A stretch of DNA of 64,000 bases from Pelagicoccus sp. SDUM812003 (GTDB lineage: Bacteria; Verrucomicrobiota; Verrucomicrobiia; Opitutales; Opitutaceae): contig NZ_JARXHY010000006.1 of assembly GCF_031127815.1 (NCBI RefSeq), positions 248,001-312,000 on the forward strand, read 5' to 3'. Shown one piece after another: positions 1 through 64,000 of the stretch. The first letter of the stretch is position 1; each line of letters starts with the position of its first letter. The notes beneath the pieces are model-generated. The model made no database searches. It was not told where the DNA came from and saw nothing but the letters and a program-made list of their open reading frames with translations. Both the position numbers and the translations under genes were made by a program.

Positions 1-722
1 AGGATACCTACTACTTCTCGTATTCCACCACGCCGCGAGCGGAGATGCGCATCGACTACATGACCAGCGATCACCCGACGGAAGGGTTCGAGTACGCGGG
101 CATCGTTGGGGCTCAGCCGCCTTTGAATAACAACAACAACCATGCCGCTCAGTTTCTCTTCAAAGGAAACTGGTATCACGTATATCACAACCGCATCGTG
201 GCCACCGAGGCTGGCATCCCCACGGGATTCCGTCGCAACATCGCGGTAGAGGAATTTGGATACGACGATGAAGGCAACATCATCGAAGTCGAGTACACCC
301 GCGATGGGGTGGAGCAGATCGGCTCCTTGGATCCCTACGTTCGCGTGGAGGCGGAAACCTTCGCTGAGCAGAGCGGCATCGAGACCGAGCCAAGTTCCGC
401 TGGCGGTATGAAAGTAACGGATACGCAAAACGGTGACTGGTTCAAGGTGGCAGGTGTCGATTTCGGCGAAGCCGGAGCATCCAAGGTATCCGTCATGGCT
501 TCCGCGGCCTCCAAGGGGTCACGCATCGAGATGCGACTCGATAGTCCAGACGGTGAGCTTATCGCCGATATCGCGGTTCAGCCGACCGGCGGAGAAGGGA
601 AGTGGAAAGCTTCCAAAGCCAAGGTGTCCGGAGCCCAAGGCGTGCACGACCTCTATATTTCCTTCGTGGGCGATGGCGATGTCGCCGATCTCGATTGGTG
701 GCAGTTCAGTCCCAAAAAATAG
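1..722 (+). CDS. GH43 family glycosidase with C-terminal CBM6-like domain (5' end cut off)
   Basis: The reading frame is open from the first bases of the window (frame through position 3), so the N-terminus and most of the catalytic propeller lie outside. The first ~90 visible residues look like the last blades of a GH43 enzyme of the arabinoxylan arabinofuranohydrolase type, with aromatic-rich strands and the motif KGNWYHVYHNR. From about position 340 a beta-rich domain beginning VRVEAETFAEQSG and ending DLDWWQF follows, which is the pattern of a CBM6 sugar-binding module. The combination GH43-CBM6 is typical of secreted enzymes that remove arabinose from xylan. A hairpin terminator follows 15 bases after the stop, so this gene can end its own transcript, although the next genes run in the same direction. 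The precise substrate cannot be read from this fragment. Confidence 0.8.
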   Translation, partial: DTYYFSYSTTPRAEMRIDYMTSDHPTEGFEYAGIVGAQPPLNNNNNHAAQFLFKGNWYHVYHNRIVATEAGIPTGFRRNIAVEEFGYDDEGNIIEVEYTRDGVEQIGSLDPYVRVEAETFAEQSGIETEPSSAGGMKVTDTQNGDWFKVAGVDFGEAGASKVSVMASAASKGSRIEMRLDSPDGELIADIAVQPTGGEGKWKASKAKVSGAQGVHDLYISFVGDGDVADLDWWQFSPKK

Positions 723-736
723 AATACACTTTATCG

Positions 737-768
737 CAGGCGTCGTGGAAGCATGACGCCTGTTTTTT
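737..768 (+). terminator. Rho-independent terminator
   Basis: A perfect 8-bp stem (CAGGCGTC at 737-744 with GACGCCTG at 755-762) encloses a 10-base loop and is followed directly by six T. The loop and 3' arm contain an ATG at 753 that is in frame with the following gene; its position inside a terminator argues against it being that gene's start. Confidence 0.85.
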
Positions 769-806
769 CATTCAACCCCCTAATTTACCTCAACCCCTTT
801 TCCCCA

Positions 807-2870
807 ATGACCCCAGGTCCATCCAAACCCCTTTTTCGAAACGCCCTCTTCGGCCTCGTTTCCTGCTGTGCCGCAGCGCTGAGTCACGCCGCTCAGGAAT
901 CCGAGCTATGGCTCTCCGAGCTCGACGTTTCCCGCATCGAGCAAGGCTGGGGCACCGCCACCAGCGACGCCACCGTCTACTCGCAGAAGATCAGCATCGC
1001 CGGCCAGGTTTTCGATCGCGGGATCGGCACCCATTCCGAGTCGATCATCCCGCTGGCGCTGAACGGACAAGCGGTTCGCATTTCCGGTCTGGTTGGCTTG
1101 GACGATGAGACGGAAGGACGCGGCTCGGTGGTCTTCAGCATCGTGGCCGACGGAATCGAACTGTGGCGAAGCGGCGTCATGACGCCGGGCGTGCAGGCGG
1201 AACCGTTTGCCCTCGATCTTTCGGGAGTCAACTCGCTGCAGCTGGTGGCCGGAGACGCGGGAGATGGCACCGACTACGACCACGCGGATTGGGCGGATTT
1301 GAAAATCGTCATGCTCGGCGACGCCCAGCCGACCCTCGATCTTCCACCCGAGGAGGAACCCGTTATTTTGACCCCGCCAGCTCCCGCGACGCCCAGAGTC
1401 AACGGTCCCAGCGTGTTCGGCGTGCGCCCGGGAGCTCCGTTTCTTTACAACATCCCCGCCAGTGGAGAGCGTCCCATGAGCTTCGCGGTGGACGGCCTGC
1501 CGGAAGGACTGTCCATTGACGCTGATTCGGGCCACATCACCGGTGCTATCGCTGAACGCGGCGAGTACACGGTGACGCTGCGGGCGGAAAACGATTTGGG
1601 TCAGGACGAGAAATCGTTTCGAATCGTGGTGGGCGACAAGATCGCTCTAACCCCGCCCATGGGCTGGAGCAGCTGGAATTGCTGGGGCGATGCGGTCAGC
1701 CAGGAAAAGGTGCTCAGCTCGGCTCGGGCTATGGCGGAAAAAGGCCTCAGCCAGTACGGCTGGACCTACATCAACATCGACGATGGCTGGCAGGGCAAGC
1801 GCGGCGGACCGCTCAACGCCATCCAGCCTAACAAGAAGTTTCCCGACATGAAGGCGCTCGCGGACGAGATTCACGAGCTCGGGCTGAAGTTCGGCATCTA
1901 CTCCGGTCCTTGGCGCGGCACCTACGCGGGGTACGTCGGCGGCTCCTCCGACAATGCGGACGGCACCTACGACTGGGTGGAGTCCGGCGACGTCAACGAA
2001 TTCTACAAGCTCAACAAAGACCCCGACGCGCCCGACGCCAAGCCGAACTGGGTCAACTGGAAGTTCGGCGAATATTCCTTCGCTGAAAACGACGCCAAGC
2101 AGTGGGCGGAGTGGGGCGTAGACTATTTGAAATACGATTGGTTTCCCAACGACCCGCCGCACGTGCGCGAGATGTCGGAAGCCTTAAGAGCTACGGGTCG
2201 CGACATGATCTACAGCCTTTCCAACACCGGCATCTACGACTACGCTCCCGATTACGTGGAGTTGGCAAACCTCTGGCGCACCACCGGAGACATCATCGAT
2301 CGCTGGGAAAGCGTGGAGCGCATCGGCTTTCTGCAAGACCGCTGGGCGGGCTACACCGGGCCGGGGCACTGGAGCGATCCTGATATGCTGGTGCTTGGCA
2401 AGGTCGGTTGGGGACCGAGTCTGCACGACACGCATCTGTCTCCAGATGAGCAATACACGCACATCAGCCTGTGGAGTCTGCTGTCCGCACCTCTGATCCT
2501 TGGCTGCGATCTCGCTCAGCTGGACGAGTTTACAATCAGTCTGCTGACCAATCACGAGGTGCTGGCCATCAACCAGGACGTGCTTGGCAAGCAAGCGACC
2601 CAGATCAGCAACGACGACGGAAAGGTCGTCTATGCCAAAACCCTGGAAGACGGTTCCTACGCGGTCGGGCTCTTCAACCGAAGCGAAAACGAAAAGGTGG
2701 TTGAGGTGAAATGGGGTCCGTGGGGCACGCTCGCCACTCCCGATGCGGGCGAAACCTTCACCGTACGCGATCTTTGGAGACAGGAAAATATTGGCGACTT
2801 CTCCAGAAGCTTCGATGCGACCGTCGCTCCGCACGGGGTGGTGCTGATCCGTTTGATTCCCCAGGACTGA
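807..2870 (+). CDS. Secreted GH27 alpha-galactosidase with N-terminal NPCBM and Ig-like domains
   Basis: Predicted to cleave terminal alpha-galactosyl residues (or beta-L-arabinopyranosyl residues, also known in GH27) outside the cytoplasm. The 687-residue protein has a signal peptide (first ~29 residues), an NPCBM-type galactose-binding-like domain (about 30-175, with the conserved GIGTHSES), a short putative Ig domain (about 195-275) and a GH27 barrel. The barrel begins at LTPPMGWSSWNCWGD and carries the YLKYD nucleophile motif (Asp444) and the GHWSDPDML acid/base motif (Asp524). The C-terminal beta-sandwich is present. I chose the ATG at 807 over the in-frame ATG at 753 because the latter sits inside the upstream terminator stem and adds 18 residues before a good signal peptide. 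The GH127 gene follows 28 bases downstream, suggesting co-transcription. Confidence 0.9.
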   Translation: MTPGPSKPLFRNALFGLVSCCAAALSHAAQESELWLSELDVSRIEQGWGTATSDATVYSQKISIAGQVFDRGIGTHSESIIPLALNGQAVRISGLVGLDDETEGRGSVVFSIVADGIELWRSGVMTPGVQAEPFALDLSGVNSLQLVAGDAGDGTDYDHADWADLKIVMLGDAQPTLDLPPEEEPVILTPPAPATPRVNGPSVFGVRPGAPFLYNIPASGERPMSFAVDGLPEGLSIDADSGHITGAIAERGEYTVTLRAENDLGQDEKSFRIVVGDKIALTPPMGWSSWNCWGDAVSQEKVLSSARAMAEKGLSQYGWTYINIDDGWQGKRGGPLNAIQPNKKFPDMKALADEIHELGLKFGIYSGPWRGTYAGYVGGSSDNADGTYDWVESGDVNEFYKLNKDPDAPDAKPNWVNWKFGEYSFAENDAKQWAEWGVDYLKYDWFPNDPPHVREMSEALRATGRDMIYSLSNTGIYDYAPDYVELANLWRTTGDIIDRWESVERIGFLQDRWAGYTGPGHWSDPDMLVLGKVGWGPSLHDTHLSPDEQYTHISLWSLLSAPLILGCDLAQLDEFTISLLTNHEVLAINQDVLGKQATQISNDDGKVVYAKTLEDGSYAVGLFNRSENEKVVEVKWGPWGTLATPDAGETFTVRDLWRQENIGDFSRSFDATVAPHGVVLIRLIPQD

Positions 2871-2898
2871 GGCTATATCCCTTAAACCCCAATTCGTA

Positions 2899-5295
2899 AT
2901 GAAAAGTAAACTACGCTCATCGATCGTACCTATCGCCATCGCTGGCTTGATTGTTTCTCAACTTCACGGAGCGTCCGAGCTTTCTCCGCTGCCGCAAGCT
3001 GCGGTCGAGCCTGCTGTTTCCTATCAGCTGCAAGCGTTCGATCTGGCGGACGTCACGCTGGGCGACGGTCCGTTTCGCGACGCTATGGATCGCGACAAGG
3101 TTTACCTGCTCAGCCTCGATCCGGATCGTTTTCTGCACACCTTCCGTCTCAATGTCGGTCTGCCGTCCGACGCCCGCCCATATGGCGGATGGGAAAGTCC
3201 GGGCGTCGAGCTGCGTGGGCATTCCGCTGGACACTATCTTTCCGCATGCTCCTTGATGTATCGAAGTACTGGAGACGAGACGTTCAAGAAACGGGCTGAC
3301 GCCATGGTTTCGGGGTTCGCTCAATGCCAGGCCGCATCCGTCGACGCTGGGTTCAATGAGGGCTACCTCTCCGCCTTTCCGGAATCGTTCATCGATCGGG
3401 TGGAGAAAGGCGAGTGGGTCTGGGCTCCCTGGTACACTTTGCACAAGGTGATGGCCGGTTTGTACGACGCCTACCGGCTGACCGGCAACGAACAGGCTCT
3501 CGACGTTTTGGTCAAGATGGCGGACTGGATTGCGATCCGCGTCGACGGCATCAGCGAGGAGCAAATGCAGAAATCGATCGACATGGAGTTTGGCGGCATG
3601 AACGAAGTGCTGGCCAACCTTTACGAACTGACCGGCGATCCAGAGCACCTACGCCTCGCCAAAGCATTCGACCACCAAGTCCGCTTCGATCCTCTTGCCG
3701 CGGGCCGGGACGAGCTCAACGGGCTGCACGCCAATACGCAGATCCCCAAGATCCTCGGAGCCGCCCGCGAGTATGTTCTCACTGGCGAGCAGCGCTACGC
3801 GGATATCGCAGCGTTTTTCTGGGATCGCGTAACCCAGAAGCGCAGCTTCGCTTTTGGCGGAAACAGCCACCGCGAGCATTTTTATCCCATTGACGAATTC
3901 GGCGATCATACCGGTCCGGAGTCGGCAGAGACTTGCAACACGCACAACATGCTCAAGCTCACCCGCGAGCTCTTCGCTCAAGAGCCGGACGCCGCTCACA
4001 TGGACTTCTACGAGCGTGCCCTGTTCAATCACATCCTCGCTTCCCAGGAGCCGGCCCAAGGCATGTTCATCTACATGATGCCGACCGAGTCAGCGAGTTT
4101 TAAGATCTATTCCACGCCGGAAAACTCCTTCTGGTGCTGCGTCGGCACGGGGATGGAAAACCACACCAAGTACGGCGACACCATTTTCCATCATTCAGAC
4201 GACGAGCTCTTCGTGAATCTCTTCATTCCAGCGACGGTGAGTTGGAAGGAGCAGGGAGTGATCCTCACTCAAAGCACGGACTTTCCCAACAGCGAAGAAA
4301 CCAAGCTGACGGTTGAATGCGAAAGACCAACTCGCTTCGCCCTCCGCCTCCGTCACCCGAGCTGGATCGAAGGACCGCTAGATGTTTCCGTAAACGGGAA
4401 AAGCGTTACGCTCGAAAGCGAGCCGGGTAGCTACGCCAAAATCGAACGCAAGTGGAAGTCTGGCGATTCGGTTCGTATCCATCTGCCCATGACGCTGCAC
4501 TCCGAGCCGCTGCCGGGCGTGGACGATCGTGTGGCCATTCTCTATGGACCGATCGTTTTGGCGGGCACCCATGGTACTAATGGACTGCCAGCTCCCTTTG
4601 TATCCGATACGCATCTACAATTCCGCGATCCGGAGCCAGCGGGGTCGGCATTGGTGAGCGATAGTGACGATTGGCTAGCATCGATCGAGAAGGTTTCCAG
4701 CTCGCCGCTCGTTTTCCAGACGCGCGACCTCGCCCGTCCCTTCGACGTTACCCTGCGTCCGCTTTACGCCATCCATCATGAGCGCCTGACTATCTACTGG
4801 CCGCTCCTCTCGCCGTCGCAATGGCAAGCTCGCCAGGATCAAATCGCGGCAACCGAGGCCGAGCTCGCATCGGCCCGCGAGTCCGCCCTCGATCATGTCG
4901 ATGTGGGCGACCCGGCCTCCGAGTCCAGTCACGCCTACCAAGGCAAAGATACCCTGAGTGGAGCATTGTCGGGCAAGGCCTGGCGTCGCGCCTTGCGCGA
5001 AGGGTTCTTCAGCTACCAGCTAAAAACGGAAGGGGAGGGCGACCTCGAACTCCTCAGCGTGATCGGAGCTCGCGATGAAAATCGCACGTTTTTCATCCTG
5101 GCGGACGATACGAAGCTCGAGTTGCCAGAGTGGAAAGACGCAGCGCCCGGCGAGCATCGCTTGATCCGCGTTCCCATCCCGCAGGAACTCGCGGAAGGCA
5201 AGGATACGATCACCATTCGCTACGAAACCGAAGGCTCCTGGAATACCACCACCGCGAACGTCTTCGAATGCATGCTCGTCCCAGCTGCGAACTAA
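2899..5295 (+). CDS. GH127/GH146-type beta-L-arabinofuranosidase, secreted
   Basis: Predicted to remove beta-L-arabinofuranose. The 798-residue protein begins with a signal peptide (ending near residue 25). It continues with the (alpha/alpha)6-type domain formerly called DUF1680, recognisable from DVTLGDGPF near its start and SAGHYLSACS. The zinc-thiol catalytic site of the family is intact: Glu344 and Cys346 in AETCNTHNM, and the Cys413-Cys414 pair in FWCCVGTGMEN, one of which is the nucleophile. Beta-sandwich domains follow (including LYGPIVLAG), and a C-terminal ~140-residue extension resembles the extra module of GH146 proteins. It lies between the GH27 gene and a Gfo/Idh/MocA gene, 15 bases from the latter, so it belongs to the same operon. 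GH127 and GH146 cannot be told apart with certainty by eye. Confidence 0.88.
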   Translation: MKSKLRSSIVPIAIAGLIVSQLHGASELSPLPQAAVEPAVSYQLQAFDLADVTLGDGPFRDAMDRDKVYLLSLDPDRFLHTFRLNVGLPSDARPYGGWESPGVELRGHSAGHYLSACSLMYRSTGDETFKKRADAMVSGFAQCQAASVDAGFNEGYLSAFPESFIDRVEKGEWVWAPWYTLHKVMAGLYDAYRLTGNEQALDVLVKMADWIAIRVDGISEEQMQKSIDMEFGGMNEVLANLYELTGDPEHLRLAKAFDHQVRFDPLAAGRDELNGLHANTQIPKILGAAREYVLTGEQRYADIAAFFWDRVTQKRSFAFGGNSHREHFYPIDEFGDHTGPESAETCNTHNMLKLTRELFAQEPDAAHMDFYERALFNHILASQEPAQGMFIYMMPTESASFKIYSTPENSFWCCVGTGMENHTKYGDTIFHHSDDELFVNLFIPATVSWKEQGVILTQSTDFPNSEETKLTVECERPTRFALRLRHPSWIEGPLDVSVNGKSVTLESEPGSYAKIERKWKSGDSVRIHLPMTLHSEPLPGVDDRVAILYGPIVLAGTHGTNGLPAPFVSDTHLQFRDPEPAGSALVSDSDDWLASIEKVSSSPLVFQTRDLARPFDVTLRPLYAIHHERLTIYWPLLSPSQWQARQDQIAATEAELASARESALDHVDVGDPASESSHAYQGKDTLSGALSGKAWRRALREGFFSYQLKTEGEGDLELLSVIGARDENRTFFILADDTKLELPEWKDAAPGEHRLIRVPIPQELAEGKDTITIRYETEGSWNTTTANVFECMLVPAAN

Positions 5296-5310
5296 TCAGC
5301 CCCCGAGAAA

Positions 5311-6675
5311 ATGAAACAGCCCCCGAAGTACCCAATCAATCGTTTCCACGTCTCGCGCCGTTCCTTCCTAAAACGCTGCGCCACCGTAGCGGCCGCCACA
5401 GGTCTTCCGCTTTGGTTCGTGCAACGCGAACTTGGCGCTGCCGACCCGAAAGGTAACAAGTCGCCAAATGATCGACCCGGCGTCGCCCTCATCGGATGCG
5501 GCGGTATGGGCGGAGCGGATACGGAAGCTGCCTCGTATTGGGGCGACATCGTGGCCGTTTGCGACGTCGACAAGAATCACGCCGAGGGAACTGCCAAACG
5601 ATTCACCGACAAGGGACGCGCGCCAAAAATCTACTCGGACTTTCGGCAGTTGCTTGAAAACAAGGACGTGCACTGCATCGTGAATGCGACGCCAGACCAC
5701 TGGCATACGCTGGTCAACCTTGGGGCGGTCCAAGCGGGCAAGGACGTTTATTCCGAAAAACCGCTCACGCTGACTATCGACGAAGGACGCCATCTCATCA
5801 AAGCGGTTAGAGAAAACAACGCGGTTTTGCAGACCGGGACCCAGCAGCGTAGCAATGCCCGGTTCCGTCTCGCCTGCGAGCTGGTGCGAAACAAGCGAAT
5901 TGGCGACCTGAAAGAAGCCAACGTCTGGCTGCCTGCGGGGCTGGTCGAAGGGCCGTTTAGCGTAGCTCCCGTTCCTGCGGAGCTCGATTGGGACTTTTGG
6001 CAAGGACAGGCTCCGGCCGCGGACTACGTTCCCCAACGCTGCCACGCGACCTTCCGTTTCTGGTACGAATATTCGGGCGGCACCATGACTGACTGGGGCG
6101 CTCATCACAATGACATCGCCTATTGGGCGATCGGTTTGGTTGCCCCGAACAAGGTTTCGTCCAAGCGCCTAAGCGAGCCTGTTCCCGGTGGATACAACGC
6201 CTATGGCGATTACGTGGTCAACTACACTTATGCCAACGGCATCGCCCTGAACATTCGTACCACGCGTGATGATAGCATCTACGGCGAGCATCTCAATCCG
6301 GATGGTCAGCCAAATGGTATTCAATTCGTGGGCACGGAAGGAACTATCTGGGTCAACCGTGACGGCATCGAAGCCAGCGACCCGGAAATTCTCAAAGCCG
6401 AGCTTTCCGACGACGCGGTGCGTCTCTACAAAAGCAAGCACCACATGGGCAACTTCTTCGACTGCATGCGAAGTCGCGAGATTCCCATCTGTGACGTCGA
6501 AACTGGCCACCTCTCCGCTAACATGTGCCACTTGGGCGCGATCTCGCTCCGCACGGGCAAATCGCTCACTTGGGACGAACACACGGAACGGTTCATCGGC
6601 GAACACGCGGCCGAGGCCAACACTTATCTCGCCCGTGAGATGCGCGCTCCCTACGACTACAGTTTCGTTAGCTAG
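5311..6675 (+). CDS. Tat-exported Gfo/Idh/MocA family protein
   Basis: An NAD(P)-fold oxidoreductase-like protein of 454 residues that should be exported already folded. Residues 15-21 (SRRSFLK) form a canonical twin-arginine signal followed by an alanine-rich stretch. The Rossmann motif LIGCGGMGG lies at 60-68 and the family's EKP motif at Glu149-Lys150. The C-terminal domain carries GGTMTDWGAHHNDIAYW, typical of the exported Gfo/Idh proteins common in Verrucomicrobiota and Planctomycetota. Such proteins usually act on sugars or cyclitols; some relatives (GH109) use NAD to hydrolyse glycosides, so a secreted glycosidase is an alternative to a dehydrogenase. It follows the arabinofuranosidase by 15 bases and fits a role in processing a released or terminal sugar. 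The substrate is unknown. Confidence 0.85.
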   Translation: MKQPPKYPINRFHVSRRSFLKRCATVAAATGLPLWFVQRELGAADPKGNKSPNDRPGVALIGCGGMGGADTEAASYWGDIVAVCDVDKNHAEGTAKRFTDKGRAPKIYSDFRQLLENKDVHCIVNATPDHWHTLVNLGAVQAGKDVYSEKPLTLTIDEGRHLIKAVRENNAVLQTGTQQRSNARFRLACELVRNKRIGDLKEANVWLPAGLVEGPFSVAPVPAELDWDFWQGQAPAADYVPQRCHATFRFWYEYSGGTMTDWGAHHNDIAYWAIGLVAPNKVSSKRLSEPVPGGYNAYGDYVVNYTYANGIALNIRTTRDDSIYGEHLNPDGQPNGIQFVGTEGTIWVNRDGIEASDPEILKAELSDDAVRLYKSKHHMGNFFDCMRSREIPICDVETGHLSANMCHLGAISLRTGKSLTWDEHTERFIGEHAAEANTYLAREMRAPYDYSFVS

Positions 6676-6760
6676 CGGATCACGCATGAACGATCCTCGC
6701 TGCCAGTTAGTCGCTTTCTTTGTGACCTAAATCCATCTACATCGTACTACCCCTTTTCTT

Positions 6761-7783
6761 ATGACGCATTCACTCCGACGACGTTTAGTTGTCTCTGTAT
6801 TCGCGCTTCTGTGCTCCGCTGTCACGTTCGCCGACACCACCGACCGCTCGGAAATACGCATCCGCGATCCCTTCGTGCTCCCGGATCCGTCCTCAGAAAC
6901 CTACTACATCTACGGTACTACCACTTCCGGCATTTTCGATGGCGACATCGAGCGCAAAGCGGTGATGGTTTTCCAATCGAAAGATCTCAAGAATTGGGAA
7001 GACCCCGTACCCGTTTGGGAAATCCCCGAAGATCATTGGGGCCGTGAAACCGTCTGGGCCCCAGAAGTCCACCAATACAAAGGACGCTACTATCTCTTCG
7101 CTACTGTCACCTCCAAGGAAACGCTGCCCACGCCGCCTGGGCGCCCGCAAAATGTGCGCCGCGGCACCGAGATCCTAGTGGCCGATTCGCCGCTCGGTCC
7201 GTTCGAACCCTTTGAAAACGGACCGCAAACGCCGCACGATTGGATGGCTCTCGATGGGAGTCTTTGGGTCGAAGAGGGCGTACCCTACATGGTCTTTTGC
7301 CATGAGTGGGCTCAAATCACCGATGGCAGTTTCGACATCGTGCAACTTAGCGAAGACCTCTCGCATCCCGTGGGCGAACCGCAGCTCCTCTTTCACGCGT
7401 CCGCAGCGCCTTGGGTGCGTTGTCGCGGCGATATCGGAGAGCTGTATCAAGGAAAGCGCTACCACGCCTACGTCAGCGACGGAAACTGGCTCCACTACAC
7501 CAAAGACGGCACGCTGCTTATGCTGTGGTCCAGCTACGGCCCCACCAAATACGCGGTGGGAGTTGCCCGCTCGCAAAGTGGCAGCGTATTCGGTCCATGG
7601 GAACAGCTGCCTGATCCGATCTGGTCCGACGACGGCGGTCACCCCATGCTTTTCAACACCTTCGACGGACGTCTCGTCATGGTTATTCACCAACCGAACC
7701 GCAAAGTCGAACGGGCCCGTTTCTTCGAAATGGAAGACCTGGGCGATACGCTGAAAATCAAAGGCGAAATCGCCGACGACTAG
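6761..7783 (+). CDS. Secreted GH43 family glycosidase
   Basis: A compact 340-residue single-domain enzyme with a signal peptide (cleavage near Ala24-Asp25). The three carboxylates expected in the five-bladed propeller can be placed: Asp36 in IRDPFV (general base), Asp165 in ALDGSLW (pKa modulator) and Glu182 in CHEWAQI (general acid). Members of GH43 with this layout act as beta-xylosidases, alpha-L-arabinofuranosidases or exo-galactanases; the sequence alone does not decide. No binding module is attached, so it probably acts on oligosaccharides in the periplasm. It lies 85 bases after the Gfo/Idh gene and 22 bases before the esterase-GH43 fusion, in the middle of the operon. Confidence 0.88.
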   Translation: MTHSLRRRLVVSVFALLCSAVTFADTTDRSEIRIRDPFVLPDPSSETYYIYGTTTSGIFDGDIERKAVMVFQSKDLKNWEDPVPVWEIPEDHWGRETVWAPEVHQYKGRYYLFATVTSKETLPTPPGRPQNVRRGTEILVADSPLGPFEPFENGPQTPHDWMALDGSLWVEEGVPYMVFCHEWAQITDGSFDIVQLSEDLSHPVGEPQLLFHASAAPWVRCRGDIGELYQGKRYHAYVSDGNWLHYTKDGTLLMLWSSYGPTKYAVGVARSQSGSVFGPWEQLPDPIWSDDGGHPMLFNTFDGRLVMVIHQPNRKVERARFFEMEDLGDTLKIKGEIADD

Positions 7784-7805
7784 CCTAGACTTTTAAATTG
7801 TACCC

Positions 7806-9632
7806 ATGAAGTCACTACTCACTCTCTTAATCGCCGCTGTATGCTTCGCCGGATTCGCCCGGTCCGAGGCCTCTACCTTTGTCATGGTCCATGGAGCCAC
7901 CGCTGGTGGTTGGGAATGGAAACGAACAGGGCAGTTTCTCCAGGATGACGGACACACCGTCTACCGCGTCACGCTCACTGGACTTGGAGAGCGTACGCAC
8001 CTCGCGGATACGACGGTCGACCTCGATACCCACATCAATGATGTCGTCAATCTGATCCTGTTCGAAGACTTGCACGACATCGTGCTCACGGGCCACAGCT
8101 ACGGCGGCATGGTTATCACCGGTGTCATGAATCGTATTCCAGAGCGTATCAGCCACGTCATTTTTCTCGACGCCGCCGTTCCTAACCACAATCAGTCCAT
8201 GTTCGATCTCGTTGGTGGAACGCCACCCGGCTCCAAGGTCGTGAACGGCCTAGTGCAGTTTCCCTGGTACGACCCTGACGCCACTCCGCCAACCGGTGTT
8301 GCTCATCCCGTCGGAACCTTCCGTCAGCGCGTTTCCTACGACAATTCCGAAACCTTCAAACTCCCCGTTACCTACGTCGCCTTCGTGCCCGAAGGGCAAG
8401 ACGCGGAAAAGCGCGCTGAGACCGACCAGAGCTGGCAACGGGCCAAGGCGCGTGGCTGGACCATCCGCACCTTCCCTGGTGGCCATGTGGCCCACCAAGA
8501 AGATCCACGTGGTGTAGCCTCGCTCATCGAGGAGGCAGTCGCTGACGAAAATACAGCGGCGGATCCCGGCGCCTTTGACTCGCCCGCGTTTTCTTGGGAC
8601 ACCAGCTCCGAGCGTCGTCCCACCGGCATCGAAATCGTTTCTAAACTGGAGAAGCCCGCCTACGCCGGTTCCAAGTCTGAAGAGGATTTCGGTGGATACG
8701 TCATGGTCTACTTCAAGGACCAAACGCAATCGGCCTACATGGCTGTCAGTCGTGATGGATACACCTTCACCGATGTCAATGAAGGCGACCCCATTTTCGA
8801 CGGCACCTTGCTGGCCGAGCAGAAAGGCGTGCGCGACCCGCATATCGCGCGTGGACCAGACGGTGCCTTTTACCTCGTCATGACCGACCTGCACATCTTC
8901 GGGGACCGCATGGGCTTCCGCGAAACCCGCTGGCAACGCCCCGAGGAAGAGCACGGCTGGGGTAACAATCGAGCGATCGTGATGATGAAGTCGTGGGACT
9001 TGATCCATTGGACGCATTCCGATTTCCGCGTCGATCTGGCGTTTCCTGAGCTGGGCGATATCGATTGCTCCTGGGCTCCGCAAACGGTGTACGATCCAGC
9101 CGCGGACAAGATGATGGTGTACTTCACCATCCGATACGAAAACGCTCGAGCTAACATCTACACTTCCTACGCCAACGATGATTTCACCGCCTTGGAAACC
9201 ACTCCGACCATGATTCCCAACATCGGTGGTATTGACAGCGATATCACCTTCGCCAATGGCCGCTGGCACCAGTTTTACGTATCCAGCGCCACCATACGCC
9301 ATGCCGTTTCGGACGACATAAAGTCCGGCTACGAAACCACGCCCGGACGCATCGATCCCAACACTGTTTCTACCGAAGCTCCCAACGTATTCAAGCGCCT
9401 CGGTACCGACACCTACGTCCTCATGTACGACGTCTACGGCGGTCGCCCCAACAACATGGGATTCAGTGAAACCACCGACTTCGAAACCTTCACTGATATC
9501 GGCCGCTTCAACGAAGGCGTCATGCGCGGTACCAACTTCAACCGGCCCAAGCACGGCGCCGTTTCCTACCTGACTCTCGACGAGCTAAAGACCGTCGCCG
9601 AGCACTGGAATCTATCGATTGATCTCGATTAG
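7806..9632 (+). CDS. Fusion of an alpha/beta-hydrolase (esterase) with a GH43-like glycosidase
   Basis: Two enzymes in one 608-residue secreted chain. After a signal peptide (about 1-22), residues 23-245 form an alpha/beta-hydrolase of the small esterase/hydroxynitrile-lyase type. It has an oxyanion motif VHGATAGG, the nucleophile Ser98 in TGHSYGG and a terminal His227 in FPGGHVAH. From about 270 to the end a GH43-like propeller follows, with Asp344 in VRDPHIA, Asp479 in GIDSDITF and Glu525 in TEAPNVF at the positions expected for the three catalytic acids. The chain is continuous with no frameshift, so this is a real fusion. The likely job is to remove an ester decoration and the sugar that carries it. 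The acyl group and the glycan are unknown. It sits 22 bases after a stand-alone GH43 gene and 69 bases before another esterase. Confidence 0.82.
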   Translation: MKSLLTLLIAAVCFAGFARSEASTFVMVHGATAGGWEWKRTGQFLQDDGHTVYRVTLTGLGERTHLADTTVDLDTHINDVVNLILFEDLHDIVLTGHSYGGMVITGVMNRIPERISHVIFLDAAVPNHNQSMFDLVGGTPPGSKVVNGLVQFPWYDPDATPPTGVAHPVGTFRQRVSYDNSETFKLPVTYVAFVPEGQDAEKRAETDQSWQRAKARGWTIRTFPGGHVAHQEDPRGVASLIEEAVADENTAADPGAFDSPAFSWDTSSERRPTGIEIVSKLEKPAYAGSKSEEDFGGYVMVYFKDQTQSAYMAVSRDGYTFTDVNEGDPIFDGTLLAEQKGVRDPHIARGPDGAFYLVMTDLHIFGDRMGFRETRWQRPEEEHGWGNNRAIVMMKSWDLIHWTHSDFRVDLAFPELGDIDCSWAPQTVYDPAADKMMVYFTIRYENARANIYTSYANDDFTALETTPTMIPNIGGIDSDITFANGRWHQFYVSSATIRHAVSDDIKSGYETTPGRIDPNTVSTEAPNVFKRLGTDTYVLMYDVYGGRPNNMGFSETTDFETFTDIGRFNEGVMRGTNFNRPKHGAVSYLTLDELKTVAEHWNLSIDLD

Positions 9633-9701
9633 ACGTCCACCCGATATCGCCATCGCTCTGGAACTGCTCCGAGTTTACAAACCATAACCAACCCTAACAT
9701 T

Positions 9702-10640
9702 ATGACAGTACCCAATACGTTTCTGAACCTGACTAAATCGGTCGCTCTCACGCTCGCCTGCGCGGTGGCAGTATCGGCAAATGCCCAAGACGGCACCATC
9801 TATCCGCTCGACGCTCCCGAGGAGCCCAATGCCATCGTTCTTGGCACTGGTGGTGTCGAGGATCAGCCCTCCGAGGAGAGCTGGTTTCGCCAATGGGGCG
9901 AGCCCATGGCACGCAATGTAACCACGGCCACGCTCACTCCCTTTCTGCCCGATCCGGACAAGGCAAATGGCGCCGCCGTTATCGTCACCCCAGGAGGTGG
10001 TTTCCGCTGGCTTTCTATGAACAACGAAGGTTGGAAGGTCGCCAAGGCCCTCGCTGATCGAGGCGTCGCAGCATTCGTACTCAAATACCGACTACAGCCA
10101 ACGCCGCCTACGCTCGATGGCCTCAGAGAGTCGATGAATCGGACCTTCTCCTCCGTGACGCCCGCTGAAGGCGAAGAGGCTCCACCGCCGCGTCCTCGCT
10201 GGGACCTTTCCAATCAGCTCGAAGATGCGGAAGCCGCTTACGCTCTCATCGTCGAAAACGCCGAGGAATGGGGCGTCGATACTGATCGGCTGGGCATGAT
10301 CGGCTTCTCCGCTGGCGCTGGATTAACCATGCACAGTACCCTGAATTCGGATACTATGGACCTCGCTTTCATCGGGCCTATTTACGGAGGTATGGGTCCG
10401 CAAGAAGTGCCCGAAGATGCGCCTCCCATGTTCGCTGCAATTGCTACCGACGACTTCCTCTTCAACGGCGAGTTCGGGCTAATCAAGTCTTGGTACGACG
10501 CGGGTATTCCGGTGGAGTTTCACCTGTATCAGAACGGTGGACACGGATTCGGTCTCGGTTATCCTGGCAACACCGCAAATGGCTGGTTCCCAGTGTTCAT
10601 GCACTGGCTCGATGTGAACGGTTTTCTCGAAGCTGAATAG
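9702..10640 (+). CDS. Secreted alpha/beta-hydrolase, probable acetyl-xylan-type esterase
   Basis: A 312-residue esterase of the BD-FAE/dienelactone-hydrolase-like group that often accompanies xylan-degrading enzymes. It has a signal peptide ending at SANAQ (about residue 29). The oxyanion segment is VTPGGGFRWLS, and the expected triad is Ser203 in GFSAGAG, Asp250 in IATDDFL and His281 in NGGHGFG. A proline-rich insert of about 30 residues (135-165) precedes the nucleophile elbow. It is the last gene of the operon and is followed by a strong terminator. Its place beside the GH43 genes suggests it removes acetyl or other acyl groups from hemicellulose. The acyl specificity is not determined by the sequence. 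Confidence 0.82.
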   Translation: MTVPNTFLNLTKSVALTLACAVAVSANAQDGTIYPLDAPEEPNAIVLGTGGVEDQPSEESWFRQWGEPMARNVTTATLTPFLPDPDKANGAAVIVTPGGGFRWLSMNNEGWKVAKALADRGVAAFVLKYRLQPTPPTLDGLRESMNRTFSSVTPAEGEEAPPPRPRWDLSNQLEDAEAAYALIVENAEEWGVDTDRLGMIGFSAGAGLTMHSTLNSDTMDLAFIGPIYGGMGPQEVPEDAPPMFAAIATDDFLFNGEFGLIKSWYDAGIPVEFHLYQNGGHGFGLGYPGNTANGWFPVFMHWLDVNGFLEAE

Positions 10641-10669
10641 GAAGCCTAAATATAAGTTTCGTTTTTCGG

Positions 10670-10702
10670 GATCCTCGCCGCGATTGTGGCGAGGATCTTT
10701 TT
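10670..10702 (+). terminator. Rho-independent terminator at the end of the hydrolase operon
   Basis: A perfect 10-bp stem (GATCCTCGCC at 10670-10679 with GGCGAGGATC at 10688-10697) is followed by TTTTT, 30 bases after the stop of the esterase gene. This ends the + strand operon. Confidence 0.93.
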
Positions 10703-10731
10703 ATGTGAGAGAGAGGGAACCGAATTCTAAA

Positions 10732-10797
10732 CGTGCCCGGAGGTCACGTTCCACCTTTATGCACCGTCAAGATGGTGGAGCGGGACCTCCGGGCACG
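10732..10797. repeat. Long inverted repeat, possible REP-like intergenic element
   Basis: Arms of 24 bases at 10732-10755 and 10774-10797 pair almost completely, with one mismatch and one G-T pair, around an 18-base loop. The outer 14 bp (CGTGCCCGGAGGTC) are perfect. It lies between the + operon and the convergent - strand dehydrogenase gene, beyond the operon's own terminator. No long T tract follows on either strand, so it is not a classic terminator. The arms and GC-rich composition resemble dispersed intergenic repeats; only one copy is in this window. Confidence 0.6.
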
Positions 10798-10847
10798 CTC
10801 TTTCTTCGGTTAGAAACTCAGCTGACCCCTATACGAATAAAGACCCG

Positions 10848-13526
10848 CTATTTAGCTTCCTGTATAAACTCGACGGAATGCAGGAGAGACTCATCAGCCG
10901 GTTCTTTCTCGAATCGGAAAACGAAGTAGACGTCTTGCGGGCCATCGCTGAACGCGGAGCTCCCCAAGTCGATAACGGTTTCTTCCCCTTCGTTCACTGG
11001 CGCAGAGCTGATCATCGACCCTTCTGGAGAAGCAAGTCGCAGTTCGATGGATACACCCAGTGAAGATAGTTCCGAATGGCTTAGGGCCACCTGAGCGATG
11101 TTTCGAAGATCGACCTGCTCGATTTTGAAAGAGGAGAGGGTGTCGGCAAATCGCGCCGAACGACCCGCCTGTTCGATGCCTTCCATCTCTTCGAAAGCGA
11201 AACGGGTTAGTCTGCTAGGGCGAAGCCCCACGGCGTCTTGTCCGGGAAGGGCTTGAATGCCCGCGGCAGGCTGATCCGTGTAGGAAGCTCGAATCGTGAA
11301 AACCTGTCGCCATGGATTGCTGTCGAGCGTCGCGGGGTCGAAGCTCCCTTTAAGGGGAAGGCTTTGCAGTTCCTCATCCGTTTTGGCTTTGGATAGAATC
11401 CAATCAACGATCTTAGACACTTCGGTCTCGCTCATTGAGGCGTGCCCTGGCATGGGCACTTCGCCCCAGTTTCCGGCGCCCCCTTTGATGATCTTGTTCG
11501 CTAGCAAGGAATTTGCCCCGTCCATGTCTCGATAGCGAAGGGCGATCTGCTCGAAGGACGGACCGATGGAGGTTTCCTGCTCTTTGTGGCAAGCGAGGCA
11601 GTCCGACTCTGTCATGGCGATTCGTCCTTGTTCCTCTCGCGTGAGGATTTGGTGGCCTACCTGCTGTATCGGGCTGGAGCTTTCCATGGACGCTGAAATG
11701 AAGATGTTCTCCTCGACGACTTCGCTATCATCTTCCACGGAGACCTGATAGGAAACGGGTGTATTCGGAAAATAAAGACTTTGGTTTCCATCCACGGTGA
11801 CCGTGACCTTCGGTTGGTCGTTGCCTGCATAGACTTCGATGGGATCCGACTCGTTGACTGACCCGTTGGAGTCTGTGACTCGAAGCGTCAAAGGATGCAT
11901 GCCAAGGGTCGTTAGCTCAGTGCGCAGTTCAGGCCCTTCGGTCTTCACGACCCTGCTACCGATCTGCCATTCGAACTGCATGGCATCGCCTTCTGGATCT
12001 GAAACATCAGCGGTGGCGGAGAGTCTGAAAGGCAGTCGACCGCTTGTTTTTTCCACTGAAACGGATTCGATCTGTGGAGGAAGGTTGCCCCTTATGAAAT
12101 CGATGCGCGACAGGCCGGAATCGGGGTTTCTGGAAAACCAGCCAGCTCCGTATTCGAGCACGTACAATCTGCCGTCCGGCCCCATCTCCACGTCGATAGG
12201 ACCCGAAAATTCCAGCTTCTCCAAGAAGGGCTCGACGCTGGCGAGTTTACCTTGCTCGTCAAAGTCAACCACTACGAAGTGGTTACGTATCCAATCGTGC
12301 ATGATGACTTTGCCATCATAGTAGGCAGGCAAGCGCGTGGACTCAGGATAGAGGTCTTCGTAATACACAGGCCCCGCCATGGCGTTTCGCCCGCCTGATC
12401 CCATTTCAGGAAACATTTCAGATTCGGCGTAAGGATACCAGATGAACGGGGTTTGCGCCGGTGGCAGCTCCTCTAAGCCTGTATTGTGCACCGAATCGTT
12501 CACGGGATTTTGCGGATCGAAGAGATCGCCGCTTTCTCCGGTTTCGTAGTCGAAATCGCGATACGGGTAGTTATCGCCGATAAACAACGGCCAACCGTAG
12601 TTGCCCGGCTCTGACGCACGGTTCATCTCGTCGTAGCCGCGAGGACCTCGATTTTCTTGGTCAGAGGAAGCGTCGGGACCGACATCTCCCCAGTAGACGG
12701 TGCCATCCAGTGGATCGACGGAAATGCGATAGGGATTTCGATGGCCCATGGTAAAGATTTCGGGACGCGTCTTGTCGGTCGCGGGAAAGAGGTTTCCTTC
12801 CGGGATCTCGTAGCTCCCGTCGGGCAGGATGCGAATGCGCAGGATTTTTCCTCGCAGGTCATTGGTATTCGCGGCGGTGCGACGGGCATCGTACTGGTCC
12901 TTGCCCTCGATGTCGTTCAGCGGAGCGAAGCCGTCTGTGGTGTGCTCTACGTCGCGTTCGTTGAAAGGGGTGGAGTTGTCGCCGGTGGAGAGATACAGCA
13001 AGCGGTCGGGTCCGAAGGCCAGCGAGCCTCCGGTGTGGCAGCAGATGTCACGCTGCGAGTAGAATTCTAAGATCACCTTTTCTGATTCCATGTCCAGAAT
13101 CCGATCCTTGAATACAAAACGCGATAAGCGATTCACTACCTTGTCGCTCGGGCTGTAGAAGATGTAGATGAAGCTGTTCTCTTCGAAATCCGGATCAGCG
13201 GTGATGCCGAGCACACCTTCCTCCGCATTCACTCCCGGGGCATCGCTGGAGTAGTAGGCGTCCAAGAAGCCGACGCGGTAGATTTGATCGTCCTGCTGGT
13301 CGTAGTGAAGGATTTCGCCGCGACGCTGCACGATGAGTACATCCAGATTTGGCAGGATCGCCATCTCGATAGGTTCGAAAAACTCGCCTTTGGATAGCGA
13401 GGTTTTGGCGAAACGGATGGGGTCTGGCCTTTCGTCAACCGCTTCAGCTGCGGTGAGGGCAGGCAAGGAAGCGGCCAGGGTCAGGCATGCGGGCAGGGAG
13501 CGAAAGAAGGTTTTTACAGGTGACAC
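10848..13526 (-). CDS. PQQ-dependent sugar dehydrogenase fused to a cytochrome c domain
   Basis: An 892-residue secreted oxidoreductase. After a signal peptide (cleavage near Ala27) comes a six-bladed glucose/sorbosone-dehydrogenase propeller (about 35-480), with CCHTGGSLAFGPD, NDLRGKILRI and MGHRNPYRI motifs that mark the PQQ-binding family. A PKD-like Ig domain follows (about 480-570). A c-type haem domain has Cys643-x-x-Cys646-His647 and a likely axial Met near 692 in VPMPGHA. The last ~130 residues form a beta-rich carbohydrate-binding-like domain. It would oxidise an aldose or similar sugar in the periplasm and pass electrons through its own haem to the respiratory chain. It stands alone, convergent with the hydrolase operon. 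The substrate sugar is unknown. Confidence 0.88.
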   Translation of the reverse strand: MSPVKTFFRSLPACLTLAASLPALTAAEAVDERPDPIRFAKTSLSKGEFFEPIEMAILPNLDVLIVQRRGEILHYDQQDDQIYRVGFLDAYYSSDAPGVNAEEGVLGITADPDFEENSFIYIFYSPSDKVVNRLSRFVFKDRILDMESEKVILEFYSQRDICCHTGGSLAFGPDRLLYLSTGDNSTPFNERDVEHTTDGFAPLNDIEGKDQYDARRTAANTNDLRGKILRIRILPDGSYEIPEGNLFPATDKTRPEIFTMGHRNPYRISVDPLDGTVYWGDVGPDASSDQENRGPRGYDEMNRASEPGNYGWPLFIGDNYPYRDFDYETGESGDLFDPQNPVNDSVHNTGLEELPPAQTPFIWYPYAESEMFPEMGSGGRNAMAGPVYYEDLYPESTRLPAYYDGKVIMHDWIRNHFVVVDFDEQGKLASVEPFLEKLEFSGPIDVEMGPDGRLYVLEYGAGWFSRNPDSGLSRIDFIRGNLPPQIESVSVEKTSGRLPFRLSATADVSDPEGDAMQFEWQIGSRVVKTEGPELRTELTTLGMHPLTLRVTDSNGSVNESDPIEVYAGNDQPKVTVTVDGNQSLYFPNTPVSYQVSVEDDSEVVEENIFISASMESSSPIQQVGHQILTREEQGRIAMTESDCLACHKEQETSIGPSFEQIALRYRDMDGANSLLANKIIKGGAGNWGEVPMPGHASMSETEVSKIVDWILSKAKTDEELQSLPLKGSFDPATLDSNPWRQVFTIRASYTDQPAAGIQALPGQDAVGLRPSRLTRFAFEEMEGIEQAGRSARFADTLSSFKIEQVDLRNIAQVALSHSELSSLGVSIELRLASPEGSMISSAPVNEGEETVIDLGSSAFSDGPQDVYFVFRFEKEPADESLLHSVEFIQEAK

Positions 13527-13724
13527 AGTATGAACGGATTAGAAGCGAGGCGTTTTGAATAACACAGGTTTTGGGAGAGGCTTGTTAGTCGATGCGAAGG
13601 GGGCAACTCAGTTTGCGTTCGGACGTGATTGACCCGATTCCCTCCGCTCGGTTCGCGTCATAGCGCCGGCCGTCTTCGAGGCGCGGTTCGCTGCGGAATT
13701 GGGTTTTCCCTTCGCGCAAGAAAG

Positions 13725-13744
13725 CGAAAGTGCATCGACTTTCG
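13725..13744 (-). terminator. Hairpin after the response-regulator gene
   Basis: A perfect 7-bp stem (CGAAAGT at 13725-13731 with ACTTTCG at 13738-13744) begins six bases beyond the stop of the response regulator on the - strand. The following CTTTCTT is only a weak T tract, so termination may be inefficient. Confidence 0.5.
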
Positions 13745-13750
13745 TCTTCG

Positions 13751-14383
13751 TCAATCGATCTGGATGATGCCGCGTTTGACCGCAGCCAGGATGGCTTGCG
13801 TGCGGTCCGATACCTGGAGTTTCGAGAGGATGTTGGTCAGGTGAACTTTCACGGTTCCTTCCACTAGGCAAAGATTGGAAGCGATTTCCTTGTTGCTCTG
13901 ACCTTTGGCCACGAGACCAAGCACTTCGAGCTCGCGCGGCGAGAGTTGAGATACGACGCGGCGACTCACGCGCGCGGAAATTTCGGGGGGCATGTATTGA
14001 TCGCCTTGATACACGGAGCGTATGCCTTCGAGCAGGCTTTCGAGCGGCATCTCCTTGACCACGAAACCTTGCGCTCCCGCCTTGAACGCTTGCAGCACTT
14101 CGTCTCCGCTGGCGTAGTTGCTGAAGATCAGGATCTTGGCCGCAGGTTCGATCTTCTTGATCAACTGGATGGTGTCGACGCCGTTCTGAACGGGCATGCG
14201 CAGATCCAGGACCACTACATCGGGACGGAGGCGTTGATAAACGTCTACCGCGTCCCGTCCGTTTTCGGCCTCGCCCACAACTTCCATATCGGGCTCGCCG
14301 TTCGCTGCGGTGACCAACCCCATGCGAAGGACGATGTGGTCGTCGACGAGGAGGATTCTAATTTTCGTTTGGGTCGTTTCCAT
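13751..14383 (-). CDS. NarL/FixJ-family response regulator
   Basis: A 210-residue transcriptional regulator with a receiver domain (about 1-125) and a LuxR-type helix-turn-helix (about 145-205). The acidic pocket residues Asp14-Asp15, the phosphorylation site Asp60 in VVLDLRMP and the switch Lys110 in FVVKEMP are all present. The DNA-binding part has LSPRELEVLGLVAKG and EGTVKVHLTNI. Its start overlaps the end of the sensor kinase gene by 26 bases, so the two form a cognate pair translated together. Regulators of this family bind inverted heptamers. The 16-bp near-palindromes found upstream of the kinase gene and in front of several sugar-related genes are therefore a possible target, though this is inference. 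Confidence 0.93.
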   Translation of the reverse strand: METTQTKIRILLVDDHIVLRMGLVTAANGEPDMEVVGEAENGRDAVDVYQRLRPDVVVLDLRMPVQNGVDTIQLIKKIEPAAKILIFSNYASGDEVLQAFKAGAQGFVVKEMPLESLLEGIRSVYQGDQYMPPEISARVSRRVVSQLSPRELEVLGLVAKGQSNKEIASNLCLVEGTVKVHLTNILSKLQVSDRTQAILAAVKRGIIQID

Positions 14384-17300
14384 TTTTGCTAGAATGCTGT
14401 GGCGTCTGGTTCAAAGGCGCGACGAGCTGGACGCTCGTCCCTTTTTGGGGGACGCTGGAGATGGTGAGGTTTCCATTGATCTTGGACGCCCGGGTGCGAA
14501 TGCCTCGCAGACCGAAATGGCCTATTCCGCTGGAGAAGACTTCGCTCGAGTCGAAGCCGTTTCCGTTGTCGCTGATGGTAAGCGTGACCTTGTCGGATTG
14601 GAATTCCAGGCAAGCTTGGATGCGGGTGGCGCCGCTGTGCCGTACCGAGTTGGTAATGGCTTCCTGAGCGATTCGGAGCAAGTGGTGCTTGGTGGTGGAG
14701 GGGATCTCGAGCGGCTTCCCGGTCGTCTTGACCTCCAGGCTCATTGATCCGGTGCCAAGCAGCTCGGCCATGCTGCGCAGTGCTTCTGCGAGATCGTCGT
14801 TTTGGAGGAGAGGAGACTCGAGGTCCCAGACCGCCTGCTGCACTTCCTGGCGAGTGAAGGACACCATGCGGCGGGCGACCGATAGGCGGGACTCGAGATC
14901 TGGGTCGAGATGGTTTAGCTTCAGCGTGGCGTCCAGCTGAAGGGCTAGTCCGCTGAGGCCTTGCTGAAGGCTGTCGTGAATCTCGCCCGCGAGGCGGTTG
15001 CGTTCCGCCAAGGTGGCGGAGTTTCGCGCCTCTTCGGTGAGTTTTTCCATGGTAGCTCTGAGCTCTTCGGTTCGTTCACGGACGAGCTTCTCCAGGTAGT
15101 CCTGTTTGCTCTTCGCTCGGCGAGCGGCCCAAATAGCGATGGCGAGGCAGCTGAAGATGGCGCTGCTCCAGTAGCCGAAGTAGGCGAAGGCGGATCGATA
15201 CCAAGGTGGCGCGATGGTGAAGCGAGTGACGATCGGATTTCCAACGGGGATGTTGCTGCTAAGAAGTCGAGCGGTGAGCTGGTATTCTCCTTCCTCTAGG
15301 CTCGGAAGGGTGAGCAGGGAATCGGCGCTGCGTAGCTTCCAGTCGCTGGAGTTGTTTCTCATGGAGAACTCGTAGACGAGATCTTGAAGCGGCATGTATC
15401 CGCCAGCGAAATACCGAAAAACGAGGTGGTTTTGCGAATAGGGCAGACGGCCGAGTGAATGGTTGGCCGGCGGAGCGGAGATGAGCTCGGTCTCCGTCTT
15501 GCCGTCGGAAACGGAGACGAGGAAAGGCTGTTGCGTGGATCCTTCGATCGACTCGAAATCCTGGTTGACGTGGTAGAGGGCGGATTCGGTGGAGATCCAC
15601 GCGTGCTTTTCATCGATCAGAGTGATGACGGGATACTGATCGCGGATGCTGGTGAGCGAGTCGGTGTCGACCCGATAGCCGTCGCCTTCAGGGAATACTG
15701 TGAGCACGCCGTTCGGGTGGGTGACCCAAATGACTCCGTTCGCATCTTCGGTCGCGCGGAGGAGAACGTAGGGAATCTCGGCTAGCGTCTTTTCTATGTC
15801 TGGTGGCTCGACGACCTCGAGCGTTTCCTTGTCGCGGTAGATGCGTTGGTTGTGGGCGCCGCTGAGGACGACGTGATCCTTGAGCAGGCCGATATTGATC
15901 CAGACCGGCTCTTCCCAGGGGTGGTCTTGGAATACGCGTTTTCGCAGCTGACCGTTTTCGAACCACACGCGGGCGATGAAGTCGAGGCCGAGCTCTATCC
16001 AGACGGAGTCGTGGCTGCTGTGCATGATGGCGGGGAAGCCGACGCCTTGGAGCTTCGGGGCGCATTCGTACCATCGGTTGCCATCCCAAGCCAAGGCGGC
16101 GATTTCTCGCGATCCGATCACGATGCAGATATCCTTTTCTTGCAGCACCAGGCGGTTCGCCTCCTCGATGCCGGGAATCTTCTCGAAGCCGCTACCGTCG
16201 TGTCTGAAGACGCCCTCGCTGTTGCCGATGAGCAGGTGCTTCTCGTTTCCTGCAATGGCCCAGGCTCCGGAGATGGGCACGTTTTCGAACTCTTCGAAGG
16301 TGTACTGCCAACCAGTCTCAGCCAGCCGCATCTCGTAGAGTCGTCCATTGGAGGCGATGACCGTTTTATCGCCCCACTGGCTCACTTGCGGCCAGCCGAT
16401 GACGACTTCCGAGCGTTGATCCACCACGGAAACGGGATCGTTGTAGAGCAGTTTCTGCACGGAGCTTTCTCTGGAAATCCAAAGGATGCCCGGCTCCCGG
16501 GAGGCGATGGCGAAAATGCGGCGATAGTCGGAGGTGGTCAGGGCTAGCTTTCGTTCTCCATCTGCGGAAAAGACGAAGACGCCCTCGCTGTCGACCGCGA
16601 CAGCGAACCCTCCGTCGGGCAGCGTCTCCAGGCAGGAAATGCGCACGATGCTGTTCTCGCCGAACCCGAAGTCGAAAAAACTGAATTGCTCGCCATCGAA
16701 GCTGACCAACCCGGTGTCGTTGGTCGCCCCCACGATGGTGGTGTCGTCCAGGTAGGCGACCTCGTGGATCGAGACGGTCGGGGCGACGTTTGTCGATTCG
16801 CCGCTCTTTGGATCGAACTCTATGGTGCCGAAGGCGTTGGAGGAAACGAACACGCGCTGCCCCAAGGTGAACACCGTAGCGATGGACATTTGATGAAAGC
16901 TCTGTTCGCCTGTTTGCCGGTTCAGGCAGACGAGGCCGTTCTGTCCTGTGAAAAGCGTGTAGTCGTCGGTGAAGACGATCTTGGTGAAATTGGTGGTATT
17001 GATCCAGCGCGGGTACTGCTCTGGACGATAGGAGAGGGGGTCGATCCTGCCTTGTTCGGTGAACTCGATCTTTCCCCATGAGGCGAGGGCGCCGAAGTAG
17101 TAGTTTTCGCCGTCGTCCTCGATGACTTCCATCAGAGGGGGGTTGCGGTCGTCTTTGTCGGAAATATCCAGCCAAGTGTTGTCGTTCAAGACCACGTAGT
17201 TCGCTCCGCTGATCACCGCGAGGCGTCCGATGTGGTCGAAGCCAAGCTTGGGTCCGCGAGAGACTCCGATCTCCTCGATGGCGTAAGTGCGCGTCACGGG

Positions 17301-17456
17301 TAGCCCGATGGTCGGCGTGGAAGCTCCAAGCGCGCTCGCGACGAGCAAGGTCGCTAGCCCGAACCCGGCGCGAGCCAGCGTGGCGAAGAGAGATCGTCCG
17401 GGGTTTGCGAACGCTCGCCATGTCGAAATGGAGGGGTGTGTTTTGCGCTGGGGCAC
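14358..17456 (-). CDS. Sensor histidine kinase with a large periplasmic propeller-like sensor region
   Basis: A 1032-residue membrane kinase. After a signal sequence (to about residue 47), about 700 residues of repeated beta-strand units resemble the Reg_prop propellers plus a Y_Y_Y-type domain (the LPSLEEGEYQLTARL region) seen in polysaccharide-sensing kinases. One transmembrane helix lies at about 757-778 and a short coiled linker follows. A HisKA_3 dimerisation domain carries the phospho-acceptor His827 in LAGEIHDSLQQG. The HATPase domain has N-box AQEAITNSVRH and G-box SDNGNGFD. It pairs with the NarL-type regulator encoded immediately downstream. Two copies of the 16-bp near-palindrome lie 124 and 187 bases upstream of its start, which suggests feedback control. 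The ligand is presumably an oligosaccharide, by analogy only. Confidence 0.9.
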   Translation of the reverse strand: MPQRKTHPSISTWRAFANPGRSLFATLARAGFGLATLLVASALGASTPTIGLPVTRTYAIEEIGVSRGPKLGFDHIGRLAVISGANYVVLNDNTWLDISDKDDRNPPLMEVIEDDGENYYFGALASWGKIEFTEQGRIDPLSYRPEQYPRWINTTNFTKIVFTDDYTLFTGQNGLVCLNRQTGEQSFHQMSIATVFTLGQRVFVSSNAFGTIEFDPKSGESTNVAPTVSIHEVAYLDDTTIVGATNDTGLVSFDGEQFSFFDFGFGENSIVRISCLETLPDGGFAVAVDSEGVFVFSADGERKLALTTSDYRRIFAIASREPGILWISRESSVQKLLYNDPVSVVDQRSEVVIGWPQVSQWGDKTVIASNGRLYEMRLAETGWQYTFEEFENVPISGAWAIAGNEKHLLIGNSEGVFRHDGSGFEKIPGIEEANRLVLQEKDICIVIGSREIAALAWDGNRWYECAPKLQGVGFPAIMHSSHDSVWIELGLDFIARVWFENGQLRKRVFQDHPWEEPVWINIGLLKDHVVLSGAHNQRIYRDKETLEVVEPPDIEKTLAEIPYVLLRATEDANGVIWVTHPNGVLTVFPEGDGYRVDTDSLTSIRDQYPVITLIDEKHAWISTESALYHVNQDFESIEGSTQQPFLVSVSDGKTETELISAPPANHSLGRLPYSQNHLVFRYFAGGYMPLQDLVYEFSMRNNSSDWKLRSADSLLTLPSLEEGEYQLTARLLSSNIPVGNPIVTRFTIAPPWYRSAFAYFGYWSSAIFSCLAIAIWAARRAKSKQDYLEKLVRERTEELRATMEKLTEEARNSATLAERNRLAGEIHDSLQQGLSGLALQLDATLKLNHLDPDLESRLSVARRMVSFTRQEVQQAVWDLESPLLQNDDLAEALRSMAELLGTGSMSLEVKTTGKPLEIPSTTKHHLLRIAQEAITNSVRHSGATRIQACLEFQSDKVTLTISDNGNGFDSSEVFSSGIGHFGLRGIRTRASKINGNLTISSVPQKGTSVQLVAPLNQTPQHSSKNGNDPNEN

Positions 17457-17579
17457 GGTGGCGGGCGATGCGGTTCGTGTTGAGGGTGAATACAGACCTA
17501 TGGGGCGAGACGGTCTCCGCTGACAGAAGGTCTGATCGCAAGGAAAAGGCCTGCGATGCGATTGGCAAGGAGTCTGTTC

Positions 17580-17595
17580 TATATCTAAGGTTATA
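17580..17595. promoter_or_regulatory. Candidate operator, copy 1 (16-bp near-palindrome)
   Basis: TATATCTAAGGTTATA, with the fully conserved right half AGGTTATA. It lies 124 bases upstream of the sensor-kinase start on the - strand. See the finding on the shared operator. Confidence 0.55.
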
Positions 17596-17642
17596 GGGAG
17601 TGGTCTGGAATGGCGTCCTCGGGAGGGGGTGGTTGCTTTATA

Positions 17643-17658
17643 TATAACTTAGGCTATA
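17643..17658. promoter_or_regulatory. Candidate operator, copy 2
   Basis: TATAACTTAGGCTATA, differing by two bases from the consensus TATGACTTAGGTTATA. It is 63 bases from copy 1 in the same kinase upstream region; a degenerate further half-site (GTTAGGTTATT) occurs near 17797-17807. Confidence 0.55.
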
Positions 17659-17845
17659 GGTATTCGCCGCTAAAATGTCTTGAGCGAAAGGAGTTTTATA
17701 GAGATCATATGTTCGCATTCAGGGTTCGGGTTTCGTGTTCGGCAGTCACTTGCTTTATGCGCCCGTCGATCGCTGGATAATGATATTATATTTCTAGTTA
17801 GGTTATTCGGTTTGTTGATTGTAAGATCTTCCGCTGAATATATCG

Positions 17846-17882
17846 GAAGTCGCGGTTCGTCGTTCTAGCGAACCGCGGCTTC
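17846..17882. terminator. Strong hairpin downstream of the polytopic membrane protein gene
   Basis: A 14-bp stem with one G-T pair (17846-17859 with 17869-17882) and a 9-base loop begins 58 bases past the - strand gene's stop. The T-rich tract lies on the + strand side (TTTCGTTTT), so for the - strand gene it may act only as an RNA-stabilising stem or a weak terminator. Confidence 0.55.
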
Positions 17883-17940
17883 TTTCGTTTTCTGGTCGAT
17901 GCTGCCGGTCGCTTGCAGAGCAAGGTGGCAGCCTTATGGT

Positions 17941-20322
17941 TCAAGGGCCGCCGTACTCGGAGGAGCGCAGTCGCGCCAGCTCGCGGAGTTCGAGGTTTGG
18001 AAAGCCCAGCTCGTAGCGTTCCAGAAGGCGTCTCAGATGATAGGTTTGCAGCGGGGTCAGCTGATAAAGTCCATCTTCGCTCATGGTATCGACACAGGCC
18101 TGCAATTCCTGTTTCGCGAGCTCGTGGCGTTTGCCTAGGGCGAACACTATCGCTCTCAGCACGCGCCGATCCCAATCCCTGGAGGCGAACCCTTCTTCGG
18201 CATCGCGGGCCAGCCTCTCCAGTTTCATGCGAAATCCTCTCATGTCTCGAGTCAGAGCGTAGGCGAACGCTTGTCCGATCGCGGCGTTGGGATCGTTGGG
18301 GTAGGATTCGGCTAAGGCCTTGGCGGCGAGGTTCGCGGGCTCGTCCCGATTTGCCTCCGCGAAGTATTCCGCGAGGCGACTCAAGGAGAGGGCCGAGTCT
18401 TGGTCCGGAGACATTTCGAAGACGGCGAGCTTTTCGGTTTCGTAGCCCGGGATCGCAGGAAGCGGGTAGGGAACGGGTCGGAGGTAAAGGGGGAGCAGCC
18501 AGCGCAGCAGCCGATGGTAGAAGGTGCTCTGATCTTCCGTTGCCGGAGCCTTGACCAGCATGGGCAGCACCGGGTCCCAAGAGGGCAGGACGATGTGCGT
18601 GACCTCGTGACCGTCGAGCACCGCCTCCGCTTCCGTCGATTCTGGGGAGCTGAGCACGCGGACCGCCGCGAGCTGCCCAGGAAAGGATTCCCAGGCTGTG
18701 GACATGATCGCGCGGCAACCGCCATGAAAGATGATGGAGTCGGAGAACTCGGGCGGAGCCAGCGCGATCGGATCACGCGTGGGGTTGTGGACCGCCAGCC
18801 AGTGCGAAAAATGCCGTTGGATCAGGGTTTCGACGTCAGAAGGGCGGGCCAGCGACTCTTGGTCCGGTCTCTTCAGGTAAGCGGGCAGCGATCTTCCCCA
18901 TGCGAAGAAGCCGAAGAGAAGCACGCACCCGATCACGCCTGCGATGCTTCGAGCGGCGCGGGGCAAGCCAGCGCTCACGAAGGAGCAAAGAAAGATCAGG
19001 GCGAGCAGGGAAAGGGCGAAGCCCCATTTTATCTTGAAAACCGTCAGCAGCCCGACCGCCGCGAAGCCTGTGGCGACGGGCAGAGCGGAATTCAGTGACC
19101 CCCAGGCGTCTGTCTTGGAGCGGGATAAGCAGTAGGCGATGGCCGCGAGGGCGGTCAGGGCAGGCAGTCCGGCCAGGAGGACCGTGGTGAATTCGGCGCT
19201 CGCGATCCAGCTGAATAGGTTTCCGTAGATGCGGGTCTGATCGAGCGAACTGGGCCGAAGAAGCGAGGCGCTTGAAAACAGCCAACCCGAGTAGCCGTGG
19301 CTCAACTGGGTGTATGCGAGCGGCGCCATCAGAAGAAGGCCGAGGGCGCCCAAGGCGATGGAGCGGACGCGGGAAAAGCTTTGAAGCAGCATGCTTTGCC
19401 AAGCCCCTAGCAGCATGCCCAGTCCGAGCCAGGCCAGGGGGTAGACGGGGTGCAGGTAGCGCAACTCTCCCGCGGAGCTCTCTAGGGGATTGGCGTCGAT
19501 GAGGCAGGCCAGCAGGCTTAGACCGACGCCGCAAAGCGTCCACCCCCAGAACGGTCTTGGAGTTTTGGTAGCCAGCAGGTCAACGGCTTTGGCGGCGACG
19601 ATGACCAGCAGGACGCTGAAGCCGATCGCGGGATCAAGCCACAGGGACAGGGCGATTGCCAGGGCGTTGAGAGGACCTGGCTTAGGAGGCTGCGTGGAGT
19701 CCTTGGTCGGTATCAGTTGAGCGAGAGCCAGAGAAGCGAGCAGAAACGCCCCGATCTCCGGACTCAAGCTACCGGGTATGAACTGGGCCGAAAAGGGAGG
19801 GAAAAGGGCGAAGAAGAGGCCTGCTGCGGTGGCGAAGATCGCTCCATATCGTTTCCAGACGAACGCCGAGAGTCCGATGAATGCCATGCCGTGAGCGATA
19901 AGCGGCTCCCACAAGGCGGCCCTTTCTACCGCGATGCCGAGCGAGTGGTCGGTCATCAGGTGAATGATCCAAGCGATGCTCGCGAGCCAGAAGGCGTAGA
20001 GCCTGGGCATCAACTGCGGCCGACCGTCTTGCGCGGAGTCTCCCAGGTAGGGGTCCGAGCTGAGCAAGCCTTCTTGCAAGAGCTCTTGGGCGTAGGCGAT
20101 CCAGCGGTAGGTTTCGCCGCGGTTGGTGACTCCCAGAAAGTGTCGCTGCCCGAATTGGTAGCCGGTGGGGGAGCTTGCGTCGAGTTCCGGAGGCGGGTTG
20201 CCTTCGAGGCTCAGGTCGCTGGCCCAGCGGAGGTGCGAATGGTCGACGCGCAGCATCAACATCAGCGTCAGCAGCATCGCCGCGGCGCAGAGAGTCTGGA
20301 TCCAGGGAAAGGTGCGTTTCAT
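17941..20322 (-). CDS. Polytopic membrane protein, possibly GT-C-like, with soluble C-terminal domain
   Basis: I do not recognise this 793-residue protein with confidence. The first ~500 residues contain roughly ten to twelve hydrophobic helices. The first is at the N-terminus, followed by a large non-cytoplasmic loop of about 100 residues; the overall plan is that of GT-C-fold, lipid-linked-sugar glycosyltransferases (STT3/PMT/ArnT-like). The last ~290 residues are soluble and the final part (from about 645) looks helical and TPR-like, with AKALAESYPNDPNAAIGQAFAYA. I cannot point to a diagnostic catalytic motif, so the GT-C idea rests on topology alone. It starts 36 bases after the giant FG-GAP/ASPIC gene, in an apparent two-gene operon. 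A link to surface glycosylation or display of that protein is possible but unproven. Confidence 0.6.
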   Translation of the reverse strand: MKRTFPWIQTLCAAAMLLTLMLMLRVDHSHLRWASDLSLEGNPPPELDASSPTGYQFGQRHFLGVTNRGETYRWIAYAQELLQEGLLSSDPYLGDSAQDGRPQLMPRLYAFWLASIAWIIHLMTDHSLGIAVERAALWEPLIAHGMAFIGLSAFVWKRYGAIFATAAGLFFALFPPFSAQFIPGSLSPEIGAFLLASLALAQLIPTKDSTQPPKPGPLNALAIALSLWLDPAIGFSVLLVIVAAKAVDLLATKTPRPFWGWTLCGVGLSLLACLIDANPLESSAGELRYLHPVYPLAWLGLGMLLGAWQSMLLQSFSRVRSIALGALGLLLMAPLAYTQLSHGYSGWLFSSASLLRPSSLDQTRIYGNLFSWIASAEFTTVLLAGLPALTALAAIAYCLSRSKTDAWGSLNSALPVATGFAAVGLLTVFKIKWGFALSLLALIFLCSFVSAGLPRAARSIAGVIGCVLLFGFFAWGRSLPAYLKRPDQESLARPSDVETLIQRHFSHWLAVHNPTRDPIALAPPEFSDSIIFHGGCRAIMSTAWESFPGQLAAVRVLSSPESTEAEAVLDGHEVTHIVLPSWDPVLPMLVKAPATEDQSTFYHRLLRWLLPLYLRPVPYPLPAIPGYETEKLAVFEMSPDQDSALSLSRLAEYFAEANRDEPANLAAKALAESYPNDPNAAIGQAFAYALTRDMRGFRMKLERLARDAEEGFASRDWDRRVLRAIVFALGKRHELAKQELQACVDTMSEDGLYQLTPLQTYHLRRLLERYELGFPNLELRELARLRSSEYGGP

Positions 20323-20358
20323 GGGAGGAGGGAGGGCGAGGCGTCGTTTTTTTTGAAG

Positions 20359-23300
20359 CTATGGCTGATTCGGTTTGATCAGGAGCCAGTCTTTGTCGTT
20401 CTCCGGCGCGGGGTGGGTGGACTGCGAGCCGTCGGGCCACTGGACGCGCGCTCTGACCAGCGGATTCTCGTCTTGGCTGGCGACATGAAGACGAGGAGCG
20501 CTTTGGCTGTGCCAGCCGCCGCCCAGCCCGATTTCGTAGTAGCGGGCGCGACCATCGGCAAATTCAAGCTCGATGCTGGCTCCTACGCCCTTGGAATTGC
20601 CGGAGCTGTCTTGGAGGGCGATCGTCAGCCAATCCGCATCGGTCTGGCTCTGATTGATCAAGCAGAGGCTGCTGCCGGCATGCTGCGTGATGAACAGGTC
20701 CGGTTTTCCGTCCTTGTTGGGATCCACGATGGCTTGGGCTCGACCATTTCCAGTCACGACGTAGCCGGATTCGAGCGGTTCCAGGGCGGCGAAGGTACCG
20801 TCGCCCAGGCCTTTGAGGTATAGGCCGACCCCGCCTTGGGAGCGTGGCATGGTGGTATCGGTGTTTTGGCTGAGTCCGAGGTCTGGAATGTTGTCCCCGT
20901 CGAAGTCGGCTGCGACCAGTCCGATCACGGGACCGATTTGGGCTACGGGAGGAAAGGGCTGGAAGCGGTAGTCGCCACCGACCTGGCTGAGAAAGAGACC
21001 GGATTGGAAGTTGTCCGCTTCGAAGCGCTGGGCTTTTTCCAGAGCGGATGAGCCGAAGACCTCCGCCAAAGTGGCCTTCGCGTAGTCGTTGGCGCTCGGA
21101 TAGGCGCGCTTCACGAAGGGGAGGTAGGCGGCGAGATCGTTGAGCGATCGCAACGGATAGAGCTTTCCGGCGTCGTGCTCCGCTTCCGCGATCATGCGGG
21201 TGCCGTTTTGAGCGAAATCGCCGTAGAAAAGCAGAGCCGGTTCCTCGGGGCTGGCCTCATAGGTGGTGTTCAAGCCCAGGTTTCCCACCGCGAAGTCCAG
21301 TCGGCCGTCGAGGTTGAAATCGGCCGCCGCGATGCCGTTCCACCAGCCTTTGCCCCCGTCCAGAAAGCCGGCGGCCGCGCTTTGGTCGGCGAAGGCGCCG
21401 TCTCCCTCGTTTCTGAAAAAGCGCACGCTGTCCCACTCCAGGGAGACGATCAGGTCGATTCGTCCGTCCCGATCCACGTCCCGAAACAGGGCATCCTTGA
21501 CCAAGCCGACGTTTTTCAAGCCTCGGCTCTGATCGGAAATGTCGGTGAATCGTCCGCCATCGTTTCTGAGAAGGTAGCTGCGAGGCGTCTCCGGATAGCG
21601 ATCGGGGATCGAGCGCCCGCCCAGAAAGAGGTCGAGATCTCCATCGCCATCGATGTCGCCTGCAGCGGCCGCGCCCGCATTGAGCGGAAGGGAGGGGAAG
21701 TCGGTTTTTGAAAAAGCGCCGCGTCCATCGTTCAGGTAGAGTTTGGTCGCAAAGGCGTCGGGCCATTTTGAACCCTGAGAGCTGGATGTCGTGACGAGCA
21801 GGTCGGGGCTACCGTCTCCATCTGCATCGAAGAGAAGACTGGGGCCTGTTTCCAGAGAGGTCTTGAAGGTTGCAGGCAATGGCATTTCTTTGTATCCGCC
21901 TTTTGCGTACACGAGCAGTCTGGCGGGCGAGCCAGTCGTGGCGCCGAGGAAAATATCATCGATCTCGTCTCCGTTGACGTCTCCGACTGCAATTGAGGGG
22001 CCAGCTCGATCGGTTCGAAAAGGGATGAACGCTTGCTCGCTGTCTGGCACTTGAGGCTCTGAGGCATCTTCGAATTTGAGGCCGAAGCTCTCGCTCGTCT
22101 CTGCGAAGAGTGGAGGCTCTGTCGACGGAGGGGGCGGTTGCGTCGTTTTATCCTCCTTGATGGTGAAACTATGGTTGACCGGGAGATCCTCGTACGTTTG
22201 CAGCGTCCCAGATGGCCATTGAACGGTGAGGCGATCAATGCGTTGATCGTCGCCCAATCCGAAATGAGCCACAAGTTCGCTGCCCGAAGCGTATCCGCGG
22301 GTCACGACCATCGCACGGGTCTGTTGTCCGCAGGACGCGCTCTCGATCCGCACTACCGCGCCCACCCCGAAGTGGTTCGAAGGATCCCCTTGCAGGTAGA
22401 TCTTAACGCGATTCCCGTCGGTAGACCGATTTTCGAAGAGGCTGAGATTGTCGTCGAGATTGATGTAGGCGATGTCCAGGTCGCCATCTCCGTCGAAGTC
22501 CGCGGTCACGGCTCCAAAGGCCACGCCGACTTCATCCAGCCCCCATTCCTCAGCGACGTTCTGAAAGCCCTCTCCCTGAAGGTTTCTGTAGGCAAGGTTG
22601 GCTTCGTTCAGCACCGGAGAGCGCTTCATGATTCCGATTCGTTGCATGTCCGACAAACCACGCATCATGCGAGCGAGCAGATCGCTATTGTTCGCTTCCC
22701 GAATCATTCCGTTGGTGACATGCAGGTCCTCCCAACCGTCGTTGTCGAAATCCTCGAAACGCACGGACCAGGTCCAGTCGGTCGCTTCCAGTCCAGCCCA
22801 GCAGGCCGCTTCGCGGAAAAAGTCCATGCCTGTGCCCATGTATAGGGCGTTTCGGGTGTACTGCGGAGCGATGCCCTCGGTGGTGCCTTCTCGCAGCATA
22901 TCGTTGCGCGAGGCGGCTAGTCCGCGGCGATCCCGCTCACGTGTCGTAGTCGCCATGTCGGCGGCGAGCAAATCGAAGTTTCCGTCCTTGTTGATGTCGC
23001 CGATATCGGCTCCCATGGAGGAGTAGGGCGTGTTGTGGAAGCTCTGGTTTAGAACGTTGGTGAAGGTGCCATCCCCATTGTTACGATAGAAGTAGTCGCC
23101 CTCGGAAAAGTCGTTGCAAAGGTAGAGATCCGGCCAAAGGTCCCCGTTGTAGTCGAACCAGGTCGCCGCATGGCCGAAGGTGATGGCGTCGATGCCCGCC
23201 TGCTCGGTGACTTCCACGAAACGACCGTCGCCCAGATTGCGAAACAGCCGGTCCGGACGACCCGTCGGTTCGGTTCCATCTACTTGATTTGTAAGCAGTA

Positions 23301-23931
23301 GCATGTCCACCCAACCGTCGCGATCGTAGTCCGAAAAGGCTCCCACCACGCTGCCGTCCACGATGGCCAGGCCGCGCTTTTCCGCTTCCTCCTCGAAGGT
23401 GCCGTCGCCTTGATTGATGTAGAGCAGATTGGAGGCGTTGTTGCGACAGACGTAGAGATCGAGCCAGCCATCGTTGTTGACATCGACGAAGGTCGCACCC
23501 TGCCGCCAAATCACCGAATCATCCGACTTGAACCAGCTGAAGAGGGAGCGTCCCTCGTCCAGGCCGGCCTTTTCGGTGACGTTTTCGAAAGTCCAGTCCC
23601 CTCGGTTGCGAAAGAGGATTCCGGGCTTGGTCTTGATGCTCACGAACAGATCGACGTTTCCGTCCCCATCGTAGTCGCCTGCCGCTAGACCTGAGCCCAT
23701 GGCTCCACCCATGTACTCGCGGTAGCGACTAGACCACATCAGTGGATCGTCGTAGGGATTCATGGCCTGGATGCCGGTGGACTCCGCGGATCGCTTCGCA
23801 AACAGCGAGCCACCGTCGTTCTCGATACGAGACTTCAGAGGAGCCTGGGAAATGGTCGCACTCGACGGCGAAGCGAACACGGCGGTTAAGCCTGCGAAAA
23901 GGATAGAGCGAGCGCCTGGGGTGAATCTCAT
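20359..23931 (-). CDS. Large secreted FG-GAP/VCBS-repeat protein with ASPIC/UnbV domains
   Basis: A 1190-residue exported protein. It is built of many calcium-binding-like FG-GAP/VCBS repeats with motifs such as DYDGDGNVDLFV, DVNNDGWLDLYV and DFDGDGDLDIAY, arranged as two beta-propeller halves. Each half ends in an ASPIC/UnbV domain, the first with GVGAVVRIES and VQWPSG near residues 580-630, the second at the C-terminus with VGASIELEF and VQWPDGS. I chose the ATG at 23931 over one 96 bases upstream because it begins a clean signal peptide (RFTPGARSILFAGL). Such proteins are abundant in Verrucomicrobiota and Planctomycetota, often beside TonB receptors, but their function is unproven. It diverges from the TonB receptor gene, with a candidate operator between them. 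Confidence 0.87.
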   Translation of the reverse strand: MRFTPGARSILFAGLTAVFASPSSATISQAPLKSRIENDGGSLFAKRSAESTGIQAMNPYDDPLMWSSRYREYMGGAMGSGLAAGDYDGDGNVDLFVSIKTKPGILFRNRGDWTFENVTEKAGLDEGRSLFSWFKSDDSVIWRQGATFVDVNNDGWLDLYVCRNNASNLLYINQGDGTFEEEAEKRGLAIVDGSVVGAFSDYDRDGWVDMLLLTNQVDGTEPTGRPDRLFRNLGDGRFVEVTEQAGIDAITFGHAATWFDYNGDLWPDLYLCNDFSEGDYFYRNNGDGTFTNVLNQSFHNTPYSSMGADIGDINKDGNFDLLAADMATTTRERDRRGLAASRNDMLREGTTEGIAPQYTRNALYMGTGMDFFREAACWAGLEATDWTWSVRFEDFDNDGWEDLHVTNGMIREANNSDLLARMMRGLSDMQRIGIMKRSPVLNEANLAYRNLQGEGFQNVAEEWGLDEVGVAFGAVTADFDGDGDLDIAYINLDDNLSLFENRSTDGNRVKIYLQGDPSNHFGVGAVVRIESASCGQQTRAMVVTRGYASGSELVAHFGLGDDQRIDRLTVQWPSGTLQTYEDLPVNHSFTIKEDKTTQPPPPSTEPPLFAETSESFGLKFEDASEPQVPDSEQAFIPFRTDRAGPSIAVGDVNGDEIDDIFLGATTGSPARLLVYAKGGYKEMPLPATFKTSLETGPSLLFDADGDGSPDLLVTTSSSQGSKWPDAFATKLYLNDGRGAFSKTDFPSLPLNAGAAAAGDIDGDGDLDLFLGGRSIPDRYPETPRSYLLRNDGGRFTDISDQSRGLKNVGLVKDALFRDVDRDGRIDLIVSLEWDSVRFFRNEGDGAFADQSAAAGFLDGGKGWWNGIAAADFNLDGRLDFAVGNLGLNTTYEASPEEPALLFYGDFAQNGTRMIAEAEHDAGKLYPLRSLNDLAAYLPFVKRAYPSANDYAKATLAEVFGSSALEKAQRFEADNFQSGLFLSQVGGDYRFQPFPPVAQIGPVIGLVAADFDGDNIPDLGLSQNTDTTMPRSQGGVGLYLKGLGDGTFAALEPLESGYVVTGNGRAQAIVDPNKDGKPDLFITQHAGSSLCLINQSQTDADWLTIALQDSSGNSKGVGASIELEFADGRARYYEIGLGGGWHSQSAPRLHVASQDENPLVRARVQWPDGSQSTHPAPENDKDWLLIKPNQP

Positions 23932-24077
23932 GTGGTTTGGTTCAGGGAAAATCGACGCTTGAATCAGGCTGGATTGGAGCGGGGCGGCCAGCATTTCGCG
24001 ACGATGTAGGCGGTGAATGATTGGCATGCTGAAAATGCCGCATTTAGGTGCAACCTGACATTGGTTATATCTTAACT

Positions 24078-24093
24078 TATGACCTAGGTTATA
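24078..24093. promoter_or_regulatory. Candidate operator, copy 3, between divergent FG-GAP/ASPIC and TonB-receptor genes
   Basis: TATGACCTAGGTTATA is the best palindrome of the set (7 of 8 base pairs symmetric, as 7-2-7 half-sites). Extra half-sites flank it: GGTTATA at 24063-24069 and TATAACT at 24101-24107, so several dimers may bind. It is 147 bases from the FG-GAP/ASPIC start and 267 bases from the receptor start. I saw no gene in the rest of the 23932-24359 interval. Confidence 0.6.
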
Positions 24094-24359
24094 TCGATCG
24101 TATAACTGGTAATGTTAGGTCGCAATCGGGCGCTTGGATGTCGCAAAAAGCCCGTAGACCGGAGGGGAAGGGGCTTGGTATGATAGCGGTCCCTATACGT
24201 GTGGCTGGATGGTTGTTTTTTCACTCTCCGGCAGATTCATTTTCGCCCCGCCCTTACTTGATTATATTCCCCTCAAACGGAACTCGAGGTCCGGTGGGTC
24301 GCATTTGTTTCGTCAGCGTTTGGGACCATTGAACTACTCACTAAATATAGCAAAACCTG

Positions 24360-27300
24360 ATGATAAACAATATGCCTCATAAGCTTATAAAGCCTGCCGG
24401 ATGCGTCCTCGCTTCGGTAGTTTTGCCTGTGGCGGTGATGGCTCAGAGTGGTGGCAGCGAAGTCGACGAAGAAGAAGTGTTCACACTGTCTCCTTTCGAA
24501 GTATCCGCTGACGCCAATTCCGGCTACTCCGCTGCCACTACCCTGGCTGGCAACCGTCTGCAGACTGAGCTCAAAGACCTGGGAACCTCCCTTTCGGTTT
24601 ACACCGAGGAGTTCCTCAACGACATTGGCGCTACCGACAACAGCACCTTGCTGAAGTACACGCTCGGAACCGAAGTCGGCGGCGTGTATGGCAACTACTC
24701 CGGCTCCGGAGGGGGAACCGATCCTAACACCAGCGCCTCCCTCAGCCCTCAGTCGACTAACCGCGTGCGAGGCTTGGTCTCTGCTGACAACACCCGCAAC
24801 CTCTACCTCTCCAGCATTCCTTGGGATGGATACAACGTGGATGGCGTAGACATCCAGCGTGGTCCTAACGCGATCCTGTTCGGACAAGGCAGCCCCGGCG
24901 GTGTGATCAACACCCGCATGAAGGAAGCCCAGTGGGACAACTCCAACCAGGTTTCCATCCGTATCGACGAATACGGTAGCGTGCGCGCTTCAGTCGACCT
25001 CAACCGCGTATTGATCGAGGATCAACTGGCGGTGCGCTTCGCGGCAGTGGACAACAATGCCAAGTTCAAGCAGGACCCGGCCTTCGATGACATCCAGCGC
25101 CAGTACTTCACTGTCCGCTACGAGCCGGAATTCCTGAAATCGGAAAACGCCCGCTCGATCTTCAAGGCGAGCGTCGAAATGGGCGACGGGGAGAGCAATC
25201 GTCCCCGCAACATGCCGCCGAAGGATCGCGTCACTCCGTTCTTCACTGATCTGGACAAGCAACTCTTCGACGTGGCTTGGGGAAATGACCGCACGTTAGA
25301 GATTCCAGGACGTGGCGCTGCGGAGAGTCAGGACTGGGACAACAATGCGAATCCTAATTACGTAGAGAGAATCGGAAATCAAACCAATGGCACTGGCTAC
25401 GCTGGTTACTTTGGTGGCTCGATTTTCTATTACATGCCGGGTGAGTCAGAACCGGTGTTCGGACTAGCCCCGAATGCCGTTTCCTACCTCGGGCTAGATT
25501 CTACTGGAGAACGCGACGGAACAATTGGCGGTCTCGCCAATGGAAATCCTCATGGACTCGGTGGCTATCGCGAATACGCCCAGTACAAAGGCCTACCATT
25601 CGCAAGTTTGACCAAGGACAAGTTCATCACTGATCCCTCCATATTCGATTTCTACAACAACCTGCTCGATGGCGACATCAAGCGTGAGTGGCAGAATTTC
25701 GATTCCGTGGAAGCTTCCTTGAGCCAGACCTTCTTCGGCGATACCATGGGCTTTGACATCGGTTACCATAAAGAGAGCTACCTCTCTGGTGGATACAACC
25801 CGGTGCAAGATACACTCAACATCGATGTTAACAGCCGTTTTGCTGATGGTTCCAATACCCCAGAAACGGGCTGGTATACCGATGGCACCGTCAACCCAGG
25901 CGCGGGCCGCGCATTCGTCCGTCTCGGCAATGCCAAGGGCGAGTCCGTTACGGATCGCGAAAGCTGGCGAGCGACTGCCTTCTTCTCACACGACTTCAAC
26001 AAGGCAGATGGAAACTGGCTGACTCGCTTCCTCGGCAAGCACACCATCACCGGAATGGGCTCCAAGGACGAGTATCTGAACACTTCGCAAAGATGGCGTT
26101 CCAGCACCTTTGTCGGTGATTACTACCAGCATCCACAGTTTGCAGAGATCAAGGACAACAACGGCCGTTTCTGGGCGGACTTCGTGCCGATGCAGAATGT
26201 CTACCTCAGTGGAAATCTGCAAGGAGCGACGCTTGGACAAGATCTCGGAATTCGGTATCCGACCGCAGCTCCGCAGTTTGCGGACACCATGAACCTGCGT
26301 TACTTCGACTCCACTTGGATTCACCCAACGGATCCGGAAGCGGCAGGTTATGTCGACCCGGGCGCAGTTTGGTATAACCAAATATCCGCTGGTACTGAAG
26401 GTGGTCCAGTCGAGTCAACACAGTCAGAGAACCCCGCCAACTATGTCGGATGGGGCACACGCCAAGTTCGGCTTATGACGGATTCGACCGCTCAGAATCG
26501 CGATTTCCTCACCGAAAGCCGTGCCTGGGACGATCGCTACAACGATGCCTACGCCTTTGTTTGGCAGGGTAAGTTCTGGGATGATTCCCTCGTAGCTACT
26601 GCTGGTATTCGTAACGACGAAGTCGGGCAGGTACGCACCACTTGGGAAACGGACGATTCCGCAGTTTATCCAACTGAAATCCCTTACACGGTGAACGAAA
26701 CGGGACCGTTTGAAGAAGAGTCGAAGAGCTGGGGCTTGGTTGCTCACTTGAACGATCTGCCATTCCTTGGCGAGGTGGTCGACAAGCTGCCAGTCAACGT
26801 CAGCGTGTCGTACAACAAGTCCAACAACTTCCAGACCGGTCAGGTCTACGTGGACTATTGGGGTCAACCTTTGCCGCTTCCTGAGGGTAACACCGAGGAT
26901 ATGGGCATCATGGTCGCGACCAAAGACGGCAAGTACTCGGTTAAGCTCAACAAGTTCGAATCTGACGTGCAGAACAACGTGGGCACCGGTTTGGCTTTCT
27001 GGCTCTACGGAAACAACATCGGCATCTACGCTTCTGCGTATCACCAGCACAAGTACAACTACGAGGTTCGCGGTAATCCCGATAGCACTCGTCATGGAGA
27101 TGGCATCATATCAAATCTGCCAGCTCCTACTAACGAGAATCCAAACCGGAGATGGAACTTCGACTACCAGCCTTTGGACGGACAAACTCAGGCTGAAGCC
27201 GAAGCCCTCGAAATCGCAGTTATCAATGCTTATGACCAATGGCTTGAGGAGATGGCTCCTCTGCCGCAGTTGATGGCGGAAGCTTGGAGCTTCGCTTGGG

Positions 27301-28046
27301 ATGGTTCCGACTTCACCGAGCAGGGACTTCCATTCCGTTTCACGGATGACATCAAGGCCGAAGGTTACGAGCTCGAGCTTCATGCTCAGATCACCGAAAA
27401 CTGGCGCATGACCATGAATGCCTCTCGCATCAAGTCCTACCGCGACAACCTCGGTCAGACATTGGCCCCTGGTGGTGAAATGACCATGATCGACTATTTG
27501 CTCGATTTCAACGAACGCTTGAACACCACCGCTATGGGCGATCTTCGCATCTGGGCTCCCGGTGGCGCAAATGCTCGCGACAACTGGAATGGCTATGCAG
27601 ATGGCGACATCAAGGCTCGTCTGGCGGAAGAAGGAACAGTTGTTCCTGAAAACCGTCTCTGGCACGTGAACTTCGTGACCAACTACGACTTCAACGACGG
27701 CAAGTTCAAGGGCTTCAGCATCGGTGGTTCCGCTCGCTACCAGTCCGCGGCTACGCTCGCCTACAAGCCATACTACGACGTGTCCGAGTTCACTGGTCGT
27801 GAGTTCCTCGCGTACGATCTGGACACTCCCTACAAGGACGATGCTCAGTTGGACTTCGACCTTTGGGTTGGTTATGGAAAGCCGATCATGAACGACAAGA
27901 TCGACTGGAGAGTACAGCTCAACATAGCCAACGTGGGTGTTGGAGACGAACTCGTCCCCATCACGGTACAGCCCGACGGCACCCCTGCAGCGTATCGCAT
28001 CAAAGCTCCGCAGCAGATCTTCCTGACCAATACATTCTCGTTCTAG
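24360..28046 (+). CDS. TonB-dependent outer-membrane receptor
   Basis: A 1228-residue outer-membrane transporter for a large or scarce ligand, presumably an oligosaccharide given the neighbours. After a signal peptide ending at VAVMAQ (about residue 30), the mature N-terminus has a VFTLSPFEVSA segment typical of verrucomicrobial receptors. This is followed by a plug domain (about 50-230) with GPNAILFGQGSPGGVINT. The remaining ~990 residues form the 22-strand barrel, ending in the aromatic TNTFSF expected for insertion by the BAM machinery. The start could also be the ATG at 24372. There is no SusD-like gene next to it, so it is not a Bacteroidetes-type SusCD pair. A terminator follows directly. 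The nearest candidate operator is 267 bases upstream. Confidence 0.93.
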   Translation: MINNMPHKLIKPAGCVLASVVLPVAVMAQSGGSEVDEEEVFTLSPFEVSADANSGYSAATTLAGNRLQTELKDLGTSLSVYTEEFLNDIGATDNSTLLKYTLGTEVGGVYGNYSGSGGGTDPNTSASLSPQSTNRVRGLVSADNTRNLYLSSIPWDGYNVDGVDIQRGPNAILFGQGSPGGVINTRMKEAQWDNSNQVSIRIDEYGSVRASVDLNRVLIEDQLAVRFAAVDNNAKFKQDPAFDDIQRQYFTVRYEPEFLKSENARSIFKASVEMGDGESNRPRNMPPKDRVTPFFTDLDKQLFDVAWGNDRTLEIPGRGAAESQDWDNNANPNYVERIGNQTNGTGYAGYFGGSIFYYMPGESEPVFGLAPNAVSYLGLDSTGERDGTIGGLANGNPHGLGGYREYAQYKGLPFASLTKDKFITDPSIFDFYNNLLDGDIKREWQNFDSVEASLSQTFFGDTMGFDIGYHKESYLSGGYNPVQDTLNIDVNSRFADGSNTPETGWYTDGTVNPGAGRAFVRLGNAKGESVTDRESWRATAFFSHDFNKADGNWLTRFLGKHTITGMGSKDEYLNTSQRWRSSTFVGDYYQHPQFAEIKDNNGRFWADFVPMQNVYLSGNLQGATLGQDLGIRYPTAAPQFADTMNLRYFDSTWIHPTDPEAAGYVDPGAVWYNQISAGTEGGPVESTQSENPANYVGWGTRQVRLMTDSTAQNRDFLTESRAWDDRYNDAYAFVWQGKFWDDSLVATAGIRNDEVGQVRTTWETDDSAVYPTEIPYTVNETGPFEEESKSWGLVAHLNDLPFLGEVVDKLPVNVSVSYNKSNNFQTGQVYVDYWGQPLPLPEGNTEDMGIMVATKDGKYSVKLNKFESDVQNNVGTGLAFWLYGNNIGIYASAYHQHKYNYEVRGNPDSTRHGDGIISNLPAPTNENPNRRWNFDYQPLDGQTQAEAEALEIAVINAYDQWLEEMAPLPQLMAEAWSFAWDGSDFTEQGLPFRFTDDIKAEGYELELHAQITENWRMTMNASRIKSYRDNLGQTLAPGGEMTMIDYLLDFNERLNTTAMGDLRIWAPGGANARDNWNGYADGDIKARLAEEGTVVPENRLWHVNFVTNYDFNDGKFKGFSIGGSARYQSAATLAYKPYYDVSEFTGREFLAYDLDTPYKDDAQLDFDLWVGYGKPIMNDKIDWRVQLNIANVGVGDELVPITVQPDGTPAAYRIKAPQQIFLTNTFSF

Positions 28047-28071
28047 TCTAGGAAAATACGCTATTACTACT

Positions 28072-28100
28072 CGCCCCCGGATCCGTCCGGGGGCGATTTT
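28072..28100 (+). terminator. Rho-independent terminator after the TonB receptor
   Basis: A perfect 10-bp GC-rich stem (28072-28081 with 28086-28095) with a tetraloop TCCG is followed by ATTTTAGTTTT, 25 bases after the stop codon. Confidence 0.9.
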
Positions 28101-28193
28101 AGTTTTCAAGGATTGGCTGTATACGAATTACAACTACCATGGCTGATCTAAACTTGTTTGTTAGATACACTCCTCGATGGAGGGATGCCTCAG

Positions 28194-29435
28194 ATGAAGT
28201 ACCAGTTGTTTAAGATCTCTCTCGGCGTAATAGCAGGGGCGTTATGCCTAAACTCCGTTTCAGCGGGGTCGGACTCCTTGCAGCCCCTAGCGGTGGGAAT
28301 GGAGGCGAAAGGCGAACCATGGGTGAGCAACGTGCGCATCGCGGACTTGAACCAGGATGGCCTGCCCGATATTTTAGCCTGCGAAGGACGGCTCAACCAG
28401 GTGAGTTGGCTTCGCCAAGAGTCTCCCGGCGTGTTCGAGGAAAGCATCATTGCAGAGCTCGCTCCCGGACCCGTTTTTACGGAAATCGTCGATCTGAATG
28501 ACGATGGGCTGATGGACGTGCTGGTGGCTTGTATGGGAATCGTGATACCGAATAATGGCCGGATCGGCTCGGTTCTCCTGTTGGAAAATCAAGGAGATGG
28601 AACTTTCGAGCAGAGCACGTTGCTGCAGGATGTCCCTCGCGTCACCTATGTGACTTGGGGCGACTTGAATGGCGACGGATTGAAAGACTTGGTCGTTGGA
28701 GCCTTCGGCTTCTTCGATGGGGAAATTCGATGGATGGAGAATTTGGGAAACAACACCTTTAAGAGCCACCCGTTGCTTGACCTTTCGGGCACTATCCACG
28801 CCCCCGTTTGCGATGTGGATGGAGATGGCGACCTGGATATCGTGGCCCTGGTATCTCAGGACTGGGAGGAAATTCATGTTTTTGAGAACGACGGAGCCGG
28901 CAATTTCGAGGGAAGAGTCGCGTACGGCGCGCTCAATAAGGATTTTGGAAGCAGCGGCCTTTGCGTCGCTGACGTAGACGACGACGGAAGTATCGACATT
29001 GTGTATACAAATGGCGACGGTCTGGACTATTCCACTCCTGGACCGCGATCTTGGCACGGACTGCAATGGCTGCGCAACGATGGCACGGGCCAGTTCGAAT
29101 ATCGGCGCATCGCGGATCTGCCGGGAGCTCACAGCCCGCTGGTAGTGGATTACGATGGAGACGGAAGAAAAGACATCGTGGTCGTCAGCGCCTACAACGA
29201 CTGGAGTTCGCCCGATGCGGTGTCACTAGTCTGCTATTTGCAGATGGCGAACAAAGAGTTCGAGAAAACGGTTCTAGCTCACGAACCAACGCATTTGATT
29301 TCGGTGGATGGGGCGGATATGGATGGAGATGGACAAGTGGAATTCGTCACCGGAGCTTTCATGTACTATCCACCTTTTGACAACATTAGCCGCGTGACCT
29401 ACTGGGACCGCCCTCTCTCTAGCAAGAATCGTTAA
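28194..29435 (+). CDS. Secreted FG-GAP/VCBS-repeat protein
   Basis: A 413-residue exported beta-propeller-like protein made of repeats with motifs DLNQDGLPDILA, DLNDDGLMDVLV, DLNGDGLKDLVV, DVDGDGDLDIVA and DYDGDGRKDIVV. It lacks the ASPIC/UnbV domain of its larger relative. The ATG at 28194 is supported by a good ribosome binding site (GGAGGG at 28179-28184, nine bases away) and by the signal peptide that follows; upstream TTG and ATG codons are less likely. The next gene, a TPR protein, begins one base after the stop, so the two are translationally coupled and probably act together. The position directly behind the TonB receptor suggests a role in surface glycan capture or sensing. That role is inference. 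Confidence 0.85.
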   Translation: MKYQLFKISLGVIAGALCLNSVSAGSDSLQPLAVGMEAKGEPWVSNVRIADLNQDGLPDILACEGRLNQVSWLRQESPGVFEESIIAELAPGPVFTEIVDLNDDGLMDVLVACMGIVIPNNGRIGSVLLLENQGDGTFEQSTLLQDVPRVTYVTWGDLNGDGLKDLVVGAFGFFDGEIRWMENLGNNTFKSHPLLDLSGTIHAPVCDVDGDGDLDIVALVSQDWEEIHVFENDGAGNFEGRVAYGALNKDFGSSGLCVADVDDDGSIDIVYTNGDGLDYSTPGPRSWHGLQWLRNDGTGQFEYRRIADLPGAHSPLVVDYDGDGRKDIVVVSAYNDWSSPDAVSLVCYLQMANKEFEKTVLAHEPTHLISVDGADMDGDGQVEFVTGAFMYYPPFDNISRVTYWDRPLSSKNR

Positions 29436-29436
29436 G

Positions 29437-31221
29437 ATGATCCTCTTTCGCAGTGCAGCTATTTCGCTGATCCTCGGCTCTGGAGCCTTTGTTATGGAAG
29501 GCCAGTGCTCTGATGGACGCGATGCTCAACAAGAAACGCTAACGTGGGCGATCTCCGCGCCAGAAGCATTCGTTTCGGAAGACCCTATGGGGCAACGATT
29601 CGCCTCAATTGCGTCTACTCTCGATGAAGAAGCGCAGAATCGGACGGCCCTGTTCGATCTAGCGAATCTGTACCATGCAAATGAATACGATGATCGGGCA
29701 CAGTTTCTCTACAATTGGCTGATAGAGAGCGAGTCGGATCCAGAAACCTTGGCCCGTCTCAACTACCTCGCTGCCCAGCTGGTTAAGGAGCGCGGGTATT
29801 CAGAAGAAGCCTTAGCCTATCTGGAAGCGTCCGTGGCCGCCTTCGACGGTTATGGCCAGGCCATCGTTCAACTCGGCGAAGCAAGGCTCAAGACTGGCGA
29901 TCTGGAGGCTGCGGAAACCCTTTTTCGAAAAGGCATGGCTAACGATTCTCAATTGGTTTCGGCCTATCTGGGACTCGCGAGGGTCCACGAGCAGCGAGGG
30001 CAACTAGATTTGGCGATTGAGGCCCTGGAAAAGGTCCTGACCTTCGACGCCGAAAATACTCCGGCCAAGGCCTTGCTATCCCAGTTGTATGCTCGTTCTG
30101 GAGACAAGAGACAAGCCTACCTGATCTCTGAGTCGATCGCGTATTCGACCAGTCCTCCCGAGTCGGACCCTTGGCTTCAGGAAGTGAAGGAACTTATACT
30201 GGATACGCAGCGCCTGGATTTCCTGTTCCTCGACTACTTCATGGTTGGGCTGTACGAGGAAGCGGAGCCTTACCTGCAACGCATGGAGGAAATCGAGCCC
30301 GAAAACCCTCGTTGGTCGCGCTATCGAGCGATCATGTACATGAGTTCTGGATACTTTGAGAAAGCCGAGTCAGAGATTCGCGAGGGACTCGAGAACGGCG
30401 GTGAGGTGGATGTTTTTTATCCCTTGCTCGTCAAGTCGCTCAGTCTGCGCGGCCAGTCTTCTGAGGCAGAGACGGTGGCCCGGGAAGCTATCGAACGCTT
30501 TGGGCCGAGTGGGGAGCTGAATCTGGAATGGGCCCGACTCCTCATGGAAAAACAATCGTACGAGGAGGCGATGACAGCGCTAAATCAGGGTCTGGAAGCG
30601 AAACCCTATGACCTTGAGCTTCATTTCACCAGGGCCCGTCTTGGCCTCAAGCTGGGAAAGACAGAAGAGGCATCGGAAAGTCTGAAGATGGTGCGCCAGC
30701 TGGCACCCATGGATTCTGAAGCCCAGGTAAGGGCAGCTTTGGTGTTGATGGAAGCGGGGAGATTCGATGAAGCCTTGCCGTTTTTGAATCAGGCTCGCAA
30801 CGCTAGTCCTTATTATGCGGACGCGATCGAGCTCCTTGCGGATGCTTACTTCGAAATAGGTAGAGTAGCGCAATCGAAAGGACGGATCGACCAAGCTTTG
30901 GAGAGCTACAACCGCTCCTTGGAATTCGCACCGCGGCGTCTTGATGTTCTCGGAGCCCGAGCTCAATTGGCGATTGAAAGTGGACGTCTGGAGGTAGCAG
31001 AGGTCGCCCTGCGAGAACTGCTTTCGGTAACAGGAGAGAAACCGGGAATGCTGCTCATCTATGGCGATATTCTATTTCGAAGCGGCAAGGTAGCGGAAGC
31101 CCGCACTCATTGGCGAATCGCTCTGGGGCGTCTTGGAGAGAGTGAACAGGAGTCCCAGCTTCAGCGTAAACTGGATGTCCGACTCCAGCAGTCATCCGCT
31201 TTTATCAGGGGCGGAAAATGA
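29437..31221 (+). CDS. Exported tetratricopeptide-repeat (TPR) protein
   Basis: A 594-residue protein with an N-terminal signal-like helix (cleavage near residue 22) and some fourteen to sixteen helical pairs of TPR type. Examples are AIVQLGEARLKTGDLEAAE, VSAYLGLARVHEQRGQLD and LDVLGARAQLAIESGRLE. TPR arrays are protein-binding scaffolds. The gene is one base behind the FG-GAP gene and shares its transcript, so the likely partner is that protein or the receptor complex. FG-GAP and TPR proteins are frequently adjacent in Verrucomicrobiota and Planctomycetota, but I know of no established function for the pair. A bidirectional terminator follows. Confidence 0.85.
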   Translation: MILFRSAAISLILGSGAFVMEGQCSDGRDAQQETLTWAISAPEAFVSEDPMGQRFASIASTLDEEAQNRTALFDLANLYHANEYDDRAQFLYNWLIESESDPETLARLNYLAAQLVKERGYSEEALAYLEASVAAFDGYGQAIVQLGEARLKTGDLEAAETLFRKGMANDSQLVSAYLGLARVHEQRGQLDLAIEALEKVLTFDAENTPAKALLSQLYARSGDKRQAYLISESIAYSTSPPESDPWLQEVKELILDTQRLDFLFLDYFMVGLYEEAEPYLQRMEEIEPENPRWSRYRAIMYMSSGYFEKAESEIREGLENGGEVDVFYPLLVKSLSLRGQSSEAETVAREAIERFGPSGELNLEWARLLMEKQSYEEAMTALNQGLEAKPYDLELHFTRARLGLKLGKTEEASESLKMVRQLAPMDSEAQVRAALVLMEAGRFDEALPFLNQARNASPYYADAIELLADAYFEIGRVAQSKGRIDQALESYNRSLEFAPRRLDVLGARAQLAIESGRLEVAEVALRELLSVTGEKPGMLLIYGDILFRSGKVAEARTHWRIALGRLGESEQESQLQRKLDVRLQQSSAFIRGGK

Positions 31222-31258
31222 GATCCGTTTCCGATTCTCGAAACGAGCTTGAGAACAA

Positions 31259-31287
31259 AAAGGCCCTCGCATGTCGCGAGAGCCTTT
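31259..31287. terminator. Bidirectional terminator between convergent genes
   Basis: The arms AAAGGC-CTCGC and GCGAG-GCCTTT pair with a single mismatch around a 5-base loop. A T run follows on the - strand side directly (read as TTTTTGTT), and T-rich sequence (CTTTTTT at 31294-31300) follows a few bases later on the + strand. It serves the TPR gene and the small secreted-protein gene. Confidence 0.8.
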
Positions 31288-31311
31288 GATGAGCTTTTTT
31301 AGAGAATATCT

Positions 31312-31683
31312 CTACCAGGTGGCTGTCACTTTGGACGTGCCGTACGAGCCGGGTGCGTAGTGAGCGTTGATTGCAAGATAGACACCGACGCTATCGCCCG
31401 CATACGCGGTTCCAGTATCTATTTCATTCACTGAACCGGAGAACCACCCAGCGATGAAGACAATTTCCCCATTTTGCGAATTGGCGTTGGCGGTCCCGCT
31501 GATGGAACCAGATCCTGTGATTTGGGCTACGAACTGTGTTGTAGCTGTGGGATATAATGAACCTCCTCCACCGTTTTGCTGCTGCCCGGAGTAGGAAGCT
31601 GAGCACTGCCAGACTTTGCTGCCGGCCTGCAGGCAAGTGGCGAATCCGATGAGGGTGATGAGAGCTAGGATCTTTCGTTTCAT
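31312..31683 (-). CDS. Small secreted protein of unknown function
   Basis: A 123-residue protein with a clear signal peptide (KRKILALITLIGFATCLQA, cleaved near residue 20). I do not recognise a family. The mature part is rich in Gly, Ser, Thr and Ala with alternating hydrophobic positions, suggesting a small beta-sandwich. It contains a glycine run near residues 38-41 and a single cysteine at about residue 27. The gene is transcribed alone from the 110-base gap upstream, which includes TTTAGTTATAC near 31699, a partial match to half of the shared operator. It converges on the FG-GAP/TPR operon. No role can be assigned. Confidence 0.7.
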   Translation of the reverse strand: MKRKILALITLIGFATCLQAGSKVWQCSASYSGQQQNGGGGSLYPTATTQFVAQITGSGSISGTANANSQNGEIVFIAGWFSGSVNEIDTGTAYAGDSVGVYLAINAHYAPGSYGTSKVTATW

Positions 31684-31793
31684 ATACTATCTTTTGGGTT
31701 TAGTTATACACGTGTGCCACCTCTGGCTAGCGAGCCTTCAGCGGCGGAGAGTTGAATTCCTATCTAAAAAGTTATGATGTCCGAAACTGTCCG

Positions 31794-33473
31794 CTATGGG
31801 ATGGTGGGAGCCTCTTTCAAACCGTATCGCGAGAAGTCCATTTGCAGTCTTAATCCCAGCTTTCGGGCCCGTTGCTGGACGTCTTTAGAAATCAGTTCCA
31901 AGAAGCGTTCTTCTTTGATTTCCCGTTCTAGACGTGGACGTAGCTCCTCGAGTGTGACCGATCGCAGCTCGAGAGTTTTCGCCTTTTCGAATATCGCGAC
32001 CCCATCGTAATAGGGGGCCGGTCCGGTTCTGGCTCCATCGGCAAGAGCGAGTAGCGCTCTGTTGGGCCAGGCATCGGTGATCGGTGGCGAATCTTCGGTG
32101 ACTTGCAGGTTTGGTCGAGATTTCGATGGAGGGTTCCCGTCGGAAAAAGATTTCCAGGAATCGAAGATCAGGAGGGTTCCTTCGATTCGTGATGCTTTGG
32201 TCATATCGCTATACCTTTGTTGAAACCCTTGCATTATTTCCGTTTCGCGAATGCGGCCTTCGCCTTCGAAGAGTTCCGCTTTGTACGCTTCAAGCATGCA
32301 GTTGTTTTCGTAGTTCAAACGATTCTGAGAGAATCGGGGTTCGGAGGTCATCCCGCCCGAGCGACCAAGTCGCAGACACAGCCTCGAGAGCACGTAGAAA
32401 TCGATCGCTCTTTCGATCTTGTCTGGATGGTCAAGCAATTGGCGTTGAATAGCGTGGTTATAGTCTGCGATGAAATCGTTGACGCTCACTGGGTGTACGC
32501 TTTCATCCAGCCTGTATTCGAAGAGGCGACTGTTTCCTAAATTCCTGTCTGCCAAGCTCAACTTGCCTCGATCGTCTATAGAAAGGCTTTGCGCAATCGT
32601 GGGTAGGAGTTGACCTTGGATCCTGAGCTGAGCCTGATCTTTGAGAAGATATTTGTATTTCTCCAATCTAACGGCTCGATCGATTAGAGAAGCATGCTCA
32701 GAAAATGACGCGTCATGCAGATGGTCGTAGAGAGTACTGGACGACTCTTTAGCGGTAAGTTGAAAGTAGAGGAGGGTTCCTAAGTGGGAGAAAGGGCCAT
32801 AGAGCTTTCCGGTTTCCGCTTTCGAGATTTCCTCTCGAATCGACATGTGCGGATTGAATGGCCAATTTAGGCTTGCGACGGAACGTTTGCTGCCCGGTCT
32901 TTCTTCTCGCGTTATGTATGACTCGAGCTCTGAAAGCGCTTTGAAATCCTGTAGGCTACTTGTCGACTCGGCTGCATCCAACTCAATGAAGATTCCGGTG
33001 ACCTTGGTCTTAGCTTGAAGACGGGTTTCTTCGAGTTTTTCGGGATGTATCGGTATGGTGGGTACAGTCCTTTTCAGGACAGGGCTATCGTCTTGAATCA
33101 GCAAATAGCGCTCCATGGAGTCGACTGCGAGTGCGACTTCAGGTCGCTCGGACCATCCTTCCTTACGCAATTCGGCGATCAAGCATTGTTCGGCGATAAA
33201 ACGAGTAAACCATTCCGATTTCTCCCGGGTGGATGGAGGTTGGGGGGCGGACGATAGGAATAAGTTGTAATTCTTGTCTACGATGTATTGCGAAACAGCA
33301 TAGCCATCGAATTTCAAAGCAGTTGAGAGATCGACTGTTTTAGGGTCGCTGGTAAAACAGCGTCCGGAGGGCAAGATGAGAAAACTTGCAACGAACGCTA
33401 CGAGGGAAACGACCAAGGAGCTAAAAAGCGGGTTCGGCCAACGAGGATCTAGGTTTCTTGCTTCGGTTCTCAT
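31794..33473 (-). CDS. Membrane-anchored SurA/parvulin-like protein
   Basis: A 559-residue protein with one N-terminal transmembrane segment (about 16-36) and the rest in the periplasm. It has the plan of SurA/PpiD-type folding factors: a helical N-terminal region, a middle segment (about 145-275) resembling a parvulin prolyl-isomerase domain, and a long helical C-terminal part. The parvulin-like segment ends in ISKAETGKLYGPFSHLGTLLYFQL, comparable to the end of PpiC domains. The isomerase active-site residues are not obvious, so it may be a chaperone without catalysis. It overlaps the preceding gene by ATGA, so the pair is co-translated. A role in assembling outer-membrane or surface proteins of this region is plausible. 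Family assignment is tentative. Confidence 0.6.
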   Translation of the reverse strand: MRTEARNLDPRWPNPLFSSLVVSLVAFVASFLILPSGRCFTSDPKTVDLSTALKFDGYAVSQYIVDKNYNLFLSSAPQPPSTREKSEWFTRFIAEQCLIAELRKEGWSERPEVALAVDSMERYLLIQDDSPVLKRTVPTIPIHPEKLEETRLQAKTKVTGIFIELDAAESTSSLQDFKALSELESYITREERPGSKRSVASLNWPFNPHMSIREEISKAETGKLYGPFSHLGTLLYFQLTAKESSSTLYDHLHDASFSEHASLIDRAVRLEKYKYLLKDQAQLRIQGQLLPTIAQSLSIDDRGKLSLADRNLGNSRLFEYRLDESVHPVSVNDFIADYNHAIQRQLLDHPDKIERAIDFYVLSRLCLRLGRSGGMTSEPRFSQNRLNYENNCMLEAYKAELFEGEGRIRETEIMQGFQQRYSDMTKASRIEGTLLIFDSWKSFSDGNPPSKSRPNLQVTEDSPPITDAWPNRALLALADGARTGPAPYYDGVAIFEKAKTLELRSVTLEELRPRLEREIKEERFLELISKDVQQRARKLGLRLQMDFSRYGLKEAPTIP

Positions 33474-34282
33474 TCGTACTGATAATCCAAATACAAGTCA
33501 GTGAACGCGGTGAATGTATCTTCTTCTAGGATGCTTGCGACCTCCTCCAGAAACAGTTTATCGAAGGAGGACAGATCGTTGCTGGACGAGTCTTCAGATT
33601 GCTGGCTGTCGCTTTCCAGAGCAGCTTGATATTTCGTTATCGATTCCTCGTAGCTTCTCGCCACCGCCGCGGCTTTTTCTTCGCTTAGGTGTCGTTGCCT
33701 CGCTTTCATCTGGCTACGGATTTCCGGAAGCTTTTCGCGGAAGGTCAGCGAAGCGACGTAGGTGTCGAAACGGGAAATGTCCTGCTCGGTCATAAGAGCC
33801 TCAAGGCGCTCGCGTTTACGTCTCTCGATGGTTTCGACAGCTGCTCTCAGCTCCTCCTTGATGCTGGGCGATGTGTAGTCGATGGATTGGAATAGGAATC
33901 TGAGTTCCGTTTCCGCTTCGATCAAAGAGAGGCGAATGGCTTCCAAGGCCTGAGGGGAGTATCCGTCAAGCTCTGACAGAAGGTCGGCGTAGCGAATGTC
34001 GGCGCGTTTCTGCGATTCACTCGTAAGGCGTTCAAGCTGTTCCGTACGGATTTTTAGGGCAGGGTTAGCCGAGGAGTCGCTAGCAATAGAACTAGCCTCT
34101 TCTTCGACGTGGTCAACGTTTCCTCTTAATTCTAAAGAGGTGCCCGGACTGGCTATTTTTGAATTGAGATTGTCTGTCTCGGTTTGTGGCTGCAGCAAAG
34201 CAATGCGAAGGCTTAGACCCGCGCAGAGCAAGCAACCGACAAAGATGCAGACAAGTCGGGTCCAGCGACTCGGCTTATTCAT
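33470..34282 (-). CDS. Membrane-anchored coiled-coil protein of unknown function
   Basis: A 270-residue protein with a short cytoplasmic N-terminus and one hydrophobic helix (about 9-29), followed by a low-complexity acidic linker. A long charged helical region (about 80-230) is rich in Glu, Arg, Ser and Leu, with ERLTSESQKRADIRYADLL and RRKRERLEALMT as examples. The C-terminus is acidic. I recognise no family. It shares a 4-base ATGA overlap with the SurA-like gene downstream, implying a fixed stoichiometry and probably a complex of the two in the periplasm. It lies 87 bases after the XylR-like regulator gene on the same strand, so it may also be read through from that promoter. Confidence 0.68.
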   Translation of the reverse strand: MNKPSRWTRLVCIFVGCLLCAGLSLRIALLQPQTETDNLNSKIASPGTSLELRGNVDHVEEEASSIASDSSANPALKIRTEQLERLTSESQKRADIRYADLLSELDGYSPQALEAIRLSLIEAETELRFLFQSIDYTSPSIKEELRAAVETIERRKRERLEALMTEQDISRFDTYVASLTFREKLPEIRSQMKARQRHLSEEKAAAVARSYEESITKYQAALESDSQQSEDSSSNDLSSFDKLFLEEVASILEEDTFTAFTDLYLDYQYE

Positions 34283-34369
34283 CTATGTGAGGTCAGGGTT
34301 AGGTAGGGAGTTACGAGAGTTGGGAAATGGGCTGTTCGATGCCCGGAAACAGGTAAGTAAGGACGCTGG

Positions 34370-35710
34370 CTAGCGAGTGTTTTCTCTGGTGGTCTTCTCG
34401 CGGTAGGAAGCAGGCGTGTGTCCAAACCGTTTTCGGAAGATACGGAAGAAATTTCCAGAAGAGTAGATTCCAACCAAGCGGGCTATCTCGCCCACGTTCT
34501 TATCGGGTTGATCGATCAGTAGTCGCGAGGCTTCGCTCATGCGAGTGTCTTCGATGTATTCGCGAATCGTATACCCTTTTTCCGTACGAAAATCGCGTTC
34601 TAGCTGTCTACGGGAAATTCCGAGCGCATCTGCGACTGAAGTGACGCTTAGGCTAGGATCCGAGTAGCTTTCCGCGATGAAGACCATCGCTTGCTGAATG
34701 CGCGGATTCTCTTCCGCCGATAGGGCGGTGCTATCGCGAGCGACTATCTGCTTGGGTGCGATCTTGATACTCTCGATCGCGCTGGGCTGGCCATTCAAGA
34801 TGTCTGACAGCAGGGACGCCGCCTGATAGGCCATCTCCTCGACGTTTGGGTCGACGCTGGAGAGGGCTACGGGTGAGGACTCGCATTCGACGTGTTCGTT
34901 GCCTACGCCGAGAATGGCGAGTTGTTCCGGGACCTCTAGGCCTACTTCGCGAGCGATGGTGGCGAGTTCCGCGGACAGGCAATCGTTGAAAGCGAAAAGG
35001 CCTACCCGGTTGGATAGGGTTGAAAATAGACTTCCGACTTTGGATCGCCAATCCTGCCAGTCATCTTGCCAGTGGTGACCGGATCTCTTGTGGGCCGGCG
35101 GCAGTTGCTGGATGCGGCAGCCGAGCTTTTCGATTTCCCGCTGGAATCCTATGAAGCGATCCCGGTTTTGCGAATCGTTGATGAAGGGGGCCCAGATGAA
35201 TTCGCGGCAGTTGCGCCTTATGAGGTGCCGAGCAGCCAGCCTTCCGATCGCGATGTTGTCGGGTTCGATTCGCGGTACGGATTTGCATTCGTCCGTCATG
35301 CTAACTGTCACGCAGGGAATATCCGTACCTGTGACATAGGAGGTGATGTCCGACTGGTAGGGAGCGAAAGCTAGAACGCCATCTCCGTCCCATCTACGTG
35401 GGAGCACCCCGGTGTGGAGCATGTCGGTGATCAGTTGCCATCCGCTTTCGCGGGCGTACCGAGCGATCCCTTTGAGGAATCCGCTGTGAGTGAGCTGAGT
35501 GGCGACTAGGATTCGGTGTTGCTGGTGAACATTGGGGGAGCGGTGGGAAATCGAGACGCGGTCGTCCGCGGCGAAACAGTTGGCAGTGAGGCGTTCATCG
35601 CACACTTCGATCGAAGGGGCGTAGATGGCGTTGCTGGCAACTGGAGTATTTGGAATACCGGTTGCGTTCATGGGGTAGGGTGTAGTTTGATTCTTCGGAT
35701 TAAGCGGCAA
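34370..35710 (-). CDS. XylR-type transcriptional regulator (LacI-like sensor plus AraC DNA-binding domain)
   Basis: A 446-residue sugar-responsive regulator. An N-terminal stretch of about 65 residues with no clear fold is followed by a periplasmic-binding-protein-like sensor (about 66-325). That sensor begins HRILVATQLTHSGF and includes RDRFIGFQREI and GVGNEHVECE. The AraC-type double helix-turn-helix (about 335-440) has VTSVADALGISRRQLERDF and VGEIARLVGIYSSGNFFRIFRKRFG. Escherichia coli XylR has this layout and responds to xylose. The ~55 extra N-terminal residues suggest that the real start may be further in, but no downstream ATG fits better. It is divergent from the GH43-GH5 giant gene, with two candidate operators between them, consistent with local control of xylan or related sugar use. 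Confidence 0.88.
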   Translation of the reverse strand: MPLNPKNQTTPYPMNATGIPNTPVASNAIYAPSIEVCDERLTANCFAADDRVSISHRSPNVHQQHRILVATQLTHSGFLKGIARYARESGWQLITDMLHTGVLPRRWDGDGVLAFAPYQSDITSYVTGTDIPCVTVSMTDECKSVPRIEPDNIAIGRLAARHLIRRNCREFIWAPFINDSQNRDRFIGFQREIEKLGCRIQQLPPAHKRSGHHWQDDWQDWRSKVGSLFSTLSNRVGLFAFNDCLSAELATIAREVGLEVPEQLAILGVGNEHVECESSPVALSSVDPNVEEMAYQAASLLSDILNGQPSAIESIKIAPKQIVARDSTALSAEENPRIQQAMVFIAESYSDPSLSVTSVADALGISRRQLERDFRTEKGYTIREYIEDTRMSEASRLLIDQPDKNVGEIARLVGIYSSGNFFRIFRKRFGHTPASYREKTTRENTR

Positions 35711-35798
35711 GTCCCGTGTCGAATCCGATTTTAGCAGCGTCTTTATAATGACCGAATGGGGGGAGGCGTGGTCAAGCGAGCGATGGTTAGGAAAGCTC

Positions 35799-35814
35799 TA
35801 TGACTGAGGTTATA
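35799..35814. promoter_or_regulatory. Candidate operator, copy 4
   Basis: TATGACTGAGGTTATA, one base from consensus, lies 89 bases upstream of the XylR-like regulator start in the divergent region with the GH43-GH5 giant. Confidence 0.6.
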
Positions 35815-35925
35815 GCCGGTGGGGCGAAGTGGGTGAGAGCGGCCGTAGGCGTTGAGTGGATACTCTATGCCAACGCCTTGTTCGTTTCGGGTCCAATGCT
35901 TGATGGCTCTCGTTGGGGATCCTAT

Positions 35926-35941
35926 TATGACCTAAGTAAGG
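35926..35941. promoter_or_regulatory. Candidate operator, copy 5 (degenerate right half)
   Basis: TATGACCTAAGTAAGG keeps the left half TATGACC but not the right half. It overlaps a small inverted repeat, GGTTA-ATTGC-TAACC at 35941-35955. It is 152 bases upstream of the GH43-GH5 gene. Apart from copies 4 and 5 I see no feature in the 382-base gap 35711-36092. Confidence 0.4.
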
Positions 35942-36092
35942 GTTAATTGCTAACCATTGTGGGCTTGAGGGAATCGCCCGATTCCAGCCCGCTTGTAGGG
36001 TTGGTTATTCTCACCCCCTAATAGAACGAACCAGGCTGCGGTTTGGCGTATCGGCCCGCCTGGGCGTCTCGGTTCTTTGCGTTTTTACAATC

Positions 36093-39000
36093 ATGCCCCA
36101 TCTATCCCGAATCATTGCTAAGTCGTGTCTCGTCGATCGCTGTGCGCTTCCGCTCGTTGGGCGGATCGCGCTCGCGGTATCCGCTCTCTTCGTTGTCCCG
36201 TCGCTGCTGGCATGGCAATCTGACAACGGGGACGGAACGTTCAGCAATCCGGTATTGTACGCGGATTACCCCGATCCGGATATCATTCGAGTCGGCGACG
36301 ACTTTTATATGGTTTCCACCACTTTTGTCGATGTGCCCGGAATTCGGATACTGCACTCTCAAGATCTCGTGAACTGGGAAATCGCAGGCCATGCAGCGAT
36401 CGAGGTCGACGGGGGCGAGGCTTACGACCTAGAGGGCGATACCGCCTACCGAGGCGGCTATTGGGCTTGCAGTCTGCGCCATCATGACGGGACCTTCTAT
36501 GTGCTGGTGAATCCCACCTTCGGCAATGCTCGCCTCTACTATGCGGACGACGTGAGCGGAGACTGGCAGTATCATCAGCTTGATCGCCCCGCGTACGATC
36601 CGGGGCTCTTCTTCGACGACGACGGTACCGGCTACATCGTCAGCGGCCACTCTCGAATGACCTTGATGGAACTGAGCTCCGACTATTCCAGCGTGGTGTC
36701 GCAGACCAACGATGTCTTCGACGCAGGCGGCGAGGGCGCTCATGTGATCAAACGCGGCGACTACTACTACGTTTTCAACGCCAATCCGACTGTATGGCCA
36801 TTTCAACTACGGTGCTCGAGAGCTACGGACCTGCAGGGACCTTGGGAAACGGGGCATGTAGTCCTCACCGCGACCACCGGCGGGCATCAGGGCTCGGTCG
36901 TGGAGTTGGCGGATGGTAGCTGGTTCGGCTTTGTGCACCAGGACAGCGGAGCGATCGGCAGAATGCCCAATATCGGACCTGTGTTTTGGGAAGACGATTG
37001 GCCAGTGTTCGGAACGCCCGACGCGCGTGACCAGATCGCGGATACCTACGAGAAGCCGATACTCGGCAAGGCGATTGCCCAGCCTGCGACCTCCGATGAC
37101 TTTACTTCCTCAGAACTCGGTCTGCAATGGCAATGGAATCACAACCCCGACGCCAGCAAGTGGTCCCTGTCGGAACGATCTGGATACCTGCGACTGAAAC
37201 CTTCGCAGGCGGATCGTTTCTGGACAGCCAGGAATACGCTGACTCAAAAGGGGCAGGGTCCAGAGAGTCACGGCATCGTGAAGCTGGATGTGAGCGCCTT
37301 GCAGTCGGGCGATCGGGCGGGCATCGGCACGCTAGGCAAGGTCAACAGCAACATATTCGTCAGTGTCGATAGCGAGGGCAGCAAGACGCTGCGATCCAGC
37401 ATGGATCACCGTGGTGTGGGCGCCCATGATGGAGCGGTGCCGATCGCGCTGGAGAGTGACACGGTCTATCTCCGCGTCGACTTGGACTTCGTGGAGGAGC
37501 TCGGCATGTGTTCCTATAGCTACGATGGGGAGTCGTGGACGCGTTTCGGGGGGATCTTCACCTTGGGCTTCGACATCACTCACGCCACCTTTCAGGGCCA
37601 GAAGTTCGCCCTCTTTTGCTATAATACGGAGACCGATGATAGCCCCGGCTACGTGGATGTAGACTCGTTCACCTTTGGCGAAACCGCGGATCAGGTCACG
37701 CTGCAGCGCGGCTGGGCGGTTTTGAACGAAGCGGGCACCACCTTCGTGGCGGATAACGGACAACTGATACGCGGACCTTTCGCCTCTACCGAATGGGGTA
37801 ACCCGCCGCCACGAGAGAATCTCGCCAAACTCAAAGAGCTCGGACTTAACGCGGTGCACCTCTACGGCGAGGTCTTCGATCCGGATTACCCCGCTGAAGG
37901 AAGCCAAGCTCCAGGCTATTCGGCTGCCCGCATGGATAGCATGGTGGAAATGACGCGGGAGCTGGGTCTCTACCTGGTCATCACCATCGGAAACGGAGCT
38001 AACAACGGAGACTACAACTACGACTACATCATCGATTTTTGGGATTTCTACGCTCCACGCTACGCGGACGAAACCCATGTGATTTTCGAAATCCAGAACG
38101 AGCCAGTGGCCTGGACGCCACCGTATTCACAGGCGGTGCTTGATATGGAGGTGGACGCCTACAATACGATTCGTAGCCACGCGCCGGATACGCCGGTTCT
38201 GCTCATGACCTATGCGGTCTTGTCGAATTGGAACGCGGCGTTGAGCGACCTTTCGAAGATTCACGATGACATCGATTGGAGCAATGCGGCGGTCGGTTTC
38301 CATGGATACGCGGGCCACGAAGAGACGCCGCCTGCCTTGGAGGAGATCTTGGACGCGGGCTATCCTATGTTTATGACGGAGTTCACCACCTCTGAGTGGG
38401 GCTACAGTTTGGATCACATCGATCTGGAAATGACCGCCACCCTGGAGCGCTTGCAGATTTCCTGGCTAAACTTTCTCCATGTTCCGCCCAACTTTATCAA
38501 CGAAGCCATCAGCGACCCCACCGCCTACTCGGACATTGTCAATCGCTCCGGCCTCGGATGGGTGCCCGACTATGGGGATTGGCCGCAACAACGCGGCGTA
38601 TTCGGAAATCAAGGACTGCCACGAGAGACAACGAGCGAGTGGGTGAATGACAAACTGACTGGAACGCTGCGCGTGGAAGCGGAGGATTTCGACACCGGCG
38701 GCCAAGGCATCGCGTACAACGATCGGGACTCCGAGAATAGCGGCGGTCAGTACCGGCTGGAAGAAGGGGTCGATATCCAAAGCGTGAGCGATGGAGGCAG
38801 CGCTTATGCGGTGACTTCGACCGAGTCCGGCGAGTGGTTGGAGTATACGATATTTGCCAAGGAGCCTGGCTTGTACACCTTCAGGTTGCGCTATGCCTCG
38901 AATGTATCCGACGGAGCGATACGAGCGGATTTCAATGGCGTCGATGCGACGGGAGTGGTCGATCTATCCAGCACCGGCGGCTCTGGCAATTGGAGCTCCA

Positions 39001-40661
39001 TCGAGGAGGAGGTCTTTCTAGACTATGGGCAGCAGAAGGTACGGTTGAGCATTGAGTCTGGGGGAGTACGTTTGAATTGGTTCGAGCTGACTCCGGTTTC
39101 GAATGGGCCGATCGCTGATGGAACCTACCGCTTCGTGAATCGAAAAAGCGGGCTTGCCGCCGGTGTCGACCTCGGCTCCTACGAGCTGATTCAGGAGGCC
39201 TACGAGGGCGACGCCCAGGAATGGGAGGTGACTCATCTGGGAGCGGGCAACTATCGCGTGACCTGGGTGAACCAGAGCTTGAACTGGAGCATTGGACTCG
39301 AGCAAAACAACGATGATCCGGTGGAGGTGGTGCCTTGGAGCGACCTTACTCGCTTCCGGCGAATGCTGGTGGTGCCTTCGACGGACGGCTACTATCGAAT
39401 CCGTAATGCCGCGAGCGGTTTGGAAACCGTGCCTCTAGGCGCTTCGGTGGAGCAGGACGCTGGCTTGGTGCAATACGTTTTCGACGGCAAGCCGCATCAC
39501 TATTGGGCGATACAAAGCGGATCCGAAGCGCCTTTCCCGACGGGACTGACGTTAGACGTCGCGAACGACGGATACGAAGTGAGCTGGAGCGCGGTGGAGG
39601 GAGCGGATAGCTACTCGGTCAAGCGTTCGAGTACGCCCGGCGGACCCTATGCGGTCATCGCCCAAGGAGTGACGGATACCCGCTACAAGGATCAGGACGT
39701 GACGATCGGCGAGATCTGGTACTATGTGGTCAGTTCGAAGAGCGGCGCTACGGAAAGCCCCATCAGCGCTGAGGTAGTGGCCAATCCGCCTCGCTTGTTC
39801 GCGAGCTTCCCGCTGGATGAAGGCAGTGGCGTCGCGGTTTATGACGACTCCGGCTCTGGTTGGCAGGGTGAGCTCATGAATGGGGCGACTTGGGCTGAGG
39901 GCCGAGGCGGCTCGGTGGTCGAGTTCGACGGGACCAACGACCACATTCTACTCTCGCAAGGGATTATGAGCGAGCTGACGGATCTCACCCTCTCGGTGTG
40001 GACGTATCTCGATGCCACCCCGACTTGGTCGCGCATCATCGACTTTGGCTCGGGAACAGGAAACTACATGTTCATCACCCCGAGCGGGGCGGGAGGTGTC
40101 GCGCGGTTCGCTATGACGATCGGTTCTGGAGAGCAGTTGATCAACGGGCCCGAGGCGCTGCCAATCGGCGAATGGGTCCATGTGGCGGTGACCTTGCAGG
40201 GCTCGACCGGGATACTGTATGTCAATGGCGAGGAAGTGGGGCGCAACGAGGAGATGTCGATCACTCCCCAGGATTTGGGCGTCACCACGCAAAACTACAT
40301 TGGCAAGTCTCAATGGCCCGATCCTCATCTCGATGGCAAGGTCGACGATCTTCGCATCTACTCGAACGCGTTTGATGCGGACGGGGTTCTGGCGCTGTTC
40401 GAGGAAGAGCCGCGTCCTCCTATCAGCGAGCAGGAGCTGGCGTCTCCGGGCATCGTCGTGTATGACTCCGTGGCCTACGTGATCATCGAGGAAACGGTTC
40501 CAGGCCGCGGCTACCAGCTGGAGGTTTGCCAAGACATCAGCGATCCGATTTGGGAAGCTGTCGGCGGGTTCAAGATCGGCGACGGAGAGGAGCTGACGCT
40601 TGAAATGCCTTGGACTGAGGAACGCGTAGCAGGATTTTTCAGAGTCCGACTACGAAAGTGA
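36093..40661 (+). CDS. Giant secreted multi-domain enzyme: GH43, GH5-like, CBM6, ricin-like, FN3 and LamG
   Basis: A 1522-residue exported protein with two catalytic units. After a signal peptide (about 1-40) comes a GH43 propeller (about 45-330; YPDPDIIRVGDD and YDPGLFFDDDG motifs) followed by a concanavalin-like beta-xylosidase C-terminal domain (about 335-530). A second, GH5-like TIM barrel (about 535-850) has acid/base Glu670 in FEIQNEP and nucleophile Glu763 in MFMTEFTTSEW. Binding modules follow: CBM6 (about 859-1000, FDTGGQGIAYND), a ricin-type trefoil-like module (about 1007-1145), an FN3 domain (about 1148-1230), a LamG domain (about 1233-1435) and a short C-terminal beta domain. It could trim side chains and cut the backbone of one polymer. 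It is divergent from the XylR-like gene. The backbone polymer (xylan, glucan or mannan) is not settled. Confidence 0.87.
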   Translation: MPHLSRIIAKSCLVDRCALPLVGRIALAVSALFVVPSLLAWQSDNGDGTFSNPVLYADYPDPDIIRVGDDFYMVSTTFVDVPGIRILHSQDLVNWEIAGHAAIEVDGGEAYDLEGDTAYRGGYWACSLRHHDGTFYVLVNPTFGNARLYYADDVSGDWQYHQLDRPAYDPGLFFDDDGTGYIVSGHSRMTLMELSSDYSSVVSQTNDVFDAGGEGAHVIKRGDYYYVFNANPTVWPFQLRCSRATDLQGPWETGHVVLTATTGGHQGSVVELADGSWFGFVHQDSGAIGRMPNIGPVFWEDDWPVFGTPDARDQIADTYEKPILGKAIAQPATSDDFTSSELGLQWQWNHNPDASKWSLSERSGYLRLKPSQADRFWTARNTLTQKGQGPESHGIVKLDVSALQSGDRAGIGTLGKVNSNIFVSVDSEGSKTLRSSMDHRGVGAHDGAVPIALESDTVYLRVDLDFVEELGMCSYSYDGESWTRFGGIFTLGFDITHATFQGQKFALFCYNTETDDSPGYVDVDSFTFGETADQVTLQRGWAVLNEAGTTFVADNGQLIRGPFASTEWGNPPPRENLAKLKELGLNAVHLYGEVFDPDYPAEGSQAPGYSAARMDSMVEMTRELGLYLVITIGNGANNGDYNYDYIIDFWDFYAPRYADETHVIFEIQNEPVAWTPPYSQAVLDMEVDAYNTIRSHAPDTPVLLMTYAVLSNWNAALSDLSKIHDDIDWSNAAVGFHGYAGHEETPPALEEILDAGYPMFMTEFTTSEWGYSLDHIDLEMTATLERLQISWLNFLHVPPNFINEAISDPTAYSDIVNRSGLGWVPDYGDWPQQRGVFGNQGLPRETTSEWVNDKLTGTLRVEAEDFDTGGQGIAYNDRDSENSGGQYRLEEGVDIQSVSDGGSAYAVTSTESGEWLEYTIFAKEPGLYTFRLRYASNVSDGAIRADFNGVDATGVVDLSSTGGSGNWSSIEEEVFLDYGQQKVRLSIESGGVRLNWFELTPVSNGPIADGTYRFVNRKSGLAAGVDLGSYELIQEAYEGDAQEWEVTHLGAGNYRVTWVNQSLNWSIGLEQNNDDPVEVVPWSDLTRFRRMLVVPSTDGYYRIRNAASGLETVPLGASVEQDAGLVQYVFDGKPHHYWAIQSGSEAPFPTGLTLDVANDGYEVSWSAVEGADSYSVKRSSTPGGPYAVIAQGVTDTRYKDQDVTIGEIWYYVVSSKSGATESPISAEVVANPPRLFASFPLDEGSGVAVYDDSGSGWQGELMNGATWAEGRGGSVVEFDGTNDHILLSQGIMSELTDLTLSVWTYLDATPTWSRIIDFGSGTGNYMFITPSGAGGVARFAMTIGSGEQLINGPEALPIGEWVHVAVTLQGSTGILYVNGEEVGRNEEMSITPQDLGVTTQNYIGKSQWPDPHLDGKVDDLRIYSNAFDADGVLALFEEEPRPPISEQELASPGIVVYDSVAYVIIEETVPGRGYQLEVCQDISDPIWEAVGGFKIGDGEELTLEMPWTEERVAGFFRVRLRK

Positions 40662-40827
40662 CGATGCGCGTCGGTTTTCAACGTCAGGGCCGAACACGCT
40701 CGATTTTATCAGCCGGTGCCGCGTAAGGTTCCCACTCTTCGATGATGGGCGGAAGCGACCGAGCGCGCTGCCTCATCGTTCGTCTTTCCCACTTCGTGAA
40801 TCGTAACCCCTCATTCGACACCTCGAC

Positions 40828-43149
40828 ATGATTCGAAAACTCAACGAAATCGCCATGCTCTCGCTGCTTCTCTGCCATCCGGCCATCGCTGCGTCGGATC
40901 TGCTCAAATACGACGAGCCAGGGCAGATGGAACCGCTCTCCGAGGGGCTGCCCATCGGCAACGGAAGTATCGGCGCCTTGATCATGGGGCGCCCGGCGGA
41001 GGAGCGTATCGTCTTGAACAACGATACGCTTTGGGCGGGAGGGCCCTACGATCCAAGCTATCCAGAGGCGAAGGAAGCCTTGCCCGAAATCCGGCGTCTG
41101 CTTTTCGAGAACAAGCATCGCGAGGCTCAGGCCCTCGTGCAGGAGTCCTTTCTCTCAAAGCCGCAGGCCCAGATGAGCTATCAAGCGATGGCGGATCTGA
41201 TGTTGAGTTTCCCCGGCCATGATCAAGCGAAGTCCTACGGGCGTCAGCTCGATCTGAGCGAAGCTGTAGCTACGGTGAGCTACCAGATCGATGGGGTGAC
41301 CTACACGCGCGAGCATTTCGCAAGCGCTCCCGACGGTGTCGTGGTGGTTCGCCTTCAAGCGGATAGGCCAGGGAGCATCGATGTGACGCTGCACCTCGAC
41401 TCGCTGCATGAACGCGTTCGCCGGGAGTTTTGGCCGGATGGGTTTAGGATCACTGGGCGAAACAGCGATCGGCATGGGATTGACGGGCAGCTGAGCTGGT
41501 CGGTGGAAGCGTCGGTGCTACGCGAAGGCGGCTGGGCGCTGCCGGGAGATAACTACCTCCGTATTCGTGATGCAGATACGGTGACCTTGCTGATTGCCGC
41601 CAATACCAGCCATGTGAGCTGGAAGGACGTGAGTGGCAGCCCGATGGCTCGAAATCAAGCGCAGCTCGAGACGGCTAATGCTTATTCCTACGACGAACTG
41701 AAAGAGCGGCATCTTGAAGACTATCGATCCCTGTTCGAGCGCGTTTCTCTGGAACTGGAGGGCGCTGATCCGGAACTGGGCCAGCGCTTCACTGACGAGC
41801 GCATCGCAACCTTTTCGCAGGATCAGGATCCCGAGATGGCGGCCCTCTACTTCAATTTCGCCCGCTATCTGCTGATCTCCTCATCGCGTCCGGGTGGGCA
41901 ACCAGCCAATCTGCAAGGGCTCTGGAACGACAAGCTTTTCGCTCCTTGGGACAGCAAGTACACCATCAACATCAATACGGAGATGAACTACTGGCCGGCC
42001 CAGGTCACGCAGCTCGCCGAATGCGTCGAGCCTCTGGCTTCCATGTTGCACGACCTGGCGGAATCCGGTCAGCGAACCGCGAAAAACTTCTATGGCGCAT
42101 CCGGTTGGGTGACCCATCACAATACGGACCTTTGGCGAGCGACCGGCCCGATCGATGGGGCGTTCTGGGGCATGTGGCCCACGGGTGGCGCTTGGCTGAG
42201 TCTCTTTCTCTGGGAGCGCTTCGAGTTTAGCGGCGACCTCGAAACGCTGGAGGCGGACTACCCGGTGCTCAAAGGGGCCGCACGGTTCTTTTTGGATACG
42301 CTAGTGGAGGATCCAAGAACTGGATACTTGGTGACGGCGCCTTCGAACTCGCCGGAAAACGCCCACCATCCAGGTGTGACCAATGCAGCGGGCCCGACCA
42401 TGGACAACGCCATCCTGCGCGACCTGTTTTCTGCGGTGGTCCAAGCCAGCGAAGAGCTCGGCGTAGACGAGGCGTTTCGTGAAGAAGTGGAGTCTGCGGC
42501 TGAACGCTTGCCTCCTTTCAAGATCGGTGAGGCGGGGCAGTTGCAGGAGTGGCAGTTCGACTGGGATCTAGAGGCTCCGGAAAGGGACCACCGACATGTC
42601 TCCCATCTCTACGCGCTGCACCCCAGCAATCAGATTTCTCCCGTACAGACGCCGGAGCTCGCCAAAGCCGCTCGCAAATCGCTGGAGCTGCGGGGAGATG
42701 AAGGAACGGGCTGGAGCTTGGCCTGGAAGGTGAATTTTTGGGCCCGCCTGCTCGAGGGCGAACGAGCTCACGATCTGTTGGAGCTGCTGATCAGCCCGGG
42801 ATTTTGCTACACCAACATGTTCGACGCTCATCCGCCGTTTCAGATCGACGGCAATTTCGGTGGCGCAAGCGGTGTCGTTGAAATGTTGTTACAAAGTCAT
42901 CTGGTTGAAGGCGAGTCTCGGGTCATTCATTTGCTGCCAGCTCTTCCTGAGGCTTGGAAGGAAGGTGAAATCCGCGGATTTAGAACGCGTGGCGGTTTCG
43001 AGGTCGATATGTCTTGGAAGCAGGGAGCTCGCGTATCCGCCAAAATCGAATCGCGATTAGGCGGCTCGTTGGTGGTGAAGATTGGGGATCGTACCCATCG
43101 TTTCAATACCGATAAGGGCGAGCTCATCGAGGTCTCAGAGAAGCTCTAA
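40828..43149 (+). CDS. Secreted GH95 family alpha-L-fucosidase or alpha-L-galactosidase
   Basis: A 773-residue enzyme with a signal peptide (about 1-21) and the three-part GH95 layout. The N-terminal beta-domain has LPIGNGSIGALIMGR and LNNDTLWAGGPYDP. The (alpha/alpha)6 barrel has INTEMNYWPAQ and MWPTGGAW. A C-terminal beta-domain follows, with the conserved FQIDGNFGG shortly before it. The family hydrolyses alpha-1,2-L-fucosyl or alpha-L-galactosyl ends, as found on xyloglucan and related plant or algal glycans. The length is usual for the family. It lies 166 bases after the GH43-GH5 giant on the same strand and may share its transcript. The choice between fucose and galactose cannot be made by eye. 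Confidence 0.9.
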   Translation: MIRKLNEIAMLSLLLCHPAIAASDLLKYDEPGQMEPLSEGLPIGNGSIGALIMGRPAEERIVLNNDTLWAGGPYDPSYPEAKEALPEIRRLLFENKHREAQALVQESFLSKPQAQMSYQAMADLMLSFPGHDQAKSYGRQLDLSEAVATVSYQIDGVTYTREHFASAPDGVVVVRLQADRPGSIDVTLHLDSLHERVRREFWPDGFRITGRNSDRHGIDGQLSWSVEASVLREGGWALPGDNYLRIRDADTVTLLIAANTSHVSWKDVSGSPMARNQAQLETANAYSYDELKERHLEDYRSLFERVSLELEGADPELGQRFTDERIATFSQDQDPEMAALYFNFARYLLISSSRPGGQPANLQGLWNDKLFAPWDSKYTININTEMNYWPAQVTQLAECVEPLASMLHDLAESGQRTAKNFYGASGWVTHHNTDLWRATGPIDGAFWGMWPTGGAWLSLFLWERFEFSGDLETLEADYPVLKGAARFFLDTLVEDPRTGYLVTAPSNSPENAHHPGVTNAAGPTMDNAILRDLFSAVVQASEELGVDEAFREEVESAAERLPPFKIGEAGQLQEWQFDWDLEAPERDHRHVSHLYALHPSNQISPVQTPELAKAARKSLELRGDEGTGWSLAWKVNFWARLLEGERAHDLLELLISPGFCYTNMFDAHPPFQIDGNFGGASGVVEMLLQSHLVEGESRVIHLLPALPEAWKEGEIRGFRTRGGFEVDMSWKQGARVSAKIESRLGGSLVVKIGDRTHRFNTDKGELIEVSEKL

Positions 43150-43176
43150 GGGACCTCGCGACCAAACCCGTTTGAA

Positions 43177-43199
43177 GACGCCCCTCGGGCGCGTCGTTT
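43177..43199. terminator. Weak hairpin between convergent genes
   Basis: GACGC at 43177-43181 pairs with GCGTC at 43191-43195, with a partly paired interior (CC/GG), followed by GTTTC. It lies 27 bases after the GH95 stop. The T tract is poor. Confidence 0.35.
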
Positions 43200-43271
43200 C
43201 CGCATGGACCTTGGCTTACGCCTCGCCCAGCGCGCGAGGCATAGCCAGCGGCCGGGAGCGATCGGAAGAGC

Positions 43272-44216
43272 TCACTCCTCGATTTCCGCTTCGTCCTCCA
43301 TGACGTCGACGACTTCCAGTTCGCCCATGGAGACGTCGCCGGGCAACAGGTTGCGTTTCAGTCTTCCGGATTCGTTTCCGAAAAGGCTGGACGCCGCTCG
43401 AGCCATGTTGGCGAACTCCTCGTCGAAACTTCTGCCCCTCGCCCTAATGCTGAATCGCGTGATCCAGAGCAGATTCTTCTCTTTGGATTCCACAAGTTTC
43501 CTGAAGTCGTAGGCTTGCAGGATTACGAAGTAGCGCTCGGTCTCGATCTCGGCTTCGAGGTCGTTCAGGATGTTGCGTTGCGGCCCTAGGATAGGCCCCA
43601 TGCTGTAGTAGTCGACCAGCGTGGGCGCGTATCCGAGCAGCTGCGCGTTGTACTCGTTGGCCTTGCGCCTGGCGCGTTCCGCCATGTCCTGCAGGAGCAG
43701 CATCGTTTCCAGTTCTCCGATGGACTGGCTCATTTCGGAGCTTTGTTCCGCTGTGAGGCTTCCGTCTGATCCGATGTCGCTGTTGATGCTGTTGATCGAA
43801 TTCATGGCGTTCGCCATCTCGTCGATGGCGACGTTTCTGAAGCCGTCGTGATGGGGGATCGTCTTTCCCCAGTTCAGGACGATGAGCAGGTCGGTCTTTT
43901 GGGGGTCGGTTTCCGGCACGTAGTTCTCTTCCGCCAAAGCGGTCGCGATATGGTTGGCCAACTCCTCCTGGCTCAGGGCGATCAAGGATTCGTCCTTTTC
44001 GGTGGGGTCGATCAGTTTGCCAATTCCCAGAGCGTAGGTCTCCGGCTTCCATTGACCGTCTTCGAGCCGCTCGCGTTGGTAGAGCGGACTGACCACCGAG
44101 TGGGCGACGGTGCGTGGTGGCTTTTTTTTCACTTCCTTTGCGAACAGCCCGGGAGTGGAAAGAGTCAGTGCGGCGACGCAAAGGAGCGGCAGGGCGAGCG
44201 GAGTTGCTTTATTCAT
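43272..44216 (-). CDS. Secreted protein of unknown function
   Basis: A 314-residue protein with a signal peptide (ending near Ala26) followed by a basic patch (KEVKKKPPR). I do not recognise the family. The first part has the pattern DLLIVLNWGKT, a strand-rich fold that recalls lipoprotein-like domains of the DUF4136 type. The middle (about 130-190) is helical and rich in Met, Asn, Ser and Glu. The end (about 215-270) is strand-rich again, with RYFVILQAYDFRKLV. The C-terminus is very acidic (VVDVMEDEAEIEE). The gene is alone, convergent with GH95 and divergent from a GH43 gene, with a candidate operator in the divergent gap 174 bases from its start. Function unknown. Confidence 0.72.
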   Translation of the reverse strand: MNKATPLALPLLCVAALTLSTPGLFAKEVKKKPPRTVAHSVVSPLYQRERLEDGQWKPETYALGIGKLIDPTEKDESLIALSQEELANHIATALAEENYVPETDPQKTDLLIVLNWGKTIPHHDGFRNVAIDEMANAMNSINSINSDIGSDGSLTAEQSSEMSQSIGELETMLLLQDMAERARRKANEYNAQLLGYAPTLVDYYSMGPILGPQRNILNDLEAEIETERYFVILQAYDFRKLVESKEKNLLWITRFSIRARGRSFDEEFANMARAASSLFGNESGRLKRNLLPGDVSMGELEVVDVMEDEAEIEE

Positions 44217-44389
44217 GAGAGAAAACGATTCCTAAACTGATAAGAAAGCGCAACGGCTGAAGCTAGGCTTGGAGGCCTCGGAAGTGGATCCCATAAGGAA
44301 ATGAACGTAGCAGCATCGTCATTTCCGAAACGGAAAACAAGGGACTTCGCTACCTTTAAGGCAATTTTCTAATAAGGCCTTCGAATCGC

Positions 44390-44405
44390 TATGACTAAGG
44401 TTATA
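44390..44405. promoter_or_regulatory. Candidate operator, copy 6
   Basis: TATGACTAAGGTTATA, one base from consensus, lies in the 603-base divergent gap between the unknown secreted-protein gene and the GH43 gene (414 bases upstream of the latter). Apart from this and one hairpin, I see nothing gene-like in 44217-44819; it is A/T-rich between 44570 and 44660, where the GH43 promoter is likely. Confidence 0.6.
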
Positions 44406-44724
44406 ACAAGATGATTACGATCATTGGCTTGTGTGGTTCCGTTTCATTTCGCTTCATGATTTCTGCCGTTTTCACATCGGAGCAGGGGGTTCGTTCTCTG
44501 TTTCGATTTCCCTCCTCGTTCGTCACAACGCTGCTCTCGCGTGCAGGCCTTGTAGCGTATTCCCCCCTTTTTAGTGAAATGCCGCAGTTCTTAATGGTTT
44601 TTGAAAATCTAGAATCGCGAGCCTGGTTCTTGTTTTATATAAAATATATATAGTGAAAAGACTTCTTAACGATAAGGTCGAGTTTGCTTTTCTCGGTTCC
44701 TATCGGTTGCCCCAAGTATAAATG

Positions 44725-44756
44725 CTGCAGTCTTCGTAAGCGAGCGAAGGCTGCAG
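44725..44756 (+). promoter_or_regulatory. Leader hairpin upstream of the GH43 gene
   Basis: A 12-bp stem with one G-T pair (44725-44736 with 44745-44756) and an 8-base loop lies 63 bases before the start codon. No T run follows, so it is not a plain terminator. If transcription starts in the A/T-rich region near 44630-44660, this stem would be in the 5' leader and could protect the mRNA or affect translation. Confidence 0.45.
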
Positions 44757-44819
44757 TCGCTTGTAACGGCTGTGGACGTGACCTTCTCTGTTCGAGATGA
44801 ATGTGATTTAAGATATATT

Positions 44820-46496
44820 ATGATAAAGTATAAGCGATTCGCGCTGAGCCTTGGGTTGAGTTCAGTCTTTATTTCGAGTTCGATGGCGACGCCTGAAGCG
44901 GTGGCATTTGACTGGTTCGAATACTCGGGGCACGACAAGACGATCAGTCGCGTTGTGGAGCCTGGCCAGTTTCACAATCCCATTCTATCAGGTTTCTACC
45001 CGGATCCGAGCATTTGCAGGGCGGGCGACGACTACTATCTGGTGAATTCCACCTTCGCGTATTTTCCAGGACTCCCGATCTTTCACAGCAAGGACCTGGT
45101 GAACTGGAAGCAGGTGGGGAACGCCATCGATCGACCGAGCCAGCTGACCTACGATGGGCTTGAGGTGTCTATGGGCATCTTCGCACCTGCCATAACCTAT
45201 CACGACGGGCTCTTCTACTTGATCTGCACTCATGTGACCCGCGAGGGCAACTTCGTGTTGACTGCGGAGGATCCTGCGGGACCGTGGTCCGACCCGTACG
45301 TCTTGAAGTTTCGCGGTATCGATCCATCGCTCTTTTTCGACGACGATGGACGGGCTTGGATCGTGAACAACGACGATCCGGAGGGCGAGCCCTTGTACGA
45401 GGGCCATCGAGCTATCCGCATCCAGGAGTTCGATCTTGAAGCCATGCAGGTCAAGGGTCCGCGCAAGGTGCTGGTGAATGGAGGTGTAGACATTTCGACC
45501 AAACCGATTTGGATCGAAGGGCCGCACCTTTATAAGAAGGACGGCTGGTATTACCTTTCGGCAGCCGAAGGTGGCACCGGTCCAGGCCATTCGCAGGTGG
45601 TTTTCCGCAGCAAAAAAGTGGATGGTCCCTACGAGCCTTGGGACCGGAATCCGATCCTCACCCAGCGCGGTCTGCCGGACAAGGTTTTCGGAGCGGTGAC
45701 TTGCACTGGCCATTCCGACTTGGTCGAGGGGCCCGACGGCAAATGGTGGGCGACCTTCTTGGGAGTCCGCCCCTACGACGGCTCCGCTTCGCCTATGGGA
45801 CGTGAGACCTTTCTCATGCCTGTGGAGTGGACCGAGGACGGCTGGCCGACGATCTTGCCCGTAGACGAACGGGTGCCTCTCTATCTCGACGCTCCTGGAG
45901 GGGCGGTGGTTGAGACATCGGAATCGCTTCCGCTGTCTGGCTCGTTCACCTGGCGCGACCAATTCGACAGCGGCACGCTTTCGAAGGCTTGGATCATGCT
46001 CCGCGCGCCCTCCGAGCAATGGTGGAGCTTCGAGCAGGGCTGGGAGGGCAGCGTGGCCATCGCTCCGAGGAAGGCGACCCTGAGCAGCAAGGAAAACCCC
46101 AGCTATCTCGCTCGTCGCGTGCAGCATCACGAATTCTACGCTGAAACCTTGATGGAGGTTCCGAGCGAAGAGGGCGTATCCGCAGGGCTTGCCCTGTTTC
46201 AAAACGATCGTTTCCACTACTTCCTCGCGGCGCGGAGGCTCGGGCAGAAAAGCATCCTCAGCCTGGAGCGCGTGAAGGATGGAGAAACGGAGGTCTTGAA
46301 CGAGGTCGAGGTCGCGAACACGGACAAGATCGCTCTTCGAGTGGAAGGAGACGAGGATCTGTGCTCCTTTGAATACGCGGTGAAGCCGGACGCCTGGCTT
46401 ACGCTGGCGGCGAATCTGGATGCTCGAATGATAACGACTGCTGTCGCGGGTGGATTCGTCGGGGCTACGGTCGGAATGCATGCGCGGCTCGACTGA
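44820..46496 (+). CDS. Secreted GH43 enzyme (GH43_12-like beta-xylosidase/alpha-L-arabinofuranosidase)
   Basis: A 558-residue enzyme. I chose the ATG at 44820 because it begins a proper signal peptide (IKYKRFALSLGLSSVFISS); an ATG 48 bases upstream adds charged residues in front of it. The propeller (about 50-360) has the GH43 catalytic acids: Asp62 in FYPDPSI, Asp168 in GIDPSLFFDDDG and Glu233 in IEGPHLYKKDG. The C-terminal ~190 residues form the concanavalin-like domain that helps shape the active site in this GH43 group. It most resembles enzymes that release xylose or arabinose from oligosaccharides. It has no partner genes; candidate operators lie on both sides (44390 and 46830). Confidence 0.9.
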   Translation: MIKYKRFALSLGLSSVFISSSMATPEAVAFDWFEYSGHDKTISRVVEPGQFHNPILSGFYPDPSICRAGDDYYLVNSTFAYFPGLPIFHSKDLVNWKQVGNAIDRPSQLTYDGLEVSMGIFAPAITYHDGLFYLICTHVTREGNFVLTAEDPAGPWSDPYVLKFRGIDPSLFFDDDGRAWIVNNDDPEGEPLYEGHRAIRIQEFDLEAMQVKGPRKVLVNGGVDISTKPIWIEGPHLYKKDGWYYLSAAEGGTGPGHSQVVFRSKKVDGPYEPWDRNPILTQRGLPDKVFGAVTCTGHSDLVEGPDGKWWATFLGVRPYDGSASPMGRETFLMPVEWTEDGWPTILPVDERVPLYLDAPGGAVVETSESLPLSGSFTWRDQFDSGTLSKAWIMLRAPSEQWWSFEQGWEGSVAIAPRKATLSSKENPSYLARRVQHHEFYAETLMEVPSEEGVSAGLALFQNDRFHYFLAARRLGQKSILSLERVKDGETEVLNEVEVANTDKIALRVEGDEDLCSFEYAVKPDAWLTLAANLDARMITTAVAGGFVGATVGMHARLD

Positions 46497-46829
46497 TCGC
46501 CTCCGTTGTCCGACAGGCAGATTGTTTCCAGGGAGAGCGACTGTGTTGTTCGCAGCTTCGCTGGTCTTCTGGCGACTGGACCGTAGCGATTGCCGGGAGG
46601 GCTGCGCCTTGTTCGGAAGAACGGGAAGGCTGCTATTCGAACGCTGCTCCTCATCGCGAATGCTACGCCCCTTCGTCTGTTTCGTTTCGACGACACCGGT
46701 CCTGATTCGGAGAGTGGCGCAGCTCGCTATAGCATTTTGTCGGAGACTGACTTTGGATAATCCCCTCTGTTTTGAATCAATCAGACTCTCGTCCCTATGC
46801 TGCTGTTTTCACGGTCTAGAAGCTGTCTC

Positions 46830-46845
46830 CAATACTTAGGTTATA
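46830..46845. promoter_or_regulatory. Candidate operator, copy 7
   Basis: CAATACTTAGGTTATA, with an intact right half and a weak left half. It lies more than 300 bases after the GH43 stop and over 1 kb before the next recognised gene, so its target is unclear; it may point to an undetected transcript in this interval. Confidence 0.45.
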
Positions 46846-47011
46846 GAGAAGTCTTCACTAATGCCGCCTAGACTAACACCGCGCTGCGTACAACCTACAG
46901 GCTGTTTGTTTGTATTTTTGTTTACGGGCATGCGCGCGCTAAAAGCCTAGCGACAAAGACATTGAACGCCTTGCGCGAAGGAGCGCCTGCATGCTCTCTG
47001 GTATATCAGTT

Positions 47012-47039
47012 GGCGACCCTCTTTGGTTGGAGGGTCGCC
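47012..47039. other. Strong hairpin in the gene-poor interval
   Basis: A perfect 10-bp stem (GGCGACCCTC with GAGGGTCGCC) and an 8-base loop TTTGGTTG. No T run follows on + (TTCGG); on - the sequence after it is AACTGATA. It is terminator-like in shape but not in tail, and might belong to a structured RNA. Confidence 0.5.
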
Positions 47040-47775
47040 TTCGGTATGTGGCGAGTTGACTTCTTTCTTTTATCGCATTCGAGCGTCGCTATATCGATTG
47101 TCAGTCGGTGCATTCGAAAGGCGGTCGCATGCTCGTTGCCTTCTGGAGGAAGGCCGGATTTGGAATCGGCTGCGATTGAGTTTGCAAGCGCTCGGCTTGA
47201 AACGGGAAGAGCATGTCCGGAACGAGCGCCCGCTTATTTGATACCTTTGCAATCTAGCGATGGACAGCATGCGTCTCTGAATTTGATTCCCCGCATCGGC
47301 GGATCTCGATCCAGTTGATCTCGAAGCCTAAGGCTTCAGCTCTGGCGCCAAGCGGTTCGCTCTAGCTTAGATCGGAAACCAAAGGCATCAGGGACGGTTT
47401 TTCGTCCTTCTGAGGAGGCAGCTCTGCTCGGCGTCCCCCATCTCCCGGCAGACCTTCGCGAACTCCCAGCTGCGGGCGATTTGCTTCAGGGCGCTTGCGA
47501 TTCGCTCCTTGCGCAAGCGCCTCGCTTTTAGCTTTTCGATTGCCGTTCCCTCGGTTCCAGGCCGCCGGAAGAACGGACTTCAGCCCGACGCGGTTCCAGG
47601 AAAGCAGCGCCTCGGACGAAATGACGCGATGGGGACTGCGCGAATGCAGGTTCGTACGAAGACGACGGATAGGGAGGTTTTGAGAGCTGTTTTTGGAAAA
47701 ATAGCGTAAGAGGGTTGAGAAAACGAGCAATGTCTTTGTTGGGGAGTTGTTGGCAGGCCATTTGCTCCGCCGAAA

Positions 47776-47810
47776 AGCGGTGTGGGAGCGCCTTGGAGCG
47801 CTTCTCCGCT
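47776..47810. repeat. GC-rich compound hairpin, candidate dispersed repeat
   Basis: AGCGG (47776-47780) pairs with CCGCT (47806-47810). Inside, GGAGCGC pairs with GCGCTTC around a 6-base loop. The sequence that follows (GAGGCGCGAACAG, then GGTAAGGCCGCCGCGGC with six T) is similarly structured. The style is that of intergenic repeats in Opitutae; only one copy is visible here, so this is tentative. Confidence 0.35.
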
Positions 47811-47967
47811 GAGGCGCGAACAGTAGGTCGTGGTAAGGCCGCCGCGGCTTTTTTGGTGCATTAGGAGAGCTGATTCGATACGCGCAAAAGAGTAGATTCT
47901 GGAATATGAGAAATTCCCTTTTTCAACTTGTTGTAGTGGTAGCCTTTTGCAGGATGGACGCCCGACC

Positions 47968-48822
47968 ATGCTGCTCGAAGTGAGAGACCTCCGAATCGAA
48001 TTCAGCAGCCGCCATTCAAGCGTGGAGGCTGTTCGGGGGATTTCCTTTTCCTTGGAGAAGGGGCAAACGCTTGCTATCGTTGGCGAAAGCGGCAGCGGCA
48101 AGAGCGTGACCGCCATGTCGCTTTCCCGTTTGTTGCCGGCGCCTCCGCGCTGCTCGGTCTCGGGCTCGGCCCTATTGGATGGCGTGAATCTGCTGGCGCT
48201 GCCGGAGAAGGCGTTGCGTTCCGTGCGCGGCCGCCGCATCGCCTACGTTTTCCAGGAGCCTTCCACCTCGTTGAATCCGTATTTCACCGTTGGCAGCCAG
48301 ATTGAGGAGGCCTTGAGGTTTCACCGGAAGGACGTGAGGAACGTTCGGGCGGAGGCGATTCGTCTGCTAGAGACGGTGGGCATTCGAGATGCCACCCGTC
48401 GCTGCGACGATTATCCGCACCAGATGAGCGGCGGCATGAAGCAGAGGGTGGTGATCGCCATGGCGCTGGCCTGCAAGCCGGACATTTTGGTGGCGGACGA
48501 GCCGACTACCGCCTTGGATGTAACGATCGAAGCTCAGATCATCGATCTTTTGCGTTCGCTTCGAGAGAAGGAAGGCATGTCCATTATATTGATCACCCAC
48601 AATTTCGGCATCGTCGATGGTTTCGCAGACCAGGTCGCTGTGATGTATCGGGGCAGGATCGTGGAGTCCGGGGAAACAGCCAAGGTGCTGGCGTCTCCGC
48701 AGCATGAGTATACGAAAGCTTTGATCCGCTGCATCCCACGTCTCGGGGTGAAGCGGAAGCGTCTTCCAGTGGTCGATCACGCCCTGATCGGCGAGACCGG
48801 AAATGGGGTCGGTCATGGATAG
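47968..48822 (+). CDS. Oligopeptide/dipeptide ABC transporter ATP-binding protein (OppD/DppD-like)
   Basis: A 284-residue ATPase that powers peptide import. It has Walker [10 protein letters not shown]-loop [11 protein letters not shown], signature MSGGMKQRV, Walker [13 protein letters not shown] and switch His in LITHN. The region after residue 230 ([11 protein letters not shown]) is the OppD/DppD C-terminal extension, though the cysteine cluster of iron-sulfur-bearing relatives is not obvious. I use the ATG at 47968 rather than a TTG seven codons upstream because AGGA at 47951-47954 and the start of the conserved LLEVRDL fit it. It overlaps the next ATPase gene by 20 bases. The matching substrate-binding protein and permeases are encoded 5 kb downstream. 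Confidence 0.9.
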
Positions 48823-49645
48823 GGACGCATCCGCCCATTCGCGTCCGCTGCTGGAGGTTCGGGATCTCAGCGTCAGCTACCCTTTGAGCGACGGCGGCCT
48901 GTTTCGAAAAGGAGCCTCGTTTCGAGCGGTCAATTCCGTCTCCTTCGCTCTTACCCGCGGACAGACCCTCGGGTTGGTCGGCGAGAGCGGCAGCGGCAAG
49001 AGCACCATTGGGAAAGCGATACTGAAGCTGATCCCCCACGACTCGGGCCAGATCGTCTACGACGGCGTGGCGATCGGAGGCATGAGCGAGAAGGAGTTCA
49101 AGCCCTTCCGGCGACGCATTCAGACTATTTTTCAGGATCCCTACGCCTCCCTTAACCCTCGGCTAGCCATCGGGGACATCGTGGCCGAGCCGATGCTGGT
49201 GCACGAGAAGGGGCTCGGGCGGGCAGATCGCGATGAGCGGGTGGCGCAGCTGCTTAATAAGGTTGGGCTGCCGGCCGATGCCATGCGGCGCTATCCGCAT
49301 CAGTTCAGCGGTGGACAGCGGCAACGCATTTGCATCGCCCGGGCATTGAGCTCGCGACCGGAGTTCATCATTTGCGACGAATGCGTGAGCGCCCTGGACG
49401 TGAGCGTTCAGGCCCAGATCGTGAACCTGCTGCAGGACTTGCAGGAAGAATTCGGACTGAGCTATCTTTTTATCGCCCATGACCTTGCGATTGTGGAGCA
49501 CATGAGCCATCAGGTGGTGGTCATGCAGAACGGCGAGATCGTCGAGCAAGGCTCCTCAGAAACCATCTACAGTGACCCTAAAACGGAGTATACGAAAGCG
49601 CTGCTAAACGCCGTGCCTGCTATGCCTAGCATAGACGGCGCTTAG
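48803..49645 (+). CDS. Oligopeptide/dipeptide ABC transporter ATP-binding protein (OppF/DppF-like)
   Basis: The 280-residue second ATPase of the pair. Walker [11 protein letters not shown]-loop [11 protein letters not shown], signature FSGGQRQRI, Walker [13 protein letters not shown] (with Cys replacing the usual Pro-adjacent position, DECVSALD, as is common in OppF) and switch His in IAHDLA are all visible. The start codon at 48803 overlaps the end of the first ATPase; a second ATG four codons in (48815) is an alternative. Both ATPases are needed for a heterodimeric Opp/Dpp transporter. PPi-PEPCK begins 72 bases downstream, with no terminator seen between them. Confidence 0.9.
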
Positions 49646-49717
49646 CGGCATGATCGTGCTGGTACTCGAAACGCTGCTCCTGACAGAACAGAACCGAATA
49701 GCGAAAAGAAAATAACC

Positions 49718-52700
49718 ATGAAAACGGATTGGACCGACCTCAAAACTCGAATAGGATTCGACCCTGTGAAGGGCGAGAACTCGTACGACGAGGAGAAGCT
49801 CATCGAGTACTTGAACATCAAACTTCGCTCCCGCGGCTGCCCGATCTTTGGCAAGGAGGAGGACTACCCATTTTTGCAGATGGGCAACTCTTTGCTGAAG
49901 AGCGTCGAGGAGAAGAACCGTCTCCTGAAGGAGCACCTCTGCCCCGTGGACCAGCGCATCCAGAACTATCTGGAGAGCTTGTTCGCCGACCTGGATGTCC
50001 CCGACCAGATCTGGCTTCCTACCAATAGCTTGGTGCTGGAACGTCACGGCATGGCGCGAGCTCTCTCGCTGCCGCCGGACAAGGATAAGTTCGAGTCGGA
50101 CATCGTGAGCGCCTTCCGCGTGAAGCAGGGCATCATCAACAATCCGAAGAGCGACCGACGCACCACCAAGGGCGTCTTCCACGTGGCCGAAGGCGGCCTC
50201 CCGATCCCGGCGGACAAGAAGCAGGTGCCGCTGATCACCTTCGCCCGTCTGCTGGCCGCCGCTCTGCAGCCACCGCAGGAGCTGCTCGAGCTGCCGTTCA
50301 CTTCCTCGCAGGAGGAGAAGGCTCGCTTGTTCGCTTCCATCATGCTGCGCCCGCTGGTTCAGCCGGAAGTGCAGGGCGTCACGGAAGAGAAGCGCATGGA
50401 AGTGCGTTTCTTCGCTCCGGGCAACCTGACCAGCAATCTCGATTTCGTAGAATCGATCTTCGGCAACGCAGGGGATCCTTTCCTGGCGGAGAACGACGCG
50501 GGCCTCGACGTCAAGGGCTGGTCCGGACACACCGGCTGCGTGATTCTCGCCCCTCATCTGATCCGCTTGAAGAAGAAGGACGTGGGACTGCCGCACATCT
50601 CCGAGGCTACCGAGCGCCAGAAGCGCGACGGCATGTGCTGGGAGAGCGAAGACGAGCTCTACAACGACGGCGGCGCGTTCAAGATCACCTCCCGCGACAA
50701 TCGCGGCGTAGTGGTCACAATCATCGCGGACAACTACTACGGCTACTGCAAGAAGGAGGTGAAGACTCAGATCTCCTACGCCTCCAATCTCTACGGAAAC
50801 GTCGAGGAGGAACACGCGGGCGGGGCCCTGGCTTTCGCGAGCTACGATCTCGGCGAGGAGTTCCACCTGAGCAATTACGTCAAGGAGATCGAGCACTCCT
50901 TCGCCGACACCGTAAAGGCCATGGGGGATACCATCGAACTGATGCCCGAAGGCTACGCCGTCGACAAGAAGTATTCGGATATCTACTACATCCCCGAAGA
51001 CTCTCGCATCACGCTGCACGACCAGACCATCGCGTGGACTGCCAATGGCGAAAGCCGCTCCCTGCAGCTGCAACCGGATACGACCTATGTATTGCCTAAT
51101 GGATACAAGGTGGAGATGCGTCGTCCGATGTCCGGTCGCCGCTGGCGTCTGCTCGGCACGGCCCCAGACGGGACCTTCTGTCACAAGCCCTGCACGGTTT
51201 CCGGCGGTGGCAAGTCCGAGATCTCCAAGTCTCTGATGGACGCCATCGTGTTTGGCCCAGTATTCACCGCGGACTTGCAGAAGGACTTCGACATGGTCGA
51301 AGAAATCGTCAACTACAGCTACAGCAAGCGCTTCAAGGACGAGTCCCTCAACCGCGTGAACAGCCGCAAGGTGCTGAGTTCGGCTCGGTCCCTGGGTTCG
51401 GTGATCAAGCTGCTTTCCCCTTCGCCGGCCTACACCGACGAGTACAACGCCTGGCTGAGCAAGTTCCCCGGCTACGTCATCGACATTGTTCTGGTGGTCA
51501 AGCGCTTCTACAAGGAGGACTGGGGCACCAACTGGCGCGACCGTTTTGGCGTGGACGTGGTGAACGGCAAGCCGGGCAACGAGCTCAAGTACCGCGACCT
51601 GAAGTTGATTTCTCAATACCTTCGCGTCGGCTTCGAGGCGGACGGCTCCTGGCGTGTGTTCAGCCTGCGCAAGGACTTCTTCCCCGCTTCCAAGATCCAG
51701 TACGAAGACGATATCTCGGCCGCGGTGATGGTCCCCGGCGAACATGCCAAGGGCTTGAACGACAGCGCTCAATCCTACCGCTCCATCAAGTTCATCCAGA
51801 ACTGCGAGTATCGACTCTTCCAGCGCCCCGACGAAGCCATTCACCGCGGTTACGACAAGACCACGGAGTGGGACTTCTCGCGCAAGGGCCTGTTCTTCTC
51901 CAACTATGAGCCGATGACTCGCAAGGAGACCTTGGAGATGGAGAAGGACGCGATCCGCTTCGGAAACTTCACCGAGCCGATGCAGCGCACCATCCGCGAG
52001 TTCAATCGCTCGGACAAGCCCGACTACGTGGTGTCGTCCTCCAATCCGCGCATCTTCGAAGGTCAGCCATCCAAGAACCCGCGCTACTTGCAGAATCGTC
52101 TAGACCTCGAAGACGAGCGCAGCGTGTACGTGGCCGATGTCGGCGCTCGCCTGCACCGTCGTTTGGATCTGGCTACCAAGCCGCCGTTCCCAGTGAACGC
52201 GGTCCTGCCAGGGCGTCGCAACAACCCGCCGAGCGAAGGCATCCGCGCCTTGGCTCCCTTTGGTCCGGTTCACTATCAGGAGCTGCCGGAAATCTTCATG
52301 GACTTCATCGCCAGCTTGACCGGCAAGTCTCCCTCCACCACGGGAGCTGGGTCCGAAGGCGCTCTGACCAAGGGTCCGTTCAACGCGTTGCTTCCGATCG
52401 TGGATCTGAACGCTGCGATGGTTTCGTATATCGTTTCTGGATACGAGTGTTTCGTTTCCTCGGCAGGTTGCGTTGGCCCGAAATTCCGCTCCGATCACGA
52501 CATCAGCTTGCTGGTGCCTGAAATCTGGTGCCGCATGCGTCCGAGCGAGCGCAAGGCGAAATACCTCATCGAAAACGGCTATCTCGAGCATTGCGACGAT
52601 TTCGAGCACAAGGGCGAGAAGGTCGAGGCGCATCGCCTCGGCTACCGCATCACCGCGAAGTTCGTGCAGGACTTCGGCGGGCGCGTCTTCTCCAACCCGA

Positions 52701-53188
52701 GCTCTGTATTCCCGGAACACATACTGCGTCCGGAGCAGCAGGACCTGGAGATCTTCGTGGATGGCATCAAGAACATCGTGGAGACGCAGCGTCGCGTGGC
52801 TCTCAACTACTTCGAAGACGGATCGATCGACATCGCTTGTCCCCCGCTCAAGGCCCTGCTCAACATCATGGCCTACGGAAGCTACGAGGGCAAGGGCATC
52901 GACGATCCGGAAGTGCGCGATCTCTTCACCTACGAAGCGGTGATCGAGAGCGACTGGTACAAGGCCCGTCTCGACGCCAAGCAGAAGGTGGACGTGGCCC
53001 TTTGGGAGCGTCACGCCAAGTACTTGGACGAGTACCTGAGCAACGATCTCAACCAAGGCATGGGAGACAAGATCGAAGAGGAGCGCTTGCGTCGCCTCAT
53101 CGCCCGCCGTCTGGAGACCTTCCGTTCCCCCGAGTACCGGGCAAAGCTCAAGGGCTGCATCGGAGTCGATCCGAATCTGTACGCATAG
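49718..53188 (+). CDS. Pyrophosphate-dependent phosphoenolpyruvate carboxykinase (PPi-PEPCK)
   Basis: A 1156-residue cytoplasmic enzyme that interconverts oxaloacetate plus PPi and PEP plus phosphate and CO2 (EC 4.1.1.38). It matches, as I remember them, the long PEPCKs of Propionibacterium freudenreichii and Entamoeba, which differ from the ~600-residue ATP/GTP enzymes. Shared segments include NPKSDRRTTKGVFHV, GNAGDPFLAENDAGLD, GHTGCVILAPHL, DNYYGYCKKEVKTQISY, TVSGGGKSEISKS (about 490-502) and TGKSPSTTGAGSEGALTKG. The length agrees with the family. No signal peptide. It is followed by its own terminator. PPi use links gluconeogenesis or anaplerosis to pyrophosphate rather than ATP. The antisense strand is also open for long stretches, an effect of codon bias only. 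Confidence 0.87.
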   Translation: MKTDWTDLKTRIGFDPVKGENSYDEEKLIEYLNIKLRSRGCPIFGKEEDYPFLQMGNSLLKSVEEKNRLLKEHLCPVDQRIQNYLESLFADLDVPDQIWLPTNSLVLERHGMARALSLPPDKDKFESDIVSAFRVKQGIINNPKSDRRTTKGVFHVAEGGLPIPADKKQVPLITFARLLAAALQPPQELLELPFTSSQEEKARLFASIMLRPLVQPEVQGVTEEKRMEVRFFAPGNLTSNLDFVESIFGNAGDPFLAENDAGLDVKGWSGHTGCVILAPHLIRLKKKDVGLPHISEATERQKRDGMCWESEDELYNDGGAFKITSRDNRGVVVTIIADNYYGYCKKEVKTQISYASNLYGNVEEEHAGGALAFASYDLGEEFHLSNYVKEIEHSFADTVKAMGDTIELMPEGYAVDKKYSDIYYIPEDSRITLHDQTIAWTANGESRSLQLQPDTTYVLPNGYKVEMRRPMSGRRWRLLGTAPDGTFCHKPCTVSGGGKSEISKSLMDAIVFGPVFTADLQKDFDMVEEIVNYSYSKRFKDESLNRVNSRKVLSSARSLGSVIKLLSPSPAYTDEYNAWLSKFPGYVIDIVLVVKRFYKEDWGTNWRDRFGVDVVNGKPGNELKYRDLKLISQYLRVGFEADGSWRVFSLRKDFFPASKIQYEDDISAAVMVPGEHAKGLNDSAQSYRSIKFIQNCEYRLFQRPDEAIHRGYDKTTEWDFSRKGLFFSNYEPMTRKETLEMEKDAIRFGNFTEPMQRTIREFNRSDKPDYVVSSSNPRIFEGQPSKNPRYLQNRLDLEDERSVYVADVGARLHRRLDLATKPPFPVNAVLPGRRNNPPSEGIRALAPFGPVHYQELPEIFMDFIASLTGKSPSTTGAGSEGALTKGPFNALLPIVDLNAAMVSYIVSGYECFVSSAGCVGPKFRSDHDISLLVPEIWCRMRPSERKAKYLIENGYLEHCDDFEHKGEKVEAHRLGYRITAKFVQDFGGRVFSNPSSVFPEHILRPEQQDLEIFVDGIKNIVETQRRVALNYFEDGSIDIACPPLKALLNIMAYGSYEGKGIDDPEVRDLFTYEAVIESDWYKARLDAKQKVDVALWERHAKYLDEYLSNDLNQGMGDKIEEERLRRLIARRLETFRSPEYRAKLKGCIGVDPNLYA

Positions 53189-53232
53189 AGCTTCGCGCTC
53201 GTCCCGAAACGGAGAAACGAGTTTCAATTCAG

Positions 53233-53265
53233 GCGCCAGCTTCCTCAGGGAGGCTGGCGCTTTTT
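53233..53265 (+). terminator. Rho-independent terminator after PPi-PEPCK
   Basis: GCGCCAGC at 53233-53240 pairs with GCTGGCGC at 53253-53260, extended by an imperfect inner stem, and TTTTT follows. It is 45 bases after the stop. Confidence 0.9.
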
Positions 53266-53402
53266 ATGTAGAGCGATTCCTGATGGAGGTTTTTCGTGGC
53301 CGGGTTGGCGCTCCCGATGCTATCGTAAGCGTATCAAAAGAAATGCTACGAAACGCTCAAATTTGCTCAAGGGAAGCTTAACTCTGCTATGTGATCAATG
53401 CT

Positions 53403-53443
53403 CCTTCGCTTGCCGGCCTGTTGCCATATGCGGCAGGCGAAGG
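53403..53443. other. Hairpin in the PEPCK-PhzF intergenic region
   Basis: A 13-bp stem with one G-T pair (53403-53415 with 53431-53443) and a 15-base loop. It lies between two terminators (53233 and 53513) in a 407-base gap with no gene; a small structured RNA ending at the second terminator is conceivable. Confidence 0.45.
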
Positions 53444-53512
53444 GCCTAATGATCCGGATCTTTCGTCTACTCGTACGCGGGTGCCGATTTGAATAGGTTG
53501 ATAGAAAAAACG

Positions 53513-53550
53513 AAGCGCCAAGCCACCCGGCTTGGCGCTTTGTTTTTTTT
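53513..53550. terminator. Bidirectional terminator near the phzF-like gene
   Basis: A perfect 12-bp stem (53513-53524 with 53529-53540), loop ACCC, then TGTTTTTTTT on the + strand. On the - strand CGTTTTTTC follows, 56 bases after the PhzF-like stop. It can end the PhzF-like transcript and any + transcript from the gap. Confidence 0.9.
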
Positions 53551-53595
53551 GGAGAAACGCATGCGGCTCCAGCAGCTCGCCAGTCGAATGCTGGC

Positions 53596-54381
53596 CTAAA
53601 CGAAGATCGTGGCTTTGCTGTACAAGCCAGCCTGTCCCGAGATGGCGACGCGCTCACCTTTGAGCTCGCATCCGACTTCGCCGCCGCGCCGGCTGATCTG
53701 GCGGGCTCGCAGCTTGGTTTTTCCCAAGCGTTTGGACCAGTAGGGCGTGAGCATGCAGTGGGCGGATCCGGTGACCGGATCCTCGTCGATGCCATCGAAA
53801 GGCGCGAAGAATCTGGATACGAAATCGTGATCGTCTCCAGGTGCGGTGACGATGCAGGTCGAACCGGCGATGCGAGCCATCTGGCTGAGATCGGGCTCGA
53901 TGGCTTCGATGATCTTCTGGCTGGAGAACACCGCCATCTTGTAGGGTCCGCCGTAGAATTCGCTCGGGTTGGCCCCGAAGACCGAGGTGAACCAAGAGGG
54001 TGTGGCTTCGGAGTGCGGGGGTTGCGTGGGAAAGTCCAAGGTGTAGCGCACGCCTTGCCGCGACACGCCTAGCCGTCCGCTACGGGAGTGGAAGACGATC
54101 TGCTCCGCATCGGTTCGACCCATCACCTCGCAAAGCGCGAAGGCGCTGGCGAGGGTGGCATGTCCGCACAGCGGCACTTCGCGAGCCGGCGTGAACCAGC
54201 GGATTTGGTAGCTGCCATCCTGGTTTGGAGTGAAGAACACGGTTTCCGCCAGATTGTTTTGGGCCGCGATTGCCTGCATGGTTTCGTCAGGCAGCCATTT
54301 TTGCAGAGGACAAACGGCGGCGGGATTGCCGGTGAAAGGCTTGTCGGCGAAAGCGTTTACAGTGTAGAGAGCGAGTTCCAT
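53596..54381 (-). CDS. PhzF-family isomerase-like protein
   Basis: A 261-residue cytoplasmic protein of the PhzF/YddE family (diaminopimelate-epimerase fold). It has the typical opening LYTVNAFADKPFTGNPAAV, the NNLAETVFF segment with the probable catalytic Glu, the CGHATLASA motif, and GIDEDPVTGSAHC near the end. The real start is the ATG at 54381; an open frame continues 273 bases upstream but encodes nothing family-like and would overlap the promoter of the divergent oppA-like gene. Members isomerise small acidic substrates; most, including YddE, have no known substrate. It lies within the split transporter locus, divergent from the binding-protein gene by 106 bases. Confidence 0.9.
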   Translation of the reverse strand: MELALYTVNAFADKPFTGNPAAVCPLQKWLPDETMQAIAAQNNLAETVFFTPNQDGSYQIRWFTPAREVPLCGHATLASAFALCEVMGRTDAEQIVFHSRSGRLGVSRQGVRYTLDFPTQPPHSEATPSWFTSVFGANPSEFYGGPYKMAVFSSQKIIEAIEPDLSQMARIAGSTCIVTAPGDDHDFVSRFFAPFDGIDEDPVTGSAHCMLTPYWSKRLGKTKLRARQISRRGGEVGCELKGERVAISGQAGLYSKATIFV

Positions 54382-54487
54382 GGTAGGTGATTGTCTTGAA
54401 CGGTTGCGGGGGCAGCTACAATCGTTAAGAGCGATTCGGCACGCATTGCGATTGCCCACCAAGCAGGATCGGGCAAAGTAGGGCGGC

Positions 54488-56068
54488 ATGAGAGGCGCTT
54501 TACACCTGTTGCTCGTTCTCGCTTTGGTTTTGGTCGGCTGCAGTCCGAAACAGTCGACCCAGTCGGAGGCTCCTGACACTTTCGTCTTCGCTCGGGGCAG
54601 CGACGCCCACAAGCTGGATCCGGCCGACATCGACGACGGCGAGTCGGTCAACACGGTATCTCAGATCTTCGAAGGACTCGTGCGTTTCAAGAGTGGTACT
54701 TTGCAGATCGAGGAATGCTTGGCGGACTCGTATTCCATTTCCGACGACGGACTCGTCTACACGTTTAAGATTCGAGAAGGGGTGAGCTTTCATGACGGGA
54801 CTCCTTTGGATGCGGCGGCGGCGGCGTACACGTTTCTTCGTCAAATGGACGAGGATCATCCAGGACACTTTCCCGAGGCCGCCTTTTCCTATTGGAACTA
54901 TTTGTATCAGGATATCGATGACATAGCCGTAGTGGACGATATGACCTTGGAAATCCGTCTTTCGCGGCCGAACGCATCCATGCTCTATTCGCTGGCGATT
55001 TTTCCAGCTTATCTCGTCAGCCCGAATTCGGTTCAGACGTATGGCTCTGACATGCAGCGCCAACCAGTCGGTACCGGTCCCTATCGCTTCGCAGCCTGGC
55101 GCCCGAACGAAGCGATCGTCTTGGAACGGTATCCAGACTATTGGGACGAACCAGCGGCCTTTGAGCGCATGGTTTTCACGGTGGTTCCGGACAATACCAC
55201 ACGCCTGCTGCAGCTCAAGTCGGGCTCGGCGCACGGGATGGATGGCCTTCAACCTTCTGAGGTGCAAGCCTTGCAGGACGACGAGTCGATCACCGTGTAT
55301 CAGGAAAGCGGGCTCAACGTAGGCTACCTAGCATTTAACTTGGAGACGGATCGGGTATCGATACCCGAGGTGCGAGAGGCGATTTCTCTCGCCATCGACA
55401 AGCAGCGGTTCGCGACCGTGGCATTGGAGGGAGCGGGCAGGGCGGCCCGCTACCCGTTGCCCAAGGGATTTCTGGGGTATCCGGAAAACGAGGACCCGTT
55501 CGAGCATGATCCAGCTCGCGCTCGCGAATTGCTGGAGCCCTACGCTAATCTGTTTGAAGGAAATCCGCTGGAGATTCTCGTGATGAATGCGCCACGTCCT
55601 TATCTGCCCGATCCGGTGACTGCGGCGACGTTTCTCAAGGGCCAGCTGGAGGCCGTCGGAATACCGACCAAGGTGACGGCTTTGGATTTCAAGACCCAGC
55701 TCGATTTGCTGCGCAATGGAGATTTCGAGGTCGGTCTCATCGGCTGGGTGGGGGACAACGGCGATACCGACAATTTTCTCAGCACGTTTTTCGCTAGTTG
55801 GGCGGCGGAAAAGGGGTCCGCCACCAACTACAGCTTTTATCGCAACGATGAGATGGATGCTTTGCTGCAGGCTGGTCGCGAAGAAACGGATACGAAGCGC
55901 CGAGCGAAGATTTACGAAGATGCCTTGAAGCTGTGGAAACGGGATCTGCCGATCCTGCCGCTCTGTCACGGAGACAACATTGTCGCCTTGGACGCGCGTT
56001 TCTCAGGTTTCGAGCTTCAGAAGATAGGCGACCTGCGTCTGACGGACCTGCGGTACGAGGGAGAGTGA
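54488..56068 (+). CDS. ABC transporter substrate-binding lipoprotein (OppA/DppA-like)
   Basis: A 526-residue periplasmic binding protein of the SBP_bac_5 family, anchored by lipid: the signal peptide ends in the lipobox LVGC with Cys18. Family landmarks include LDPADIDDGESVNTVSQIFEGLV, YTFKIREGVSFHDGTPLDA, the QPVGTGPYRF motif and ARELLEPY near residue 340. It would bind peptides (or other small solutes) for import. The two permease genes follow at 28 bases and by overlap; the ATPases lie 5 kb upstream. The start at 54488 gives a compact lipoprotein signal. Confidence 0.9.
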   Translation: MRGALHLLLVLALVLVGCSPKQSTQSEAPDTFVFARGSDAHKLDPADIDDGESVNTVSQIFEGLVRFKSGTLQIEECLADSYSISDDGLVYTFKIREGVSFHDGTPLDAAAAAYTFLRQMDEDHPGHFPEAAFSYWNYLYQDIDDIAVVDDMTLEIRLSRPNASMLYSLAIFPAYLVSPNSVQTYGSDMQRQPVGTGPYRFAAWRPNEAIVLERYPDYWDEPAAFERMVFTVVPDNTTRLLQLKSGSAHGMDGLQPSEVQALQDDESITVYQESGLNVGYLAFNLETDRVSIPEVREAISLAIDKQRFATVALEGAGRAARYPLPKGFLGYPENEDPFEHDPARARELLEPYANLFEGNPLEILVMNAPRPYLPDPVTAATFLKGQLEAVGIPTKVTALDFKTQLDLLRNGDFEVGLIGWVGDNGDTDNFLSTFFASWAAEKGSATNYSFYRNDEMDALLQAGREETDTKRRAKIYEDALKLWKRDLPILPLCHGDNIVALDARFSGFELQKIGDLRLTDLRYEGE

Positions 56069-56096
56069 GCCGGATAGCTTTTACGGCGTAGCGGAC

Positions 56097-57113
56097 ATGG
56101 CTTTGTTGAGAAAAGCGCCCTTCTTTTTGGGACTCTACTTGCTCTCGAGCTTTCTGATTTTCGCTGCGATCGAGGCCATCCCCGGCGATCCGATAGCCCT
56201 GCGTTTCGGCAAGTCGGTGGATCCGGAAAGAGTGGCGCTGGAGCGGGAGCGGCTTGGTTTGGATCGACCTTACCTCTGGCGATACCTCGCGAGCCAGGGG
56301 CGCTTTTTATCGGGCGATTGGGGCAGGAGCCTGAGCACGGGTCGCGAAACCAGCGAAGATGTGGCCTTGTTTTTGCCAGCGACCATCGAACTGAGCGCTT
56401 TGGCGATGGCGATTGGAATCGGCGTGGGCATGACGGTCGCTCTCTTCGCAGCCTTGGGTTCTCATCCATGGGTTGGACGTCTGGCCCATCTGCTGGCGTC
56501 CATCGGACTGATCGTACCCATTTTTTGGATAGGCATTGCTTTGCTGATGGTGGGAGGGCTTTGGCTGGAATGGTTTCCTATGGGAGGACGGTTCGATATG
56601 ATGGCCGTGGCGCCCGATGGACCTACGGGGCTGCTTCTTGTCGATGCCCTGCTCAGGGCGGATTTCGCCGCCTTGGCGATCGTGTTGAGGCACTTGGCTC
56701 TGCCGGCCATCTGCCTTTCGTTTTTTCCAGCTGCCAGCGTGACTTCGGTGGCTTACGCTCGCTTGAAGGAGCCCGAGTTGCAGGCCTTCATCACGGCTTT
56801 GCGCTCCCGTGGTTTCGGGAGCGGGAGAATCTTGGGGCGACATCTCCTGCGCGTCGCCGCCACGCCCGTCGTCACTGTGATCGGCACCACCTTTGGAGCC
56901 CTGTTGGGCGGGGCCTTTTTGACGGAGACGGTTTTTTCGTGGCCTGGCATCGGGCGCTACCTGGTCAACGCTATCCTTTCGCGGGATGTTTTTGTCGCTC
57001 AGAACCTGCTGACCTTTCTGGTGCTTCTGGTGATCGTGGTGGCGTTCGTTTCCGATTTGCTGGTTTGGCGGCTGGATCCGAAGCGCCATGGCCGGAAAGG
57101 GGGCGCGAGTTGA
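56097..57113 (+). CDS. ABC transporter permease (OppB/DppB-like)
   Basis: A 338-residue inner-membrane permease with six predicted helices. The N-terminus carries FLIFAAIEAIPGDPIALRFG, the usual OppB/DppB opening, although the extreme N-terminus is short. The cytoplasmic coupling motif is visible as ALRSRGFGSGRILGRHLLR, and the segment GTTFGALLGGAFLTETVFSWPGIGRYL is characteristic of this permease class. The next permease overlaps its stop codon. It forms the membrane channel with the OppC-like protein. Confidence 0.9.
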   Translation: MALLRKAPFFLGLYLLSSFLIFAAIEAIPGDPIALRFGKSVDPERVALERERLGLDRPYLWRYLASQGRFLSGDWGRSLSTGRETSEDVALFLPATIELSALAMAIGIGVGMTVALFAALGSHPWVGRLAHLLASIGLIVPIFWIGIALLMVGGLWLEWFPMGGRFDMMAVAPDGPTGLLLVDALLRADFAALAIVLRHLALPAICLSFFPAASVTSVAYARLKEPELQAFITALRSRGFGSGRILGRHLLRVAATPVVTVIGTTFGALLGGAFLTETVFSWPGIGRYLVNAILSRDVFVAQNLLTFLVLLVIVVAFVSDLLVWRLDPKRHGRKGGAS

Positions 57114-57877
57114 GCCAGCGGTGGCGGCTCTGGGCGCTGGCGTGCGGCGCGGCCTGTTGTTTGGCGGGGCTAGGGCTGACGCCTTACGACCCGTATGCCC
57201 AGGCGTTTTTCGAGCTGCGGTTGTCCGGTCCCAGTTGGCAGCATTGGCTGGGGGTGGATCGCTTGGGGCAGGATTATTTCAGCCGCGTCTGGCGCGGTGC
57301 CAGCAATTCTCTGATTTTCGCGTTGGCGGGCAGTCTAAGCAGTTTGACGCTTGCGGCCGGTCTGTTGGTTTTGGAGCGCAGGGGCGGTCCATTGCTGGCC
57401 AAGGCAGCTCGAGCCTGGGTGGCCTTCGGCATCGCCTTGCCGGCGATATTCATCGGCTTGCTGATCGCCACCTTCATGGAGCGATCGGCCGGAGCGCTGA
57501 CGCTGGCCATCAGTCTGGCAGGGGTGCCGTTCGCCTTTCGCCAGTTGCGGGTGCTCTGGATGGAGCTGACTGGGGCCGCCTACGTGGAGGCTAGTCGGGC
57601 GATCGGGGGCGGGAGCTGGCACCTGTTTCGCTTCACGCTTTGGCCGAACCTGCTGCCGCAGCTGGTGGAGATCTGGAAGCTGGTTTTCGCCTACGCCCTG
57701 CTGGAGCTCAGCGCCCTGACTTACCTCGGACTGGCGGGAGATCCGAATTGGGCTGAGCTTGGCACCTTGATGCGGGAGGGGCAGAAACTGTTGCTCAACG
57801 ATGCCCGTTTCGTGCTTTGGCCGGGACTGCTTCTGTGCGCTTTGCTCGGCATGGTCCGGCTGGTGAGGGTCGAATAG
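57110..57877 (+). CDS. ABC transporter permease (OppC/DppC-like)
   Basis: A 255-residue inner-membrane permease, the short partner of the pair. It has about five helices, the HWLGVDRLGQDYFSRVWRGA opening typical of OppC/DppC, and the coupling motif EASRAIGGGSWHLFRFTLWPNLLPQ. The start is probably the TTG at 57110, which overlaps the previous stop as TTGA and is preceded by GGAAAGGGGG. The frame stays open about 790 bases further upstream, but that is a shadow of the OppB-like gene. It is shorter than common OppC proteins (about 280-300), lacking the long N-terminal tail. No strong terminator follows on this strand. Confidence 0.85.
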   Translation: MSQRWRLWALACGAACCLAGLGLTPYDPYAQAFFELRLSGPSWQHWLGVDRLGQDYFSRVWRGASNSLIFALAGSLSSLTLAAGLLVLERRGGPLLAKAARAWVAFGIALPAIFIGLLIATFMERSAGALTLAISLAGVPFAFRQLRVLWMELTGAAYVEASRAIGGGSWHLFRFTLWPNLLPQLVEIWKLVFAYALLELSALTYLGLAGDPNWAELGTLMREGQKLLLNDARFVLWPGLLLCALLGMVRLVRVE

Positions 57878-57935
57878 CGAACGCTGGCAGTCGAGGGGCG
57901 GAGCGTCCGACGGGGGGGCGAGCGCTGCTTTCGTG

Positions 57936-57968
57936 AAAAAGCCCATCTGGCGCGGGGCGCGAATGGGC
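57936..57968 (-). terminator. Rho-independent terminator for the SYLF-domain gene
   Basis: On the - strand, GCCCAT pairs with ATGGGC (57963-57968 with 57941-57946) around a GC-rich, partly paired interior, and TTTTT (57940-57936) follows, 36 bases past the stop of the SYLF gene. Confidence 0.75.
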
Positions 57969-58003
57969 TGGAAGCGGTTTCGGCTGCTATCGCTGGAAGG
58001 CGT

Positions 58004-58702
58004 CTACCTGCCGCCCTCGGTGTAGTAGTTGAGGCGCTGCAGCAGGGCGCGGGCTTCGCGGGGGACTTCGAACCAGTCGCTCATCACGATTTCCGGAAGC
58101 TTGTAGTTGGTATTGTAGAAGAACTGGGTGGCCTTGGTGTCTGGAGCGACCCAGCCCGCTTTCACGGAAACGCCGGCGAAAAGCCCCTTTTTGGTAGTGT
58201 AGACGAGGATCTTTGCGTTTTTATAGTCCTCGTCGCTACGGGCTTCGGAGGAGCGGGAGATCGGGCCAGCCACAGCGGCGGCGTCCGCGCCCAGATCGAA
58301 GCGGCCGGTGTAGGCTCCGCGCAAGGTATCGAGGTCCATGATGACGTAGATCGCGTCGAACTCCTTCAGGCCCAGCTGCAAGCCGATGTTGGCTCCGCCG
58401 GTCTTGACGAAGGCGGGCACGCCCCATTCGTCGGTGATGGGATTCTTGGCGATGAGCACCCCATTGCCGGCGTGGCCGCCGATGAGGATGCCGCCACGGT
58501 AGTTGAGCGTGAAGATGATGCCCTTGGCATCCTGCAGAATTTCGGCGGGAATTGCGGTGGCCGGATCGGCCATGATTTCCTCGAGCACGTATTCTCCGGT
58601 GACGATGCGTTCGACGAGGCGCTCCCGCTTAGGTGCGGCGGAGGCCGAAACGGCGATGATTAGGCCGATGCAAAGGAGTGCGAGCCGGTTGATTTGCTTC
58701 AT
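58004..58702 (-). CDS. Exported SYLF (Ysc84-like) domain protein
   Basis: A 232-residue periplasmic protein with a signal peptide (cleaved near Ala22). The rest is a SYLF domain, recognised by PAEILQDAKGIIFTLNYRGGILIGGHAGNGV and by GGANIGLQLGLKEFDAIYVIM. Eukaryotic SYLF proteins bind phosphoinositides and actin; bacterial ones (often annotated lipid-binding SYLF) are of unclear role, probably membrane association. It is a single gene on the - strand between the Opp permeases and the ClC gene, with its own terminator. Confidence 0.85.
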   Translation of the reverse strand: MKQINRLALLCIGLIIAVSASAAPKRERLVERIVTGEYVLEEIMADPATAIPAEILQDAKGIIFTLNYRGGILIGGHAGNGVLIAKNPITDEWGVPAFVKTGGANIGLQLGLKEFDAIYVIMDLDTLRGAYTGRFDLGADAAAVAGPISRSSEARSDEDYKNAKILVYTTKKGLFAGVSVKAGWVAPDTKATQFFYNTNYKLPEIVMSDWFEVPREARALLQRLNYYTEGGR

Positions 58703-58901
58703 AACTATTTAGTGGATGGTCTCTTTCAGGAGAGGTTCCTTGGCTAGGACGACTAGGATGAAGGCAATTAATTGAGGCATGGGAAACTTTTTGCAACAGA
58801 AGATCGACCCAGGGACGGAGCGGTTTGGCTGCCTAATTCCTCCGCTGTTAGGTGTTTATTCGTTGAAACCCAGTTTGGCGTAGCTTCTTTATAGCTGGCC
58901 T

Positions 58902-60689
58902 ATGTCGAAAACGTTTCGATCTCATTACCGAGATAACCGTCGATTTGTGGCGAGCCTGATGGAGCGAATCGCTCTGAGCAGGCAGGGTCGTTTCAATCTG
59001 CTGGCGGTGGTCATAGGGGTGCTCAGCGGTCTATCGGCGGTGGCGTTCCACCAGTCGATTCATTGGGCGGAGCACAGCTGGATCGGGCGAGCGAGCGAGG
59101 TACCCGGTTGGCTGGGGGCGCTTCTGCTGATCGCTTTGCCAACGGCTGGGGGATTGATCGTGGGATTTCTGATCAAGTACTGGTCACCTGAGGCGGCGGG
59201 CAGCGGCATTCCCCAGGTCAAGGCGGCGTATTTTCTGAAGTTCGGGCGCATCCGCTTTCGAGCGGCTCTGGGCAAGTTTGTGCTGGGAACGATATCGATT
59301 GGATCGGGGGCCAGCTTGGGTCGCGAGGGGCCGACGGTGCATTTGTCCGCGGCTATCGCCTCGTGGGTCGGCCGCTGGTTTGGTCTAGCCCCGCGTCAGG
59401 TGATGGCTCTGATCCCGCTGGGTTGCGCGGGCGGCATCGCGGCGGCGTTCAACACCCCGTTGGCGGCCATCGTCTTCGCCATCGAGGAGATCATGGGCGA
59501 CCTCAAGCACAAGGCCTTCGCGGGGATCGTCATGGTGGCGGTGATCGCGGCGGTGATCGAACGGGCCTTGCTCGGCTCGAGCGCCATGTTCGAGGTGCCC
59601 ATGCATCCTGAGAACCTGTCATGGATGGCTTTGGTGTGGAGTTTGGCTCTCGGGGTGATCGCGGGCTTCGTTTCCCACGCCTTCGTGGGAGCCCTGCTGC
59701 GAGCCCGCGAGCGCGTGAAACTGGTTCGCGGTCGGTTTAGCTGGATGATGCCCGGCGTGGGTGGATTCGCCACCGGCTGCGTGGGAGCTTTGGTATTCGT
59801 GCAGTTGGGACACATCGGCGTATTTGGAATTGGATACGCGGACCTTTCCTCCGCCTTGGCGGGTGAGTTGACCATTTGGGTGCTGCTGGCCTTGTTCGTA
59901 GGAAAGTTCGCCGCTACCATCTTTTCCTATGCTAGCGGCGGTTCGGGGGGCATTTTCGCCCCCACGCTCTTCATCGGAGCGATGCTAGGCGGCTCGCTCG
60001 GCATTTTAGCGAATCTTCTCGGGGAAAGTTCGGGAATGATGCCGGAGGTGCTGGCGCTCGTGGGCATGGGGGCTTTGTTCGCAGGGGTGATCCGCGCTCC
60101 GGTCACTTCCATATTGATCATCTTCGAGCTGACGCGCGACTACAACCTGATCCTGCCCATCATGCTGGCGAACCTAAGCGCCTACGCCATCGCCACCAAG
60201 CTGCGTCACGTGCCGATCTACGAAGCGCTGCTGTTGCAGGACGGGGTGAATCTGCGCAAGTTTCCCATACTCAGTCCGAGTCATGGTTGGCAGTCCATGC
60301 CAGTGAGTTCGATCATGACGAACACAGTGCACACGCTACAGGCTGACATGAAGCTTTCCGATGCGTATCAAGCGATCAAGGACGAAGGGTTCAAGATTTA
60401 CCCGGTGGTGGACGAAAACAATCGCTACGTGGGGCTGGTGCATCGCAAGGGCGTGCGCATCGTGAGCAAGGAGTCGCCGGACAAGACGGTGCGGGAGATT
60501 TTCATATCCGATACCTTTCCGAGGGTTTATCCGGATACGAAGATTAAAGAAGTGGCGAAGCAATTCGTGAATACGGAGTGGATCGCGTTGCCAGTGGTGA
60601 GTCGTCTGGACGCGGGACGCGTGGTGGGGGTAGTGACCTTGCACGACATCACTCGTCAGCAATTTCTACAGGAAACGAAAGGCGACTAG
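58902..60689 (+). CDS. ClC-type chloride/proton antiporter with C-terminal CBS domains
   Basis: A 595-residue membrane transporter. The ClC selectivity motifs GSGIP (about 103-107), GREGPT with gating Glu142 and GGIFAP are present. So is the Glu pair E195-E196 in VFAIEEIMG, whose second residue matches the proton-transfer Glu203 of the E. coli exchanger. Keeping both glutamates argues for H+/Cl- exchange, not a passive channel. Two CBS domains follow (about 465-590; SIMTNTVHTLQ and DTFPRVYPDTKIKEV) that may sense nucleotides. The RlmI-like gene begins 24 bases later, so the two may share a transcript. Confidence 0.92.
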   Translation: MSKTFRSHYRDNRRFVASLMERIALSRQGRFNLLAVVIGVLSGLSAVAFHQSIHWAEHSWIGRASEVPGWLGALLLIALPTAGGLIVGFLIKYWSPEAAGSGIPQVKAAYFLKFGRIRFRAALGKFVLGTISIGSGASLGREGPTVHLSAAIASWVGRWFGLAPRQVMALIPLGCAGGIAAAFNTPLAAIVFAIEEIMGDLKHKAFAGIVMVAVIAAVIERALLGSSAMFEVPMHPENLSWMALVWSLALGVIAGFVSHAFVGALLRARERVKLVRGRFSWMMPGVGGFATGCVGALVFVQLGHIGVFGIGYADLSSALAGELTIWVLLALFVGKFAATIFSYASGGSGGIFAPTLFIGAMLGGSLGILANLLGESSGMMPEVLALVGMGALFAGVIRAPVTSILIIFELTRDYNLILPIMLANLSAYAIATKLRHVPIYEALLLQDGVNLRKFPILSPSHGWQSMPVSSIMTNTVHTLQADMKLSDAYQAIKDEGFKIYPVVDENNRYVGLVHRKGVRIVSKESPDKTVREIFISDTFPRVYPDTKIKEVAKQFVNTEWIALPVVSRLDAGRVVGVVTLHDITRQQFLQETKGD

Positions 60690-60713
60690 TGTCGCTAAAG
60701 TTTGGATACGAAT

Positions 60714-61943
60714 ATGGCGGATAATAGAAGTCGCAATTTTTCGGGGCGTAGCCCGTATCGAAGCATCGACTACGGAAGTCGGAAGACCCCGTGGGTGGAG
60801 ATGAAGACCTTCTCCTTTCACCCGACGATCTACAAGACGATGCTGGGAAAGGCGTCGCCGGACGCAGGCGCGGGCGACATCGTGACGGTCTACGACCGCA
60901 AGGGGCAGATCTTTGGCTCTGGGCTTTACAATCCAAGCGCTCGAGTGCCCTTGCGGGTGTATCAGCATGGAGAGGATGCCTTCGACGAGGAGAGTTTTCT
61001 CCAGCTCTTGTCTCGGGCCATCGCGCTGCGCAAGGATACGCTGAACCTGGAGGCTGGCACCCAGGCGTATCGCGTGGTCCATTCCGATGGCGACGGCTTG
61101 AGCGGGCTGGTGGTCGACAGGCTCGGCGATTGCCTGAGCGTCCAGGTTCATAGCTTGGGAATCTATCAGCGTCTGCCGAAATGGATACCGTTTTTGAAGG
61201 AGCAGCTGGGAGCGGAATCCGTGGTGGTGGAGGTGGACGAGAAGATCGCGATGCTGGAAGGCATTCGTATCGATCCCTCTTTGAGCGACGAAGCGCGCTT
61301 CGCTAAGTTCGAAGAGCATGGCATTCGCTACGAGGCGGATTTTCGCGATGGCCACAAGACCGGTTTCTTCTGCGATCAGCGCGACAATCGCCTGCGTTTC
61401 GGCCAGTTGGCGAAAGGCAAGGATGTTCTGGACGTGTGCTGCTACACCGGTGGCTTCGCCCTGAACGCCATGGTCAACGGTGGAGCGGAAAGCGTCACCG
61501 CGGTGGATCTCGACGAGAAGGCCATCGCTCAAGCCAAGCGCAACGCCAACCTCAACGGGCAGGCCCGGGTGAATTGGACGCACTGCGACGCGTTTTCCTT
61601 CATGCGGCAGATGCAGCGAAACGGGAATCAGTGGGATCTGGTCAACCTCGATCCGCCCAAGCTGATTTTCAGCAAGGAGCAGCAGGCGGAGGGCATGAAG
61701 AAGTACGAAGATCTCAATCAGCTGGCTTGCACGCTGGTGAAGCCCGGCGGGGTGATGGCGACCTACTCCTGCTCCGGTCAACTCTCGGCGGAGGACTTCG
61801 AAGCCATGGTCATTCGCTCGGCCCATCGGGCGGGCCGGCGCTTGCAGATTCTGGATCGCACCGGAGCCGGGGCGGACCATCCGGTGATGTCGAATTGCCC
61901 AGAGAGCCGCTACTTGAAGGCGCTGTGGTCGGTGGTGTGGTAG
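60714..61943 (+). CDS. rlmI: RlmI-like class I SAM-dependent rRNA methyltransferase
   Basis: A 409-residue enzyme with a basic, low-complexity N-terminus, a PUA-like RNA-binding domain (about 30-110) and an EEHEE-type linker region. The Rossmann methyltransferase domain begins about 230 with DVLDVCCYTGGFALNA. The catalytic signature of cytosine-C5 methyltransferases is visible as NLDPPKLIF and TYSCSGQ. By family it should methylate a cytosine of 23S rRNA (C1962 in E. coli). The ATG at 60714 is preferred to an upstream TTG. Assignment to RlmI rather than a paralogue such as RlmK-like or YccW relatives is likely but not certain. Confidence 0.82.
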   Translation: MADNRSRNFSGRSPYRSIDYGSRKTPWVEMKTFSFHPTIYKTMLGKASPDAGAGDIVTVYDRKGQIFGSGLYNPSARVPLRVYQHGEDAFDEESFLQLLSRAIALRKDTLNLEAGTQAYRVVHSDGDGLSGLVVDRLGDCLSVQVHSLGIYQRLPKWIPFLKEQLGAESVVVEVDEKIAMLEGIRIDPSLSDEARFAKFEEHGIRYEADFRDGHKTGFFCDQRDNRLRFGQLAKGKDVLDVCCYTGGFALNAMVNGGAESVTAVDLDEKAIAQAKRNANLNGQARVNWTHCDAFSFMRQMQRNGNQWDLVNLDPPKLIFSKEQQAEGMKKYEDLNQLACTLVKPGGVMATYSCSGQLSAEDFEAMVIRSAHRAGRRLQILDRTGAGADHPVMSNCPESRYLKALWSVVW

Positions 61944-62008
61944 TTTTTTCAGATTGTTGTAAGAAATCCGTCGGCGGGGTTCACTAGTATGGGTGAGCGA
62001 CTCTACGT

Positions 62009-62521
62009 GTGACCTTCAAACGACAGAAAAGGATATTCGACGACTGGCTGGATGAGCATTCGGCGGTGATTTTCAAGGTGGTGCGGGCGTACGCGTTTTC
62101 GCCGCACGATCGCGATGATCTGTTTCAGGTGGTCGTCTTGGAGATTTGGCGATCGATTCCGAAATTCGAAGGAAAGTCCAAGGAGACGACCTGGTTGTAT
62201 CGAATATCTCTTTACGCTGCGTTGGCTTGGTCTCGCAAAGAGAAGCGGGCAAAGGAGCGAATAAGTGAAGCGAACGGCACCGCAGGCGTGTATTTGCAGG
62301 CTAACGACAAGCCGAACCGGCGGGTGGATTGGCTCTACGAGCGGATCGCTAAACTCGAGGCGGTGGATCGCTCGCTGACGTTGTTGATGCTCGATGGCTA
62401 CAGCTATCGGGAAATCTCAGATATAGTGGGTTTGACGGAGAGCAGCGTGGGAGCGCGACTCTCACGTATTCGGAAAAAGCTTACGGAACAACTGGAAAAG
62501 GAGGATGGAAATGGACTTTAG
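62009..62521 (+). CDS. ECF-type RNA polymerase sigma factor
   Basis: A 170-residue sigma factor starting with GTG. Region 2 is seen in HDRDDLFQVVVLEIWRSIPKFEGKSK with the TWLYRISLYAAL helix; region 4 in GYSYREISDIVGLTESSVGARLSRIRKKL. The length fits the ECF group. The next gene, a small membrane protein, overlaps its end by 17 bases, a common arrangement of a sigma factor with its membrane regulator. The promoters it serves are not visible here. Confidence 0.9.
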   Translation: MTFKRQKRIFDDWLDEHSAVIFKVVRAYAFSPHDRDDLFQVVVLEIWRSIPKFEGKSKETTWLYRISLYAALAWSRKEKRAKERISEANGTAGVYLQANDKPNRRVDWLYERIAKLEAVDRSLTLLMLDGYSYREISDIVGLTESSVGARLSRIRKKLTEQLEKEDGNGL

Positions 62522-63101
62522 CCGATTTCAGATGATTTGGGATGAGCAGGAGAAGGATTCGCTCTTCGCGATCGATCGAGCTGCCCTGAGCGAGCTGGTA
62601 GGGAAGGCGGGGCGAAAGGCTCGCCTGGATCTGCGCGCGTTCGAGTACGTGACGATGCTGAGCATTCTCGGGATCGCGATCGCGGTGGCGTCGGAGCCGT
62701 TTTTCGAAAAGCACGAGTATTTTCAGTATTACGAGGCGGCCCTTTTTCTAGCGGCGGCGGTGGCGATGTTTGTCCGCCATCGGCAGCGGGCTCGGGAGGA
62801 GGCGAGGTTCGACACGTCGCTATGCGGCGAGGTGGACCTGACGATCTGGCGCTTGGAGTCGCTAGCGATGCGCTTGCGGGAGTATTGCTGGATCGCTCTG
62901 ACGCCTATGATTCTCACGGGGTTGGTTCGCATCGTTTTCCAGTTGGCCTCGAAGCCGCTTTGGCTGCAGCTGGCTTGGGCCGCCCTGATGGTGCTGACGC
63001 CCATAGGGATGCACAAGATTGCCCGAGAAAAGGTGCAACCTCAGTTGCGGAGCATGAAGGCGCTGCGCGAGACCTTGCGAGGCGGCGAGGCGTCGCAGTA
63101 G
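62505..63101 (+). CDS. Membrane protein, possible sigma-factor partner
   Basis: A 198-residue protein with a cytoplasmic N-terminal half of about 45 residues (DFSRFQMIWDEQEKDSLF) and about four transmembrane helices in two pairs (about 47-85 and 125-165). It has no extracytoplasmic sensor domain and no classic zinc anti-sigma motif (HxxxCxxC). It overlaps the ECF sigma gene by 17 bases, suggesting that it controls or anchors that sigma factor. The idea rests on context only; I recognise no family. Confidence 0.65.
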   Translation: MEMDFSRFQMIWDEQEKDSLFAIDRAALSELVGKAGRKARLDLRAFEYVTMLSILGIAIAVASEPFFEKHEYFQYYEAALFLAAAVAMFVRHRQRAREEARFDTSLCGEVDLTIWRLESLAMRLREYCWIALTPMILTGLVRIVFQLASKPLWLQLAWAALMVLTPIGMHKIAREKVQPQLRSMKALRETLRGGEASQ

Positions 63102-63157
63102 CGGTTTCCGGAAGAGACTCGACAAAAACGAGGCGATGCGCAGTCGTTTTTCCTCTT

Positions 63158-63718
63158 ATGGCTACCAAGGTTAACAAAATCTCCCGCGGAAACGTCATCG
63201 AATACGAGAAGCAGCCCTGTCTGGTGATCGAGTGCAAGATTGTCGCTCCGCCAAACATGTCGGCGCTTTGCCAGATGACATTGAAGAACCTCAAGACCGG
63301 CAAGGTCATCCACAATCGTACCAACGTGGGCGATTCCTACGAGGTTCTGCACAAGGAGATCAAGGATCTCGAGTACTCCTATCCCAATGGCGACATGTAC
63401 GCCTTCATGGATCTGGAGACCTACGAGACCATCGAGTTGCCGGACGAGGTGGTGGGCGACGCCAAGGACTTTTTGATCGAGGGCAAGAGCTACCAGGTTT
63501 TCTTCGTGGATGGCAGCGCCTTGGGCGTGGAGCTTCCTGCCTCCATCGAAATGAAGGTGATCGAGGCCCCGGAAGTGGTGCGCGGCGACACCTCCGGCAA
63601 CGTGCAGAAGACGGTGGTTTTGGAAACCGGCATCGAAGTGAAGACGCCTCCCTTCATCAAGGAAGGCGAGATCATCAAGATCCGCCCGGAAGACCGCAGC
63701 TACCAAGGCCGAGCCTAG
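63158..63718 (+). CDS. efp: Translation elongation factor P with an unusual tip residue
   Basis: A 186-residue EF-P, which relieves ribosome stalling at proline runs. The three-domain form is complete, from the N-terminal KOW-like domain to the end VKTPPFIKEGEIIKIRPEDRSYQGRA; GVELPASIEMKV and RGDTSGNVQKTVVLETG are typical. I chose the ATG at 63158 since the family begins ATKVNKISRG; the frame is open further upstream only as a shadow. Aligned without gaps to E. coli EF-P from memory, the modified Lys34 falls on Asn33 here, in VAPPNMSALC. A canonical lysine or arginine modification at the tip is therefore not possible. A terminator follows. Confidence 0.9.
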   Translation: MATKVNKISRGNVIEYEKQPCLVIECKIVAPPNMSALCQMTLKNLKTGKVIHNRTNVGDSYEVLHKEIKDLEYSYPNGDMYAFMDLETYETIELPDEVVGDAKDFLIEGKSYQVFFVDGSALGVELPASIEMKVIEAPEVVRGDTSGNVQKTVVLETGIEVKTPPFIKEGEIIKIRPEDRSYQGRA

Positions 63719-63742
63719 GCTCGACACGGCACGAGTTTTCTC

Positions 63743-63776
63743 AAGGCGCGCCCGTTTGGCTCGGGGGCGCCTTTTT
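63743..63776 (+). terminator. Rho-independent terminator after efp
   Basis: AAGGCGC-CCCG (63743-63754) pairs with CGGG-GCGCCTT (63762-63773) with one mismatch and a 7-base loop; the T tract TTTTTCGTTTT follows. Confidence 0.88.
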
Positions 63777-63882
63777 CGTTTTCGAGTTTGGGAAACGACG
63801 TCGTTTGAAGGCAAGTTTCCCGAAGTGGCTTGAGAGCTAGGGATCCTTCTATAAAGGGGTAGGGCGTAGGGGGAGAGACGAA

Positions 63883-64000
63883 ATGGAACCGCACCAAAGA
63901 AAGAGAGCTCACTGGCTGGCCTGGCTGGTGTTCGTCCTGGCGACGGCGGGCACGGCGAGCGGCGTGCTTCTGTTTCGTTCGTCCGCCTTGGAGGTCGATT
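63883..64000 (+). CDS. Start of an exported or membrane protein (3' end cut off)
   Basis: The ATG at 63883 is preceded by a strong ribosome binding site (GGGGGAGAG at about 63870-63878). The 39 visible codons encode a short basic segment (EPHQRKRAHW) followed by a hydrophobic helix (LAWLVFVLATAGTASGVLLF) and then a hydrophilic turn, so this is a signal anchor or signal peptide. The gene runs out of the window and its product cannot be named. Confidence 0.75.
   Translation, partial: MEPHQRKRAHWLAWLVFVLATAGTASGVLLFRSSALEVD

What the first reader, a model, noticed from the sequence alone, without database searches (positions are those of the whole stretch)
17580..46845. A shared 16-bp near-palindromic operator at seven non-coding sites
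I find copies at 17580, 17643, 24078, 35799, 35926, 44390 and 46830. Five share the right half AGGTTATA exactly and four share the left half TATGAC; the consensus is TATGACTTAGGTTATA. All lie outside genes. Six are in upstream regions of sugar-related genes: the sensor kinase, FG-GAP/ASPIC and TonB receptor, XylR-like regulator and GH43-GH5 giant, and a GH43 enzyme. Such recurrence in gaps is unlikely by chance and points to one regulon. The binding protein could be the NarL-type regulator or the XylR-type regulator.
Basis: seen in the sequence. Interest (0 to 1): 0.78.

Follow-up and report, generated by a model that had tools for sequence, protein, structure and literature searches.

The report
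NarL-type operator of arabinoxylan gene cluster
A short mirror-image DNA tag is repeated in front of sugar-digestion genes of a probably verrucomicrobial bacterium, and it is very probably the docking site of the response regulator encoded in the same cluster, which suggests how such bacteria switch on plant-fibre degradation.

Summary
The repeat is real. Six of the seven sites match TATGACTTAGGTTATA within 3 mismatches (shuffles 0.08); 35926 is only a half-site and 46830 fronts no clear gene. The 16-mer is an inverted repeat of two heptamers two bases apart (TATRACY-NN-RGTYATA), the "7-2-7" arrangement known for NarL.

TAYNNCYNNRGNNRTA lies upstream of the sensor-kinase/NarL-type-regulator operon in 18 of 29 orthologous loci (0.06 expected), and in 7 of 13 loci fetched later (0.03 expected). 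It is there in 10 of 14 such genomes without an XylR orthologue. In five same-genus genomes, the own one included, 29 of 52 sites lie within 75 kb of a kinase gene (1.9 expected). In relatives, sites also front GH43-CBM6, GH43-GH5, esterase, TonB, ASPIC and XylR genes.

The kinase sensor is predicted to fold like the propeller sensors of Bacteroides hybrid two-component systems. Unlike those, the regulator is a separate NarL-type protein and the operator a palindrome. Most likely an autoregulated arabinoxylan-type regulon; binding, ligand and sign of regulation are inferred.

The parts
17580..17595 (-). 7-2-7 operator (read on - strand TATAACCTTAGATATA), 132 bp upstream of the kinase start
17643..17658 (-). 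7-2-7 operator (TATAGCCTAAGTTATA on - strand), 194 bp upstream of the kinase start
24078..24093 (.). 7-2-7 operator TATGACCTAGGTTATA between divergent ASPIC (58 bp) and TonB-receptor (274 bp) genes; best score in the window
   Evidence: the TonB/ASPIC gap of G006 (L086:17550) holds the perfect palindrome
35799..35814 (.). 7-2-7 operator TATGACTGAGGTTATA between divergent XylR (96 bp) and GH43-GH5 (286 bp) genes
   Evidence: same gap in L089 and L094; in L086 and L088, where the two genes are not neighbours, each has a site in front
35926..35941 (.). half-site TATGACC (second heptamer not conserved); weak
   Evidence: score 14.4; 5 mismatches to the consensus
44390..44405 (.). 7-2-7 operator TATGACTAAGGTTATA between an unknown gene (43272-44216 -, 182 bp) and a GH43 gene (374 bp)
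46830..46845 (.). degenerate operator CAATACTTAGGTTATA, no clear target gene
13751..14383 (-). NarL/FixJ-type response regulator (receiver + GerE domain), proposed binding protein
14358..17456 (-). sensor histidine kinase: predicted propeller sensor, Y_Y_Y-like module, HisKA_3 + HATPase
17941..20322 (-). conserved unknown protein between ASPIC and kinase genes
20359..24027 (-). FG-GAP/ASPIC protein, predicted target
24360..28046 (+). TonB-dependent receptor (plug domain), predicted target
34370..35710 (-). XylR-like LacI/AraC regulator, predicted target
36093..40661 (+). GH43-GH5-CBM multidomain enzyme, predicted target
43272..44216 (-). unknown protein, predicted target
44772..46496 (+). GH43 enzyme, predicted target

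Best explanation
The sites are operators of the NarL-type response regulator at 13751-14383. The kinase at 14358-17456 senses an oligosaccharide in the periplasm with a propeller sensor like that of Bacteroides hybrid two-component systems and phosphorylates the regulator. The regulator dimer binds 16-bp inverted repeats (TATRACY-NN-RGTYATA) upstream of its own operon and of the TonB-receptor, ASPIC, XylR, GH43-GH5 and GH43 genes, and most likely activates them, with positive autoregulation. The gene content suggests decorated (arabino)xylan. Shown by computation: the sites, their symmetry, their conservation upstream of this operon and near the corresponding targets, the sensor fold (a predicted model), the domain types. 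Inferred: binding by the regulator, phosphorylation, ligand, activation rather than repression.
For: Six full sites against 0.08 by shuffle. Pattern TAYNNCYNNRGNNRTA within 450 bp upstream of the kinase in 18 of 29 orthologous loci, the window included (dinucleotide shuffles 0.06, max 1; elsewhere in the same loci 12 in 583,381 bases, 0.01 per region; 0 of 5 more distant kinase/regulator loci). Later-fetched loci: 7 of 13, 0.03 expected from mononucleotide shuffles. A matrix trained on the window's own genome finds, at score 16 or more, 22 intergenic and 2 coding sites in 285 kb of four relatives' clusters, against 0.2 and 0.5 for permuted matrices, near the corresponding genes. Sites cluster at kinase loci in five genomes: 29 of 52 within 75 kb, 1.9 expected; without the own genome 22 of 41, about 1.6 expected from the same per-genome figures. 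7-2-7 geometry as described for NarL (passages of PMC7419079, PMC4549865, PMC2718512). Operator upstream of the kinase in 10 of 14 genomes without an XylR orthologue. Receiver + GerE domains, D60 and K110 invariant in 21 sequences. Best PDB matches of the sensor model are BT4663, BT4673 and BT3049 sensors (best E 2e-32).
Against: No binding or expression data. 11 of 29 and 6 of 13 loci lack a strict match (some have near matches or an operon-head site instead; L214 gave only 60 bases, none of them upstream). One of the 18, L058, is a poor palindrome (3 of 8 pairs). The loose consensus is not enriched genome-wide over a reversed control, and in G003 and G006 the symmetric pattern is not either (11 vs 10, 8 vs 8). 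Co-variation of operator with recognition helix is not specific: partial Mantel r 0.24 for helix given receiver and also 0.24 for receiver given helix. The own-genome paralogue (L047) has no such site upstream. XylR absence rests partly on incomplete genomes (G021, G219, G232, G277 under 90%), and in G017 a 27% XylR-family paralogue lies next to the kinase.
Confidence: 0.82

Rival explanations
1. The XylR-like LacI/AraC regulator (34370-35710) binds the sites.
For: It lies in the cluster; its orthologue loci carry a strict match beside the gene in 7 of 8; in G017 a 27% paralogue lies next to the kinase.
Against: Operator upstream of the kinase in 10 of 14 genomes whose best XylR homologue is 32% identical or less (7 of the 10 are at least 90% complete). 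The 12 loci of 28-31% paralogues carry a pattern match in 1 of 12, about 1.4 kb off. AraC-type domains are expected to bind direct repeats; the AraC-type HTCS motifs of Bacteroides are direct repeats (PMC3878776 passages).
Confidence: 0.07
2. Another regulator of the genome binds (a LacI-type protein as found beside operator and TonB gene, or another NarL-type paralogue), and the kinase operon is only one target.
For: LacI-family genes flank the site in L046 and L101, and a gene of the same length in L103; the own genome holds at least 32 matches to the regulator.
Against: Strict matches sit upstream of the kinase in loci from 10 genera (handles and genera, matches). Whether a LacI gene is constant beside the site was not checked systematically.
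Confidence: 0.08
3. Chance AT-rich palindromes or a promoter element (-10-like TATAAC).
For: Loose consensus not enriched genome-wide; the half TATAACC resembles a -10 hexamer.
Against: Matrix and later-fetched tests; palindromic on both sides, whereas a promoter element would be one-sided.
Confidence: 0.03

Closest known systems
NarL/NarP of Escherichia coli and their 7-2-7 sites
   Same: Receiver + GerE regulator; inverted heptamers two bases apart; HisKA_3-type kinase partner.
   Different: Heptamer here is TATRACY (NarL TACYYMT, recalled); sensor is a predicted propeller protein, not a nitrate sensor; predicted targets are carbohydrate genes. The NCBIfam NarL model matches at 154 bits against a cut-off of 250.
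Hybrid two-component systems (HTCS) of Bacteroides, e.g. BT4663, BT3049
   Same: Predicted propeller sensor (BT4663: E 2e-32, TM 0.53 by query and 0.71 by target), location among polysaccharide genes.
   Different: Kinase and regulator are separate proteins; DNA-binding domain is GerE, not AraC; operator is a palindrome, not a direct repeat with long spacer. PMC3878776 (passages) calls HTCS unique to Bacteroidetes; the review PMC10766802 (passages) also speaks of HTCS in Cellvibrio and Ruminiclostridium, of AraC/XylS type.
AbfS/AbfR of Cellvibrio japonicus (recalled; one search found no paper on it to read)
   Same: Split two-component system for xylan side-chain enzymes (recalled).
   Different: AbfS sensor is a PAS-type domain (recalled); operator not known to me.

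Membership tests
NarL/FixJ (LuxR-type) response regulators | receiver domain plus GerE helix-turn-helix | tested here: met
   Pfam Response_reg 4e-25, GerE 8e-21
NarL/FixJ (LuxR-type) response regulators | conserved phospho-acceptor Asp and Lys | tested here: met
   D60 and K110 invariant in the 21 sequences of A1; their role is recalled knowledge
NarL/FixJ (LuxR-type) response regulators | inverted-repeat operator of 7-2-7 type | tested here: met
   (sequence only, no binding shown)
NarL/FixJ (LuxR-type) response regulators | phosphorylation-dependent DNA binding | not testable with these tools
   needs protein work
Bacteroides HTCS | propeller + Y_Y_Y periplasmic sensor | tested here: met
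   AlphaFold model mean pLDDT 82.2, best PDB matches BT4663, BT4673, BT3049; Y_Y_Y in 13 of 27 members at E up to 1, 0.087 for the window's kinase
Bacteroides HTCS | kinase, receiver and AraC-type domain in one chain | tested here: not met
   kinase ends after HATPase (924-1016 of 1032); regulator separate, GerE
Bacteroides HTCS | direct-repeat operator | tested here: not met
   palindrome
XylR (LacI/AraC) regulon | operator restricted to genomes with the regulator | tested here: not met
   operator upstream of the kinase in 10 of 14 genomes without the orthologue

The most novel reading that the evidence does not exclude
A family-wide class of polysaccharide regulation in these bacteria: Bacteroides-HTCS-like propeller sensors wired to separate NarL-type regulators. 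Paralogous sensor/regulator pairs in one genome would use diverged 7-2-7 operators (for example TATAACC, TATGACT, TATGCCT, TATTCCC, TACGACT halves), so that the heptamer acts as an address for each glycan cluster. A Gly or Ser just before the recognition helix would go with TAT or TAC, as in NarL (Ser and TAC, recalled).
Probability: 0.35. Interest if true: 0.65.

Novelty: new variant of a known kind. Interest (0 to 1): 0.52.

Why it matters
It gives a candidate regulator, operator and target list for polysaccharide use in a group for which my paper searches (narrow queries in an open-access library) listed no such regulon. It also shows the sensor type of Bacteroides hybrid systems joined to a different output, so the operator can be used to predict regulons in relatives.

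Tried and rejected
XylR as the binding protein: rejected on presence/absence, with the caveats given. Genome-wide enrichment of the loose consensus: not found. Co-variation of operator and recognition helix as proof: significant but no stronger than for the receiver domain, so not used as proof. The rule that Gly/Ser before the helix sets the third base as T/C: 20 of 21 Gly loci have TAT and 4 of 4 Ser loci TAC, but I chose one site per locus there (two for the window; for L055 and L058 the operon-head site, leaving out L058's kinase-upstream match, which begins TAC; L064's site is not kinase-upstream; L212 and L218 were left out because no helix was read), the Ser loci fall in one clade, and L219, a later-fetched Gly locus, has TAC. 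Different ancestry of kinase and regulator in the window: RR tree support only 81/75, dropped. The C6:247381 match lies inside signal-peptide codons of a GH43-CBM6 gene and is left out of the target list, though it is counted among the 52. Places C3:29192 and C27:7297 were not followed. The named genome scan gave 80 mostly distant regulators and was used only to place relative G049.

Rows left out before counts: L064 (no kinase on the contig) and L078 (truncated kinase). In one search, a partial second kinase match of G006. The 29 loci include near-identical pairs (L050/L051, L055/L059), so they are not 29 independent cases.

The prediction for the later-fetched loci was noted, after the fetch but before the sequences were examined. 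The general pattern was shaped, so one search is not an independent test.

Full report
The observation. The window (57% G+C; G000:C6:248001-312000 of a 5.75-Mb assembly) holds six matches to TATGACTTAGGTTATA with at most 3 mismatches, 0.08 expected by dinucleotide shuffling (its seventh row is 24078 read on the other strand). The seventh reported site, 35926, is a half-site. Five of the six full sites lie 58-374 bp upstream of start codons; none of the seven named genes starts within 600 bp of 46830. Gene types were assigned by Pfam.

Symmetry. Pooling 30 sites of the own genome and four relatives (score 17 or more) gives, on both sides, T A T A/G A C C/T with 23.7 bits in all (both strands pooled, so the symmetry of the table is by construction; single sites such as L084:9194 and L086:17550 are perfect palindromes). 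That is two heptamers in inverted repeat with two bases between, the arrangement described for NarL (passages of PMC7419079, PMC4549865 and PMC2718512). The NarL heptamer letters are recalled.

Genome-wide. The symmetric pattern TATNACYWWRGTNATA with one mismatch gives 11 places against 3. In the eight genomes of the genus, the five with the kinase give 52 places against 31 for the control (G003 and G006 alone show no excess); the three without a kinase match (G002, G004, G005) give 10 against 15. Of the 52, 29 lie within 75 kb of a kinase gene, 1.9 expected; without the own genome 22 of 41. The signal is thus local, not genome-wide.

Conservation upstream of the regulator's own operon. The regulator was sought in 95 genomes and stretches around the better matches were fetched. 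TAYNNCYNNRGNNRTA occurs within 450 bp upstream of (or 60 bp into) the kinase gene in 18 of 29 orthologous loci, the window included, 0.06 expected from dinucleotide shuffles; it occurs 12 times in the remaining 583 kb of these loci and in 0 of 5 loci with more distant kinases. Kinase starts are my choice of start codon. The kinase alignment then found 25 of 250 family genomes with the kinase at E 1e-180; 13 loci not seen before were fetched and 7 carry the pattern, 0.03 expected from mononucleotide shuffles. Three of the 13 had shortened stretches at contig ends (L213, 490; L219, 308; L214, 60 bases, none of them upstream). In three same-genus loci without a good palindrome before the kinase (L055, L058, L059), kinase and regulator follow ASPIC and the unknown gene on the same strand and an operator lies before ASPIC.

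Targets in relatives. A matrix trained only on the window's genome finds 22 intergenic and 2 coding sites (score 16 or more) in 285 kb of the corresponding clusters of G001, G003, G006 and G007; permuted matrices give 0.2 and 0.5. These stretches were chosen to span known hits, so the count is somewhat favoured. Sites lie between TonB and ASPIC (L086), between XylR and GH43-GH5 (L089, L094; in L086 and L088 each gene has a site of its own), between the unknown gene and an esterase (L085, L089, L094), and before GH43-CBM6 enzymes (L085, L087, L090). In the own genome, further sites precede a GH97 gene (C6:195002) and TonB genes (C8, C2). GH43, GH43-CBM6, GH5 and esterases together suggest decorated xylan; that is inference.

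Which protein binds. XylR orthologues (39% identity or more) are found in 8 of 58 genomes, all 8 with the kinase, and in G040, G058 and G103 of the 17 genomes, which were chosen for having the kinase or regulator. The other 14 of those 17 have only paralogues of 32% or less; 10 of these 14 (G013, G017, G049, G096, G194, G208, G219, G232, G265, G277) carry the operator upstream of the kinase, and G021, G063, G150 and G249 do not by the strict pattern. Some of these genomes are incomplete (G219, G232 and G277 among the 10), and G017 has a 27% paralogue next to its kinase. The palindrome also suits a GerE-type dimer better than an AraC-type domain. The NarL-type regulator is therefore the best candidate. 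The heptamer differs between regulator subgroups, but helix and receiver distances explain this equally well, so this is only a lead.

The sensor. AlphaFold with 27 orthologues gives a mostly confident model (mean pLDDT 82.2, pTM 0.68): a long beta-rich sensor, then helices and a kinase core (two propellers, a Y_Y_Y-like module and a membrane helix are my reading). Foldseek's best PDB matches are the sensors of BT4663, BT4673 and BT3049 (BT4673 at low TM-score), Bacteroides HTCS for heparin, pectic galactan and arabinan (PMC3878776 passages). There HTCS are said to be unique to Bacteroidetes, with AraC-type domains and direct-repeat motifs; a later review (PMC10766802 passages) also names HTCS of Cellvibrio and Ruminiclostridium, AraC/XylS type. 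Here the system is split, NarL-type and palindromic.

Literature. Nine searches were made. By their titles, the listed papers (15 of 23, 15 of 40) include none on this operator or on NarL-type control of polysaccharide genes in Verrucomicrobiota; searches listed nothing. I saw only passages of five papers; PMC10766802 has no occurrence of NarL, LuxR or Verrucomicrob in its main text. The library lacks most subscription journals.

Taxonomy. Relative G049 has a contig of 56,459 bases, the length of JACRKC010000079.1, a Verrucomicrobia MAG with a 60% identical regulator; Verrucomicrobiota is thus likely for the window, family not determined.

Noticed in passing
window 17941-20322: Conserved 793-aa protein without Pfam or NCBIfam match, kept between ASPIC and kinase genes in several relatives.
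   Followed up: partly
window 43272-44216: 314-aa protein without family; orthologues (53-55%) lie divergent to an esterase across an operator in G001, G006 and G007.
   Followed up: partly
L047:9067-12758 (C6 of the own genome, just before the window): Paralogous kinase/regulator pair (regulator 55% identical, helix GTVKRHIAN) without the operator upstream.
   Followed up: partly
L046:8773-9801, L101:4891-5925, L103:9573-10607: LacI-family genes (L046 and L101 by Pfam; L103 by length and position only) sit beside an operator and a TonB-receptor gene.
   Followed up: no
window 1-722 and C6:247316-248000: GH43-CBM6 gene runs across the window's left edge; an operator-like 16-mer lies inside its signal-peptide codons.
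   Followed up: partly
window 13751-17456: Nearest kin of the regulator (L050, 78%) and of the kinase (L056/L058, 58%) belong to different paralogue groups; tree support for a swap is weak.
   Followed up: partly
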